Positions 1 through 64,000 of a DNA stretch of 64,000 bases are shown in pieces (position 1 is the first letter of the stretch; each line of letters opens with the position of its first letter). Origin of the DNA: Thysanoteuthis rhombus (taxonomy: Eukaryota; Mollusca; Cephalopoda; Oegopsida; Thysanoteuthidae); assembly GCA_963457665.1 (NCBI GenBank), contig OY735233.1, positions 28,760,637 through 28,824,636 on the forward strand, given 5' to 3'. The translations under genes were made by a program, and so were the position numbers. The notes beneath the pieces are model-generated. The model worked only from the letters and a program-made list of their open reading frames with translations. It searched no databases and was not told the origin of the DNA.

Positions 1-880
1 AATAATTCTTCTCCCTTTCTAACATTAAATACCTCCCTCTTCAATGGTGTCGCTCTAATCGGCTAGGATGTAGTCTATCTCCTTCTTAGTTTCATGATTA
101 GGGCTCCTCTAAGTCCGCTTTCTGTTGGCTTCCTTTTCAAGGGTGTTCATGATTTTGAACATGATCTTCACCCCTCTAATCCATATTTAGTATCTGTTCT
201 TGCTGACGCATTTTTTATCACCTTGTCCTACTTAGGCGTTGAAGTCTCTCATAATGGTGTTGAAATAACCTTTGGTTTCTAGGAATTCAAGTCATCGTTG
301 AAGTTGTTTATCCTCTCGTCGATTGATTGTGAAGTGCGAGCATGAACTTGAATGATGTTCAGTTTGTACCTCTTTGAGAGCTGTACAGTGACACTGGCTA
401 CACGAAATGGCTGTGAATTCAACACAATCCTTGAGTCTTTTATGAATTAGCCAACTCTGCTCTGTTTTCTTTTTTCCCTTCCATAGTTTTATATGATGTT
501 TTCTGTCTAGTTCGATTAGTTCCTCTTCAGGTCTTCTCATTTCACTAATACCGATAATGTCTCATTAGATGTTATAGATCTCATTTTCCAGAATAGGTGC
601 ATATCTATGGAGAGTGTCCTGGCGCCGTAGGTTCCTATATAGTGTTGTTTTCTTCGTCATGTTCTTCGAGTTGTGTTTGGGTAGTTACACTTTGGCCACA
701 TCACCCAAAGTAAGTGATGTGGCTAGATCTTTTGAGGTCGTTGGCCCAGCAATAATGGTAGTTTTCCTTATGACATCCTTGTTGTTGCTCTTGGAGCGCA
801 TCACCCCCACGTAAAGCATGTGTCGTGGCTGGGCCTTTTAGAACTGATGACCCAACAGGAAAGTATCATGTAGCAGATGG
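1..880 (-). mobile_element. RTE-like LINE, 5' endonuclease region (decayed)
   Basis: Read on the minus strand this segment parallels the better preserved copy at 13530-15560. Matching landmarks include the 'aggatgtagtctat' stretch at 65-78 (also at 14490) and the repeated 'catcaccc' blocks near 700 and 800 (also near 15230 and 15330). The corresponding part of 13530-15560 encodes an APE-type endonuclease, so this is the same region with many stops and indels. It lies head-to-head with the plus-strand reverse transcriptase fragment that begins near 905. The window starts inside it, so its true 3' limit is unknown. Confidence 0.6.
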
Positions 881-904
881 CCCTGGGTTACATGGTTCCA
901 GTAG

Positions 905-1440
905 CAGGGATTTATTCCTGACCTGACCCTAAGTTGACTGGTAGTATTTGTGGAAGTCTATTTGCAGAGAACCTACACGACCTCCAACTAATGATTGATG
1001 AACTAAATGAAGAGAGCAAGAAAGTCGGCCTACACATGAACTTCAGCAAGACGAAGATCATGTGCAACAACCACATTGGAGATAAAAACACTAAGATCAA
1101 AATCGAGGACACAGAACTGGAGGAAGTAGACCACTACATCTACCTAGGACAACGAATCTCCATGAGACCCTCAAAAGAAGAAGAAATCAAGCAAAGAATC
1201 ACACTAGGATTGCGAGCCTTTAGCAGAGCTAGCTCAAACTTTAAAAATAAGAAAATCCCATTAATCCTAAAGAGAAGGGTGTATAACCAATGCATCCTCC
1301 CAAAAGTCACTTATGGAGCCGATGCATGGAACTTAACCAAGAGACAGACCCGTAAATTAAGAACCATGCAACGTGCACATGAAAAAATAATGCTGGGCCT
1401 CACATGGAGAGACCACAAGACAGCACAGTAGATCCGAGAA
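905..1440 (+). mobile_element. RTE-like LINE fragment, reverse transcriptase C-terminus (copy 1)
   Basis: The open frame at 934-1431 encodes the region just after the RT catalytic FADD box: a FAENLHDLQLMIDELNEESK-like segment, then SKTKIMCNN, YIYLGQRISM and VTYGADAWNLTKRQ. These are family landmarks of RTE-type LINEs. The FADD box itself is missing, since the fragment starts within 'LFAENL', and a TAG stops the frame at 1429. The next bases repeat the same RT segment (copy 2). Confidence 0.75.
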
Positions 1441-2270
1441 AAGACAAGAGTCAGGGAAAATAGAGGAATCAAAATAGACAGCGAATACTTGAGCAACCTT
1501 AGATTTGCAGATGACATCGACCTACGCGACCTCCAACTAATGCTAGATGATCTAAACAAAGAAAGCAAAAAAGTCGGCCTACACATGAACTTCAGTAAAA
1601 CGAAAATCATGTGCAATAATCATGTTGAGAATAAGAACATAACTGTCAAGATAGAAAATGCAAAATTCGGCAAGGTAGACCACTACATCTACCTGGGTCA
1701 ACGAATCTCCATGCGACCCTCAAAAGAGGAGGAAATCAAACGAAGAATCACTTTGGGATGGCAAGCCTTCGGCAGAGCAAGCTCAACTTTCAATAACCTG
1801 ATGATTCCAATAATCCTTAAAAGAAGAGTATACAACCAATGCATTCTCCTGATAGTCACTTATGGAGCTGAAACATGGAACCTAACCCAGAGACAGGCCT
1901 ACAAACTGAGAAGTATGCAACGTGTACATGGGAAAATCTTGCTCAACCTTACAAGGAGAGACCACAAGACAGCACAGTATATAAGGAAGAAAACAGGTGT
2001 TCGTGACATCATAGAAACTATTAAAAAACTCAAATGGCAATGGGCAGGCCATGTTGCAAGAATGAAAGACAACTGAGGGACATCACGTCTCACAACATGG
2101 ATTCCCAGAGATCACATAAGAAACCGAGGCCGACAGAACACAAGATGGAGAAATGAACTAGACAGATTCAGGAAATACTGGCTCCGCGATGCGCATGATA
2201 GGGAATAGTGGCGAATCTTGGGGAAGGTCTATGTCCAACGACGAACGTTAAAAGACTGATGATGATGGCA
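1441..2270 (+). mobile_element. RTE-like LINE fragment, RT C-terminus to 3' end (copy 2)
   Basis: This begins upstream of the RT active-site box, which reads LRFADDI at about 1498-1518, and continues through SKTKIMCNN, YIYLGQRISM, KRRVYNQCIL, VTYGAETWNL and KLKWQWAGHVARM. A stop at about 2074 breaks the frame, but recognisable tail coding ('WIPRDH', 'YWLRDAHD', '[16 protein letters not shown]') runs to the 3' end at about 2258. It ends in a short TGATGATG tail. A few codons are lost after FADD (the 'ALFAENLH' stretch of sister copies), so it is a dead copy. Confidence 0.78.
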
Positions 2271-2289
2271 TAGACTGTAAACATTGAAG

Positions 2290-2545
2290 TAGTGCTTATA
2301 ATTCCTTGTAAAATGCCAAATACCCAGCTCCACGTTTTTTGCTGTAACTTTCCATGCACAACATACATATATGGACCAGAAACATTGTTAGAAAGCTAAT
2401 GAAATATTCTTTACAATCACGTAAATATATTTGTATATCGCCGTAAAGAATGAAATACACAATCCATATACAGTGAACTTAAAAATACACATTTACATAT
2501 CAAATACCTAGCTTCATGTATTCGACTGTAAACAGATACAAATTG
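2290..2545 (-). repeat. Two units of the ~190-bp degenerate repeat family
   Basis: Read on the minus strand, two blocks resemble the array at 52.9-55.1 kb. Each has a 'gttacagcaaaaaacgtgga' or 'gaagctaggtat' type motif, and a 'gctttctaacaatgt' type motif lies between them. The two 'tagg/tggg-tat' anchors are about 185 bp apart, the same spacing as in the large array. No coding potential. Confidence 0.5.
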
Positions 2546-4730
2546 TCTGGGTGTCGGCTGAGATGACGGAAGGTGGAGAGGGACAGGAAAAGGATTGAGA
2601 ATGAGCGGTAAAATGGAGAAGGAAGTGTGATCCAAATATCTTCATAAAGTTTAATTTTGCATATAATTACAAGAAAATAATATACTGTAAACGAATTATA
2701 CATTCTCTCCCTTCCACAAAGCAACGTAGTTACCGTTTATTCTGAATTGCTCATGATGATTAAATAATTTTTTTAGTACCTATTTCTGAATGAGTTTATT
2801 TATCAAAATGGTAATTCGTTTGGAAATTTTGGGGAATATTTTCATTTATTTATTTAATTTCACGAGAATTCCTCAGAATTGGTCCGACGTATTAGTTTGG
2901 GAATCTTGACTTTTTAAATATGTATCGAAAGCCACCGAAAACGCAAGAGAATGGACACCAAAACAGAACCCGTTGAGACGCATCATCATGTATCAGGAGA
3001 AACTATTCTCTACACTCCATCTGATGGTATAATAACGATCCGGAAGAAATCAATAATAGACGTTTAATTAGAAATATCAATTATACGGGCTCCCATACAT
3101 AAATTATCGCAACGTCTGTATATAGTATTAAAATGAATCAAAATCCTTGAAAAAAACATTCCCATCAAATTTTGTATAAGTTATTACTCATCGATTTGTG
3201 AAATACGATTCTGAATAACAATGTTTTAGAAGCATGCACGTGGTACAAATATTAATATTTCAATGATAACATTTTGAAAATACAATAAAAAAATCCAGGA
3301 GTGATTTTTTTTTTGTAAAACCAAGGAGTGTACACTGTAATAATAAAAAAAGTAACTTTCAAAGAAGAATACATTGATTTATTGCATTCATTTTTACCCG
3401 AATCAGGACCAATCAAAAAATCTGTCTGCAGCATCGATTACAATTTCCCCATTTAATTTCTCTGGGTAATTATCTTTTTTTTTTTAACGTCAATATTCTG
3501 TTGAAATTTCATAAAATCAAAAGAGGGGACTCGAGAGAGGAAACAAATTTTCAGTTGTCTCTGGGTTTAAATTACCAACAGGAATGAATTTTAATTGATA
3601 ATTTCCTATGATTCTTCTTATAAAAAATACAAAGATTATTACGATAAAATCAATAGACTATAAATTTTAGACTTCTTTTTTTTTTACTGACAGGTTGTTT
3701 TTCTTTTTTTAGTCCAGGGTACATGCTATTTAGAATGAATGTGTGTGTGTGGGTATACATAGATACATACATTCTCATTCTAGCAATAGCACACTGAATT
3801 AACCCGCACATGCATTCTTAATTAAGAGCAGAAAAGAAAAAGATGCTGATTATAATTATCCTAATATTTATGGGTTAAATCTATGCAATTTTTTAAGACC
3901 CTGTCAGTCTTTCTCTTTACATTTTAACCCCCTGAAAGCATTAAAGTGCGACAGCTGTATACTGGCTGGTAGTGCTCGACTCGAAGAGGATGAAATCAGA
4001 GCGGTTCTGCAAAGGACTGGGTTTGGGCGAATTGGGGCGTTACTGCTTTAAAGCTTGGAGTGAGGAAAAGGAAGAGAAAAGACACTGATTTGATTTGTTA
4101 TCGATTCTCTGGCGTCAGATGTGCAGGAACTATTAACATGTGCTGCTGAGAAAGAGACAAAAATTCGAGACCAGGGTAACAATTGTAAGTTCAAGGGTGG
4201 TTCTATTGAGAATAAAAGCAGTAAGGTTACCGTTTATTATCAGAAAAAGTTGTACACGCACACATTTTCTCGTTCGAGATATATATCGAACGAGAAATCA
4301 CAAAATGCAAATTCTATTGAGTTAGCCGCAAACTGCAATGACTAAATTTTCTGTCACTTGCAGTTAATAGATTAACTCATTTCCTGTTACAATTCAACAT
4401 ATCTTGAATGCACTCTCCTAAAAATAATTTATTCCTTTATACGTGTCTTTCGTCAGCAATCAAAAGTTATTCAATGTGACGGAAAAATATGTGTGAAAAT
4501 AATGTAAGCCACTGTCACTGTTAGTGTAATGTGATTATCGAGTGGGAGGCTACAGAATTAAATTCTTGTATTAGTTTTCCTTAAAAAGCATACCTTGCGC
4601 TTGTGTATGTGTGAGAGTGTGTGTGTATGCTTGGAATATGTGTATGGATGTGGAGGAAGGACATCGAGTGTATATAGACATGTACATAGGTTCGTCGACG
4701 GTTCATTCGCGCGCGTGTGTGTGTGCAGGA

Positions 4731-4776
<46 letters not shown>

Positions 4777-5095
4777 TTTGTTTATATGCAGGATACAGGT
4801 CAGTGTATGTAACATTTTTCACACGCTAAGTGAACCCCCTAAAAATAATCAGCTAAGAAATGGGATGTCAGTAGTTAAAATAGCCTTCATTCATAACAGC
4901 GAATTATCTTTGGTTGATATTTATTAAACAAAGATAAGTTCATGTCATTGACACATGAAAAAAGTAGAGTCGAAGGACTCTGAACGCGTAGAAGAATGGA
5001 TTATAAAGAGGTTTTTGAAATCAGCGAAGACACGGCGCTTGCGCCGTTTGGGGCTTGTTCCCACTTACGGCTGGAGTTGACGGAGCATAGCTAAA
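2546..5095. other. Unassigned AT-rich stretch
   Basis: I find no conserved coding sequence here. It contains poly-T/poly-A runs, a TG run near 3741, a 12-bp inverted repeat at 4266-4297 and a simple repeat at 4731-4775. Short open frames such as 4121-4345 and 4595-4927 are low-complexity or unrelated to known families as far as I can see. Confidence 0.5.
4731..4775. repeat. (TCTA)n followed by (TA)n microsatellite
   Basis: About nine TCTA units run directly into a TA run. Confidence 0.9.
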
Positions 5096-5470
5096 AGCGA
5101 AGTCACCACCACCACCACCACCATCATCATCATCCTTTCAACGTCCGTCGTTTGACATAGACCTTCCCCAGGATTAGCCACACTTCTCTATCATGGGCGT
5201 CATGGAGCCAGTACTTTCAGAATTTTTCTAGCTCGTCTCTCCATCTAATATTCTGCCGGCCTTTGTGCATGTGGTCTCAGGGTATCCATGTCGTGAGTCG
5301 TGATGTCCACTGCATTTTTCTATAAGATTTCTGGTTTCGTCTGAGATTTTACTAAAGTTGGGTGCACATTGGTTTGAATATAGTAGCGACTTCTATTATA
5401 GATGCTATCATTTTGTTATTCAGTTCGTTGATGTTGTCGTTTTGTTTAGTAAGAATTCTAAAAGCGAAGT
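5095..5470 (-). mobile_element. RTE-like LINE, 3' tail joined to central region
   Basis: On the minus strand the 3' end lies at the CAC/CAT trinucleotide run (5104-5134), next to the standard RTE tail ('ttgacatagaccttcccc' at 5151-5168). Near 5330 it changes to the central region also found at 14169-14290 ('tgaatatagtagcgacttct'). The whole RT between these parts is missing, so this is an internally deleted copy. Confidence 0.65.
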
Positions 5471-5639
5471 AGACACCCTTTGTACTGAGCGACGAAGGCA
5501 GATAGCTCTCACTCTCTCTCTTGATATCTCTGTTTCGCTCTCTCTCTTTCCGTGGATCTCCTTATTTTTCTCATTATGATGTTTACATTTGGGTCTCGAG
5601 CGAAACCAAAAATTGCTGAATAAGGATATCAGCTCATCC

Positions 5640-6072
5640 TAACTCTTCAAGATGATTTTCAGAAACTTAGACAGGGAAAATAAAATAATCAAAATACATG
5701 GCGAGTATCTGAGCCTCAGATTTGCGGACGACATCGCCCTTTTTGTAGAGAACCTACATGACCTCCAACTAATTAGAGATGAACTAAATGAAGAAAGAAA
5801 GTTTCAACCCTTATTTAGGTCATGTGCAACAATCGCGTTGGAAATGAGAACACTTCGATCGAAATTGAAAAAATACTACATCCTCCTTGGACAACGAATC
5901 TCCATGAAATCCTCAAAAGAGGAAATCAAGCAAAGAATTACTTTAGGGTCGCAAGCCTTCGGCAGAGCAAAAAACAAAAACAAAAGAAGAGAAGATCCCA
6001 TCAATCCCAAAAAAGAAGCGTATACAAGCAATACATCCTCTCGATAGTCATCTATGGAGCTGAAACATGGAA
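5640..6072 (+). mobile_element. RTE-like LINE, RT FADD region
   Basis: The frame at 5652-6047 encodes LSLRFADDIALFVENLHDLQ, the RT catalytic box with its flank, then YILLGQRISMKSSKEE after an internal deletion. A frameshift moves the remainder ('VIYGAETWNS') to another frame. The copy stops abruptly near 6072, where an opposite-strand copy begins. Confidence 0.72.
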
Positions 6073-6074
6073 TT

Positions 6075-6475
6075 CAAAATGTGGTCTACTTTCTTCAGCT
6101 TTGCATTTTCGAATTTTATTGTTGTCTTTGTTTGTTGATGACATTTATTTCATTGAAATTCATGTAGGGATCAAATTTCTGGATTTCTTTATTCCATTCG
6201 TTTAGCATTATTTGGTGATCATGAAGGTCCTCAGCTTGCCTTACCACATTTGGGATATCCACTGAGACCTTTTCGAAGACAATAGATGCTAGTAGTATTT
6301 TATTTTTTGCTTTTTTCTCTTTTAGTTGATTCACGGAATGGAGATAGTCAATTGTCGAGTAGCTTCCTCTGAAACAGAAAACTTCTCCATTTGAGGGAAG
6401 GATTTTTTGTTTATTTATTCTTTTACTAACGAATCTGCATGCTTGTTGTCTCAAAATGTTCATTGTCCATTTTGA
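6075..6475 (-). mobile_element. RTE-like LINE, RT fragment (tail-to-tail with previous)
   Basis: The minus-strand frame at 6116-6463 encodes FRGSYSTIDYLHSVNQLKEK, an RT palm region, followed directly by QAEDLHDHQIMLNEWNKE and YMNFNEI. The catalytic FADD core between these blocks is gone, so the copy cannot be active. It abuts the plus-strand fragment ending at 6072. Confidence 0.65.
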
Positions 6476-6589
6476 AAAAAAAAATTATTCAATAAACATA
6501 TGCTGATTCAAAGTAAATTCTGTGTTATTTAAAAAAAATACATTTGGGTCTTCTTCCACCGACACACTTTGTTGTTTTTATCCATTAGG

Positions 6590-8422
6590 CATTTAAATGT
6601 ACTCCAAGATACCAGAAAATACTTCAACATCATTATTGGAAATTTCAATGCACAGGGAGGACAAGGAAATGGATTTTGCGTCGGGAACTTCGGATACAAA
6701 GTACAGAACAAAAGGCGTGAAAGTTTTGTAAATTCCGCCACAGTGAACGGGTTTAAAGTCATGCACACTCTCTTTAAGAAGAAATACAATTGAGGATGGA
6801 CTTGGAAGAACCCCAATCATGAGACCAAGAACGAAATAGCGGACAAAAGCATTAAAGATATCCAGGTCCCAAATGAAGTCAATGTAGGAAGCAACCACAG
6901 AATGTTGAGATGTAAAATCAAAATCAACACCAAGAAAGAACACAGGAAAATGTTCCACACCAAACTGCAACCACTAAACGTACAAATGCTTCAACCTTGA
7001 ACTGAAAAATCGATATGAAATTCTTACTGTACCAAAAGAGAACGACACCAAGATCAACGAATTCAGAAAGTAACAGCCTCTCTAATTGATGTGGCAATAT
7101 ATATCTCAACCAAAGAGCGCACAAACCATTAGTAAAGTCTCAGAAGAAACCATGAATCTCATGAAAAAAATGCAGAAATCAAAAACCCCTGACAACAACG
7201 AAAAGATTGGGCAACCGAATTAAATAAAAGCACCCAAAAGGAACTAAGAGGCGATAAAAGATACACGACAGCAATCACAGAAGCAGTTCTCGAGAAGTGT
7301 CGAGGATTCAGAGCTACCAACAAATTTTCAATACAGGAGGAAAACAAATAACTAGTGTACTCGAAGAAAATGGAGACATAACAGCAGACAGGGACCAAAT
7401 CGTCGAACGTGCACAAGAATTCTACAAAAAAAACTTCACTCCACCAAATCAATTCGAAGATTTTCCAGAAGTTACTCAGTGCAAGGAGAAACAATCCATC
7501 AAACAAACAAGAAAAGGAAAGGACCAGATAAAATCACAATCGACTTACTAAAAAAACATAAAAGTCAACCCTAGGAAACTAGTCATTCTACTTATGCCTC
7601 AAACAAAGTAAAGTCCAAGAAGACTGGAGCACTGCAATCATAATGATCTTATATAAACAGTCCAATAAGCCAACTCAACTGCATCTACAACCTTTCCACC
7701 AAAGATATCACCAACCAAATCACCAGAGCACTAGATGGAAACCAACCACTGGAACAAGGTAGCTTTACAGGACTCTACTCGACCACTGATCATCTCCATT
7801 CAAAAATCAACGATAAGATAAAAAAACATTTTTGACTTCGACTCAGTGGAAAATTGAATGAAGAGAGCGAGAAAATTGGTCTCCACATGAACTTCAGAAA
7901 AATGAATGTCGTGTTCAAGAAACATGTTGAAAAAAAAGACAACAAACAAAATTGAAAATGCAGACCTGAAAAAAGTAAGCCAATACATCTACCTAAGGCA
8001 ACAAATTTTTATGAAATCTTCAAAAGAAGAAATCAAGCGAAAAAAACACACTATAGGTTGGCAAGCCTTCGGTAAAGAAAAGAAAGTCTGATAAGTCTTA
8101 AGAAGAAGGGTAAATTACAAATGCACACTCCTGACAGTCAACTATGAGACCGACTGAGAACCATACAACGTGCACACGAAAGAATCACGCTCAACATATC
8201 ATAGAGAGATCAGAAGAGAACACAATATTTTTGTGAGAAATCAGAATCCATTAAGAAAACTCAAATGGCAATGGGTTGGTCATCTTGCAAGAAGAGTAGA
8301 CAATCGTTGGACATCACGTTTCACAACATATATACCCAAAGATCACTCGCCAAAAGAGTGCCCGGCAGAAGATAGCAAAACGAACTAAACAAGTGCAGAA
8401 AGTATTGGTTCTTATCATAATG
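6590..8422 (+). mobile_element. RTE-like LINE, longest plus-strand copy (endonuclease end to 3' tail)
   Basis: It begins within the endonuclease (IIGNFNAQGGQGNGFCVGNF, frame 6569-6793, equivalent to the DFNAQVGQG motif at 14.6-14.8 kb). It then runs through the linker (NHETKNEIADK; SVLEENGDITADRDQIVERA in frame 7297-7551) into a scrambled RT region, with SQYIYLRQQIFMKSSKEE near 7976 and KLKWQWVGHLARR near 8258. Numerous frameshifts and stops make it a fossil. It ends near 8410 in the tail coding without an obvious TGA run. Confidence 0.7.
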
Positions 8423-8558
8423 AATTATTTTATAATGCATGTTTTGTATTATCACCAATAACTTTATAAAGTTTATTTTATATTATCGCAAATTATTCTA
8501 TAATCTCTGTTTTATATTATCAGGAATTATTTTACAGTGTTTGTTTCATGTCATCACG
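8423..8558 (+). repeat. Four tandem copies of a 34-bp unit
   Basis: Four consecutive 34-base units can be laid out without gaps. Each starts 'aat(t/a)a' and ends in 'ttat(t)atca' or a close variant. The array sits exactly at the 3' edge of the LINE copy above. Confidence 0.7.
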
Positions 8559-11390
8559 CTGTTCTTTCAATGTAGCCAAAGATGTAAGATGAAATTGTTT
8601 TTGAAAAATTTCATTGTTTTTTTTTCTTTACTTGTAAATGGTCAAGGGATAAAAACAATAACGTCTGTCAACGGAAGAAGACCGGGTTAAAATTAAATGA
8701 TGATAACTTGGAACTTTAGAATAAACATATGCCTGTTTAATTTTTTTTTGCAGCATGAAATATAAATCTTACGAGAGAAAATGAATACAGATTGATTAGT
8801 TAAAACAGCAAACAAAATCAAGTTCATCTACGAAAAGCCATTCGTCGGCAAAACATCAGTTTGGCATCTGCCAGCTAACTTGGTCTCGCAAAAAATCTGT
8901 GAACCCACAGTTGCTGACCTACTTGGATAGACATACGCAAAGTAGTTTTAATCGGATAAACTTACGAATGTATTTGTTTGTAGCAGTAATATAGTTTATT
9001 TCAGAAATTACTTTACAGGTGGATATAAACTTGGTAGATGAACTAGATAAAGTTCGTCTGGTTGATGCGAAAGTTCTCAGCTCTTTTTTTTGCACAATGT
9101 TGCAAGTGTCTTTCCGAGTTTTACTCATCTCTTTATTGCATGCTGAAGAATTGTTTGAGGGAAAGTGATATTTTCACTGTGTTTTAAGGAAAATTATGAC
9201 GCGTTAGGGATAATTTACTTAGTCTTTAAAGCGATCTTTTGAATTCACAGACAAAGAACGCTCTAGAAGGCCTCTTAAAGAAAACTGATAAGTCGGGGGT
9301 ACTTTTAAAGTGAGATACTACACAAAGCAATAAAAAGTGGATCAGTTTACTGCCATCCTTAAAAGCCTTAAGGATAATTAAAAAAACTGAGAAAATAAGA
9401 TCCATAAGAACTTCAAGAAATAAACATCGGTCGTTGTTTTAAGACCTGTTTTCCTCTTTCTGCTGTTTACATGTTGAGACAATATTTAGCATAATTGTTA
9501 AAGATTGCGTCGACTTGTAAACAGTTCTTGTTGTTGAATTCGCAACCAAAGACACACACACACACATATATACATATATATGTGCGTGCGTGCGTGCGTG
9601 CGTGCGTGCGCGCGCGCGTATCACGGAGAACGATAGAAATTCTTAGAAAATGAGGTGAAATTAGCTCCTATCCACAGAGAGCACTTCAAATTCAAAATAT
9701 TAGTTACTTGGACAAACGATGAGACACGTGTCTTTTCAATTGTAAAATTATATCGATTATTTCAACAAGGTGATATCGTGTTTAGCATTTGTATGGAATA
9801 CAGGCTTGAAGCAAGGTATGTAAAGCCAGTCTTCCTTGATATTTTATATATTATTTTCTTGTTTGGATCTTGACATAGAAATCTTATCAAATTTCCAGAC
9901 AATCAGTTTTCGGGAACAAATTTTTCCTTCTTATTTCGTTTCTTTCATATGCTTTAGAAATCACCTTTTGAAATGTTTCCGTCTATTTTCCAGAGTACAA
10001 AATGTTTGTTATCTCGATGAGAGGAGAAGAATCCCTGAAACAATATAGCAGCCTCTTTTCTTCTTGTCGTCAATAACATAACCCTAAACTAACCCTTACC
10101 TATCAAACTGCAATTATTTCAAATACAACAGTATTGATATTTGTCTCATTGGCTCTTGTCACACAAATATGCACACTTTTGTAAATACAATATTTTACAC
10201 AAACAGCGTTGAAGCAACGTGATGATACAACAAAAAGTTTTCCCACTTGAATGTTTCAAGGCATCGGAAGTGAAATTTGAAATATACATTTTTCTGTATG
10301 GAAATTGTTAGAGCACCTTAAATTCACGTAAATTTTGCGTTGATATGGTCTCATTTGTTCAAGTATTTATCCATGATTTAACATAGAAATATTTTTCATA
10401 CATCATCGTATGAAAGATGAAATTCAAAACTTATTGATTAGTCAAATTATGGGTCTTTACCTTGATAAGGACATCTGTTAATGTCTGTTAATTACAGTTG
10501 GGTAATTTGAATTTGTCAGTTTAATTACTTTAGTTGAGTTTGTCGGAATAATTAATCTGCTATATATTCAATAAGATTTATATTCGGTGAATATCATTTT
10601 TTGTTGGTTTGGAATAGGTAGCCCTTAAGTATTTCACCGTCAGCCTTTTCGCTGCATTAAATCTTTTTATTATCCATTGAATAAGAATACCTTTATGGGC
10701 ATTTCCGTCAATAATTTACATTAAAAAATATGGAAACATGTTTTAAATAAACTTCTAGACAATGCACTTTTAGCCATCCTTGGATACATCATCTAGGATT
10801 CTCCCCTCCCTCACTAGGACATCTTTTTTGTGTGTGTGTGTGTGGGGGGGGAGGTTGAACGATTTACACTCATTCTTAACACTGAAACTGGACTGGTATG
10901 CAAAATGTTAGTTTCCAGACGGTGTCTTTCATAAACTTTAGAACAAGAATAAAACAAAATATATAAAATGTTTATCTTGACAATATCAAGAATAGGAACT
11001 AAATCGTTGAAAAATTATCGAAACTTCATGGAAAACTAAGAGATATTTTCTTCTCCTTTAAACTTTGTAATGATCTGTCTAGGAAGAACAACATTATCAT
11101 GAAGCTGTCAGCAGTTGAAGATTGGTTGTAGCAAGTACATTGCAGCCTTCTCGAATGTTTGTCAATGGATCCTCTTTATCATTGTTTACGAAGGTTTGCA
11201 TACACCGAGATCGCATATTGGGTATAAACATGCATATTAATGAGTAAATAAATAACCCAGAATATTGGTGTTAAGATTATTATGGTCACAGACATCACTT
11301 TTATTCTGAATATCTTGAACAATGTCCTTCTGTCTTATACTTGATCATTTCATTTTCAAAATCACGAATTATTTCGGAATTAATTTTTTG
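8559..11390. other. Unassigned AT-rich stretch
   Basis: No gene or recognised element was found. It contains a compound microsatellite at 9551-9619 and a TG/G run near 10831-10853. The frame at 9655-9873 has no recognisable motif. Confidence 0.5.
9551..9619. repeat. Compound CA / TA / TGCG / CG microsatellite
   Basis: A CA run passes through TATA into about seven TGCG units and a short CG run. CG runs are unusual in this AT-rich window. Confidence 0.9.
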
Positions 11391-11394
11391 TTGA

Positions 11395-11800
11395 GGTGTA
11401 TACGGCGAATACCTAAGGATCCTCAGATTTGCTGATGACATCGCCCTTTTTACGGAGAACTGTCACGACCTCCAATTAATGCTGAACGAACAAAATGAGG
11501 AAAGCAAGAAAGTAATAAACATGTTGAAAACAAACACACAACGAAACAAAATCGAAAACACTGAGCTTGAGAAAATAGACCACTACATCTACCTAAGACA
11601 ATGAATCTCCATGAAATCCTCAGAAGAAGATATCAAGCAGAAAATCACTCTAGGATAGCAGGTTCCATCGTCAAGAACAAGAAAATTCCATTTGTCTTAA
11701 AAAAAAGAAAAAAAAATGCAGCCTATGCATCCTCCTATCCTATGATAGAGAGCTTTGGCGAATCGTGGGAAAGGTGTATAATTCATTGGTATAATATTTC
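11395..11800 (+). mobile_element. RTE-like LINE, RT fragment
   Basis: Translation from 11405 reads LRILRFADDIALFTENCHD, then LNEQNEESKKV. Degenerate counterparts of the YIYLGQ and ISMKSSEEDIKQ segments follow (11583-11640). An in-frame TGA interrupts near 11602 and the KIP block is collapsed into a poly-A run near 11700. Confidence 0.7.
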
Positions 11801-12800
11801 CATCATATAATTTCATCAATTCTTGACACAATACATATAAAAAAACTTACATTACAAACATTTCAGGTTACACATACACGTATATCAGGAAATTCTTCGA
11901 AACTCAGTTGATATTATGCCACGTTATCAAACGAGAATTGTAGCTTTTCTGAAATTTTTATGTAATACAAACGGGCTTCAGATTGTAAGACTGAAAAGTG
12001 CATAAAAGTTGCTGATGACAGGCAATGTATTATTCAATGTAAAAATTTAAATGTGAAGTCGGCGTCGATTAATAGATTAAATACAAAGAGTAGAAATAGC
12101 AATTTAGGTTGATATTTTCATGAAAATGTCGACTTTATTGCAATACCGTATAAATGGGGCATACTGTGATGAATGGATTTGCAAGACCAGCCAACGAATC
12201 TCTCTACAACAAGTATTCAAACAACTGTCGATTAAAAGTATGGCGTTTTTTCATAGAAAGTGACATTAAGATATTTTTTGTATCTGAATCAGTAAACTGA
12301 ATCAAGTATGGATATTGTGTCATGTGTTGGCACAGAACGCAGAAAACCAAACTCGTATAACTGTTTAAATAGCATGAGTGTAAGTGTTAACTTTTTATGA
12401 TGTGAGACAAAATAGAATTTATAAGTAGGTAGTCTATACCTTTTCCCCTAAAAGCTTAGAAGTAAGGAAAGCAAATTAATAAAAACAACATGCTAACATA
12501 CAAGCGGACTTAATCTATAAATAAGTAATGCGCTGCCAGAGTTACTGTGAATATAAATCTTTCGAATTAAATTATTTGAAACTTGTCTCTTCATGAAACT
12601 CATGGGTCTTTTTTGTTAGTTCTCAACAAATTCTTATATATTGAAGAATAGAAAGTAGAAAGGAATGATTTTCTTAGAAGATAATCATTCTAGAAATCCC
12701 TGATAATGTTTTTCTCCACCAAATGTCATAATTATATAAACCACCATTTGGCTAACTACTAGTTTATCTATTTACGACTTTTAACAAATAAATCATGCGA
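11801..12800. other. Unassigned stretch
   Basis: AT-rich sequence with no coding or structural feature that I can support. Confidence 0.5.
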
Positions 12801-12801
12801 A

Positions 12802-13310
12802 ATGCGAACATTTAATGAGCAGGAAGCATGTATCCTTCTGGCGTTCGCAAAATGGAATCGACAGAACGAGAGTCGTATAGGGCGTCCACGTTCATCAACA
12901 ACAGAAAACAATATTTCGGGCGTTGGGACAAGTGCATCCATTCAAGATGATAGACGGCGCAAACCTCGTGATATGACTTTTGAACTTAATCTTTCGAAGT
13001 CAGTAGTCTTCGAAATTGGAATGTGTTATCTCGCCTGGTCCAAAAGCAGTTGACTGAAGAACACAAGTTCCAGTGCATGGGCGTTCCCTTCTAGCTTTCG
13101 GAACGATTAAAGGGAACTGGAGTACATGGGTGCAATACGTTACCCCGGAGACAAAGGTTGGTATAATAACTTGGAAGCATCCATCGTCGCCGACTATCGG
13201 AAAAATTCAAAGATCAGCAGTTAGCGTAGGAATAGATACTGTGCTACTTTTCCATTTAGTCGTCATGACTACATGGAAAAGTAGCACAGTAGTGCTGGTA
13301 ACATATGCAC
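12802..13310 (+). mobile_element. Mariner-like DNA transposon relic (transposase)
   Basis: The frame at 12802-13053 encodes a helix-turn-helix like segment with the linker RIGRPRSSTTENNI, then QDDRRRKPRDMTFELNLSKS, resembling the second DNA-binding half of mariner transposases. After a frameshift at about 13050 the frame from 13073 reads TPETK (13142) and KHPSSP (13175-13192) with SAVSVG downstream, the block that follows the first catalytic Asp in mariner (DD34D) enzymes. The catalytic Asp-Glu region is replaced by 'GNWSTW', so no activity is expected. Terminal inverted repeats were not identified. A strong hairpin lies at 13237-13291. Confidence 0.62.
13237..13291. repeat. Hairpin with perfect 19-bp arms
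   Basis: The arms at 13237-13255 and 13273-13291 are exact reverse complements. After one mismatch the stem gains 5 more pairs (13257-13261 with 13267-13271), leaving a 5-base loop. It lies inside the mariner-like relic. Confidence 0.85.
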
Positions 13311-13529
13311 AATGTTTCATTTCTATAGTAATAAACATAAATGTATGTACCTTACTTTTTGGACATCGCTTGTATATGTATTCGGTCAGGTCTTTCCGAC
13401 ACTCTGTCTATCTGCCTGTCCGTCTTTCAATTCGTCCACACGATACATATGAATTCCAATTGAATTTTGTAGACCACAGAAAAAAGTATATATTAACAAT
13501 TGTCTCATATAACATTATGTAATGTTGTG

Positions 13530-15560
13530 ATAGTGGTGATGATTTTTGTGAATAGTTTGTATACGCAGTTGAGTAGGCTTATAGGCCTATAGTTGTTGAG
13601 ATATTTCGGGTTTCCTTTTTTATATAAAAGCATTATGATAGCAGTGTTCCAATCATCTGGGACTTTACTGTGTTTTAAGTTGAAAAAGACGGCCAGTTTC
13701 CTGGTGATGATTTTACCGGCTTTTCGAAGTAAGTCGATGGTGATGTTTTCTGGTCCAGGGGCCGTTTTTTCTTCGCCTGTTTAATGCCTTGTTTCACCTC
13801 CCTGTTGTAAGTCCTCGAGTTGATTGCTCACGTCTTGCGTATCCTGTTGATTGTTTTATAGTCCTTGTTTGGACGAATAAAGTTTTTGGTAAAATTCTGT
13901 GGTATGTTCGACAATCCTGTCTCTGTCTGTTGTTAAGTTTCCATTTTCCTCAAGTATGCTTGTTATTGGTGTCATCCTGAGTTGAGGCCTTTTTTTTTAT
14001 GGGTTGGAAGCCCAGAACTCTTTCAAGAGTTGATTCGTTGATTGCCGTCGTGTATCTTCTTCTGTCTTCCCTTCATTTTTTCTTGATTAATTTATCTAGT
14101 TCGGCCTATTCAAGATTCTCTCACGTTGTTGCTGGTGGCTTGGGGTTTCTGCGTTTTTCCATAAGATTTCTGGCTTCGTCTGAGATTTTACTAAAGTTGT
14201 GTGCTCATTGGTTTGAATATAGTAGCGACTTCTATTATTGATGCTGTCATTTTGTTATTCAGTTCGTTGATGTTGTTCAGTAAGAATTCTCAATCTGTTT
14301 TTCAGTCTGAATTTGGAAGATCGTGTGTGATCTTTTGGTATGTTTAAAAGTTGCAGTTTTGTGTGAAACATCTTCCTGCGTTCTCTGTTGGTGTTTACTT
14401 AAATTTTTACATCGTACCATTCTGTGGTCGCTGCCTACATTGACCTAATTCAGAACTTGGATGTCCTTGACGATATCGTTTTTGTCCGTTAGGATGTAGT
14501 CTATTTCGTTTTTTGTTTAGTGATTGGTGCTCCTCCAGATCCATTTCCCGTTGGGTCCCTTCTTGAAGATGGTGTTCATGATTTTGAATCCATTAGCCGT
14601 TGCAAGTTTACAAGATCTTCTCCTCTCTTGTTCCGTACTTTGTATCCGAACTTGCCAACGCAATCTCTATTTCCTTGTCCTACCTGTGCGTTGAAGTCTT
14701 CCATGATAACATTGAAGTGTTTTCTGGTGTTTTGGAGTAGGGAGTTCAAGTCATCATAGAAGTTGTCTATTTCCTCTTGGGTTGATTGCAAAGTGGTAGC
14801 GTAGACTTGGATTATATTGAGTTTGTATCGCTTTAAAAGTTGTATGGTGACGCTAGGTCATAGACGGCTTTGAAGCAGGTCACATTGTCTTCGAGGTCCT
14901 TATTGATGAGAAAGCCTATTCCACTTTGTTTTATTTTCTCTTTTCCTTAGTTGTAAAGAAGATGTTGGCTCCTCACTTCGATTAGTTCTTCTCCGGGTCT
15001 TCTTACCACGCTAATGCCTATGATGTCCCATTTGACATTTCGATTTCACTTTCTAAATCGGTTAGGTGCATGTCAGTTGACAGTGTTCTGACGTTGTAGG
15101 TGCCTATGTATAATGCTGTCCTTTTGGTAACAGTTTTAGGGCTATGTTTAAATGGTCGCTTTTGGACCGATGACTTCTTAGGAATAGGTGTTTTCTTGAT
15201 GAAGGGTTTGGGTAGTTGATTTCGGAGCACATCACTCCCACACAAAGTAAGTGACATGGCTTAGTCTCTTGGGGCTGATGACCCAGCACGAACGGATGCT
15301 CTCTTGTAGTGTGGGTAGTCACCCTTGAAGCACATCACCCCCACCCAAAGCAAATGATGTGGCTAGGCCTTTTGGTTCCAAGGACCAAGCAGGAACGGCC
15401 GATTTAATTTTCAGTGTGCAAACCATGGAGAGTGATGGGCCATGCCCTGTCACGCGGGCCAATGACGTGTTCGCAGGGGTTCTGGTGGATCGGTCACTCT
15501 TGATGTGGGTCAGTGGCCTGAGAGCTCAACTGGCTCTTAGCACCCATCCCATCTGTTCTT
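13530..15560 (-). mobile_element. RTE-like LINE, 5' part with APE-type endonuclease
   Basis: On the minus strand the frame at 15257-15018 contains ALYIGTYNVRTLSTD, the start of an APE-type endonuclease (TYNVRTL). The frame at 14791-14576 contains FNVIMEDFNAQVGQGN followed by FGYKVRNKRGEDLV, the later DFN motif region. The remaining minus-strand DNA down to about 13540 corresponds to the EN-RT linker and RT start. Frame breaks between these blocks make it inactive. Its central part also occurs at 5330-5460, and the endonuclease part at 1-880. The 5' limit is uncertain. Confidence 0.7.
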
Positions 15561-15695
15561 GTAAGTAAAAAAAAAAAAATGAAAATAAAAAATTCATCAT
15601 AATTCTCCCTTATTTTTCAAGATTTCAACTTAGTTAATGCCCCGTCCCGAGGTGAGATTTTTGAGAAATTCAGTTCTATTCTTACCGACCTCATC

Positions 15696-15764
<69 letters not shown>

Positions 15765-16000
15765 TACCCCTGGAATCTATATTCAAAATTCTAGCAAAAT
15801 ATTGTAAATATAATTTGAAATAAAATCGAAATCAAATACTACTTATCTGTGGTCAGATTAGACTTTTGGGTTGCAAGTTGCGTGATTGTCCATACGACAG
15901 TCACAATTCGAAGTTTTTAGAATTCAACCATTTTTTTATTTTGTCGAGGAGTCTCCTTCCCTTTTCAACCTTACTTGGATGTCTAAATACTGTTAATATA
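15560..16000. other. Unassigned stretch containing a GA microsatellite
   Basis: A long GA run occupies about 15698-15760. The rest shows nothing recognisable. Confidence 0.6.
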
Positions 16001-16004
16001 TTGT

Positions 16005-16437
16005 ACCCCACCCCAATCTGTCAGTTATTGTGGTGAACAGTGATAAGATGATTGACCATGACATAATGTTGGGAGAGTTGAGAACTATGCAACGTGCACA
16101 TGAGAAAATTATGCTAAGCCTCACATGAAGAGACCACACGACAGCACAGAACATCTGGGAAAAGACAAGAGTCAAGGACATCATAGAATCCATTGAAAAG
16201 CTCAATTGGCAGTGGTTTGCCCATGTTGCGAGAATGGCCTGCAACCGAATGACATTGCGACTCACGACATAGATCCCCCTAGATCACATGTGCAACCGAG
16301 GCCGGCAGAATATTAGATGGGGAGACGAGCTAGACAAAATCAGAAAGTACTGGCTCCACAACGCCCATGATGGAGAAGTGTGGCGAATCCTTGGGAAGGT
16401 CTGTGTCCAACGACGGATGATGATGAACGTAAGACCA
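16005..16437 (+). mobile_element. RTE-like LINE, 3' end
   Basis: Plus-strand translation in shifting frames gives the terminal RT block: RTMQRAHEKIM-like (16081-16110), DHTTAQ, KLNWQWFAHVARM-like and YWLHNAHDGEVWRILGKVCV near 16348-16410. It ends in TGATGATGA at 16417-16425. Stops and frameshifts are present. Confidence 0.7.
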
Positions 16438-16486
16438 GAATTTAAAATAGGTTTACTGATTCTGTTTTCTGAGTCGATTTTGATAT

Positions 16487-16630
16487 AGATTTCAATGACT
16501 TTCCTTCTAATCCTCCATGATAAATATCATTAAAATATCACGGGTGAAATTCATACACACTTGATGAAAAAAATGTGAAAATCCAGTAAAATTCATTCAT
16601 GGAAGATTAGAAGGAAAGTCATTGAAATCT
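16487..16630. mobile_element. 144-bp MITE-like element with 34-bp terminal inverted repeats
   Basis: The ends 16487-16520 and 16597-16630 are reverse complements over 34 bases with a single mismatch (33/34). The 76-base centre is AT-rich and non-coding. Size and structure fit a miniature inverted-repeat element or a folded DNA. A target-site duplication is not obvious. It lies about 50 bp after the 3' end of an RTE fragment. Confidence 0.6.
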
Positions 16631-16639
16631 GTCATACAG

Positions 16640-19000
16640 TTCATGAAGTACCCTGAAGGAAAAGTCATGTGACCTATACTCGAAGAATAACAATAAAAGT
16701 AATGAAATACTAACGGAAGTATACCCAGGTTATAAAAGACGTAATTCCTCTCACTAAAATAAATTTTTACATTCGCTCTTAGGATGGTTTTGAAAATTAC
16801 AAAATGAACAAACTTACATTTTTCAGATAGGCGTGTTACAACATTCTGACAACTTTATTCAATTTAGATATTGAAAGAAAATAAGAAAAATGAAAGGGAC
16901 GCAGTATGTGTAGGAGGAAAACAAATATTCAGATGATAAATTTCTCACTTGCAGCGTGTCCATTTTCTGAACATGTGTTGTATAATGAGTCCATTTGGTA
17001 TCGATTGATTTTTGAATTGCGTCAAGGTTTTTTGCTGGAATAAAGTTCAGACATCTGCTACGCTCGCTTATGACTCTCTGCCAATAAGCTGCAATGAACT
17101 CATTCATTTCTATATGCTTCACAGAAAAAGGAAAAGGAAAAGCAAACCATCATTCAGTGAGGACTTTCTTCTGTGTTTTACAATAGATTCATTATGTTTA
17201 TAAGGAAAGATACCCATTACCCACACATATATACACAAATGTTATGTAGAGCTTGGTGTACATCTATGATTGTACATTTATTTCTGCATATCTGTGCATA
17301 TCTATGTATAAAGTAACAGTGCTTATCTATCTTTGTATCAGGGCTTGGTATGCTCATCGTAGCACGGTGGTTAGCGAGCTAGTTTTGCAGACCTATTCGA
17401 TCCTCACTGAGTGCTCCATGTGTGTGGTATTGTGTCAAACTTCATAAAAATCGTTATCAGGAATTGTAACATTTGCTCAATTTCAAATCAAGGCTAAGAT
17501 TTGAATTTGGATGATGATAATTTCTCAAACCTACCTAAACTCTCGGCGTTACGTAACCTCTCGAGCCTAGCATTCCCGTACTTTCATATCCGTAATATGA
17601 TATAAAACGTGCGTGTACGATGTGTGCACTGAAAGTTTTTGTTCATATTTAAAAATATGTGTTTAATTTGTGTGTGTGGATATAATGGCATTCAAACAAC
17701 TCGTGTTACTGGATGATATATCCAAAAAAGTATAAACCAGGTATCCTAATACACACACTACCCACACGCAAATCCACATACTCCCAACGCACTCATTAAC
17801 CATCTTATTTTTTCAAGAACCAGACACAGACAGCATCAGAAGTTATCTAAACACCTAAACGCACATTACACGTCCCTTGTTTCTCCAGCCCAACTATGCC
17901 TTATTTCCCCTTTCTTTCTTCCTTTATCTCCAGGAGACAGCCAGTTTCTTCAATTCTCATTTATCCATTTATGCGTCTGCTATCAATATGCAACAGGTCT
18001 CTGATTCTATACTTCTATGTACAATAACTTCTGATGAAGCTTTAAGAATAATATGAAATACATCGTTTTATCTTAATAATACATTTTTAGACGTAACACA
18101 TGTCTTCTCAATCTTTCATTGTCCACAATGTGATTTACTACTACCATATATCGAATTTCATATAAGCGTAAATGGGCTTACCAGCACGTATTTGTGAGCT
18201 TGGAAATGCATACATATCCACCCATATCCATCACGTGTATCTATCACGTATCATCTTTATATTTGAGAGTATGAAAATGTCTGTTGATATTCGGATGTTT
18301 ATTAGTTAGTACATATGTATTTGTTAGGATCCTTAATCTTTGGAACGATGACAGATTCATTGAATGCTGGAGGAACACATTTTTTATTCTTTCATCTTAT
18401 CTTTTTGGTTTCAAATACGTGTGATTTTTGTGTACTAATTTCGACCTCTTTGCCGTCATCAGCACAGGGTCAGAATGAGAGAAATAGTTCTCGTTGGTTC
18501 AGATATAATAGTGGCCTCCTGGCGGTGGATGTTGCTAAAACCACGTCATTCAAATCGTCTGTCTGTGAAGAATCAGTGGCATCAAATAATAAGCACTCTT
18601 TCTTCATGCTGTTTTTTTTAATTATTTTATGTCGATTAGTGAAAGTGTATGCAGGTGCGTCTGAGCATATGTGTAGATGTATGTATGAATGTATGTATGT
18701 GTATGTAAGTGTGCTGTTGCGTCTTAGTGTGTGTTCATGGTATATTCATTTCTTACGCCGTTTGATTGTATCAATATTTCGAGGATTTTTTTGATCTATG
18801 AAAATCATTAATGACGAGGGTTCTTTTACCATACCAGCTGTGTAAAATATGCTAATGTCTCATTATTTTAATGAGATGAATCATCCACCTGTCTTCATAG
18901 ACTTCAGATATTGTGGTGATTTGTTGGCCATGTACTTCTCGATCTTTTCCATGGTGATAAATTTGGCATCTTGACTGAAATAGTCACCAACGTAGGATTG
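16640..19000. other. Unassigned stretch
   Basis: No gene supported. The 159-residue open frame at 18315-18794 lacks any recognisable domain and its C-terminal part comes from a low-complexity TG/TA tract, so I do not call it. A tRNA-like block at 17345-17420 is listed separately. Confidence 0.5.
17345..17420 (+). repeat. Possible tRNA-derived SINE head
   Basis: A Pol III A-box-like stretch ('cacggtggttagcgagc' at 17363-17379) is followed about 20 bases later by a B-box-like 'attcgatcctc' (17395-17405). The sequence cannot be folded into a standard tRNA by eye. Which repeat family it belongs to is unknown. Confidence 0.35.
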
Positions 19001-19009
19001 TTGACATTG

Positions 19010-19320
19010 ATTTCTGGTAACATCTCAAAATCAAATTTTTGTCAATTTCAGCATTTTCCAATCTAAGGGAGATACCAGCATGCTATGAGGGGTTACTTGT
19101 CCCAAGGATGGTGGCACTGACCTCTGATGACCTCTAAAGGTCAATTTAGGGCTACGTTTTAGGGTCTGGGTAATTCCAGCATTTTCATATCCGAGGGAGA
19201 CGGTCGCTCCTTACGAGCTGCAAATTCATGTACAAGAGTAACTTGACTCCAGGATGAATATAGGATTGGTGAAGTTTACCATTGGTAACCAAATTCCTCA
19301 TTTACAAATTTATAGGTCAC
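19010..19320 (-). repeat. Dispersed repeat with 'aggtcatcagaggtc' core
   Basis: The minus strand carries 'aggtcatcagaggtcagtg' (19117-19135) and 'atgctg(g)aat' anchors, which recur in the 53.9-54.8 kb region in plus orientation. The role is unknown. Confidence 0.4.
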
Positions 19321-19616
19321 AATTAAATTTTTGTCATTTACCATTTTCAATTCTGAGGTTGATAAGTATTTTTTAAAACTAATTTTGCGTAATTTTAAGC
19401 AATCTATTCACCAATATAATTCGCATTCCTCTGTTGTTATGATTTTTTTTTGTATCTGGATGGGTTTGATGGGGGTGGGTACAGTATGCACCCTCATTGA
19501 TTTTATGAAATATGATTATCCTGTGTTTTTCAGTTTGCTTCATATTAGGACAGGTCTGTTTATATGAAGTCCCCCCAGGGAAGGCTGTGTACCTCAGCTA
19601 GTATGTATGTATGAAC

Positions 19617-24077
<4,461 letters not shown>

Positions 24078-24183
24078 GTTGCAGCGATGCCGAATCCACG
24101 AAAATTTTCGAGAAAATGTATTCTTTTCCTCGTGACGAGTGTGGTTGTTACTATGTTGCTATTACCAGCTGAAATCTTTGAAT
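24078..24183 (+). CDS. Sulfotransferase exon 1: start codon and membrane anchor
   Basis: First coding exon of a Gal/GlcNAc-6-O-sulfotransferase-like enzyme. The ATG at 24087 has G at -3. It opens a short basic cytosolic tail (residues 1-10, MPNPRKFSRK) followed by a hydrophobic stretch (about residues 11-27), the arrangement of a type II Golgi anchor. A splice acceptor (attgcag, ending 24077) precedes the ATG by only 9 bases, so an upstream non-coding exon is expected. The donor GTAAAT begins at 24184 after one base of codon 33 (phase 1). Joining to the next exon gives Tyr33 and keeps the frame. The anchor role is inferred from position and hydropathy; the sequence is not conserved enough to prove it alone. 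Confidence 0.72.
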
Positions 24184-25119
24184 GTAAATATCTTTTGTTT
24201 ATCTCTTGTCAGGGACATAACTATAAAAACTATTTCAACTTGGGATACGACTTGACTAACCTGAATTAAAAACTTACCGAAAATATCTATGTCTAGCATT
24301 TGTCTTGTGGAAAGAACTAGTAAATCAGAAACTTTGTCTGGTTACTCATCGATCGAATCAGTGGTAGATGCTTGGAGTGCATCCACTATAGGTAGTAAAA
24401 TTCATTTCTGAGTGATAGTCACACAATTCGGCTCAGCATGTACTGAACTCTGGCTACGGCAGGAAAATAGTCTTCATCATAGAAAATTTAAATTCATTTG
24501 AAAATATTTTGAAAATAAATGATTTCGTACAAATTTCATTGTCAAAAGATACTGACACACAAAAAGGTTTTGTTTGAAATCAGTGTGTATTTCCATCCCC
24601 TGTGTGTATCTGAAGGAGTTTACAATGCCATAACTACAGGAAAAAAAGTCAGTTTTCAGTCAGTCTAGGTTTTAACCCGACATTTTGGATGAGTAGTGAT
24701 CGCTCAAATTCGTGAGCCTGTTAGGGAGTACTTGATAATAATCAAGAACTGTGTGCAACATAAACCCTGGACAGCCCAAAGTACGTATGAGCTGAAATAG
24801 CATGATAAAAACAAGAAAAATGAAGCTCGAGAGCTAATTGGAATACTTAATTGCAAGATATCAGATAACAATTTAGCCCGGTTTACAAATTGCTGATAGG
24901 CTTAACTTCCAAAATTAATTGTTTTAAAAAATACTTTCGCATGATAAGTGCTACTGATATCCATCAAAAATAGCAGAATATTTGGATTGATAATGATCAC
25001 TGAAACTAAATTGAATGGGTCAGTAAAATGTCTGCAATATTCATAGTATCATATCGCACGAATCCACGGGCAAATGTTACTAAAAATTTCTCTGCAAGTA
25101 CAAGTAGTTTAGTTTTACG

Positions 25120-25195
25120 CTACACAGTACGTAAAAGCAAACAAGATGTAACTGTACTTATCTATTGGAACATATTTTAGAGAACTTCGGGTATC
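25120..25195 (+). repeat. Diverged copy of the exon 3 donor region
   Basis: It shares 'acacagtacgtaaaa' and much of the following 60 bases with 26891-26965, by eye about three quarters identical. It lies in the intron between exons 2 and 3. It may be a relic of a duplicated exon or a dispersed repeat that donated the exon 3 splice donor. Confidence 0.55.
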
Positions 25196-25558
25196 TAAAG
25201 AACATTAGACTTTCGAACACTCTCACAAGTGTTTTGTGATACTTGCTTTCCATGCGAGATAAGTATCTTTGACATGCTAAAACTTGCTTTTATGTTTTGA
25301 TAGGTAGATAGTGACTATAAAAACCTTTGTCTTACATGACAATCATATATCTAATCAAATATATTCATGGTTGTAATTGCATGTTAATATTTTGAAAAAC
25401 CTTGATAAATATATTTAAAGGATGAAAAAAATACTTTAAAATATTGTTAGGCCCTAGAAGGTCACCAGAAGTCGATTTACCATAGATTCATATAATTTCA
25501 ATGTGAATTTAGTGATGATATGTTTTAAATCATCGAATGCGGGCATTTTTCGTTACAG

Positions 25559-25699
25559 ATCATGGTTATTTACGTAGGATTTTGTCAACGGATTTGACGA
25601 ATCTGCCAGCTGAATTTAATTGGTCCCTAGGGCGAGTAGAGGAAGTTTCAAAGAATGTCAAAAACGAAAATATTCTTACAGAGAAAGAAGAACAAATTG
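25559..25699 (+). CDS. Sulfotransferase exon 2: lumenal stem
   Basis: It encodes residues 33-80. The acceptor is 'cgttacag' (ending 25558) and the donor is a strong GTGAGT at 25700. It enters with two bases completing codon 33 and leaves one base of codon 80 (phase 1 at both ends, so the exon length is a multiple of three). The product is charged and partly helical, with one N-glycosylation sequon (Asn53-Trp-Ser). That fits the poorly conserved stem between the Golgi anchor and the catalytic domain. A phase 1/1 exon can be skipped without shifting the frame. Confidence 0.68.
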
Positions 25700-26854
25700 G
25701 TGAGTGCAGTCATCTATTTACTTTCCCACATTTCTTGATGTAGATATCCAACTATAAGATCAAGTAATTTGATCATAACAATAGGTCGTTTCTTAAACGA
25801 GAGTTTGATAAAATATCTATCATCAAAATTTCCACACACTTCCCTTGAGTGCTTTGGGGAGGAACCCAATATCTATGTGAACGATATTAGGACTCTCACC
25901 TGGGAGTGAAAACTTGTATAAACAGGACGAAAGTGATTTTTCACTTATGAACAAATCAGTGAAATCAATAATGGGAGTTTAGCTTGTAAAAAGAAACAGA
26001 TGATCACAATGGTCGATAATGAGTATAAAAATGAAGTGAGACCATTATTGATTTCAAGAATTCAATATGAGTAAAATACGATGCATGTTTTGAATAGAAC
26101 ATCAGACAAGCCTGGCTGCTTCAGGGTCAAAATTCACTCTAACAAGAGCTCTAGTAAAAATAATCAAAACATTCGCAATGTAAGGGGACTTGATGAAATA
26201 GAATTTAGATATTTTTCTAGATAAATGACATGAAAAGCTAGATAATTCTACTTATAATTCGAGTCAATTTAAATGTTCACTGAAAACTAGCATACATTTT
26301 CTCCTTCTCTCTTTATTTTTTCTTCCCCTGTCTTTCTCTTTCCATCTCCCTTTCGTTGTTAAATGACGTAGGCATAAAATCTGTCTCCTCGTTTCCCCTT
26401 TCTCTATATCCATCCATTTAAACGATGTTGGCAGAGGTATACGCTGTCTGTGGGCTTTGTAAGTGCTTTGCTATTTCTAATGTATTTAAACGAAAGTCTG
26501 CTTCTTTTTTTTTTCAAAATAATTGAACTTTCATCTGCATTTAGCTTTTGTTGTACAATGTATATACATATATCAAGTGGATGAAATTTAGATTTTACTT
26601 GGTCTGGAATACCAGCGACAATCTTAGCCATGGAACAGGCCCCGTAGATAGTTGGAGTGGAAAGTTGAAGAGATAAAATAATGTTAAGGATAATTACAAA
26701 TATAATCATCATTAAAACGGTCTTGAGAATTGTGTGCGATGATTGAAAGAGATTACGACTTTAACTTCATTTCTCTGTGCAAAGCACATTTTCTATTACT
26801 TAAATCTGTGAAAAACGTGTGAATCTGTTTAGCATATTTTATAAATAATTACAG

Positions 26855-26905
26855 ATGAACTTGGTATTCGTTTACAGCCAAGAGATTCTCCTACAAACAC
26901 AGTAC
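26855..26905 (+). CDS. Sulfotransferase exon 3: short stem microexon
   Basis: A 51-base exon for residues 80-97 (DELGIRLQPRDSPTNTVQ after splicing). The acceptor is 'aattacag' (ending 26854). Two donors are possible: GTACGT at 26902 and GTAAAA at 26906. Only the second leaves phase 1 and keeps exon 4 in frame, so it was chosen. Like exon 2 it is a multiple of three and symmetric (1/1), so it may be optional. The sequence around its donor has a diverged copy in the previous intron at 25120-25195. Confidence 0.5.
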
Positions 26906-27202
26906 GTAAAAACAAGCAGAATGTAACACTTCTTATTTATGGAGACATATTTTTAGAGGACTTTGGATGGACTTTTTCTGTAATTTAACTTTGATAAATA
27001 TATCTATAATCTACTTGGTGGTGGTGGTGGCGAGTATGTATACCACCAATAGCCAGTTTTGTGGGATATTAGTGACGATTTTTATTCCCAAGCAGTCGTT
27101 ACATTCACGTACTTATAAAATATAAAACAATCTGTCTGTCTGTCTGCCTGCCTACTTTTTTATATTTGGATAATGAAATTTTCTGATATGATTTGTTTGC
27201 AG

Positions 27203-27383
27203 AAAGGAAATCAAACGGAATAAAAAAAGTCATCATCCTTGCCTACATGCGGAGTGGTTCCAGCCTGACGGGGAAACTTTTGGAGCAAAGTGACAATTCC
27301 ATTTATTTCTTTGAGCCTCTTCGTTCCTTAGAATGGTCGTACTCGAGAAGACTTCCCTTGGTAGATTTTAATAACAATACCAG
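27203..27383 (+). CDS. Sulfotransferase exon 4: 5'-PAPS-binding loop
   Basis: It encodes residues 97-157. The core is KKVIILAYMRSGSSLTGKLL, with the 5'-phosphosulfate-binding (5'-PSB) loop RSGSS at residues 113-117 (27250-27264), followed by IYFFEPLRSLEW. These match the first half of the catalytic fold in the CHST1-7 family, which moves sulfate from PAPS to carbon 6 of galactose or N-acetylglucosamine on glycans in the Golgi lumen. The acceptor is 'tttgtttgcag' (ending 27202) and the donor is GTAAGA at 27384, phase 2. A sequon (NNT) sits at the 3' end. This exon has no 3'-PSB, so it needs a downstream exon; both 35465 and 47235 supply the required single base. I see no second 5'-PSB exon in the window. 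Confidence 0.9.
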
Positions 27384-29755
27384 GTAAGATTAGTCTTTTA
27401 CCTTGTTTCCATGTGTCCGACGATTAAACATCTCACCACAATTTATACTGACCAGAATGATTGCATGCAATAGAAGGGTATCCGTCTTTCAAATGCCCTA
27501 GAACGATGCTTCATCACAGATATCTCTATGAAATACAAAATTGAAGAACAGTCAACAGATTTCCCATTTAACCGCGAAAAGCGTAACAGTGTTTCTGGAT
27601 ATTGGAAATAAACAAATGATAAGTAATAAACCAAATTCAATGGAAGTAATTTTTCTCTCATTGAATATTCTAAACATATCGTTATGTCTCTAAATTTCTG
27701 AGACTGACTGGTAATACGCATTACAAACATGGACCAGTACAGATTTTGCCTTTTGTCTATATTCGTTGAAATTTCATAAAATACTGACTTAAGCAGATAT
27801 CGTTCATATCAAAATAAACATGCTTAAACTTTAGTCTAACCTAATAAAAACTGTTTCACTTTCCTCTCTTTTGGACTCGAATGCATGCTCATGCGCACGC
27901 TCATATACACACACATACATATAGATAATGCATGTGCATGTTTATGCGTGTATATATGCAAATTCAAAGTATCAAAATTATTGGAAGATTTTTATTTCTA
28001 CGAATAAAAATCTCTGTTTAGTTATCTAACAATACATAAATATATAATCTGCAAGTAAGTTGTCAGAGTCTAGAACAAAGATGGTGTTTTGAACTACCAA
28101 GTCAAATCAATGGCGCCCTAGATTATAATGAGTAATTGCATATAAATGTTTGGACAGGTACTTCTAAATATTTGGGAATGCGCTGTTGTGAAAGATGTGA
28201 GAAAATTGGAATTTAAAACAATTTTAACAAAGATTCGACAACCGATAGCATTTTGGCCTTTAATGCAAATAAAAGTAAAACTGCTTCTGGTCATTCGTAA
28301 CAATTGAATATAATCATGAAACGGCATCAGTGAGTTTTATATATAATCATCATCTTAATTATTATTACAGCTATATTATAGATATCACATGTAAAGGTGG
28401 GTAAGATAATTGTATCATACCAAATTACACGCGGAGTAGATTTAGCTGCATTGAAAATCCCGCAGTACTTTTATACCTGCCGCTGCCTGCCACTTCCTGC
28501 TATTATACCTTTATGAAACATTCTGATGCATTTCGTAACACACACACAAAAAAAACCAACAAAACACTGCTGTCTTAGCTATGATGATTCACAGACAACA
28601 GTTCGAATGCTTACTTCCTTGAAAAATCAAGACGATACTAATTCTAACTTGTGATGCCAACATACACCAAAGGAAAGGCAGTGCTTCAGACTCACATCTC
28701 TGTTTTACATGGACTATCAAACGGCGGACATCTTACTTCTGTCACCCAGACTGAATAGCTCGGTTAATCAGTTGGTAGATAAGTTCTGTTTGACAACACT
28801 CACGACATAACCGAATTTCCCTCATCGACATGGCGTCTCCAATCGGTTAACTAAGATCTGCTACCGGTCCGTCAAGCTTCTTTTTCATTGGATACATCGC
28901 CAATACCAACCAACAAGCAAGCATACAGCGAATAATTTAGTTGACGTACGAAGAATGCTATCACCAAGCCTCTAGTATCATTAATTCTTTCTAAATAAAC
29001 TCTGGCATAGATATTTACTCACTGCATAAAATCATACATGGTCCGACCGAAAAAAAAACAACAAAAAAACAAAAAACAAAACAAAACAGTGGTATCTTAG
29101 ATGCTGAGTTCGTAAGCGACAGTCGTAGCAATCATCTGGAGAGTCAATCTTTCAAGTCATTGATACGATACCACTTGTATTCTCATTGGGAATTTGATTT
29201 TCAGAGAACGATCAGTTCAATGTGAAAGTATGTCTTAATTTTTTCGGACCATATTTTAATGTCTATTCGCAGGTAATTCATAACGTGAGTTTAAGTGCCA
29301 ATGACACCTCATACATTGCAACGGCCACATTATGTAGAATAGGAGACCAAGCTTATACACTCATATCTCCAGCTTACTCTGTGGATGTCATTAATTTATC
29401 TTGACTACGCCAACTTTGATCTGCCAACCAATACTCAATAGCGAAAAATCATCTGTCCAAGCTCTTCACTACCTTTTTCATACTCCAGTAACGATGTATT
29501 TATGCAATGTTCGACATACTTCTAGCGAGCTTGAATTTCATCCTCACCCAAGATACTAAACACTCCAGATGGATCTTTAATGGTAAAACTAGTGATGGAA
29601 TTCATAAAAATACTTTGAAATAAGATATTACTGCTGATTTTAGAGTCATTGGCCTCTGAGAGGCTGCCACCACGATATCTAATTTTTCAAGGAATTCAGG
29701 AATTATAATACGAAATGTGGATATCTTATATTGATGTTAATTTATTGTTGTACTC
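27384..29755 (+). other. Intron sequence, first part of intron 4
   Basis: No further exon with a sulfotransferase motif was seen. Short open frames (27443-27730 minus, 29222-29404 plus) lack recognisable features. A CA/TA run lies near 27904-27960. Confidence 0.5.
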
Positions 29756-29759
29756 TATC

Positions 29760-30240
29760 TTTCTATATATATGATTATAAATTGCGTAATATTATATAGA
29801 AACATTTATTTGAAATGATCTTCCGTCATTACACGGTAAATGTATCATTCCCAGACAACATAAACGATTAAAGAAAATGGAACTGCTGCTGGAATCGAAC
29901 CTACAACTGATAGGGTAGCTGCTTCAACGTAGTGATGCTCTTACCATTGAGCTAAACTACCACCGGTAATGCAAAGACCCAAATAACTGCCCCCACCATC
30001 ACGTTTATATCAACACGACTGTTATATGTTAAGAAATGGATGTATATGATCTGACAGAATCAATTCCTGCAGCAGACCTATATTCTATTGATTCTATGTT
30101 GTCTAAGCTAAATGATACATTAATCGCGTAACGACAAGAGATCATTTAAAATAAATGTTTTTATATAATTTAACTCAATTTATAATCATTCTGTCGGATG
30201 ATACATATCGATTTCTTAATATATATATATATATAAAAGG
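29760..30240 (-). repeat. Palindromic composite of two tRNA-like SINE arms (copy 1)
   Basis: One arm (about 29795-29990) reads on the minus strand as a tRNA-like head: A-box-like 'tagctcaatggtaagagca' and B-box-like 'ggttcgattcc'. A tail region 'aatgatacatttaccgtgta' follows it. A second arm (about 30058-30240) carries the same B-box flank and tail on the plus strand ('aattcctgcagcag', 'aatgatacattaatcgcgta') and ends in a TA run. The two arms point away from each other around a unique-looking spacer. The same arrangement, including the spacer, recurs at 46.26-46.68 kb. Confidence 0.6.
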
Positions 30241-31735
30241 GGAAAAAATTTCAACACAAACCAACCAACAAACAAATGGACTTGTAGTATCAAAAACGAA
30301 TCCCCTTTAAACAATAATAGTTAAGCAAAAAACATCATATGCCTCTTCTAAAGAAAATCCAAACGTTAAAAAAAATCTATATTTGAGTATCAATGGTAGA
30401 TTACAAATTAAGGTATAATAATCCCCCAAATTCCTTCAAACAATTAAAATGCAAAAACAGAAATACTCTATCAATAATATAATGGGACATCTTACATAAC
30501 TCGAGAATTTATTGAATCAGAGACTGAAGTCTCAGCCAAATGTCGCCACAAAGAACTAAAAGTTAAAAAAAAGAAATAAACCATATAACAAAACATAACA
30601 ATAGAAGAGATCTTGTGTTACCCCCCCCTTCTGAAAAAAAAACAACAAAAAAAAACTGTTGATTAATGACACCTATGCAATGGAATTAGACATACATAAT
30701 TACAGGCATAGATATAAGATATATTTGCCAATGAAATCGGAAAAATCTATATCTAACCCAATTAATTAAACTCTTATTTCACTCGAAAAAGCCTCCCACT
30801 AAAAATCATTTTATTGAAAAATTGAATAAAACATTAGTACCCATATCTTATGTAGATTACTCGTACTTAAGATTTTATCTGCAACTACATAGTACCATGA
30901 TACGAAATGAAAAAGTATTACGAAATTAAAAAATGAAACAATCAATCAGTTATAAGATTAACTGGTAGATGTGTATTAACCTAAGAGTCTGTAAAGTTGA
31001 TTTAGTTGATATCCAAATCATTTATAATATATTTCTATAATAATTTGAAAAAATGTGAAATTTGCTTTGGAGGAAAAATTCAGAACTATAGATTTAAAAA
31101 ATAATTAGGATTTATTGATTCACAGGAATGAGTCTTGGCTAAATGTCACCATGATATAAAACTGGAAACTAATTCGAAAATTAAAATATGACTGAGAGAT
31201 AAGCAATAATTGAAAAATTGGAATGATGAATTACATTGTAGTCAACGAATCATCATAATTTTATTATGATTCTTTAAAAATTTGTAAATTTTACTTGGAA
31301 GGAAAATTCCGAACTATAACGTCAAAAATAATCAAGCTTTTTTGAATCAGAGGAATAAATACCTAAGTATCAACACAAGGAAATTTATAAATAAAACTCA
31401 TGATGGAAAAATAACTTCTGAATATATGAATAAAACATAAAATGACTTTGTTTACCAGCCCCCCCCCCACATAAATCACTATAGGTATAGATATAAAATG
31501 TATTAGTCAATTAAATGATCCACTTTATTTGATGAAAACTAGATTGATACCAATAATAATGCTTCTCGCAATGGACTCTAACCATCACAGTATAAAAAAT
31601 TACTGGAAGATAAATAATAACATAAAAATTTGATGAAGTAAATTGAATTGTCACCCAAACTATATATCAGTTTTATGATATGAAATACATGTAATGATAA
31701 CATTAATACGATAGATCGCATAAAAAGGATAAGGA
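30241..31735. repeat. Degenerate repeats in intron 4
   Basis: Several related blocks recur: 'attgaatcagag' type starts at about 30509, 31112 and 31342, 'aaattc(a/c)gaactata' at about 31077 and 31307, and 'ggtatagatata' at about 30707 and 31485. The last two tail blocks carry C-runs. Identity is low and I cannot define a single unit. Confidence 0.35.
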
Positions 31736-31739
31736 GAGA

Positions 31740-32390
31740 TCGCGAAAGGTGGGAGCTATGTTGTCACTGATAGTACAGACGTCGAGGTCGAAGTGGAGGT
31801 GTCTGAACAACTTTTGAATCCATATGGCTTGGAGCGTACCAAGGAGTAATTATGGAGACCGGGTACAGTGTGTGCGCCAAACTGTCAAGTTGCATGTATG
31901 ACTTGGGGGCTATCATTTGACGCTGGCAGACACTCGACGGACAGACGGAGAACACGGAGTTTTATCCATGCGCGTTTCCCGAAGTAAAGAAAATTAGGAG
32001 AGATCGTTGTGACAATTGGATAGTGAAAAGCATTGCCATTTAATTCACGAGAAAAGATATATTCCGTAATGTTATATATGTTTGGAGTATGTGGCGAGGA
32101 CACAGTTTAGTAGCTATGTAGCTGGGCGTATGTGAGTGTGTTTATTTGCATCCCAACGACTACATATATGACACGAAGTCGAATTAAGTTGGGGTCCCAG
32201 ACGTTCGAAAACGTGCGAGCACAGGATTCAATGAACCTGAGTCCTCGCATATGATTTTACAAGGACGTCGGAACAAGCTGGACTATGTCTACAGGACATG
32301 ACCATTGGAAAGAAGTGCTGTTTTCGATATCTAACTGAATGGAGGGTTTCGTATTTAGTTTAGTAAAAGTTTAAGGGGTGCTACAGTTGG
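31740..32390. other. GC-richer segment in intron 4, possible LTR-like remnant
   Basis: The base composition is clearly higher in GC than its surroundings. It ends in 'gggtgctaca' at about 32387, followed by 'gttggtattaagg', which could be the end of a long terminal repeat and a primer-binding site. No matching second LTR or coding region was found, so this is weak. Confidence 0.2.
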
Positions 32391-34912
32391 TATTAAGGGG
32401 GGAGACGAACATACCAAAATAATTTGGCACAGCTGAAACAATTTTAAAACGACAAAACGATGAAACAGAATTATCAATTTTTGAAGTTTTAGAATTATTG
32501 TATACTCCAAGACCATTATATTTCAAATTCTTTAAATTTTCCGACAGACTAATATTTGATTAAAAAACAAGCGAACGAAAAAAAACAAACAAACAAAAAA
32601 TACAATAGGATGTAATCAGGTTACAACTTTCAATCTTTTTAGAAAGTGATACGATCAGGAATGAAAGAGGAAATGAGAATAGATTAGAAAAGTAAAATAA
32701 GATAAAAATCTCATTTCACCAGATGAATGAGTTCACAATAATTATGAGTAAATCATCTTTTCAAAGTTTATATTGAATTTGCAAACACATAGACAATAAA
32801 TTAGAAGAGATTATTAGAGATGTCAAGGGAGCAGTGTTTCCCAGCTGTTTTATGGCCATCGCCACCTTTTACTTGTTTTAAAGTAAATGAAATAAAATAG
32901 AATTGACACTAGTTCCAGAAAATACAATTTAAGTAAACATATCAGCCTACGTATCCAAGTGTAGTACTGGATAGCACCAAAAAATATTCAAGGGAATTTA
33001 TATCATATAGCTTTATTATTACATGAGCGAAGAAAATTAATAAACTGTTTCTCAAGAAAAAATAGCTGTAACAATAAACATTGATTGATCATTTATTGAT
33101 TTATATATGAAAATCAAAATTAAAAGTTTTTAGCTGTGAAAATGAAGAAGTGGAGTTATTTTTGAGTTTGAGATATAAGACATTATTGAACATGTTTTCT
33201 TTTACAAAATTTTTGTTACATCATTTCAAAGGATAGTATTCATATTTGATGCCTTATCATCTAGATCTTTTGTTGTTTAAAAGTGGTAAAAGCAAATTTA
33301 CTCATTACTCATCTTGAGGAACATTTTCCTTGGTGATATTTTCCTAGAATCAATATTTCTTAGAGATAGTAGATTACATTAAAAATACATTGATCTTGGT
33401 TTTCATTGCTATAAGCACTAATTTGTATTTACAAATACTATGATCACTCATTTGAAATAATTAAAGAAAGCACGATGTTTCCCTTTTAGACATCGCATGT
33501 AGTAGGCGTTACAGAACACTACCCAAACAGCAATCCCTCGTAACAAACATTATTAAAATTTACCACTGCTTTTGTCTGAAATTTGAGATGAAAATTCAAT
33601 GACCCTCGTCTGCATTTTCCACAACAATATCGAACTGGCGCAGCAGCTGTGTCATGAAGAAACAATCTCCTTCGAAGAGACAAATTACGTACAACAGACC
33701 AGTTGCATAAGTGAGGCCGCCAAATTTGATGTTCGATATCACTGATGGGCCGATCGACAAGTGGAAAAAAGAAAGGTTTTTGAAAATTCATTGAATTTCT
33801 GACTTGTAATACACAAACAAAAGAAACTTTTCTCCTTATACAAATAATTCTTTTGTGATATAAAAATATCACTATTGAAAAAATAGTCTGTTTATCTTCT
33901 GAATACGCCCATTTTTTATAAATCAAATGTCTCAACAGGTGAAACAAGTTACTAAACGCATTTGAAAAAATACACATACTATGAAAAATACATAATGAAC
34001 AAATTATCTCAAGTTTTTGTGAACATTTTATGCTATTATCTCATCAAAACCTGTTGATGTCACATCTGACACACTAACGCACTCGTTAACGTCGTGGTTA
34101 ATTTTCTGAAAACTACGACTTTAATCGAAACAACGTTTAGTGAAATCGATTTTATCACAGATACAATCATCTAAATGGGTTATTCAATTTATTGTAGAGT
34201 TGAAAATTTTGCAACTAACTTATTTCAAATAAGAAAAACCACTTTAATCACAATTTAACCAACAATATTTTCTATTAATGTTGATTCGTATATCCCCGCT
34301 CAACAAAGCCTAAACGAAAGGACGTTGAATGAAACGACGTTGATACGCTTATACCTTGGTGTACTTGCACAATCTTAAGACATCGTGATTTTTTTTATGA
34401 ACTCACTGCAAAGGCAGAGGCACTTTAAAAAAAAAAGATAAGTTCAATCGGTTGATTATTACAATTTAGCCTCTCACATGATAATTATCTTTGCAGTAAT
34501 CTTGTTTTCACTATTTTTCATAAACATGCATTAAAACAATATCAACCTACGCGAATCAGGCGAGTTAATCGACGCATCCCGAAGTTAAAAGCAAAGGCGC
34601 GCGCACACAAACATTTATTGCCCTGTCTGACTATGAGGGTAAATTTAGTTGCTACTCCCTATGCAGGTAAGACAGTGATGACATATTTCCTCACTTACCT
34701 ACTCTCAGTCATCTCGACACATCGACCATTATTGCATGCCTATGGCGATGGGACAGAGCAAAGGGAACAGTGAATTTATGCATTTCCCTAGTCTATTATT
34801 GCAAAGTAGTTTATTACATATAGCGCTAAAAGATCTGCTGTTGCTTTAAAATGTGAAGAAAATGCAAAGCGAATATTTCTAAATATAGTGGCTTGTACCC
34901 TTGAGTATAAAA
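32391..34912. other. Intron 4 sequence, unassigned
   Basis: AT-rich. The only sizeable open frame is on the minus strand at 33519-33977 (152 codons), Cys- and Arg-rich at its C-terminus, with no family I recognise. Confidence 0.4.
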
Positions 34913-34953
34913 TCCGTATTATCAGAAAATAACACACACACACTCACACACAT

Positions 34954-35030
<77 letters not shown>

Positions 35031-35099
35031 TATGCATATATATATATATATATATATATATTCATATGCATATATATATACATATATATATGTTTATAC

Positions 35100-35146
<47 letters not shown>

Positions 35147-35224
35147 CGATGCACACTGATCGCTCTGCAGCTTTTAAAAACACAACAATATCCGTATTAT
35201 CAGGAAATAACACACACACATACA

Positions 35225-35308
<84 letters not shown>

Positions 35309-35405
35309 TATACATATATTCATATATATATATTCATATATATATATATATAGAGAGAGAGAGACGATGCGCACAGATCGCGCTGCGGCTTTTAAAAAGA
35401 CAGCC
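34913..35405. repeat. Tandem duplication of a CA-TA-GA microsatellite cassette
   Basis: Two units (34913-35190 and 35191-35405) share the order 'tccgtattatca', CA run, TA run, GA run, 'gagacgatgc', a 'gatcgc(t/g)ctgc(a/g)gc' block and 'ttttaaaaa'. The second unit is shorter because of its TA/CA lengths. The array ends only 59 bp before the exon 5A splice junction. Confidence 0.85.
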
Positions 35406-35464
35406 TAAAATCATTATTTGCAGCCATTAACAAATCACTTTTTTATATTTTTGGTTTATGCAAG

Positions 35465-36302
35465 AATGGGTGGTTCCAAAGTCGAAGATGCCAAAACTAG
35501 GATGAAAATCATGGAAGATTTGTTCACGTGTCAATTCCACTCCACCTACAAGAACATTTTTTTTGATCGCTCTCGTAGCAGCGATGATCGTTTCCGCCCG
35601 TTTTATGATTGTGTTGGTAATGATCTTCATAAAGTTGACGGATGCCTGCATCTAATCCAGGATCTCTGCGATCGGAGCCTTGTCCGCATTGCTAAAGTTA
35701 TCCGAATGAAAGCAGACGACGTTCCTAAAATGCTGGAAAAATTTCCTAATCTGAAGGTGATTCATTTACTAAGGGATCCCAGAGCTGTCCTCAGTTCGTT
35801 GCTGCAGATGCGCCAGTTTAGAGATATCAAGAACAAGGCCCAAGGCGTCTGCAACTACATGAAGGATAATGTTATCCATTTTGAAAAGATTTTCAAATTG
35901 TACCCCAAACAGACTACGACAATGTTTTATGAGAGTCTAGCTAAGAATCCTATCAATATGACGAAGAAACTGTACGATTTTATTGGAGTGATAGCAACAC
36001 ACACAGTGATCGCCTGGGTAAAAACAAATATGCTCGGGAAACAGTTAGATACTGGAACATACTCGGTCAAAGACAGAAATTCGCTAGCTGTAAGTAATAA
36101 GTGGAGAAAGCAGATGAAATTTGAAGATATCAACACTATCGATTCCGTCTGCAAAGATTTCTACGTTCAAACTGGTTATGAAGAAGTTAGGAATCGTGAA
36201 AACCTGAAAGATTCTCAAATCCTTCATTTCCTGAAAGATTCCAGATCAATTGTTTCTGATTTAGAGCTCCGAAAAGATACATCGCTAAATGAAAACGACT
36301 GA
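35465..36302 (+). CDS. Sulfotransferase terminal exon 5A (3'-PSB and C-terminal half)
   Basis: Spliced to exon 4 this gives Arg157 and then residues 158-435 to a TGA at 36300. It contains LKVIHLLRDPRAVLSS with the 3'-phosphate-binding RDPR at residues 260-263 (35772-35783), then the typical late helices (YESLAKNPINMTKKLYDFIG) and a KWRKQM plus VCKDFY ending. Cysteines sit at the positions seen in exon 5B (FTCQF, YDCVG, VCNYM, VCKDF), so disulfides of the family are probably kept. The acceptor is 'tttatgcaag' (ending 35464), modest because the pyrimidine tract is interrupted. Total length of 435 residues is normal for CHST1-7 enzymes. Exon 5B is an alternative; retention of 5A would truncate any transcript reading on to 5B. 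Which sugar is sulfated cannot be told. Confidence 0.88.
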
Positions 36303-36320
36303 CTGAAGTAGTTGTTAATT

Positions 36321-36336
36321 AATAAAAATAAATAAA
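36321..36336 (+). terminator. Cluster of polyadenylation signals after exon 5A
   Basis: Three overlapping AATAAA hexamers begin 19 bases after the stop codon. This supports 36302 as a real transcript end, with a very short 3' untranslated region if used. Confidence 0.6.
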
Positions 36337-36382
36337 AAAATCTTTTCTTTTTATTTACCCAGCATCACTGCCACCATCATCG

Positions 36383-36431
<49 letters not shown>
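36383..36431. repeat. (CTA)n microsatellite
   Basis: About sixteen CTA units just downstream of the exon 5A polyadenylation signals. Confidence 0.9.
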
Positions 36432-37368
36432 ATGGACAAGTGCAGATACCTGCAAGAATCTTAGAAAAAGCTACTGTAGTGGTGGTATTAGTGATTCTGA
36501 ATGGTCACCCTTTTTTAGTTCGATGTCACACACTGATCATCATTATCTTTTGCGAAAATTGAATTATGATTGTCCGAAAAAAATGAACATGAGATAAAAA
36601 AAAGCAGCGACAATTGAGCGTGTATAAATGTATGAAATACTAATGGGCGTAAGTACAATAGAGCGTAAGACAATTGGAAAATATGTAAATATTCAGGGTC
36701 ACCGTACTATCACTACTGAAGCCTTTTCTGAGATTTTGCACGCATTTGCACCTAACCAGGTATCGACTTTCATTCTGATGGTATCACTCTAACTGAATTT
36801 CGATTCTAATCTAAGAGTAAGAATAGCATTGTAAATCCTCTTATGCCTCCAAGTCGAAGTATTATGCAGTTTTGAGAATGCTGACAAAAAATGTGTCAGT
36901 TGTCCATATCCCCTAAGGATATTCTTGACTGAATCGAAAGTAATCTACGCATTCCAAACTCAAGCGTCTGAAGTCAGTCCTACTTATTCTTAAAAATTGG
37001 TGAAAGATATTGACGGAGGGAATTTTAGCCGATCGTTCGACATGACATGGCGGATCAGCCATGTCCACTGAAAAAAAAGTTGCTACTTGTATAATGGTGG
37101 CATGGTTCAAATTCAATGATGCTGAATTGAAATCAGATTAAAATCTTTTGTTAGGCAAAATTGTGATTTTTTGCTTTAAAATATCGTTAATCATACAACA
37201 CATAATCTCCACGAATTTAATTTAATATTAGGTGTAATACAATGTAATGTCATTTTTATCTTAGCAGCAGATCAACTTCTTTTATGGAGAAACGTCTATA
37301 GTTGAACGTCTAAATGTTGAAAAAGTTTTTTTTAATGCGTTTCATGTTTAAAGGTGTAAAGCTTTCTA

Positions 37369-37370
<2 letters not shown>

Positions 37371-37440
<70 letters not shown>

Positions 37441-37449
37441 GCATATATG

Positions 37450-37525
<76 letters not shown>

Positions 37526-37550
37526 TAGATAGATAGATAGATAGATAGAT
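37371..37550. repeat. TA / CA / TA / GA / GATA compound microsatellite
   Basis: Runs follow each other in that order, the same TA-to-GA order as at 34.9-35.4 and 46.6 kb. Confidence 0.9.
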
Positions 37551-37574
37551 TGTCCATATCTAAACAACTTACAC

Positions 37575-37682
37575 ATTTGTCAGAAAATACTGCCTCCACG
37601 ACACCGATGATGGGGAATTGTGGAGAATCCTGGGGAAGGTCTATGTCCAACGATGGTCGATAAAAGACTGATGATGATGATG
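37575..37682 (+). mobile_element. RTE-like LINE, extreme 3' tail
   Basis: It carries the terminal coding ([19 protein letters not shown] equivalent, 37613-37668) and a (TGA)n tail at 37669-37682. Only about 100 bp of the element are present. Confidence 0.65.
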
Positions 37683-40600
37683 AACACATTAGTATAGTAC
37701 TTTTTCCAGTGAGAGATTGCTGCTTTTCTTCTAACATTCATAAATATCGTTAGAACGTTAAAACTGTTACCTCAATACCATCATCATTTTCAGCAATACG
37801 AGCAGATTTATCATCTTTTTCTCAATAAGCGATAGGCTAATTGGCTGGTTTTGCTGATTTAGGTCCTTGGTTAAAACACCAAACCTTCCAATCTATATAA
37901 TCAATATGTTTAGCCTTGCCTCTACACTTTATTCATCTTTTCTCTCAGTATGATACTTTTAGTTGCTTTGTCCTTACTTTCTTCAGGCTTATGCTTCAGT
38001 GTCTTGGTGAATACAATGGAAACTTCAAATGTAAGATTAGTAGTCACTGTACTTAAAAGCAACTTATACTGAATGTGAGGGAAAATCAATAGTAAATAAA
38101 CTTTCTTAGCAGACTTATTTATACAAAAAACAGATTTCTTGGTTCCTACATACCATACTAGGCGAACTAATTTACGTATCTGGATTATAAAAATGAATGT
38201 TCATTCTTATTAGCGGAGAGAACTTGAAACCACGAGTACGCGCCAGGCAGAGAGAAAAGGAAAGAGATCATGTTGGGCTGAAAAAATTCCCGAAGAGAAA
38301 AAGCCCAATCTAAAAACCAAAGCTAATGTATTGTTTTAGAAAAAAATCGAAACAATCTGTATTCTCTAAAATAGAGTGCATCAGTTTGCATAAATGTTAT
38401 CCGGTTGTAAATTTTTTTTGAGTAAAATTCGCCTCAGTAACAGTTGGGAATTCAATCCACAAACTTGCAGTTGGTACTGAAGTTGTGAGGTGGATGAACC
38501 CGCAGACGAAGTCAGGATAGCTGAGTCATTTACAAGTATATCTTCATCAGATTGAGAGGCAAAATGTATAATCACGCCAAGTGTCTGAGAAAGTTTTTAA
38601 CGTACAAAGAGCCCTGGTTTGTTTGGTCATTTGACACATTGAATTGAACTAAATGTTGAAGAATTGGAAGAATTCAGTTGATTATTTCCCACTTTTATGG
38701 ACTAAACGCACCGAGTTTGTTCTTCACAACTGTTAAAGTTCTGTTTTCCAACCTTTATTGTTTTCTCTTTATAATATAAAATTGAATGAAAACTTATACT
38801 GACATCAGTCTTGTTTCATACTCATTTCTCTTTATTTCTTCTCATCTATATTAGTTGGCTTCGTCAAACATATGTTTAAAATACGATATGCTCTAGAATT
38901 ATCTTATATATGTAGAATTAGACCAAATCTCGAATAATTGAATTGACAACCAAGTTCATGTATAAGTAAATCATAACACTGGGAAACAGATTTATATAAG
39001 AATAAAATACTCTAAGAGAAGAAACATATCACGAAGAGATGATGCTTTAATTACATACTGATAAGAAAAATGCGTACAATATCTCCAGCTAATTTATAAT
39101 TTGATTTAATCCGAAAGCAAAGTAACTCCACGATGTAAAACAGAAAAAATAACGAGCAATGATCAACCACTAAAAAAAAAAAGAAAAAAAGATATATAAA
39201 TAGAATAAAAGGAAGATCAGACAACCTAGAAAAATAGACCCCCCCCAAACGCCATGAAATAATCTAAAATAAATTGCCTGAAGAAGTTCAAAAAGAGCAG
39301 AAACGCAAACATTTCTGTATAGCGAATCGTTTACTTCATCATATATATATATATATGTTCCAGGTTCAATTCCTGATATGAGCGAAGAGTATAGAAAATA
39401 CTTCATTAGGACAAATCTCCCCAAGTACTCAGTAGCTAATTGAATACACTCTAAGCGGTGTGATTGGGATGGAACAAAACAAAACAAAAAAAAACTAACA
39501 AGAAAAACACGCAACGTATTATACTCTCAACTTCACCTTTTGATAATTCTTAAACACTCTCATATTTAGTTTTACGTGTGATAACATTTTAATTTTTTCC
39601 TTTCATTTAATCTGGATGCTACTTTATATGAAATCACCATAATAATGATCTTGATCAGGATAATTACTGATAATGACAGCAGCGATAATGAGTCTAGAGG
39701 GTATTGGTATTCCTTGGCAGCCAGCGCTCCCCATTACCGATTACCAGAGTAAATAACAATCAGAAACTATGATAAAAATAAGTGAAATACTCATGAAAAA
39801 GTATAAATTTGAATCTTAAGTGGAAAGGGAAGCTAGTCTCGGAAACAATAACAAATGTTCGATACTTAGTTGGTTCTCCCAAACTGTGGCCTCGAACCAG
39901 TATAGATTTTAACTTATATGTAAATTCAATCAATGCAGAAGGAGAATTGCAAAGAATCATCTATTCAAAGTGGTTGGATGCAAGGCATAACGAGCATTGC
40001 AAAATAAAAGGAATAAATTGAATTGAATGAAAATAAGAGGTGACATCAAAAACATTTATTGAAATCCAAGAACTGAGTATATAACGAATACAAAACTATT
40101 GCTCGGATTTAAGAATCGATAATTCCTAAAACTTCCTCTCTTCCTTATTTCTTTCGAATGATTCATTGTTTTTATAACTGCTTTAAATAAGGTGTATTCC
40201 TGCTAAATCACATCATTTCTTTTCTTTATCAAACTTGTCAAATTGCTTTTACTGCTATTGTTTTAACTAGTAAATTTACCTGTGTAATTCAAGTGTTTTA
40301 TTACCATAAAGCAGTTGTCGAAATAAGGACAAAATCGTGATTTATTTCATTTGCTATTTTATCATTGCTTTAGATAAACAAAAAACAATAGTAAGAAGAT
40401 GGAGAAAAACTATTAAAATAATAGTGAAAATGTCTCGCCTAAAGATTTAAAAAATATTCGTATCACTGTCATGCTAAAAAGGTAAGCCCATTCATAATTC
40501 TTGAAGTGTTTTCTATATCAAATGCGCAACAGTTCAATTATAACAAACCCCACTTTTCGCTTCTCATGACTTCATTATCATCTTGCACATCGATCTTTTT

Positions 40601-41056
40601 ACTTTTGAATAGTAGTTATTTTAGTCAGAGCAGTAGTCGCATTTCTCGTGCATACTTAAGTAAATAAAGCATTATAAATGGAAAATTTTCAAAAATTTAG
40701 AAACATTATTCTTGTTCTGGGATGTCGCCATCTGTGAAAGTGATCCCCAGTTCTTTCTCATTGGTTTGAGTTGGTCAAAACCTTCGTTCTGTTTTGGTCG
40801 ATAGATGAATTAGGACCGTTTACTTGGAACCAACCGTTAGAAAGGATTGTTTTTTATTGTCATATCAACGTGCATTTAAATATCGTCAAAATTAAGGCAT
40901 TTTTACTTAATGATTCTGATAATTAAGATAGAAAAAAATGAGCAACAATTTCGGCATATTATACTTTTCTCTTTTAAGAAAGGCAGATATGTGACGGACG
41001 ATTGAAAGCAGATACTTAGCAACAACGGGTAGAACACTCATAGGATCGAGGTAATC

Positions 41057-41059
41057 TAT

Positions 41060-41111
<52 letters not shown>

Positions 41112-41371
41112 GTCTTTATCGTCCATCGTTGTACATTGACCTTCCCCAGGATTCTCCAGACCTTTTTATCATGGGCGTCACGGAGCCAATACTTTGTGAA
41201 CTTGTCTAGTTCGTCTCTACGTCTTGTATAATGTCGGTCTCGGTTGTGCATCTGATCTCTGGGGATCCATGTTATGAGTTGTGTTGTCCATCATTTGTCT
41301 GCCACTCTTGTTACATGACCATCCCATTGCCATTTTAGTTTTCTAATGGATTCTACAATGTCTCTTAGTGT
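41057..41371 (-). mobile_element. RTE-like LINE, 3' end with long GAT tail
   Basis: On the minus strand it reads KLKWQWDGHVTRV, WIPRDQMHNRDRH, YWLRDAHDKKVWRILGKVNV and QRWTIKTD, then an 18-unit GAT run (41057-41112 as ATC) that would encode poly-Asp. The run is an expansion of the usual RTE tail triplet. Truncated at the 5' side near 41371. Confidence 0.75.
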
Positions 41372-43190
41372 AACTTTAGAAAATTAAATTCATTGTCCAT
41401 GCTATTATTGTGAATGCAACATAACTTGCAACAACTGGAAAACTGATTCCATGTGGTTCATAACAGCGACAAAGAATGACTTATCACTTAGACAATATAT
41501 TTCGGTAAATGCCTTGTTTTATCACTGGTTTTGTTAAAGGTGGTCGAAATAAGGTCAAATCTTCCGCTTTATAACAAGAATCTCTTTGGCGATTCCCTGC
41601 TTATACATGCTACCATACCGTAGAAGACTTACGCATACAAATGAGTATTATTATGCATAAAGACTCGTTGAATTCAGAGTAATACGATTTTTATCACTTT
41701 GTATTTCTTGTTATATCAACTGCTTACATATATACAGAATGAGGTCGAAACTTGGCAAGTCTTTAAATATCTTTCAAATAATTATATGTTTTTTTAAAAT
41801 CAATACTCCATAGTCGAAGTGTAAACGAAGAAAGGAATCGTCAAGACCAATAGATAAGTGTGCAACTGAAATAACAAGGAGAAAGAAAAATACAACATTC
41901 TGAATTTTCAATAAGTAATTAAAATGATCTTATGTAAACAAGAAGGAAGTATAGCGTTGAATTTAAGATATTTTTGATAGATGGTCTATTTTCATAGTAT
42001 AAACACATGCATACATTGTTAAGTAAAGACATTCTTTGAACTTCTTTTTGGAGAATCCAGCTTTTCTGAAAAGGTTGTCTTGATGAATATCAGCAAGTCA
42101 ACGTCAGTGAAACATAGTTACATCAAATTATGGGCTTCACTTTCTTCGATACGACTCTGTTATTTCAACTGAATGATATATCAGTGATTTCTCACATTTT
42201 CATTAAAAAGAGCCTGTATTCACATTTGAAGATTATTCATAATTTAAAAGATATTTTTTTCATTGAATTGTTGTTCTAATTTTCGTTATTTTTTGTTTTT
42301 ACAATTATCAGATTCAAGGGGAACATGAAAGAATTGATCATAAAATTTATCGGTACATTTTGAAATTCATAAGGTTTTCTATGAGGACCAAAGTCACTGA
42401 CAATAGATTGTGTAATCAATAAACTAACGCGATGCATACGTTTTTCGGCTCCAATAGACGAAGCATTTAATACGTTGCGTGAGGTTACACAACCTTGTAC
42501 AGCATTTTATATGCGTTCTGTCTGTTTTGTTCAATGGAATATTGTAAGTCGAACTCTTGCAGTTTACAAGTCAACAAAATTATGAATTTTCTCCCAAAAC
42601 ATCATCCTTAAAGAAACGTGCCCTGAAATACTCAAAGAATCACACACACTCAGACACTTGCAACAGGAAGATGATTTTTAAAGATATACGAAATATATGT
42701 GTCAATTAGTGCACATTTGAAATTTCAAAAAAAATATGCGACATTTTTCGACCTTCAATTTATTCATAAATAACAAGTATTTAGTTAACAAATCCAACTA
42801 TATCATGCTTCGGTAAAACAAGCTTAAAGTGGTACACCTTGTTAAAGACTGGTGTTTTCCGACTAATTTCAAATGCTGAGTTTTACGGCTGATATTTCGA
42901 ACCTTTAAAGAACATAAAAACGCACATCAAGTAGATTAGATAAGACGAAAAACGAAAACTATCCAGGAACTGAACATTTTACCATCTTCATTTCTGGGCG
43001 TGGAGTACATCTATGTGCGGGCTTAAATTATTTTACCTACCTAAAAGTCTAACTTAAAACCATATCGAATCATATTTAATTAAAGAAAAAAAAAATCGAG
43101 CCTGACCGTAATTCTTGAAATTTAGTTGAACGTCATGCCTGTCTCAGAATTCGGAAAATATTGCGTCTATACAGATTTAAAAAGATTAGA
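41372..43190. other. Unassigned intronic stretch
   Basis: AT-rich, nothing recognised. Confidence 0.5.
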
Positions 43191-43194
43191 TACA

Positions 43195-43430
43195 TTCCTA
43201 CAGAGCAACGCCAGAATGACAGACAATCAATGGACATCACCACTCACGACTTGGATCCCAAGAGCGCAACTGAGGCTGGCAGAGTACTAGATGGAGAGAC
43301 AAACTAGAACAATTCAGAAAGTACTGGCTCTATGACATCCACGATAGAGAAGTGTGGTGAATATACGGGAAGGTCTATGTCTAACGATGGACGTTAAGAG
43401 ACTGATGATGATGATGATGATGATGAAGAA
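43195..43430 (+). mobile_element. RTE-like LINE, 3' end
   Basis: It contains degenerate WTSPLTTWIP (43231-43260), YWLYDIHDREVW (43322-43357) and GKVYV (43369-43383) coding, and ends with a TGATGA run at 43403-43430. An in-frame stop replaces a Trp/Arg codon in the WRI block. Confidence 0.68.
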
Positions 43431-44355
43431 TTTCTTATTAATTCACGTATTTATTATGAGGCATTTTGAAATGTGACTGCGCAGAACTGCAGCAGTTTCG
43501 TTATAAGAGAAAGTGAAGCATTTATCAACTGAAAAGTTGAATCCGATCAATTTGAATGTTCAGTTAATTACGTAACTATTTTCAGGCTCGGTATTCACTT
43601 GACTATACCCTCATACCCTGTACTCTAATACTCGACTGTAACGGACTTACTATTGTCGAGTTACTTTGATTATATTTATTAGTACCTTTACATGAGGCAT
43701 ATTGAAAAAGTTCTAGGACTGGTTTGAAACATCAATGTGCTTGGGTTATTATAATAACATGAAGTTCTGCTTTCACATTCTTACAGAAGATTGGTATAAA
43801 ATCAAGGCACTTTTCTTTCAACTTAATTTCGAATTTTGGAAACAGAAAAAAATCATCAGAAATGTAATATCATAGAATTCTTTCCACCTGAAATTCTGGA
43901 ATGCATAGGGTATGATGTCAAAATAGAGGTAAGCGATGCATATATCTTTTTTCGCAACGCATGATTTCGAAGAAAGAAAATAATTCAATGACTCTGTGGT
44001 AGCATCAGTGAGAGAAGAGATAAAATAAAAATCATAACATGAAACTCTCAAGGTTCAATTCATGGAGTTCCCCAAAAGCAATAGACTCAATGTTTTTCAT
44101 AAATTCAACTTTATGCTTGAGTCACGTTAGGTGTTATTATTGATTTAGAATCCTACACTATTGGATCGTTTTTTTAAAAAATCTTCCCTCTTTTTTAAAG
44201 AATATAGTAAGTGACTATAGAATGGTAGCAAGCATAATAAGATTTGATTTCAAAAGGGAAAGGAACAAAATCATCCTTGAGAAGAATTCACGCATATGTA
44301 GGATAGTGAAACTTTTCGGGTAGTGATAGAAAAATATATAGAGCCGTTTTGGAGT
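43431..44355. other. Unassigned intronic stretch
   Basis: Nothing recognised on either strand. Confidence 0.5.
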
Positions 44356-44359
44356 AACT

Positions 44360-46255
44360 ATAGTAGCATAAAAGAAAAAAGTAAAAACATACTCGTATTA
44401 AAAGACAGAAAAGGCGAAATTAACAAAAGGACTAGATATCAAAAACATGTTAAAAATACTACGAGAAACTTAATGCCTTGAAAAAAGGACATCGGATCGA
44501 CACTTTGATAGAAAACAATGGTGTCCCTGACGTAATAACAGTGGAAGTAGTTTTGCACTCTGAAATATGAAAAGTGGGAAAGCTCAGGCGAAGATGGTAT
44601 AATGGTAGATCTTCTGGGAGCAAATTTTTATTCATTTATTGATTAAAAATAAATAGTTGGTTCGAAACGTCTTACCATTTTCCATGGAGGGCACACCTGC
44701 AGCGCCGCTCCCTCCGAGCAAAGACGACAGAGGTTCCGTCCCCTGAGATAAAATATCACCAACACTCTCTACAGAGAGCACCTTTCGACAAACAGGCCGG
44801 GAAAATGCAGGTGTAAACATAGTCAGAGGATATTTGTGCAATTGAAAATACTGCTAGGATACTGCATTAATATCGGAAACAGCAAAGAATCTATAAAACA
44901 TGTTAAAGATACCATAAGAATAGACAGATAAGCCTTAGATGTCGAGGAATACATTTACCTATATCAGGCGATGAAGCTAGAAAAAACGTGGAAATGAAAA
45001 GAACATAAAAATAAACGGAGAAGCTTCATAGGAATACATTTACCTAGGTCAGGCAATTCAGTTAGAGATAGACCACAGAATGAAAAGACCATTGGAATAT
45101 ACGGAGAAGCCTTAATCAAATTCAAGGAATACATTTACTGGGGTCAGGCGTTAAAGGCTAGGGAAAGAACGTGGAAATGAAATACTATAAGAATACACAG
45201 AAAAACCTTAAAGACGTCAAGGAACATAAAGCTAGAGAAAGACCATGGAAATGAAAAAATCATAAGAATAGACGGAGGATCCAATGAAATGAAAAGATAA
45301 TTAGAATAGACATAGAGACCTTAGTGGGAGTCAAGGAATACATTTATCTAGGTAAAGTAGAGAAAGACCGGAGAAACGAAAAGACCATAAAAATAGGCGG
45401 AGAAGCCTTAGAGGAAGTCAAGAAATACATATGCCAAGTCAGGTGATCAAGCTAGAGAAAAACCGTGGATATGAAAAGACCATAAGAATAGACGTAAAAG
45501 TCTTAAGGGAGTCAAGGAATACATTTACCTAGGTCAGGCGGTGAAGTTAGAGAAAAAACGTGGAAATGAATAGACCATAAGAATAGACGGAGAAGCCTCA
45601 CATGTAGTCAAGGAATACGTTTACCTAAGTCAGGCTATAAAGCTAGAGAGAAACGAGGAAATGTAAAGACTATTAAAAAAGACGGAGAAGCCTATTGGGA
45701 AATGAAGGAATACATTTAACTAGGTTACGTGAAGATAGAGAAACACCGCAGAAGTGAAATGCTGTAAGAATAGACGGAGAAACCTCAAGGAAGTCAAAGA
45801 ATACGTTTACATTGGTCACGTGATATAGCGAAAGACCACAGAAATGGAATGAGGTGAAGAATAGCGATAAGCGAAAAAAAGATTCGGTGTAAATGAAGAC
45901 TAATAAACAATCATATTGCCAATATGGTAAGAATTTAAAGTGTGGAATTAAATGCGAAACACCAGCTATGATGTCTGGGTACAAAACCTGGAAACTTTCA
46001 AAATCACAGAGGGTAATGGAAAAGTTAGGAATATCACTCAGCGATAGAAAAAGATCAACATGGATCCAATAGTGGACAAGGGTGAAGGATATCTTACAAG
46101 TAATTAAGCAATAAAAATGAAGATGAGAAGTGCACATAGCGAGAAGATGGAAAGACAGATAGCACAAAAGGTTAAGTGATTGACGCCCGTGGGACAGTAG
46201 ATGCATATTAAAAGATGGAGAGACGAGATTAAAAAAAATGCTGGTAAGACATAAT
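44360..46255 (+). mobile_element. LINE remnant with internally amplified RT segment
   Basis: Plus-strand translation in shifting frames gives a linker and RT start: LVLKDRKGEI near 44393, and IENNGVPDVI(T)VE with GKL/APGEDGIMVDLL-like coding near 44511-44615. A large tandem array (44912-45860) follows. It is followed by the RT tail: GYKTWKLSKSQRVMEKLGIS at 45976-46035, DRKRSTWIQ, VKDILQVIK, and a WDSR/RWRDEI-like end near 46185-46230. The RT core that should separate the start from the array is largely missing. It resembles the LINE at 59985-60520 more than the YIYLGQRISM family. Confidence 0.6.
44912..45860 (+). repeat. About eleven degenerate ~93-bp tandem units from a LINE RT
   Basis: Each unit starts with a form of 'ataagaatagacggagaagc' and continues through 'gtcaaggaatacatttacct' and 'aagctagagaaa'. 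In frame it encodes IRIDGEALEEVKEYIYLGQ plus AIKLEKDRGNEMKR, that is 31 codons. Units 4 and 5 are shortened by internal deletions, and unit boundaries fall near 'gaaaagacc'. The segment is normally single-copy in LINE reverse transcriptases. Confidence 0.8.
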
Positions 46256-46642
46256 AGAAATGGGTGCAGGAATCGAACCTGTGACCGATAGGTATTGTCA
46301 GATTATATATACATTCCTTAATAATACAATTGTCCAAAACAAATCGTGTATATACAGACAGTGGATGAACATGATGAGAATTTGGAGATAAAGTAGTTAT
46401 TAGGCCTTTGCATTAACGATGGCTCTTAAATTCAATGGTAAGAGCAACACTACGTTAAAGCGGCTACCTATCAGTCGGAGGTTTGATTCCTGCAGCAGTC
46501 ACATTTTCTTTAATTATTTTCCTATTAACGCTGTCAAGGCCAAATGATACATTTACAGTGCAATAAAGGGAGATCATGTCAAATAGTGTTTAGAAGTAAT
46601 ATGACTCATTTATAATATCTCATTTATGATTATTTCTGTTGG

Positions 46643-46690
<48 letters not shown>
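46256..46690 (+). repeat. Palindromic tRNA-like composite repeat (copy 2)
   Basis: A short inverted arm (46258-46295, B-box-like 'ggaatcgaacctgtg' read in reverse) is followed by a spacer. A plus-strand tRNA-like head comes next ('aattcaatggtaagagca' near 46430, 'ggtttgattcctgcagcag' near 46479), then the tail 'aatgatacatttacagtgca' and a TA then GA run at 46645-46715. The spacer is also shared with copy 1 ('gtcagatcatatacat' versus 'gtcagattatatatacat'). Confidence 0.6.
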
Positions 46691-46713
<23 letters not shown>

Positions 46714-46715
46714 GC
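46645..46715. repeat. (TA)n(GA)n microsatellite
   Basis: It directly continues the 3' tail of the tRNA-like repeat. Confidence 0.9.
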
Positions 46716-47234
46716 CAGAAGGTATGTCGAACTACCTGAGTGGCAATTAGTTTTTATCAGAACTGTTAACTCTGATGTACCCAATTCCTTTTATTCAAAT
46801 CATAAAATTTTTGAAGACGTTTTGTCTTTAGTAATTAGATGCCCCAAACCCAATGAAATAATTTTCATTCTAATCGGTTCAGCTCTTCCAGTGTTCAATA
46901 TTTTTTGCATGTTGACACATAAAATGCGAACAAACAATTGGATCGGTCATAACTCAACAATCCCCCATGAGTCTACAAACAAAATTCCATTGCAATATAC
47001 TGAGGAATAACGAAGTTATTCAATCGAGAAAAAGGAGACCATGACACCAACAACGACGACAGACACGCATAGTGAATGATAGTCCCAGGGTTTTCTATCC
47101 TGGGACAAAAAATGATAACTGTTCGTTAATGAAAAATATAAAAGCATGCTTTTCCCTTACACGTCATATGCATATATTGAAAGTTCTATTGACAATTTGC
47201 CATGTTCATGTGTTTACGTCTTTGTTAATTTCAG

Positions 47235-48042
47235 TATTATCAACTCGAAGGCTGAACTTGCACGATTAAAAGAGAGCCTCATACGATCTATGTTTGACTG
47301 CAATTTTCGTGCAACTTACAAAGAAACCTTTTTGGACCGAATTGACGTGGGCTGCGCGAAATGCAAACCATTCTACGCTTGCTTAAAAGAAGAGATAGGC
47401 TTGGGTGCCGTTATTTCATGTTTACCCAAGGTTGAAAAAGAATGTAACGCTTCACAGACTCGAATTATCAAGACTATCAGGCTAAATATGCAACAGGCAG
47501 GCAAACTTTTGGAACAGGACCCCAACCTGTTGATTTTGCATTTGCTTCGTGATCCACGTGCAATCCTAAAGTCTCGAATCGTTCTCGGGGAGGCGCTTGG
47601 TAGCACGCGCAATTTGATGCAGCTTTGGTGCAACGATATGAAACAGAATATGGTCACCTATGAGAGCCTCGTGGATAGATTCAAAGACCGACTTAGCACG
47701 CTTTACTACGAAGATTTGGCCAGAGATTCAATAAGAATTTCCCAGTTGGTTTACGAACGTCTCAACTTGAACTTCACGAATGACGCCAGAAAGTGGGTGG
47801 AGGATGCGATGCTTGGGGAAGATGTGGTTGGTTATTCGTACGAAGTGAAGAGAAGGAATGCAAAAAGGTCGTCTAGAAAATGGCGGCATGATATTGCTTA
47901 CGAACTTGTGAAAGAAGCTGACGAAGCTTGCAAAGATTTTTACCAAAGGAGTGGATTCTTGCCAGTGAGCAATGAAACAATGCTCCGCAAAACTGACTTT
48001 AAACTGCGCAAAAAAAGTAACGTGAAAAATACTATTGCTTAG
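47235..48042 (+). CDS. Sulfotransferase terminal exon 5B (alternative 3'-PSB and C-terminal half)
   Basis: Spliced to exon 4 (phase 2) the first base gives Ser157, then residues 158-425 to a TAG at 48040. It contains LLILHLLRDPRAILKSRIVL with RDPR at residues 262-265 (47548-47559), LYYEDLARDSIRISQLVYER, then SRKWRHDI and ACKDFYQRSGF. Its order of motifs and cysteines matches exon 5A, but overall identity is low (about a third by eye), so the duplication is old. The acceptor is 'tctttgttaatttcag' (ending 47234). No 5'-PSB exon was found between 36303 and 47234, so this exon alone cannot make an enzyme; it is either an alternative end of the same gene or the last exon of a tandem copy whose front was lost. 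An intact 269-codon frame with conserved motifs argues that it is still under selection. Confidence 0.86.
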
Positions 48043-48229
48043 ATTGTACAAGAAAAGATAATTAGATAATATTTGTAAACATGAATGAGTTAAAACGATC
48101 TTTATTGCACCATTTTTCACCAGAACGATATCTTCCAAAATATTTCCCGCAGAAAATTTCGTATTCTATTGAATAATCTTACAATATTCATAGAATTTTT
48201 CGGACGATTGAAATCCACTTGTTATTTTT

Positions 48230-48620
48230 GTTGTCAACACGAAGTTTCGACCGATCCATTCTATAGTCTTCCTCAGGTGTATTATCTGACTGTGATGGTG
48301 GTAAACAGTAATTTTTCTCTCCAATGGCAGCAACGCTTATAATGTAGGATCCAGGCGTTTTCTTTTCTTTTCCTTATTAAGCTTGGATTTCCATTCCTTG
48401 CCCCCATTGAATAAGTATGCACTTGCATGACATACACTCAGCTGACATGTCAATGTATGCTGCTTCTTTGATTCCTTTTAGTTTCCAACGGCGTTCCCTG
48501 TCTATAATCCGGTCTTCTTCCCAGAGATGATAAACTTCACCGTTCTCTCTCCACTTGTAGTCAGCCATACAAGATATTTCTATTTCACCATTGAATATAG
48601 TTTTCCCTATGTTCATTGTC
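48230..48620 (-). mobile_element. Penelope-like retroelement, GIY-YIG C-terminus (probable)
   Basis: The minus-strand frame 48616-48377 encodes a segment with EEDRIIDRERRWKLKGIKEA, typical of the last part of the GIY-YIG endonuclease domain in Penelope-like elements (ID-RE-W-RR-IKEA pattern). Downstream on the same strand lies a 'cctgaggaagactatagaat' motif with 'gtcgaaac' (48240-48280), which is often found beyond such ORFs. The upstream RT is absent. Confidence 0.45.
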
Positions 48621-51600
48621 TATAATTTTCCCACATTTTTGGGGAATATTATGAGGACAGATATTGGCCAGAACCACGTTGGAAACTGAGAACCCAACAC
48701 CCCCAAAAAACAGAATCAGAGTTTTTGTTTTTAATAATCACATTTGTCAACAAAGAATTAAAAAATTATAGAAAATCCACTGGAAAACTTTTGGTGCCAA
48801 TTATATATATATTTAAAAAAAAAAAAAAACACTCAGAGTCAACCAAATAATGAACTTTTCAGTATTTATTTATTGATTACTTATCTTATTACTGAAAAAG
48901 TTACTTTGTAAAAACAATCAGCGGAACCTTTTATTTTGGTGAATACACATTCCCTTAAGACATAAATGTCGAAATATCAAACGGAAGCTAAAGGTTTTTA
49001 CAGTGTAAGAACATAGATCCCTGGAGTATTTAAATCAATTAAAATTTTTTTCTCAGATCACTCCGATGAGGGTTAGTTAATGTCCTGAACCTGAAAAACT
49101 CAAAACTATCATAAAAACGATAGTACTGCTTTGTTCAGCATTTTTTCAGTTATATGTGTTAAAATATACTGTACATTTACGGTATACTCGGAAAATTATC
49201 GTAATTTGAAAAAAAAAGACAAAGAATTTCAAAGAATTTATGCAATTTTAAAAAATATCTAAAGAATCTTTCCTTGAAGAAATATTAATGTTAACAGTAT
49301 TTTGATAATCTAGAAATATATGAATCAATAAAAATAGAAGCCGATGTATTAAATAGAAGCCGATTTATTCAAACATATTTTCTCAAGTACAGATGTTATG
49401 CATTAAAAATATATTTTCTTAATCACAGATGTTATGAATTTAAACACAATAACTTGATTAGCTCCCTTCAATTTACGTATCAATTCAAGTCAAAATAAGA
49501 AAACATAGATTTGTCTTTTACGATCAATATGATACAAAAATCTTAAATCATTTTGCCTATAATAGGCATAATTTAAACATCCGTGATTATCTCTAATAAG
49601 AAGCCAATGAACACAAAATAGGTGAATTGAATTTTTTTTTCAGAAAACACGTTACGAAAATATAGTTGCTACTTAGAGCTACGCTGAAATACGTCCATTT
49701 CAAAGAGTAGCTTTACTATAAGTGTTGATCGGGACAATCAGAAAGTGCCATGTGAATTACACTGCGACTTGTTGAAACAAAAACTGATCTCATGATAAGA
49801 CGTAGAAGGATATATGTGTGACAATGTATTTTCTTCAAAGTTGCTTCGTGCATAAGTCTAATACAGCGAAATTATACTGTATAACAGTCGACAAATTGCA
49901 CAGATATATGCATGTATTTTTTTTGAGTATTAGTTCATCTTCTGAACACTACATTATGGCTGCGGTACCTTAGGGCTTTCTTCAAGTGAGTTGTTGGGAA
50001 TGTTTTGGAATGCTGAGTCGCAACCTCATTGGGACGTTAGGACAGAATGTCTCCATTCTGCAGTCTAATCTCGGGATGAGTAATTTATAGGTTAAAAAAA
50101 TGGAAAAAATTACTATTCCCCGAGTTCTGGGGAAAAAACAGGATAAGTAAGGAAGTCAAATTCTTCTTTTCCAAGAAATCAACATTTGAGAATGTATGTT
50201 TATTGGTATGAGGGAGGTAACTTCGATTTTTAATGGAAGGGAAGTAATTTTAATTTTTCTTAATTTCAAAATACGTACTTTTGAATTTAAATGAGTATAC
50301 ATACTTGCATATATCAGTATGTGTTCAATGTTCTCTTTGAATAATCGTGTGTGTATATTATGCATGTTTATACGTACACCAGATATGTACGTGCATGCAC
50401 ATACAGGCATGGTGGAGGGACAACGAAGTCGGTCTTAGAGGGGAAAAGGGAGTCATCGATCACTATGGAACAAGGAACAGCATTGGAACGTTACCGTTTC
50501 GGCAAAGAGTTAACTATCCTTTCCCTATCCCAATATGGCTGACTTAACAACCAGCAATTTTTACAGAAGTCTAAATAATCCTGTAGAAAAGTTCATGTGG
50601 CACCAGCTTCGGGTATCAATATGATTATGACATCAAGAAAGGTCAACAACATTGTTTAGACCTAAAAATTACACACTAAGATTAGACTGCAGAGTGAGGA
50701 TATTTCATCTTAACGCTTCGATAGCAGAAACATCCCAAATTACGACAGCCACCTGGGGAACGTCGTAGCGTCGTAGCGTACAACAGCCGGAACTTTGTAT
50801 TCAAAAGATGAACCAAGATAAGGACAAAAGTTAAAAAAAACAAAACAAAACGAACAAACAAACTAAAAAAAAACAAAAAAAACTAACGATGATACTTCAT
50901 CTAACAACTTCAGACTGATATACGTATATAATATGATATTTAATGTTGCATGCATAAACTGGTTATCTGACACTTGTACCACGCAATCCAGTTTGTGGGA
51001 TAACATGAGTATTTCTAAAGAGCGATTTGCTGCTCACAAATACTGCTGCTTTTCGCTAAAATATCAATTTATATGAGAATTCAGTTTACAAGTGCAACTT
51101 ACTTCAAAGTATGATCACGTTCCCATTTCATCACGAATACAAACAAAATAAAGAAGACGAAAAGAAAACAAAATTCAATTCACTCATTTTGAGTAACGCC
51201 TGATGAAGTCAAGATAATCATGTTCTCCTTTATCCTTTGGGTTAAGAATGAACACGTTGAAAATTCCAGCGAATGTAAAACTATTGTCTGAAGCAGGTAC
51301 TACGACAAAGGGTCATTTTGGAGATCACTACCGAAACAATTCCGTAACAAGTCAGCTAACCTCTACAACACGAACAGATGTAAGCTCCCGTATTGATGCA
51401 TCATATCTGCTGATAATTCTGGAGAGACAACTAATATTATATATATACATATATATAAGTGTCACCAAATTTATTTGTTTGTCTGCTCATCTTGGAGAGT
51501 TACGATTGACCGAACTTACTTGAAAAAAAAAAAACAAGAAAAAAAAACAAGAAAAAAAAATGAACAAGACGTGGCGTGATTTAAACCCCCTTTACGCAGT

Positions 51601-51690
51601 TGGTACCATAAACATAACACCAAGCAAGCTAATGTTTCCTGATTACTAAGACGACATCAGTCAGCACCTACATCTCATTTGTCAATCTTC
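48621..51690. other. Unassigned stretch
   Basis: No gene found. A short direct duplication lies at about 49370-49440 ('cagatgttatg(c/a)att' twice). Short open frames at 50156-50547 overlap a low-complexity region. Confidence 0.5.
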
Positions 51691-51799
51691 TCAACCAATA
51701 ATCATCATCAGCAGTAGCCTTTCAGCACCCGTCGTTGGACATCCGGAAACAAGAACGCACAAACAGTAAAATAAATAAAAGTGACTGATTCAAGCAATT

Positions 51800-51819
51800 T
51801 CACACACACACACACAAAC

Positions 51820-51888
<69 letters not shown>

Positions 51889-52138
51889 GAACTATAGGGA
51901 GTAAGACAGACTCGGGAGTGAAGTGTAAGGAAGAAAGGTTTGTTTATCTGTAAATGTTCTCATTAATGGTCTACACATGTTTCGGTAGGTATTCCCATCT
52001 TCAGTGGCGTGTTCTGTGCGTTATAGGTTTGATGTGGAGCCCGAGTCCACCATCAGGAGCTTTGCTTTGTGAGCAAAAAATGGTAACTCATCTGGTAGGG
52101 GCATCCTGTTGTGTGAGAGCACACACACACACACACAC

Positions 52139-52200
<62 letters not shown>

Positions 52201-52480
52201 TGAGTCATCCACAGACAGCTGTTTCGTTGTATTACAACTCTTCAGTGTGGCCATAGATTACCCCTTATCCCACCCAGTTCCACGAGGTAGGATCGAAACC
52301 TTTGCTTCAGACTCAGGGGCTGGTATTTTATCTCTGCCTATGCAGAACTGGAGGTCAGTAAGGCTGAATATAAGCGTCGTATTTACATACGCACAATTCC
52401 CCATCCACCAGAGTGTTCTATTCCAGAGTTGGAAGACGAAACAGAACAACAGAAACAGTCAAGAATCAGATAATACTGAA
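51800..52480. repeat. Microsatellite-rich repeat block with paired 'TTTCGG...CTTCAGTG' arms
   Basis: TA runs occupy 51832-51885 and 52139-52196, each preceded by a CA run. Two arms with 'tgtttcgg/gtttcg' followed about 20 bases later by 'cttcagtg' (51978-52006 and 52219-52249) flank the second run. The arms resemble the motif next to the Penelope-like fragment at 48.2 kb. Confidence 0.5.
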
Positions 52481-52899
52481 TAGCTAAATAAAGCCAGTTT
52501 ATGTGCGTCGTTGTATCATAGCTGTTTTTAAACAACAACAAAAAAAATTGAAGCCATAAAAAAAAACGTTTTCTCAAAACTGACCAAAGTCCCGAATAGA
52601 GACCTTATTGACTGATAATACCTAGATTTATACAGAAAAAATACATCTTCATAATTAACAATCATTCGGTGTTTTCCGAATTTTAACCAAAGAAATTCCA
52701 ATTCAGCGTTTGGAAGTTAATTGCATCTTAATGAATGGATACATGTTAGTTAGGGACCCACACCGTTATTTTCAGGATAGACCGGACACCAGTTCCTATA
52801 CTTAGCAACCGTCATTTCTATGCTGGAGCTTGATCAGTAATTAAGAGGGTTACTCGGTTATTCTGATCCTGAACACCGAAATTTTGCAATGTTTGTTAT

Positions 52900-55125
52900 G
52901 ATATATCGTTTGAAAGGGAATACTATCATCTTCTAAGTGTGTATCTTGCAAATTGGTATCTGTTAGCCCCAAACTACAACAGTCCAAAACGTAAATGTAA
53001 GTATACTAGCATTGAATTGATGCGAAAAACTCTGCTCTGAAGCTGATAAAATTCTTTTCCGATTTATATGTTTATAAAATCCAATGTTTGTACTGATAAA
53101 ATGTCAAGTTAGATTTGCCAGCATATTCTGTAAATGAAGTTATCAAAATTCCATTTCCGATATATATGCTCATTAAACACAATGTTTATACAGACAATGT
53201 GACATATCGTTAGAAAGGAAATAGTATCAGCTTTCTAAAAGTGTATTCTGTGAATTTGTATCTACTGGTCAAAGAAAGTCACAACCAATAACATGAAGTT
53301 AGGTATCCTAGTTTACTCTCTAAAACAGTCAATCAAACACTTTTTCCGATAAATATGCTCATAAAACCCAATATCGATACAGATGACAGGATATGTCTCT
53401 GAAAAGGTAATTCTATTAGATTTCTAACAGTGTATATTAGGAATTTTTATCTGTTAGGAAAAATATGTGACCGCCCAAAACATGAAGTTAGGTATGCAGG
53501 ATACTATTCAAATGAAACCGGTATATACGTTTATAGAATCCAATGCTTGCACAGATAACATGATACATTGATGGAAAGGCAATTTTATCAGCTCTCTAAT
53601 AGTGTATCTAGTCAATTCTTATTTGTTGGTCAGAAAAATGTTAAGCAAAAAACGTTGTCAGGTATGCGATCATTCTCTGTAAATAAAGCTAATAAGATTT
53701 TTTCCGATATAGGTCCTTATAAAATCCAATCATCATACAGAGAACATGATATATCGTTGGAAAAGGAATTGCATCTAAGTGTATCATGTCAATTTTTATC
53801 TTTTGGACAGAAAAAAGTTACGGAAAAAAAATGAAAGGTATACAATTATCCTCTTGATATATATCTTTATAAAAGCCAATGTTTGTTAGAAAAGGAATTT
53901 ATCAGATTTTTCACCGAAGATGCTGAAATTTAGCATATAGATATACATCTTCTCATGGCGAAGACCGCAATCTATGAGACGCTGACTGACTGAGGTAATT
54001 TAAGGTCATCAGAGGTCCTTTTTGGTTATTTTGAAACAGTTTAGCAAGCTTTTGGCCACAATTTAGCGCCTATGAAACTGACAATGGTCGAGGTCAAACG
54101 CAATACGAAGTTGATTACCGTGGTTATTTGAGGTCACCAGAGGTAACTGCTGTTCATTCTATCATTCTTTACAAATTTTCAGAGTTGTGGGCCACATTTT
54201 GTATCAAAGATGCTGAAGTTTAGCCTATGGATACATCTCCCACATCGAAGGTGACAGGCAAAGCAAGGTTAATCTTGGAGGTTATTCAAGATCATCAGTG
54301 GTCAATCCTGGTAACTTATATCCAATTTTTTAAGTTTATGGCAATATTATCGTACCTATGTGACTGAAATTTGGCTAGGAGTAAGTATTTTCTTGACAAA
54401 TGTTGAAGACAATGCAATATTGATCTCAGAATACATTTGAGGTCATCGGAGGGGATTTTTTGTCATTTCAGGCCAATTGTCCAAGTTGTTCGACACAATT
54501 TTGCACCTATGAAACTGGAATTTAGCATTGCCGTGGATCTTTGCGATTTTGATAGTTCACCGTATATCATTTCTAGCGATTTTTGTAAGTTTCTGGCCAC
54601 AGTATTAGATCTACGATACAGAAATCTTGCAAAGGTATGTGAAGCTAAAATTATCTTTCCAATATACAAATTTATAAAATCCAATGTTTGTAGACACAAT
54701 ATGATATATCGTTAGAAAGGGAATCGGATCAGATTTGGCACCAAAGTTGCTGAAATTTAGCACATGGTTACATCTTCTCAAGGCAAAAATCACTCTCTAG
54801 GGTTGGTTTCTGGCAGAAAATAGGAGAAATACCAATGTAGTGTACCAAGAATCACTGTCAAACTAAGCGATAACAACATTTGTTCTTTTTTGTGTAACAA
54901 ATTATTTTAAAATTATTTCCTCCATGGTAATGCAAGGGCGTCTCTCCTAGTAAAGCTAATGAAAATATGTACTGATATATACATTTGTAAAACGTAATGC
55001 TTAAACAGGTAACATGATACACGGTTGGAAAGGGAATTCTATTGACTTTATAAGTATGTATGTTGTTGTATTTTATCTGTTGGGCATGAAGATTACAGCC
55101 AATAATATGGAGTTAATATACTCAA
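52900..55125 (+). repeat. Degenerate ~190-bp repeat array with an inserted second repeat
   Basis: An anchor like 'gatatatcgttggaaaggga' recurs near 52905, 53205, 53397, 53560, 53749, 54702 and 55015. It is followed by 'tttctaatagtgtat', 'tatctgttggtcag', 'acatgaagttaggtat' and 'ttccgatatatatg' blocks. From about 53915 to 54650 the array is replaced by a different repeat with 'ggtcatcagaggtc' and 'gctgaaatttagc' motifs. No coding potential was seen. Confidence 0.6.
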
Positions 55126-56290
55126 ATAAACATGGTTCAAACTAGAATATCACCTTATTTCACCCATACTTTACAGCCTATTTAAAACCCACAAGTCTGA
55201 TAACCCTTCAAGATCCATTATATCAGGGGTAAGAAATGCACCCCATGAGATAGCCAGAGCAATAGCAAAATCTTAACTCCGTTACTAGTTACATTTCTTT
55301 CCACTTACATTAAGAACTCGGAAGTCTCCGTACACAAAATTAAAAAAAAGTGATGATATGAAACATATCATCTACTTAATCTGGCCCCTAACTGTATATG
55401 GAGGATACTCCAAGTTCAGACCCCCCAACTCACAGTCTGGCTCACTGATACCCTCATTCTCAACTACCAACACTAAGTTTCTAAGCTCTTCCAAGTTTAT
55501 CATATCATCTTTGAATGTGAGAATTGTATTTGCTACACCTTTTCTGGATTGTAAAAAGAACCTCTGAAAATGCAGATGGAATACAGCGAAATGCATCGAG
55601 CCGCATAAGCCTTGTTTTTATGATAATAAAATAGTTTTGAGATGCAAATTACTTTTTCTCAATATTTCACTTCCACAATGTCAAATTACTACAATCATTC
55701 TATTGGATTACTTACATCCAGAAAAAAACTATCCAATATATATACACACACACACGAGATTATAAGTTACATTAATTAATTTCACAACTTTAAATTTCAT
55801 GCATAAACATAGAAAATGCTACTGCATTTATTAGTCCACAATGTGAGAAAATATTCACCCCCTTCAATTTTTGAGTCTAGACATTAAACATGGGCTGTTC
55901 GTTTGGCTTTGAAATTATATATTGCATCTTTCCAAATTATTGCTTATTTTTATGTTAGCGTTTTTTTGTATGTATGTGTGTAATTTCTTATAGATTTTAG
56001 TTGAAATATTTGTGTGCCAATGAGTATTGTTATAAGCTTGTCAAAGCGTGTGAGTATAAACACTCTTTTTCTTCATTATGTTTCTCATATTTTGGATTAA
56101 ATCAAATATGTTTTAGTCGTTAAAGATCTTACATTAATATTTGGTTATCCATTTCTAATCTTTTCCATGCATTTCCTTTATTTTTCTCGTTTAAAAAAGT
56201 GTTATTTCCTTTCCATTTGTATATGAGTGATTCTTATTTTAGAATATTGAATTTTGAAATTTGTTTTCAGATATCCTTATCCATACAAAC
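55126..56290. other. Unassigned stretch
   Basis: The open frames 55358-55567 and 55372-55596 (opposite strand) overlap and have no recognisable motifs. Confidence 0.45.
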
Positions 56291-56334
56291 ACTTATACAT
56301 ATATATAGTCACACACACACTGACACACAGACAC

Positions 56335-56410
56335 ACAAACATATGTACATACAAGCGAACTTTCATCTATCAATATAGATGAAAGTTTGCTTGTATGTAC
56401 ATATGTTTGT
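56335..56410. repeat. 76-base hairpin with 36-bp arms
   Basis: The arms 56335-56370 and 56375-56410 are reverse complements except for one position (G at 56357), which would form a G-U pair in a plus-strand RNA. The loop is 4 bases (CAAT). Confidence 0.9.
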
Positions 56411-56449
56411 ATGTGCATCCATATGTATGTATGCATGAATGTATATGAC

Positions 56450-56826
56450 GTAAAATTGAAGACATCCATGATGCTCTCCGAAAGGCACACAGACGGAAAT
56501 TGCCAGGAATGGATAAAACCACAAATTTCTGACTAAACACACTCTCCACTGCTCATTCACGTAAATTTAACAAAATCTCTGTCCAACATCATGAACACTC
56601 TACATGAAGCATCTACATGGTTAAACAATGGCACCGCTTACCTCCTGCCTAAAAGCTATGAAATGAAAGACTCGAAAAACTACAGCCCTATTACCTGTTC
56701 CGCTACCCCCTATAAACTAATCATGTCAATTCTATCAGATAGAATGTACTCCCAGCTTGAAAACAAATGTCTTTTCCCCAAGAACAAAAAGGCTGCAAGA
56801 GAAGTTCCCATGGATGCAAAGACCAA

Positions 56827-56879
<53 letters not shown>

Positions 56880-58555
56880 TTGAGGATTGCCGAGCCAAAC
56901 GCCTGGATATATTACCAAAAAAGCGTTCGATATTGTACCACTAAAAGCCTTAGAAGTGCATAAAATCAAACCGACTATAATTGATTTCCTCATAGATAGC
57001 ATGATACAATGGTACACCAGACTCCTCATCAACCTCAATAGAGATACCTGTGAATCCAAAAATATAACAATTAACAGTAGAATCCTCCAAAGAGATTTTT
57101 AACCCTCCTTTTCATAGTCCTCACCCTTCTTTCAAGTGAACACTACCACCTATGCATTTAAAATCGGCAACAAGAGAATAAAACACCAATTCTTCATGGA
57201 TGATCTAATCCTATGCAAAGGATGACTAAGTGGCCTGTTGCAAACTGTTAAGAGGTTCAGTGATGAAGTTGGAATGAAATTTGTCCTCCATAAGTGTGCA
57301 AAAGCAACTTTCAGGCGAGGAATTAATGAAGACAATGGAATCTAACATGCATTCTTGAAAGAAAGAATAAAAAAGGAGTACTACAGAAGGGTACGAGCTA
57401 TCCTTAAAACTGAACTTAAACTTAAGAACTGCATTCAAGCTATCAGCTATTTGCCAATACCCGAAGTACACTTCAGCTTTTACACCATCAACTGGAACAT
57501 AACTGGCATACACAAAATGGATGTTAAAATAAGGAAACTTCTAAGCAACAACAGAGTGGACCACCTAAGACGTAGATCAACTCTACTCCCCAGGAAAGAA
57601 GCTGGTAGATCTAGTTAGAACTGCCATACAAAACCATAAACCTACACGCTTACCTGCAGGCAAGTTAGGACTGGATGTTGATTAGTGAAAAAACATCGAA
57701 CAGCAAAAAGTTGTGAGTAAATTTGAGGCATTCCGAGATTAATCAAACATAACAACAAGTTCTGAGACACACTGTGAAAAAGGTTGAAAAAAAGTGACTA
57801 GGAATATCTGGGAACAGAAACCCCTGCACGGCCAATAACCACTTCGTACCCAGGATGCTGATATAGATTATACCAAATCCCACCAGTGGCTACAAAGTCA
57901 ACGGTTAAAGGCCGAAACAGAGGGCTTCATTCTTGCTAACCAAGACATAGACCTCTCCACTGTGAACTACCTAGCACACATTATTAAAAAATTGGTAACC
58001 CTAACTGCAGGTTCTATGACAGAGCAGCTGAGACCCTCAATCAAAATCTTATATAGATGTTCTGTTCTAACCTCCAATGAATGCAGACTTGGACATGATT
58101 GTGGACCAGTACATCCACTGGATAGTCTTTAAGAACTGTGGTGCATCAAATACAGTACATTGATAAGAAATTGCAATATTATGGGATTTCCCAGTACATA
58201 ACACACGGATCGGACCATTGAAGCCAGACATTAAGCACAAGAAGGAAAAGGGATGCCTGTTAATATAACCATTCTCTCAGACAAAACATATCATATGAAA
58301 AATTATCCAAGTATAAAAGTCTGAAAATTGAGATCACAATGTGGCAAATTAAGACTGAAACAATACTTGATTTTATAGGACCCCTAGGGGTCATAAAAAG
58401 AGGTGATGACAATCTACGTAAAGTACCAGGAAACTCAAGAATATATGAAATACTGAAAATTGTCCTCGCAGGCACTTGCCCATAACCTTCGCAAAACGCT
58501 GTCCACGTAAATATTTTGTCTTTCATACAACTATGTACTGTTTCTTGAGTAGCCT
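56450..58555 (+). mobile_element. R2-superfamily-like LINE remnant, RT region
   Basis: Landmarks in shifting plus-strand frames are DALRKAHRRKLPGMDKTTNF near 56470, then LLPKSYEMKDSKNYSPITCS (56657-56716) and YKLIMSILSDRMYSQLE, typical RT domain 2. Next come KKHQFFMDDLILC-like (57180-57216, the catalytic box reading FMDD), SDEVGMKFVLHKCAKATF and KERIKKEYYRRVRAILKTEL (57355-57414). An ACT run (56829-56880) interrupts the RT. Many stops make it inactive. The related C-termini at 61.5-62.8 kb carry a restriction-like endonuclease, which assigns the group. Confidence 0.68.
56829..56880. repeat. (ACT)n microsatellite inside the LINE RT
   Basis: About seventeen ACT units, in frame as poly-Thr. Confidence 0.9.
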
Positions 58556-58569
58556 GTTGTGCGGACCCC

Positions 58570-58572
<3 letters not shown>

Positions 58573-58643
<71 letters not shown>
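58573..58643. repeat. (TA)n microsatellite
   Basis: Long TA run directly after the LINE remnant. Confidence 0.9.
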
Positions 58644-58647
<4 letters not shown>

Positions 58648-58711
58648 AAAAACAAAACACTATTTATCGTTGCCTGCTCAAAGTTTCTTGCTGAAACTTA
58701 CTGTGCGATTA

Positions 58712-59215
58712 ATATTCATCATCATCACCATCATGAGTATGTTAGCATCCGTTATTTTGACATTGACCTTCATCAAGATTCGCCAGACCTCTCTATCATA
58801 GGAGCCAGTGCTTTCTAAAATTATTGAGCTAGTCATGCAATCTCACTTTCTGTCGGCCACAGCTTCGCACCTGATCTCTGGGGATCCACGTTGTGAGTCG
58901 TGATGTCCAGCAGTTATCTGCTATTCTTACAAGACAGTCAGCCCATTGCCATTTAAGTTTTCTAACAGTTTCTACAATGTCCATTCTCTAATATACTGTG
59001 CTGTCTTATGATCTCCCCAAGTGAAGTGAAGCCTGATTTTCATGTGCACATTGCATGGTTCTCAGTTTTAATCTTTTGGTTAGGTTCCATGTTTCAGCTC
59101 TATATGTGATCATCAGTAGGATATATAGGTTGTATACCATTCTTTTCAGGACTAATGGGATTTTTTTTGTTCTTAAAAGTCGAGCTTGCTCTACTGAAAG
59201 CTTGCCAGCCTACCA
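58712..59215 (-). mobile_element. RTE-like LINE, RT C-terminus and 3' end
   Basis: The minus strand shows the standard order: RA-SSTFK(N)KKN/IP-like (59160-59200), YNLYILLMITYRAETW-like (59085-59135), RAQRTMQCAHENQ-like, KLKWQWADCLVRI and WIPRDQVRS-like (58870-58890), ending at a CAT-rich triplet tail near 58717-58733. Several stops. Confidence 0.68.
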
Positions 59216-59980
59216 GGTATCAAAAGTAATTAACCAGGTGTTGACAACGAAGATTATCTTCTCATTCTCTTACTCATTAATCTTTCAATTTTAGTTGCCT
59301 TTATTTCTAAATGTAATACAAACAGGGATTAGTTTTAAATACACACATCTTCATACATGTTAATAAACGATATAACTTTCTTTTCTGCCCTCCCACCTCT
59401 AATTAAACAACCTGAATTTATTTTCTGCTCTCTCCTTCTCTACACTCTCATAAAATGCCTTAATTTCCTTCCCCATTCTCTCTCTCTTTTCACCTACTCA
59501 GAAACTTCCGCCCTCTCTTCCTATCCTCATTAAACTATAAAAGCAACAAAAATTAGGATGAAAGTAAATAGTAGCAAAATATCATTGATAATAAATGAAA
59601 ATACTTAATCTGATATAATAAATGAATAAATTGAATTGCCAATACTGAATTACCAGTTATTGACGAACTTTGTGCAGAAGCGATCAGGATAGGGGATAAG
59701 TTTAGGTGTTCGATTTGGACGCACGCTTGCTACTGATACATGCTGCTCAGTGGCAAAAGTGGTCAGTGTTTATCTAGCCATCCCCCGGTGAAGGGAGAGG
59801 TGAGTCCGATTTTCCAAATGGGACTTATTTCTTATCCTGATTTTCGATTTCCCTTTGGCAATGAGTGAATATATAAAGTGCAGATTGGAAAATAGAATGA
59901 ATTCTTAATGAAAATGGAACTCACGAATGAATAAATTCATTCACAGTGAGTGAGCTCAGAAAGCATAAGAATCACAAAAC
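59216..59980. other. Unassigned stretch
   Basis: AT- and CT-rich sequence, nothing recognised. Confidence 0.5.
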
Positions 59981-59984
59981 ATTT

Positions 59985-60169
59985 TAACTGATCTAAAAAA
60001 ATAAAATAAAAACGTGGGCTTAAAGATGAACAGAACAAAGACAAAAGAAATCTTAAACGCTAAAGACCCCATTAGAATAGAATTTGATCAACAACAAGAG
60101 GTTGATGAATTGATTTACCTAGGACAGTTAGAGAAGGACCATGAAAGCGAAATAGAACAACGCGTATCA

Positions 60170-60229
<60 letters not shown>

Positions 60230-60520
60230 AATGCCAGGGATAACCCCAAGAGATAGGAAAATCAACTTGTATCAGATGAAGAACTACAGATGAAGATATT
60301 CAAATAATTAATTTAGACGCGCTAGACACTTAGCAAGAAGACACAGCACAAATAACAATAAGATTGGTTCCCATGGGACAGTAAACACAGCAGGAAAAGA
60401 TCTGACACAAGATGGAGGGATGAGATTGAAAGACATGTCGAAGTTCACCATAATGGCAGTAGTCATGGAAGGAAATGGGAAAGGCCTTCACCCAGCTGTG
60501 GACATAGCGGTTAATGATAA
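59985..60520 (+). mobile_element. LINE remnant, RT C-terminal fragment (second family)
   Basis: The frame at 60014-60256 encodes GLKMNRTKTKEIL, then VDELIYLGQLEKDHESEIEQ, after which a GA run (60174-60229) replaces the coding with Arg-Glu repeats. The distal part (WFPWDSKHSRKRSDTRWRDE near 60366-60425 in another frame) matches the tail of the same family. Confidence 0.62.
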
Positions 60521-61120
60521 AAATTGAAAACGGGAATACTATGCCACATTTTTCAGTGACAGCAATAAAGGAGATTCATGGCAACTTTTGTTGTTGTAAA
60601 TTGAAAGAAAAATTTTGATTGAACTGAAATTCATGAAGGAAACAATAAAAATAATCTAATCATAATAACATTTAGAATAATAAATACTAATACGGGTAAT
60701 TAATACTATATTTCGGATACATGAGGAGAATAGATACTACACTTTGATCCATATTTTTCGCTCTCCCACAAGAGTAATATGTGACACAAGGTCGGTTTAA
60801 TGTTTGGTTCCATAAACGAGAAGCTAAAGAAAAAGCTCGAGTTGCCGCAACTGGTGTTGCTAAGGCGCCAGGGCAAACCAAGCCCTTACTTCTTAGTGCA
60901 ATGGAAAGATGCTGCCCCAGGGCTTATTGATCCCTCGAGACTGGGTAGAGATATTTTTTGAGGCCACAGGACGAATCTTAGGCCTGTCGCGCTTGGTAGG
61001 CCATCATCGGTCACGTCATTGGACCGGTGCAAACCTACCAAGGGGTGGACTGCAAGCAGATATTACAATTTGATGTTGGCTGCAAAGAGAGCATTCCGGG
61101 ACCCAACTGCTCTATCGTCG

Positions 61121-61159
<39 letters not shown>

Positions 61160-61550
61160 GCAGCAGCTGATGTCATTTTGTGTCCTTCGTTGGACATTCC
61201 TCATACTCAAATCAAAACCGGAAAAAATGTTATGAAGGTTATAAACTTTATTTATCATTTGAATTACACGTAAGTTGAAAAAGGATCTTTTTTGCAGAAA
61301 TTTGCAAAAAAGTGATTGATTCAGTTTCAAATTTTGATATGATAAACTGAAAAACACTGATATAAGTCGTATATTTTTATGTCAGGATTATATTAATCAT
61401 GTTTCTCTTTTTTCAACTGACTGGAAAAATCAAAAAGCAGCGCAACGAACAACAAAATGAAAAATGGAACAGCAAAGCAAACAAGGAAAAAAAATGAAAA
61501 AAGAAAAAATTATACGGAGAGTTTGAAAGACAAATATGGGATGTGGCAGA
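60521..61550. other. Unassigned stretch with GC-richer block and ATC microsatellite
   Basis: A GC-richer block at about 60840-61110 could be the 3' part of an unknown repeat; it ends in an ATC run (61115-61158). The following 'tgtccttcgttggacattcc' (61180-61199) resembles the tail at 51730-51750 and the RTE 3' ends. Confidence 0.4.
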
Positions 61551-62165
61551 CGAGAGATCATTGATATCGCTACAAAAAGGAAACCTGAAGAGAGAAACGG
61601 AATCGCTCATCATGGCAGCTCAAAACGAATGCACCAGGATAAACTATATAAAAACAGAAATTGACAGAACACAGACAAACAGCAAATGCTGCCTGTGGTG
61701 AAAGAGATGAGACCGTAAACCACATAACAAGTGAATGTACTCAACTAGCCCTGAGGGAGTATAAACACGGACACGATAGAGTGGCAACAGCGATACACTG
61801 GGAACTGAGTAAACTAATGGGATTTAACCATACGGATAAGTGGTACCAACACAAACCGGAGACAGCCCCGGAGAATGGAAACCATAAATTACTTCGGGAC
61901 TTTGACATCAAAACAGACCACTTCATCAGGTAAGAAAACCGGACCTGGTAATTGTAGACAAGAAGAGGAAAACCTGCCAAATAATAGACGTGGCTGAGCA
62001 TGCAGACCATAGAGTAAAGAGGAAAGAGAGTGAAAAACTGGAAAAATACCAAGATCTGACAAGAAAACTGAAGAAGATGTAGAACTTAAAGTCAGGGTAG
62101 TACCAGTAATAATAGGCGTACTAGGAATCTGTCCTGAAGACACTGAGGACGAGATTAGAGATGCT
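61550..62165 (+). mobile_element. R2-superfamily-like LINE C-terminus, copy 1 (endonuclease motif intact, frameshifted)
   Basis: The coding starts with LKRETESLIMAAQNECTRIN (61580-61640). After a frame change it gives a Cys-His segment ending ETVNHITSEC, then TQLALREYKHGHDRVATAIH and DFDIKTDHF (frame 61661-61933). At 61930 a frameshift leads to VRKPDLVIVDKKRKTCQIID (61930-61989), the PD...D...K signature of a restriction-like endonuclease with all key residues present. Confidence 0.65.
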
Positions 62166-62169
62166 GGAT

Positions 62170-62760
62170 ATAAAATAATAATATCATCGACATGGAGACG
62201 TAAAGGAAACCTGAAAAGAGAAGGAGAATCACTCATCATGGCAGCCGAAAACAAATGCGTCAGGACAAACTATATCAAAGCGAAAATCGATAGAACTAAA
62301 CCAAATACCAAATACTGCGTATGCAGTGAAACAGTTGAAACCGTAAACCACATAACTAGTGAATGTAGTCAACTAGCTCAGAAGGAGTATAAACACAGTC
62401 ACGATGGGGTAGCAACTGTGATGCACTGGGAACGAATGGATTCAATAATGCAGACAAACCGGAGAATGGAAGTCACAATTACTCTGGAAGTTTGGCATCC
62501 AAACTGACCATTCAAGTGAGAAGACCGGTTCTTGTGATTGTGGTTAAGAAAATGAGAACCTGCCAAATAATACATATGGCCGCACCTGCAGATCACAGAG
62601 GGGTAGTACCAGCAATGGTACGTGCACTCGGAACCGTTCTTAGGAGATTGAAAGCGAGATCGGAAGAACTAGGGACGAAAGGAAGGATCGGGACTATACC
62701 GACCACAGCACTGCAGGGGACTGCACAAATACCGAGGAGAGTGCTAGAAATATGAGTTCT
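62170..62760 (+). mobile_element. R2-superfamily-like LINE C-terminus, copy 2 (endonuclease dead)
   Basis: Frame 62238-62507 gives NYIKAKIDRTK, a Cys-His segment (KYCVCSETVETVNHITSEC, in which Tyr replaces the first Cys of the C-x2-C pair) and LAQKEYKHSHDGVATVMHW. Frame 62492-62755 then reads RRPVLVIVVKKMRTCQIIHM: relative to copy 1 both acidic residues of PD...D are Val and the later IID is IIH. It ends with ALQGTAQIPRRVLEI, the expected C-terminus. Confidence 0.68.
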
Positions 62761-62859
62761 ACGTCCCCCAGCTGACAGCAGTGGCCTAACAGAGAGAATA
62801 GGAAAGAAGGTGAAAAGAGGAAAAAAACAACAAAAAACACAAAACGGCATGGTGGCCAA

Positions 62860-63065
62860 GGCACGAACCACAGCGTTGCTGCGATTGGTGAGAAGAGGAC
62901 CGAAGACCTGAAGAGACTTACCTACTTCAGCGGTAACCATCATGCAACTGGTGTGAAACTGTAAACCACAGTACTGCTGCGGGCTGTGAGAGTGTAGAGA
63001 AGAGGGCTGGAGACCTGAGGAGACTTGCTGTCACCCAGTTTCCAGCTGTGATCACTGGTGTGAAA
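62860..63065 (+). repeat. Two ~100-bp units in the LINE 3' region
   Basis: Two units (about 62860-62957 and 62958-63065) share 'aaccacag(c/t)', 'ttgctgcg/ctgctgcggg', 'gagaag', 'gaagacctgaagagactt' or 'ggagacctgaggagacttg' and end in 'actggtgtga'. They follow the C-terminus above and probably belong to its 3' untranslated region. Confidence 0.55.
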
Positions 63066-64000
63066 ATTACCAACAATAATATAAAGGAAATCGAATTCAA
63101 TTATCATTTGACTGCTTTTTTTGCTTATTTGTTTCCTCAACTCAAATGGTCAGGTATGCCATTATCTATCTCATAATTCGTAATTGTAATTGCCATTCAT
63201 ATGTTGCAAGATATACACTTACGGCAGAAGTAATAAATATGGTAAGGTGAAATATTGTTCCACAGACTCAGGAAAAAAATTACCTTATTTGCGCCCTAAA
63301 TCAAACACGTTTTATCGTGCAAATCAGATTGAGTGATCAGTGTCGTTTTTGATTGGTTGTTATTTGGATGACATAATATGGTCATACTTTGATAATACAA
63401 GAAACGCTTCTGCCTGCCTGATGGTTGAAAATTTTAGATACTGGCGTGAGTCAATAATTTCAATTTCCTGCTTTATAAAACTGCAACATGTACCTTCAGG
63501 GAGGGGAAATGTTGTATGTAACAGTAAGAAACGAGTGAACGTTGTAAATTTTTGTGTATATAAACATCACTATATCCCCGTTAAATAAGACACCTCGACT
63601 GGCATTTTGAATAAATTGATACCATTGTTTCAAGTCCTCAAACTCCCAGAAATTTAAGTGGGCGGTATAGCAAGTAGGTTGGATTGGACTCTAAGAACAA
63701 TATATCATTTTATTGTAGAAATTTATAGCAGCATTTTAAAGTTTTATTTCTTATATATGTTATTTATTTATAATAAACATTTAAAATTTCAGTCAGATAT
63801 CTTTTGCATTGTTGATCTTTATCATATAAAATTCTAAACCGCCAGATAGGCGGGAATTTATATTGTATTATTGACATATGCTGATATCATGGTTCTCAAC
63901 CTGGGAGGACTTTCAAAAACCATGGTGGAATTTTATTCCATTTCAAAGTGTATGAGAATGACATTGGGTATTTGTTTAAATTATCACCATCCTGACCGAC
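63066..64000. other. Unassigned stretch
   Basis: No feature supported. The 82-codon frame at 63340-63588 has no recognisable motif. Confidence 0.5.

Follow-up and report, generated by a model that had tools for sequence, protein, structure and literature searches.

A predicted carbohydrate sulfotransferase gene of Thysanoteuthis rhombus with one shared front and three probable alternative terminal exons

In Thysanoteuthis rhombus, a predicted sulfotransferase gene is encoded on the plus strand of contig OY735233.1 (assembly GCA_963457665.1; positions 28,760,637 to 28,824,636, a stretch of 64,000 nucleotides that was analysed as a whole and is called the window here). Exons 1 to 4 together make up one continuous open front, which holds a predicted anchor and an RSGSS 5'-PSB and is followed by terminal exons A and B and, 11 kb past the window end, by terminal exon C (Table 1). 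All introns are GT-AG, with phases 1, 1, 1 and 2. An AG ending at 24077 is a candidate acceptor of exon 1, in which case an untranslated exon may lie upstream. In the chain that ends in exon A (A chain), hydropathy calculated over a 19-residue window peaked at 2.32 at residues 12-30, inside exon 1, and from this profile the stretch is predicted to be the type II signal anchor of a Golgi-type enzyme. The end of exon 3 was placed at 26905, because only then does the frame stay open; an end at 26901 was rejected, since with it exon 4 and terminal exons A and B fall out of frame.

An earlier note on this DNA had named exon 4 as the carrier of the RSGSS 5'-PSB, with a phase-2 end at 27383, and its coordinates and donor were confirmed. 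Among six-frame pieces of at least 15 residues, the pattern R/K-(S,T,A,G)-G-(S,T)-(S,T) occurred twice in the window: as RSGSS in exon 4 and as RAGSS at 15290, on the minus strand and in another context. Searched by itself, exon 4 gave only a weak match to PF00685 (positions 3-38, E 0.12, under the cut-off).

Table 1. Exons of the predicted gene (window numbering, continued past the window end for exon C)
Feature	Position	Strand	Remarks
Exon 1 (coding part)	24087..24183	+	Start codon, short tail, hydrophobic stretch; open frame, GT donor, phase 1
Exon 2, stem region	25559..25699	+	CAG acceptor, GT donor, phase 1 to 1
Exon 3, stem region, 51 nt	26855..26905	+	CAG acceptor, donor CAGTAC/gtaaaa
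Exon 4, last shared exon	27203..27383	+	5'-PSB strand and loop ILAYMRSGSSL; phase 2 at donor TACCAG/gtaaga
Terminal exon A, acceptor-side half	35465..36302	+	LLRDPRA 3'-PSB, own stop, acceptor gcaag/A
Terminal exon B, acceptor-side half	47235..48042	+	LLRDPRA 3'-PSB, own stop, acceptor ttcag/T
Terminal exon C	75422-76241 (C38:28836058-28836877)	+	LIRDPRG 3'-PSB, own stop, acceptor tttgtttacag/G

Exons A (from 35465) and B (from 47235) both complete the split codon of exon 4 and stay open to their own stops, ending at 36302 and 48042, and their spliced translations both contain LLRDPR, as the earlier note had stated. Its estimate that A and B are about one-third identical was borne out by BLASTP (86/253 residues, 34%; E 2e-53), and its suggestion that more terminal exons could lie beyond the window proved right, exon C being found at 75422-76241 by a PF13469 profile search of the species' own genome and by a scan of the flanks with an A/B profile. 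The frame of exon C is intact, its phase is 2, and its layout is that of A and B. Each terminal exon alone matched both profiles (exon A: PF00685 E 1.9e-12, PF13469 E 9e-12; exon B: PF13469 E 4.3e-9, PF00685 E 1.3e-7; exon C: PF13469 E 9.2e-14, 52.6 bits, PF00685 E 9.9e-11, 41.9 bits). The acceptor of exon A, an AAG, is preceded by a modest pyrimidine tract (10/16), equal to those of exons 2 and 4; a CAG at 35424 was rejected as its acceptor, as it would be in phase 0. A slightly stricter pyrimidine-tract test was passed by 228 of the 2881 AGs in 48 kb, so that a splice site by itself proves little. Downstream of the stops, AATAAA follows exon A after 19 nt and ATTAAA follows exon C after 221 nt, while for exon B the nearest word of either kind is an ATTAAA 715 nt past the stop; a polyA-like word, a candidate signal in this AT-rich DNA, thus stands downstream of all three. 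A comparison of the intron that follows exon 4 with the sequences upstream of A, B and C, looking for common 12-base words as candidate docking elements, yielded no more than a handful of AT-rich or single matches.

Given the predicted splicing, a 5'-PSB and a 3'-PSB come together in one chain, RSGSS from exon 4 being joined to LLRDPR (A, B) or LIRDPR (C). In Pfam, the A chain scored 59.1 bits against Sulfotransfer_1 and 53.9 bits against Sulfotransfer_3, and the B chain 43 and 42.8 bits (cut-offs 22 and 27); in both chains the match spans the junction of exon 4 with the terminal exon. At E up to 0.1 the scan returned only these two families and, for A, Sulfotransfer_4 below its cut-off. No homology to heparan sulfate 2-O-sulfotransferase (the Pipe protein family) was found in the Pfam scan; we take this enzyme and Pipe to be placed in a different Pfam family from Sulfotransfer_1 and Sulfotransfer_3. 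We further take the chains to resemble CHST1-7 in their type II anchor, RSGSS-type 5'-PSB, LLRDPRA 3'-PSB, YE(D/S)L motif and cysteine pattern. The predicted gene product is a Golgi-type carbohydrate sulfotransferase, which may belong to CHST1-7 or to another Golgi sulfotransferase group.

For the B chain, a sequence search of solved structures up to E 10 gave no match; for the A chain, five weak matches were obtained, the best being those to the sulfotransferase of CurM (E 0.003) and to TPST2 (E 0.08). An AlphaFold model of the exon A half had a low mean pLDDT of 61, with block means of 64-89 at residues 81-180. Its best fold matches were TPST1 and TPST2, and 5wrj (E 9.5e-4) was the sole one of 268 matches with E up to 0.001. 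The TM-scores of the TPST matches to this low-confidence half-domain model are no higher than 0.41-0.46 and the sequence identities 14-17%, so that a fold like that of TPST and other PAPS sulfotransferases is weakly supported. Elsewhere in the genome, a match on C28 is, by eye, presumably TPST-like, and three C5 matches and four other PF00685 frames (L029-L032) presumably resemble heparan sulfate 3-O-sulfotransferases, again by eye. Against A, B and C, L029-L032 gave E values of 0.3 or worse and were rejected as close relatives. Whole-genome protein searches with exon A and with exon C each gave three matches at E up to 0.001, among the best 9 and the best 8 candidates scored, respectively, and in both cases these were A, B and C themselves, all within 41 kb.

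The three terminal exons are 29-37% identical to one another. The stop-free runs that contain A, B and C (297, 307 and 315 codons, counted from stop to stop and including a little intron) are the three longest in all six frames of a 264-kb region, pieces with masked bases left out, and the next longest has 253 codons. From base composition alone, the chance that any one terminal exon would be open was ∼1e-9. Between the terminal exons, second codon positions are 55-60% identical, whereas fourfold sites, compared where the first two codon bases are shared, are the same in 26 of 86 cases (3/26, 14/30 and 9/30). Such near-random silent sites beside conserved second positions indicate that selection has long maintained the frames. 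The identities and silent sites also fit the earlier view of A and B as an ancient pair.

These results point to one gene in which a single front is shared by three alternative terminal exons, each choice of exon going with its own polyadenylation, a reading that we consider likely. The proposal of the earlier note, a shared front with alternative terminal exons, is well supported at the DNA level by one front, three phase-matched backs and the failure to find a second front in scans of the locus or in the genome search with exon 4. The donor of exon 4 would splice to A, B or C, and polyadenylation would follow at a separate site for each. The three resulting proteins would have the anchor and the 5'-phosphosulfate loop in common, while their differences would span the entire acceptor-side half, including the 3'-PSB. 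A, B and C would stem from a terminal exon that was duplicated in tandem long ago, and would have been retained as coding sequence.

Neighbouring paralogues most often arise by tandem gene duplication, and A, B and C might instead belong to three separate genes, B and C having fronts of their own that escaped detection through strong divergence or an unusual 5'-PSB. The gaps are large (11 and 27 kb), and the weak Pfam match of exon 4 means that a diverged front is easily missed by Pfam. Yet when the 264-kb region was scanned by profile and by motif (pieces of at least 15 residues), no second plus-strand 5'-PSB exon turned up anywhere between exon 4 and C, an interval without masked bases, and tblastn found no second exon-4-like front within the window. 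The scanned interval includes positions 36303 to 47234, where a separate 5'-PSB exon had been named beforehand as the observation that would speak against a shared front. Upstream, the flank consists partly of N, and a front is possible in those parts. Simulated copies of exon 4 at 30, 37, 45 and 55% identity outscored the best of 1030 plus-strand pieces of the exon 4-C interval in 300 of 300 cases each, under settings that are optimistic because the copies were free of insertions and stops and RSGSS was held fixed. In the genome, exon 4 had a single match at E up to 10, namely, itself, among the best 3 candidates scored. We therefore regard separate genes as unlikely.

A single front is also what would be expected if only A were used and B and C were leftover backs that had lost their fronts by deletion and were becoming pseudogenes. 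However, the 268 codons of B and the 272 of C are all intact despite near-random silent sites, and both exons keep the 3'-PSB, the YED motif, the shared cysteines and phase-2 acceptors; for both, the front would have to have been lost recently and without trace, which makes this history quite improbable. That B or C is instead expressed from its own short transcript, as a non-catalytic binding or regulatory protein without a 5'-PSB, would agree with the long open frame that each terminal exon forms by itself and with the fairly confident part of the exon A model (residues 81-180). It would leave the conservation of the 3'-PSB unexplained, though, and phase-2 acceptors in A, B and C, together with the location of the strongest hydrophobic stretch in exon 1 (computed for the A chain), make it scarcely credible.

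For the shared front with three alternative backs, we infer that all three junctions are used in vivo, that each of the products is active and that their preferred glycan acceptors differ. In its fullest form, the proposal is that one gene would supply the animal's whole complement of this sulfotransferase type: a single front, holding half of the PAPS site, would be combined by splicing and polyadenylation with any of three backs to give three Golgi enzymes that differ in acceptor preference, each active site being formed from a constant and a variable exon. To this extended version we give slightly less than an even chance. If true, a constant cofactor half combined with any of three acceptor halves would amount to a natural domain-swap experiment, the locus would isolate the enzyme part that sets acceptor choice, and that choice would be controlled by splicing and polyadenylation.

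Glycan sulfation patterns are usually diversified through separate enzyme genes. In the vertebrate CHST1-7 genes, which encode GlcNAc/Gal/GalNAc 6-O-sulfotransferases, most of the coding region lies in one exon, and we know of no swapping of back halves in them. Searches for alternative terminal exons of sulfotransferases, and for mutually exclusive exons together with glycosaminoglycan, returned nothing in a literature that leaves out most subscription journals. Pipe isoforms of the fly reportedly have distinct functional specificities, to go by the title of a 2009 study. The Drosophila pipe locus is described as combining a common part with many variable sulfotransferase domains (PMC3621409, PMC7506106). 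Both loci have one shared front and alternative catalytic exons in tandem, known here from DNA alone, and the three alternative exons compare with ten in pipe. In contrast to pipe, a heparan sulfate 2-O-sulfotransferase homologue, the present chains match Sulfotransfer_1 and Sulfotransfer_3, a difference drawn from family assignment. If the reading is true, the locus would be a parallel to fly pipe within another sulfotransferase family. The idea of a shared part with alternative domains has a precedent in Drosophila pipe; at the present locus, the shared exon 4 holds the 5'-PSB, so that the predicted cofactor (PAPS) site is divided between constant and variable exons.

When joined, exons 1 to 4 of the sulfotransferase gene, its common front, stay open over 156 complete codons and leave two bases of the next. 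The three introns between them are GT-AG, each in phase 1, and the chain has an N-terminal hydrophobic stretch (hydropathy peak 2.32, residues 12 to 30). An exon 3 end at 26901 was rejected, as it destroyed the frame. The segment VIILAYMRSGSSLTGKLLEQSDNSIYFFEPL, a 5'-PSB loop, lies in exon 4, at the C-terminal end of the front. The earlier note had proposed terminal exons A and B as phase-matched continuations of exon 4, and this held for both: each completes the split codon and carries its own stop. Their identity, put there at about one-third, was 34% (86/253). In Pfam, the spliced front+A chain (435 residues) matched Sulfotransfer_1 at E 5.7e-16 and Sulfotransfer_3 at E 3.7e-14, and the front+B chain (425 residues) matched them at E 4.7e-11 and 9.4e-11, each as a single stretch spanning the exon 4/terminal junction. 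By itself, exon 4 covered PF00685 positions 3-38 (E 0.12, under cut-off) and the terminal exons ran from 79 or 87 up to 249-253; the sulfotransferase domain is therefore split over constant and variable exons. For a modelled A half (low confidence, pLDDT 61), tyrosylprotein sulfotransferases were the best structure matches, which supports agreement with the general fold only.

Features of the locus, in window numbering (continued past the window end for exon C)
Feature	Position	Strand	Remarks
Coding exon 1	24087-24183	+	open frame
Coding exon 2	25559-25699	+	open frame
Coding exon 3	26855-26905	+	open frame only with end at 26905
Coding exon 4	27203-27383	+	carries VIILAYMRSGSSLTGKLLEQSDNSIYFFEPL; then donor CAG/gtaaga
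Terminal exon A	35465-36302	+	completes split codon, own stop
Terminal exon B	47235-48042	+	completes split codon, own stop
Terminal exon C	75422-76241	+	acceptor tttgtttacag/G, phase 2, 272 codons, LIRDPRG, own stop
Reverse-transcriptase/endonuclease-like frame	922-1428	+	weak Pfam, under cut-off
Reverse-transcriptase/endonuclease-like frame	13508-13780	-	weak Pfam, under cut-off
Reverse-transcriptase/endonuclease-like frame	14579-14857	-	weak Pfam, under cut-off

A PF13469 search of the genome (2.73 Gb, 514 contigs; window at C38:28760637-28824636) gave at least 7 matches among 24 candidates. Three belong to this locus, namely A, B and a further one past the window. With 100-kb flanks added on each side (264-kb region), an A+B profile recovered three terminal exons and exon 4 (next match, E 0.52). 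Exon C, which shares 37% identity with B and 29% with A, thus bears out the earlier guess of further terminal exons past the window.

The stop-free runs holding A, B and C were the three longest in six frames of the 264-kb region, masked-base pieces excluded (297, 307 and 315 codons; next, 253). Among the three, second codon positions agreed at 55-60% and third positions at 26-34%, and 26/86 fourfold sites with equal first two bases agreed. As far as the sequences tell, silent sites are near random and the protein is conserved, a combination unlike that expected for decaying copies. All three exons share, without variation, the 3'-PSB residues RDPR, six cysteines, a YE pair and a W-x4-MLG block.

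The separate 5'-PSB exon between 36303 and 47234 that the earlier note had set against a common front was not found in plus-strand scans from exon 4 to C. The stretch from exon 4 to C is free of masked bases, and the top score of its 1030 plus-strand pieces against exon 4 was 5.1 bits. Simulated exon 4 copies of 30 to 55% identity, made at four levels, exceeded this value in 300/300 cases per level, an optimistic yardstick because the copies were scored alone rather than planted, kept RSGSS and were gap-free. A loose 5'-PSB motif scan of the 264 kb gave 11 matches, of which exon 4 alone lay on the plus strand from exon 4 to C. A second front may exist upstream, since that flank is partly masked.

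Genome-wide (match counts being lower bounds), query A returned A, B and C (E up to 0.001; 9 candidates scored), query C the same three (8 candidates), and exon 4 only itself (E up to 10; 3 candidates). PF00685 gave at least 39 matches among 61 candidates; those listed on C38, the contig of the locus, were A, B and C only. Eight of the 36 elsewhere were examined: three C5 matches and a C28 match were of a different kind by eye, and the four C7/C13 frames aligned with A, B and C at E 0.3 or worse only. The sulfotransferase frames on C5, C7 and C13 (L003, L005, L007, L029-L032) resemble, as judged by eye, heparan sulfate 3-O-sulfotransferases; the domain was matched in one frame on C7 and C13, and from profile position 87 onward only on C5. 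Contigs C6, C14, C16 and C17 held eight full-length PF00685 matches of near-equal score (195-202 bits), one with an internal stop, clustered in twos or threes on C6, C14 and C17.

Within the window, three of ten frames scanned gave weak matches (RVT_1, E 0.007 and 0.01; Exo_endo_phos_2, E 0.0045), consistent with old LINE-type retroelements near the gene. AC and AT dinucleotide arrays (34932-35352) end ∼110 bases 5' of the exon A acceptor, and a CTA array (36383-36431) lies downstream of its stop. A tandem array at 45358-45825 (95-base unit, five copies, 75% matches) is overlapped by a 209-codon minus-strand frame without Pfam match.

The locus is probably a single sulfotransferase gene with alternative terminal exons, the original observation being real and extended by one exon and by the search of the whole genome. 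The exon 4 donor would be joined to A, B or C by splicing. Because polyA-like words follow all three stops (the first being AATAAA at 19 nt for A, ATTAAA at 715 nt for B and ATTAAA at 221 nt for C), exon choice may be coupled to polyadenylation, with B and C requiring transcription beyond A. The three products would have a common anchor and 5'-phosphosulfate loop, and a variable 3'-PSB and acceptor side; their exon usage, enzyme activity and specificity are what we infer.

Literature searches on cephalopod or carbohydrate sulfotransferases and alternative terminal exons returned no account of such a locus. The CHST1-7 label is tentative and based on motif resemblance. By Pfam, the product falls outside the protein family of Drosophila pipe, a gene with a common part and many alternative sulfotransferase domains; the likeness between the two lies in their working at the DNA level only.
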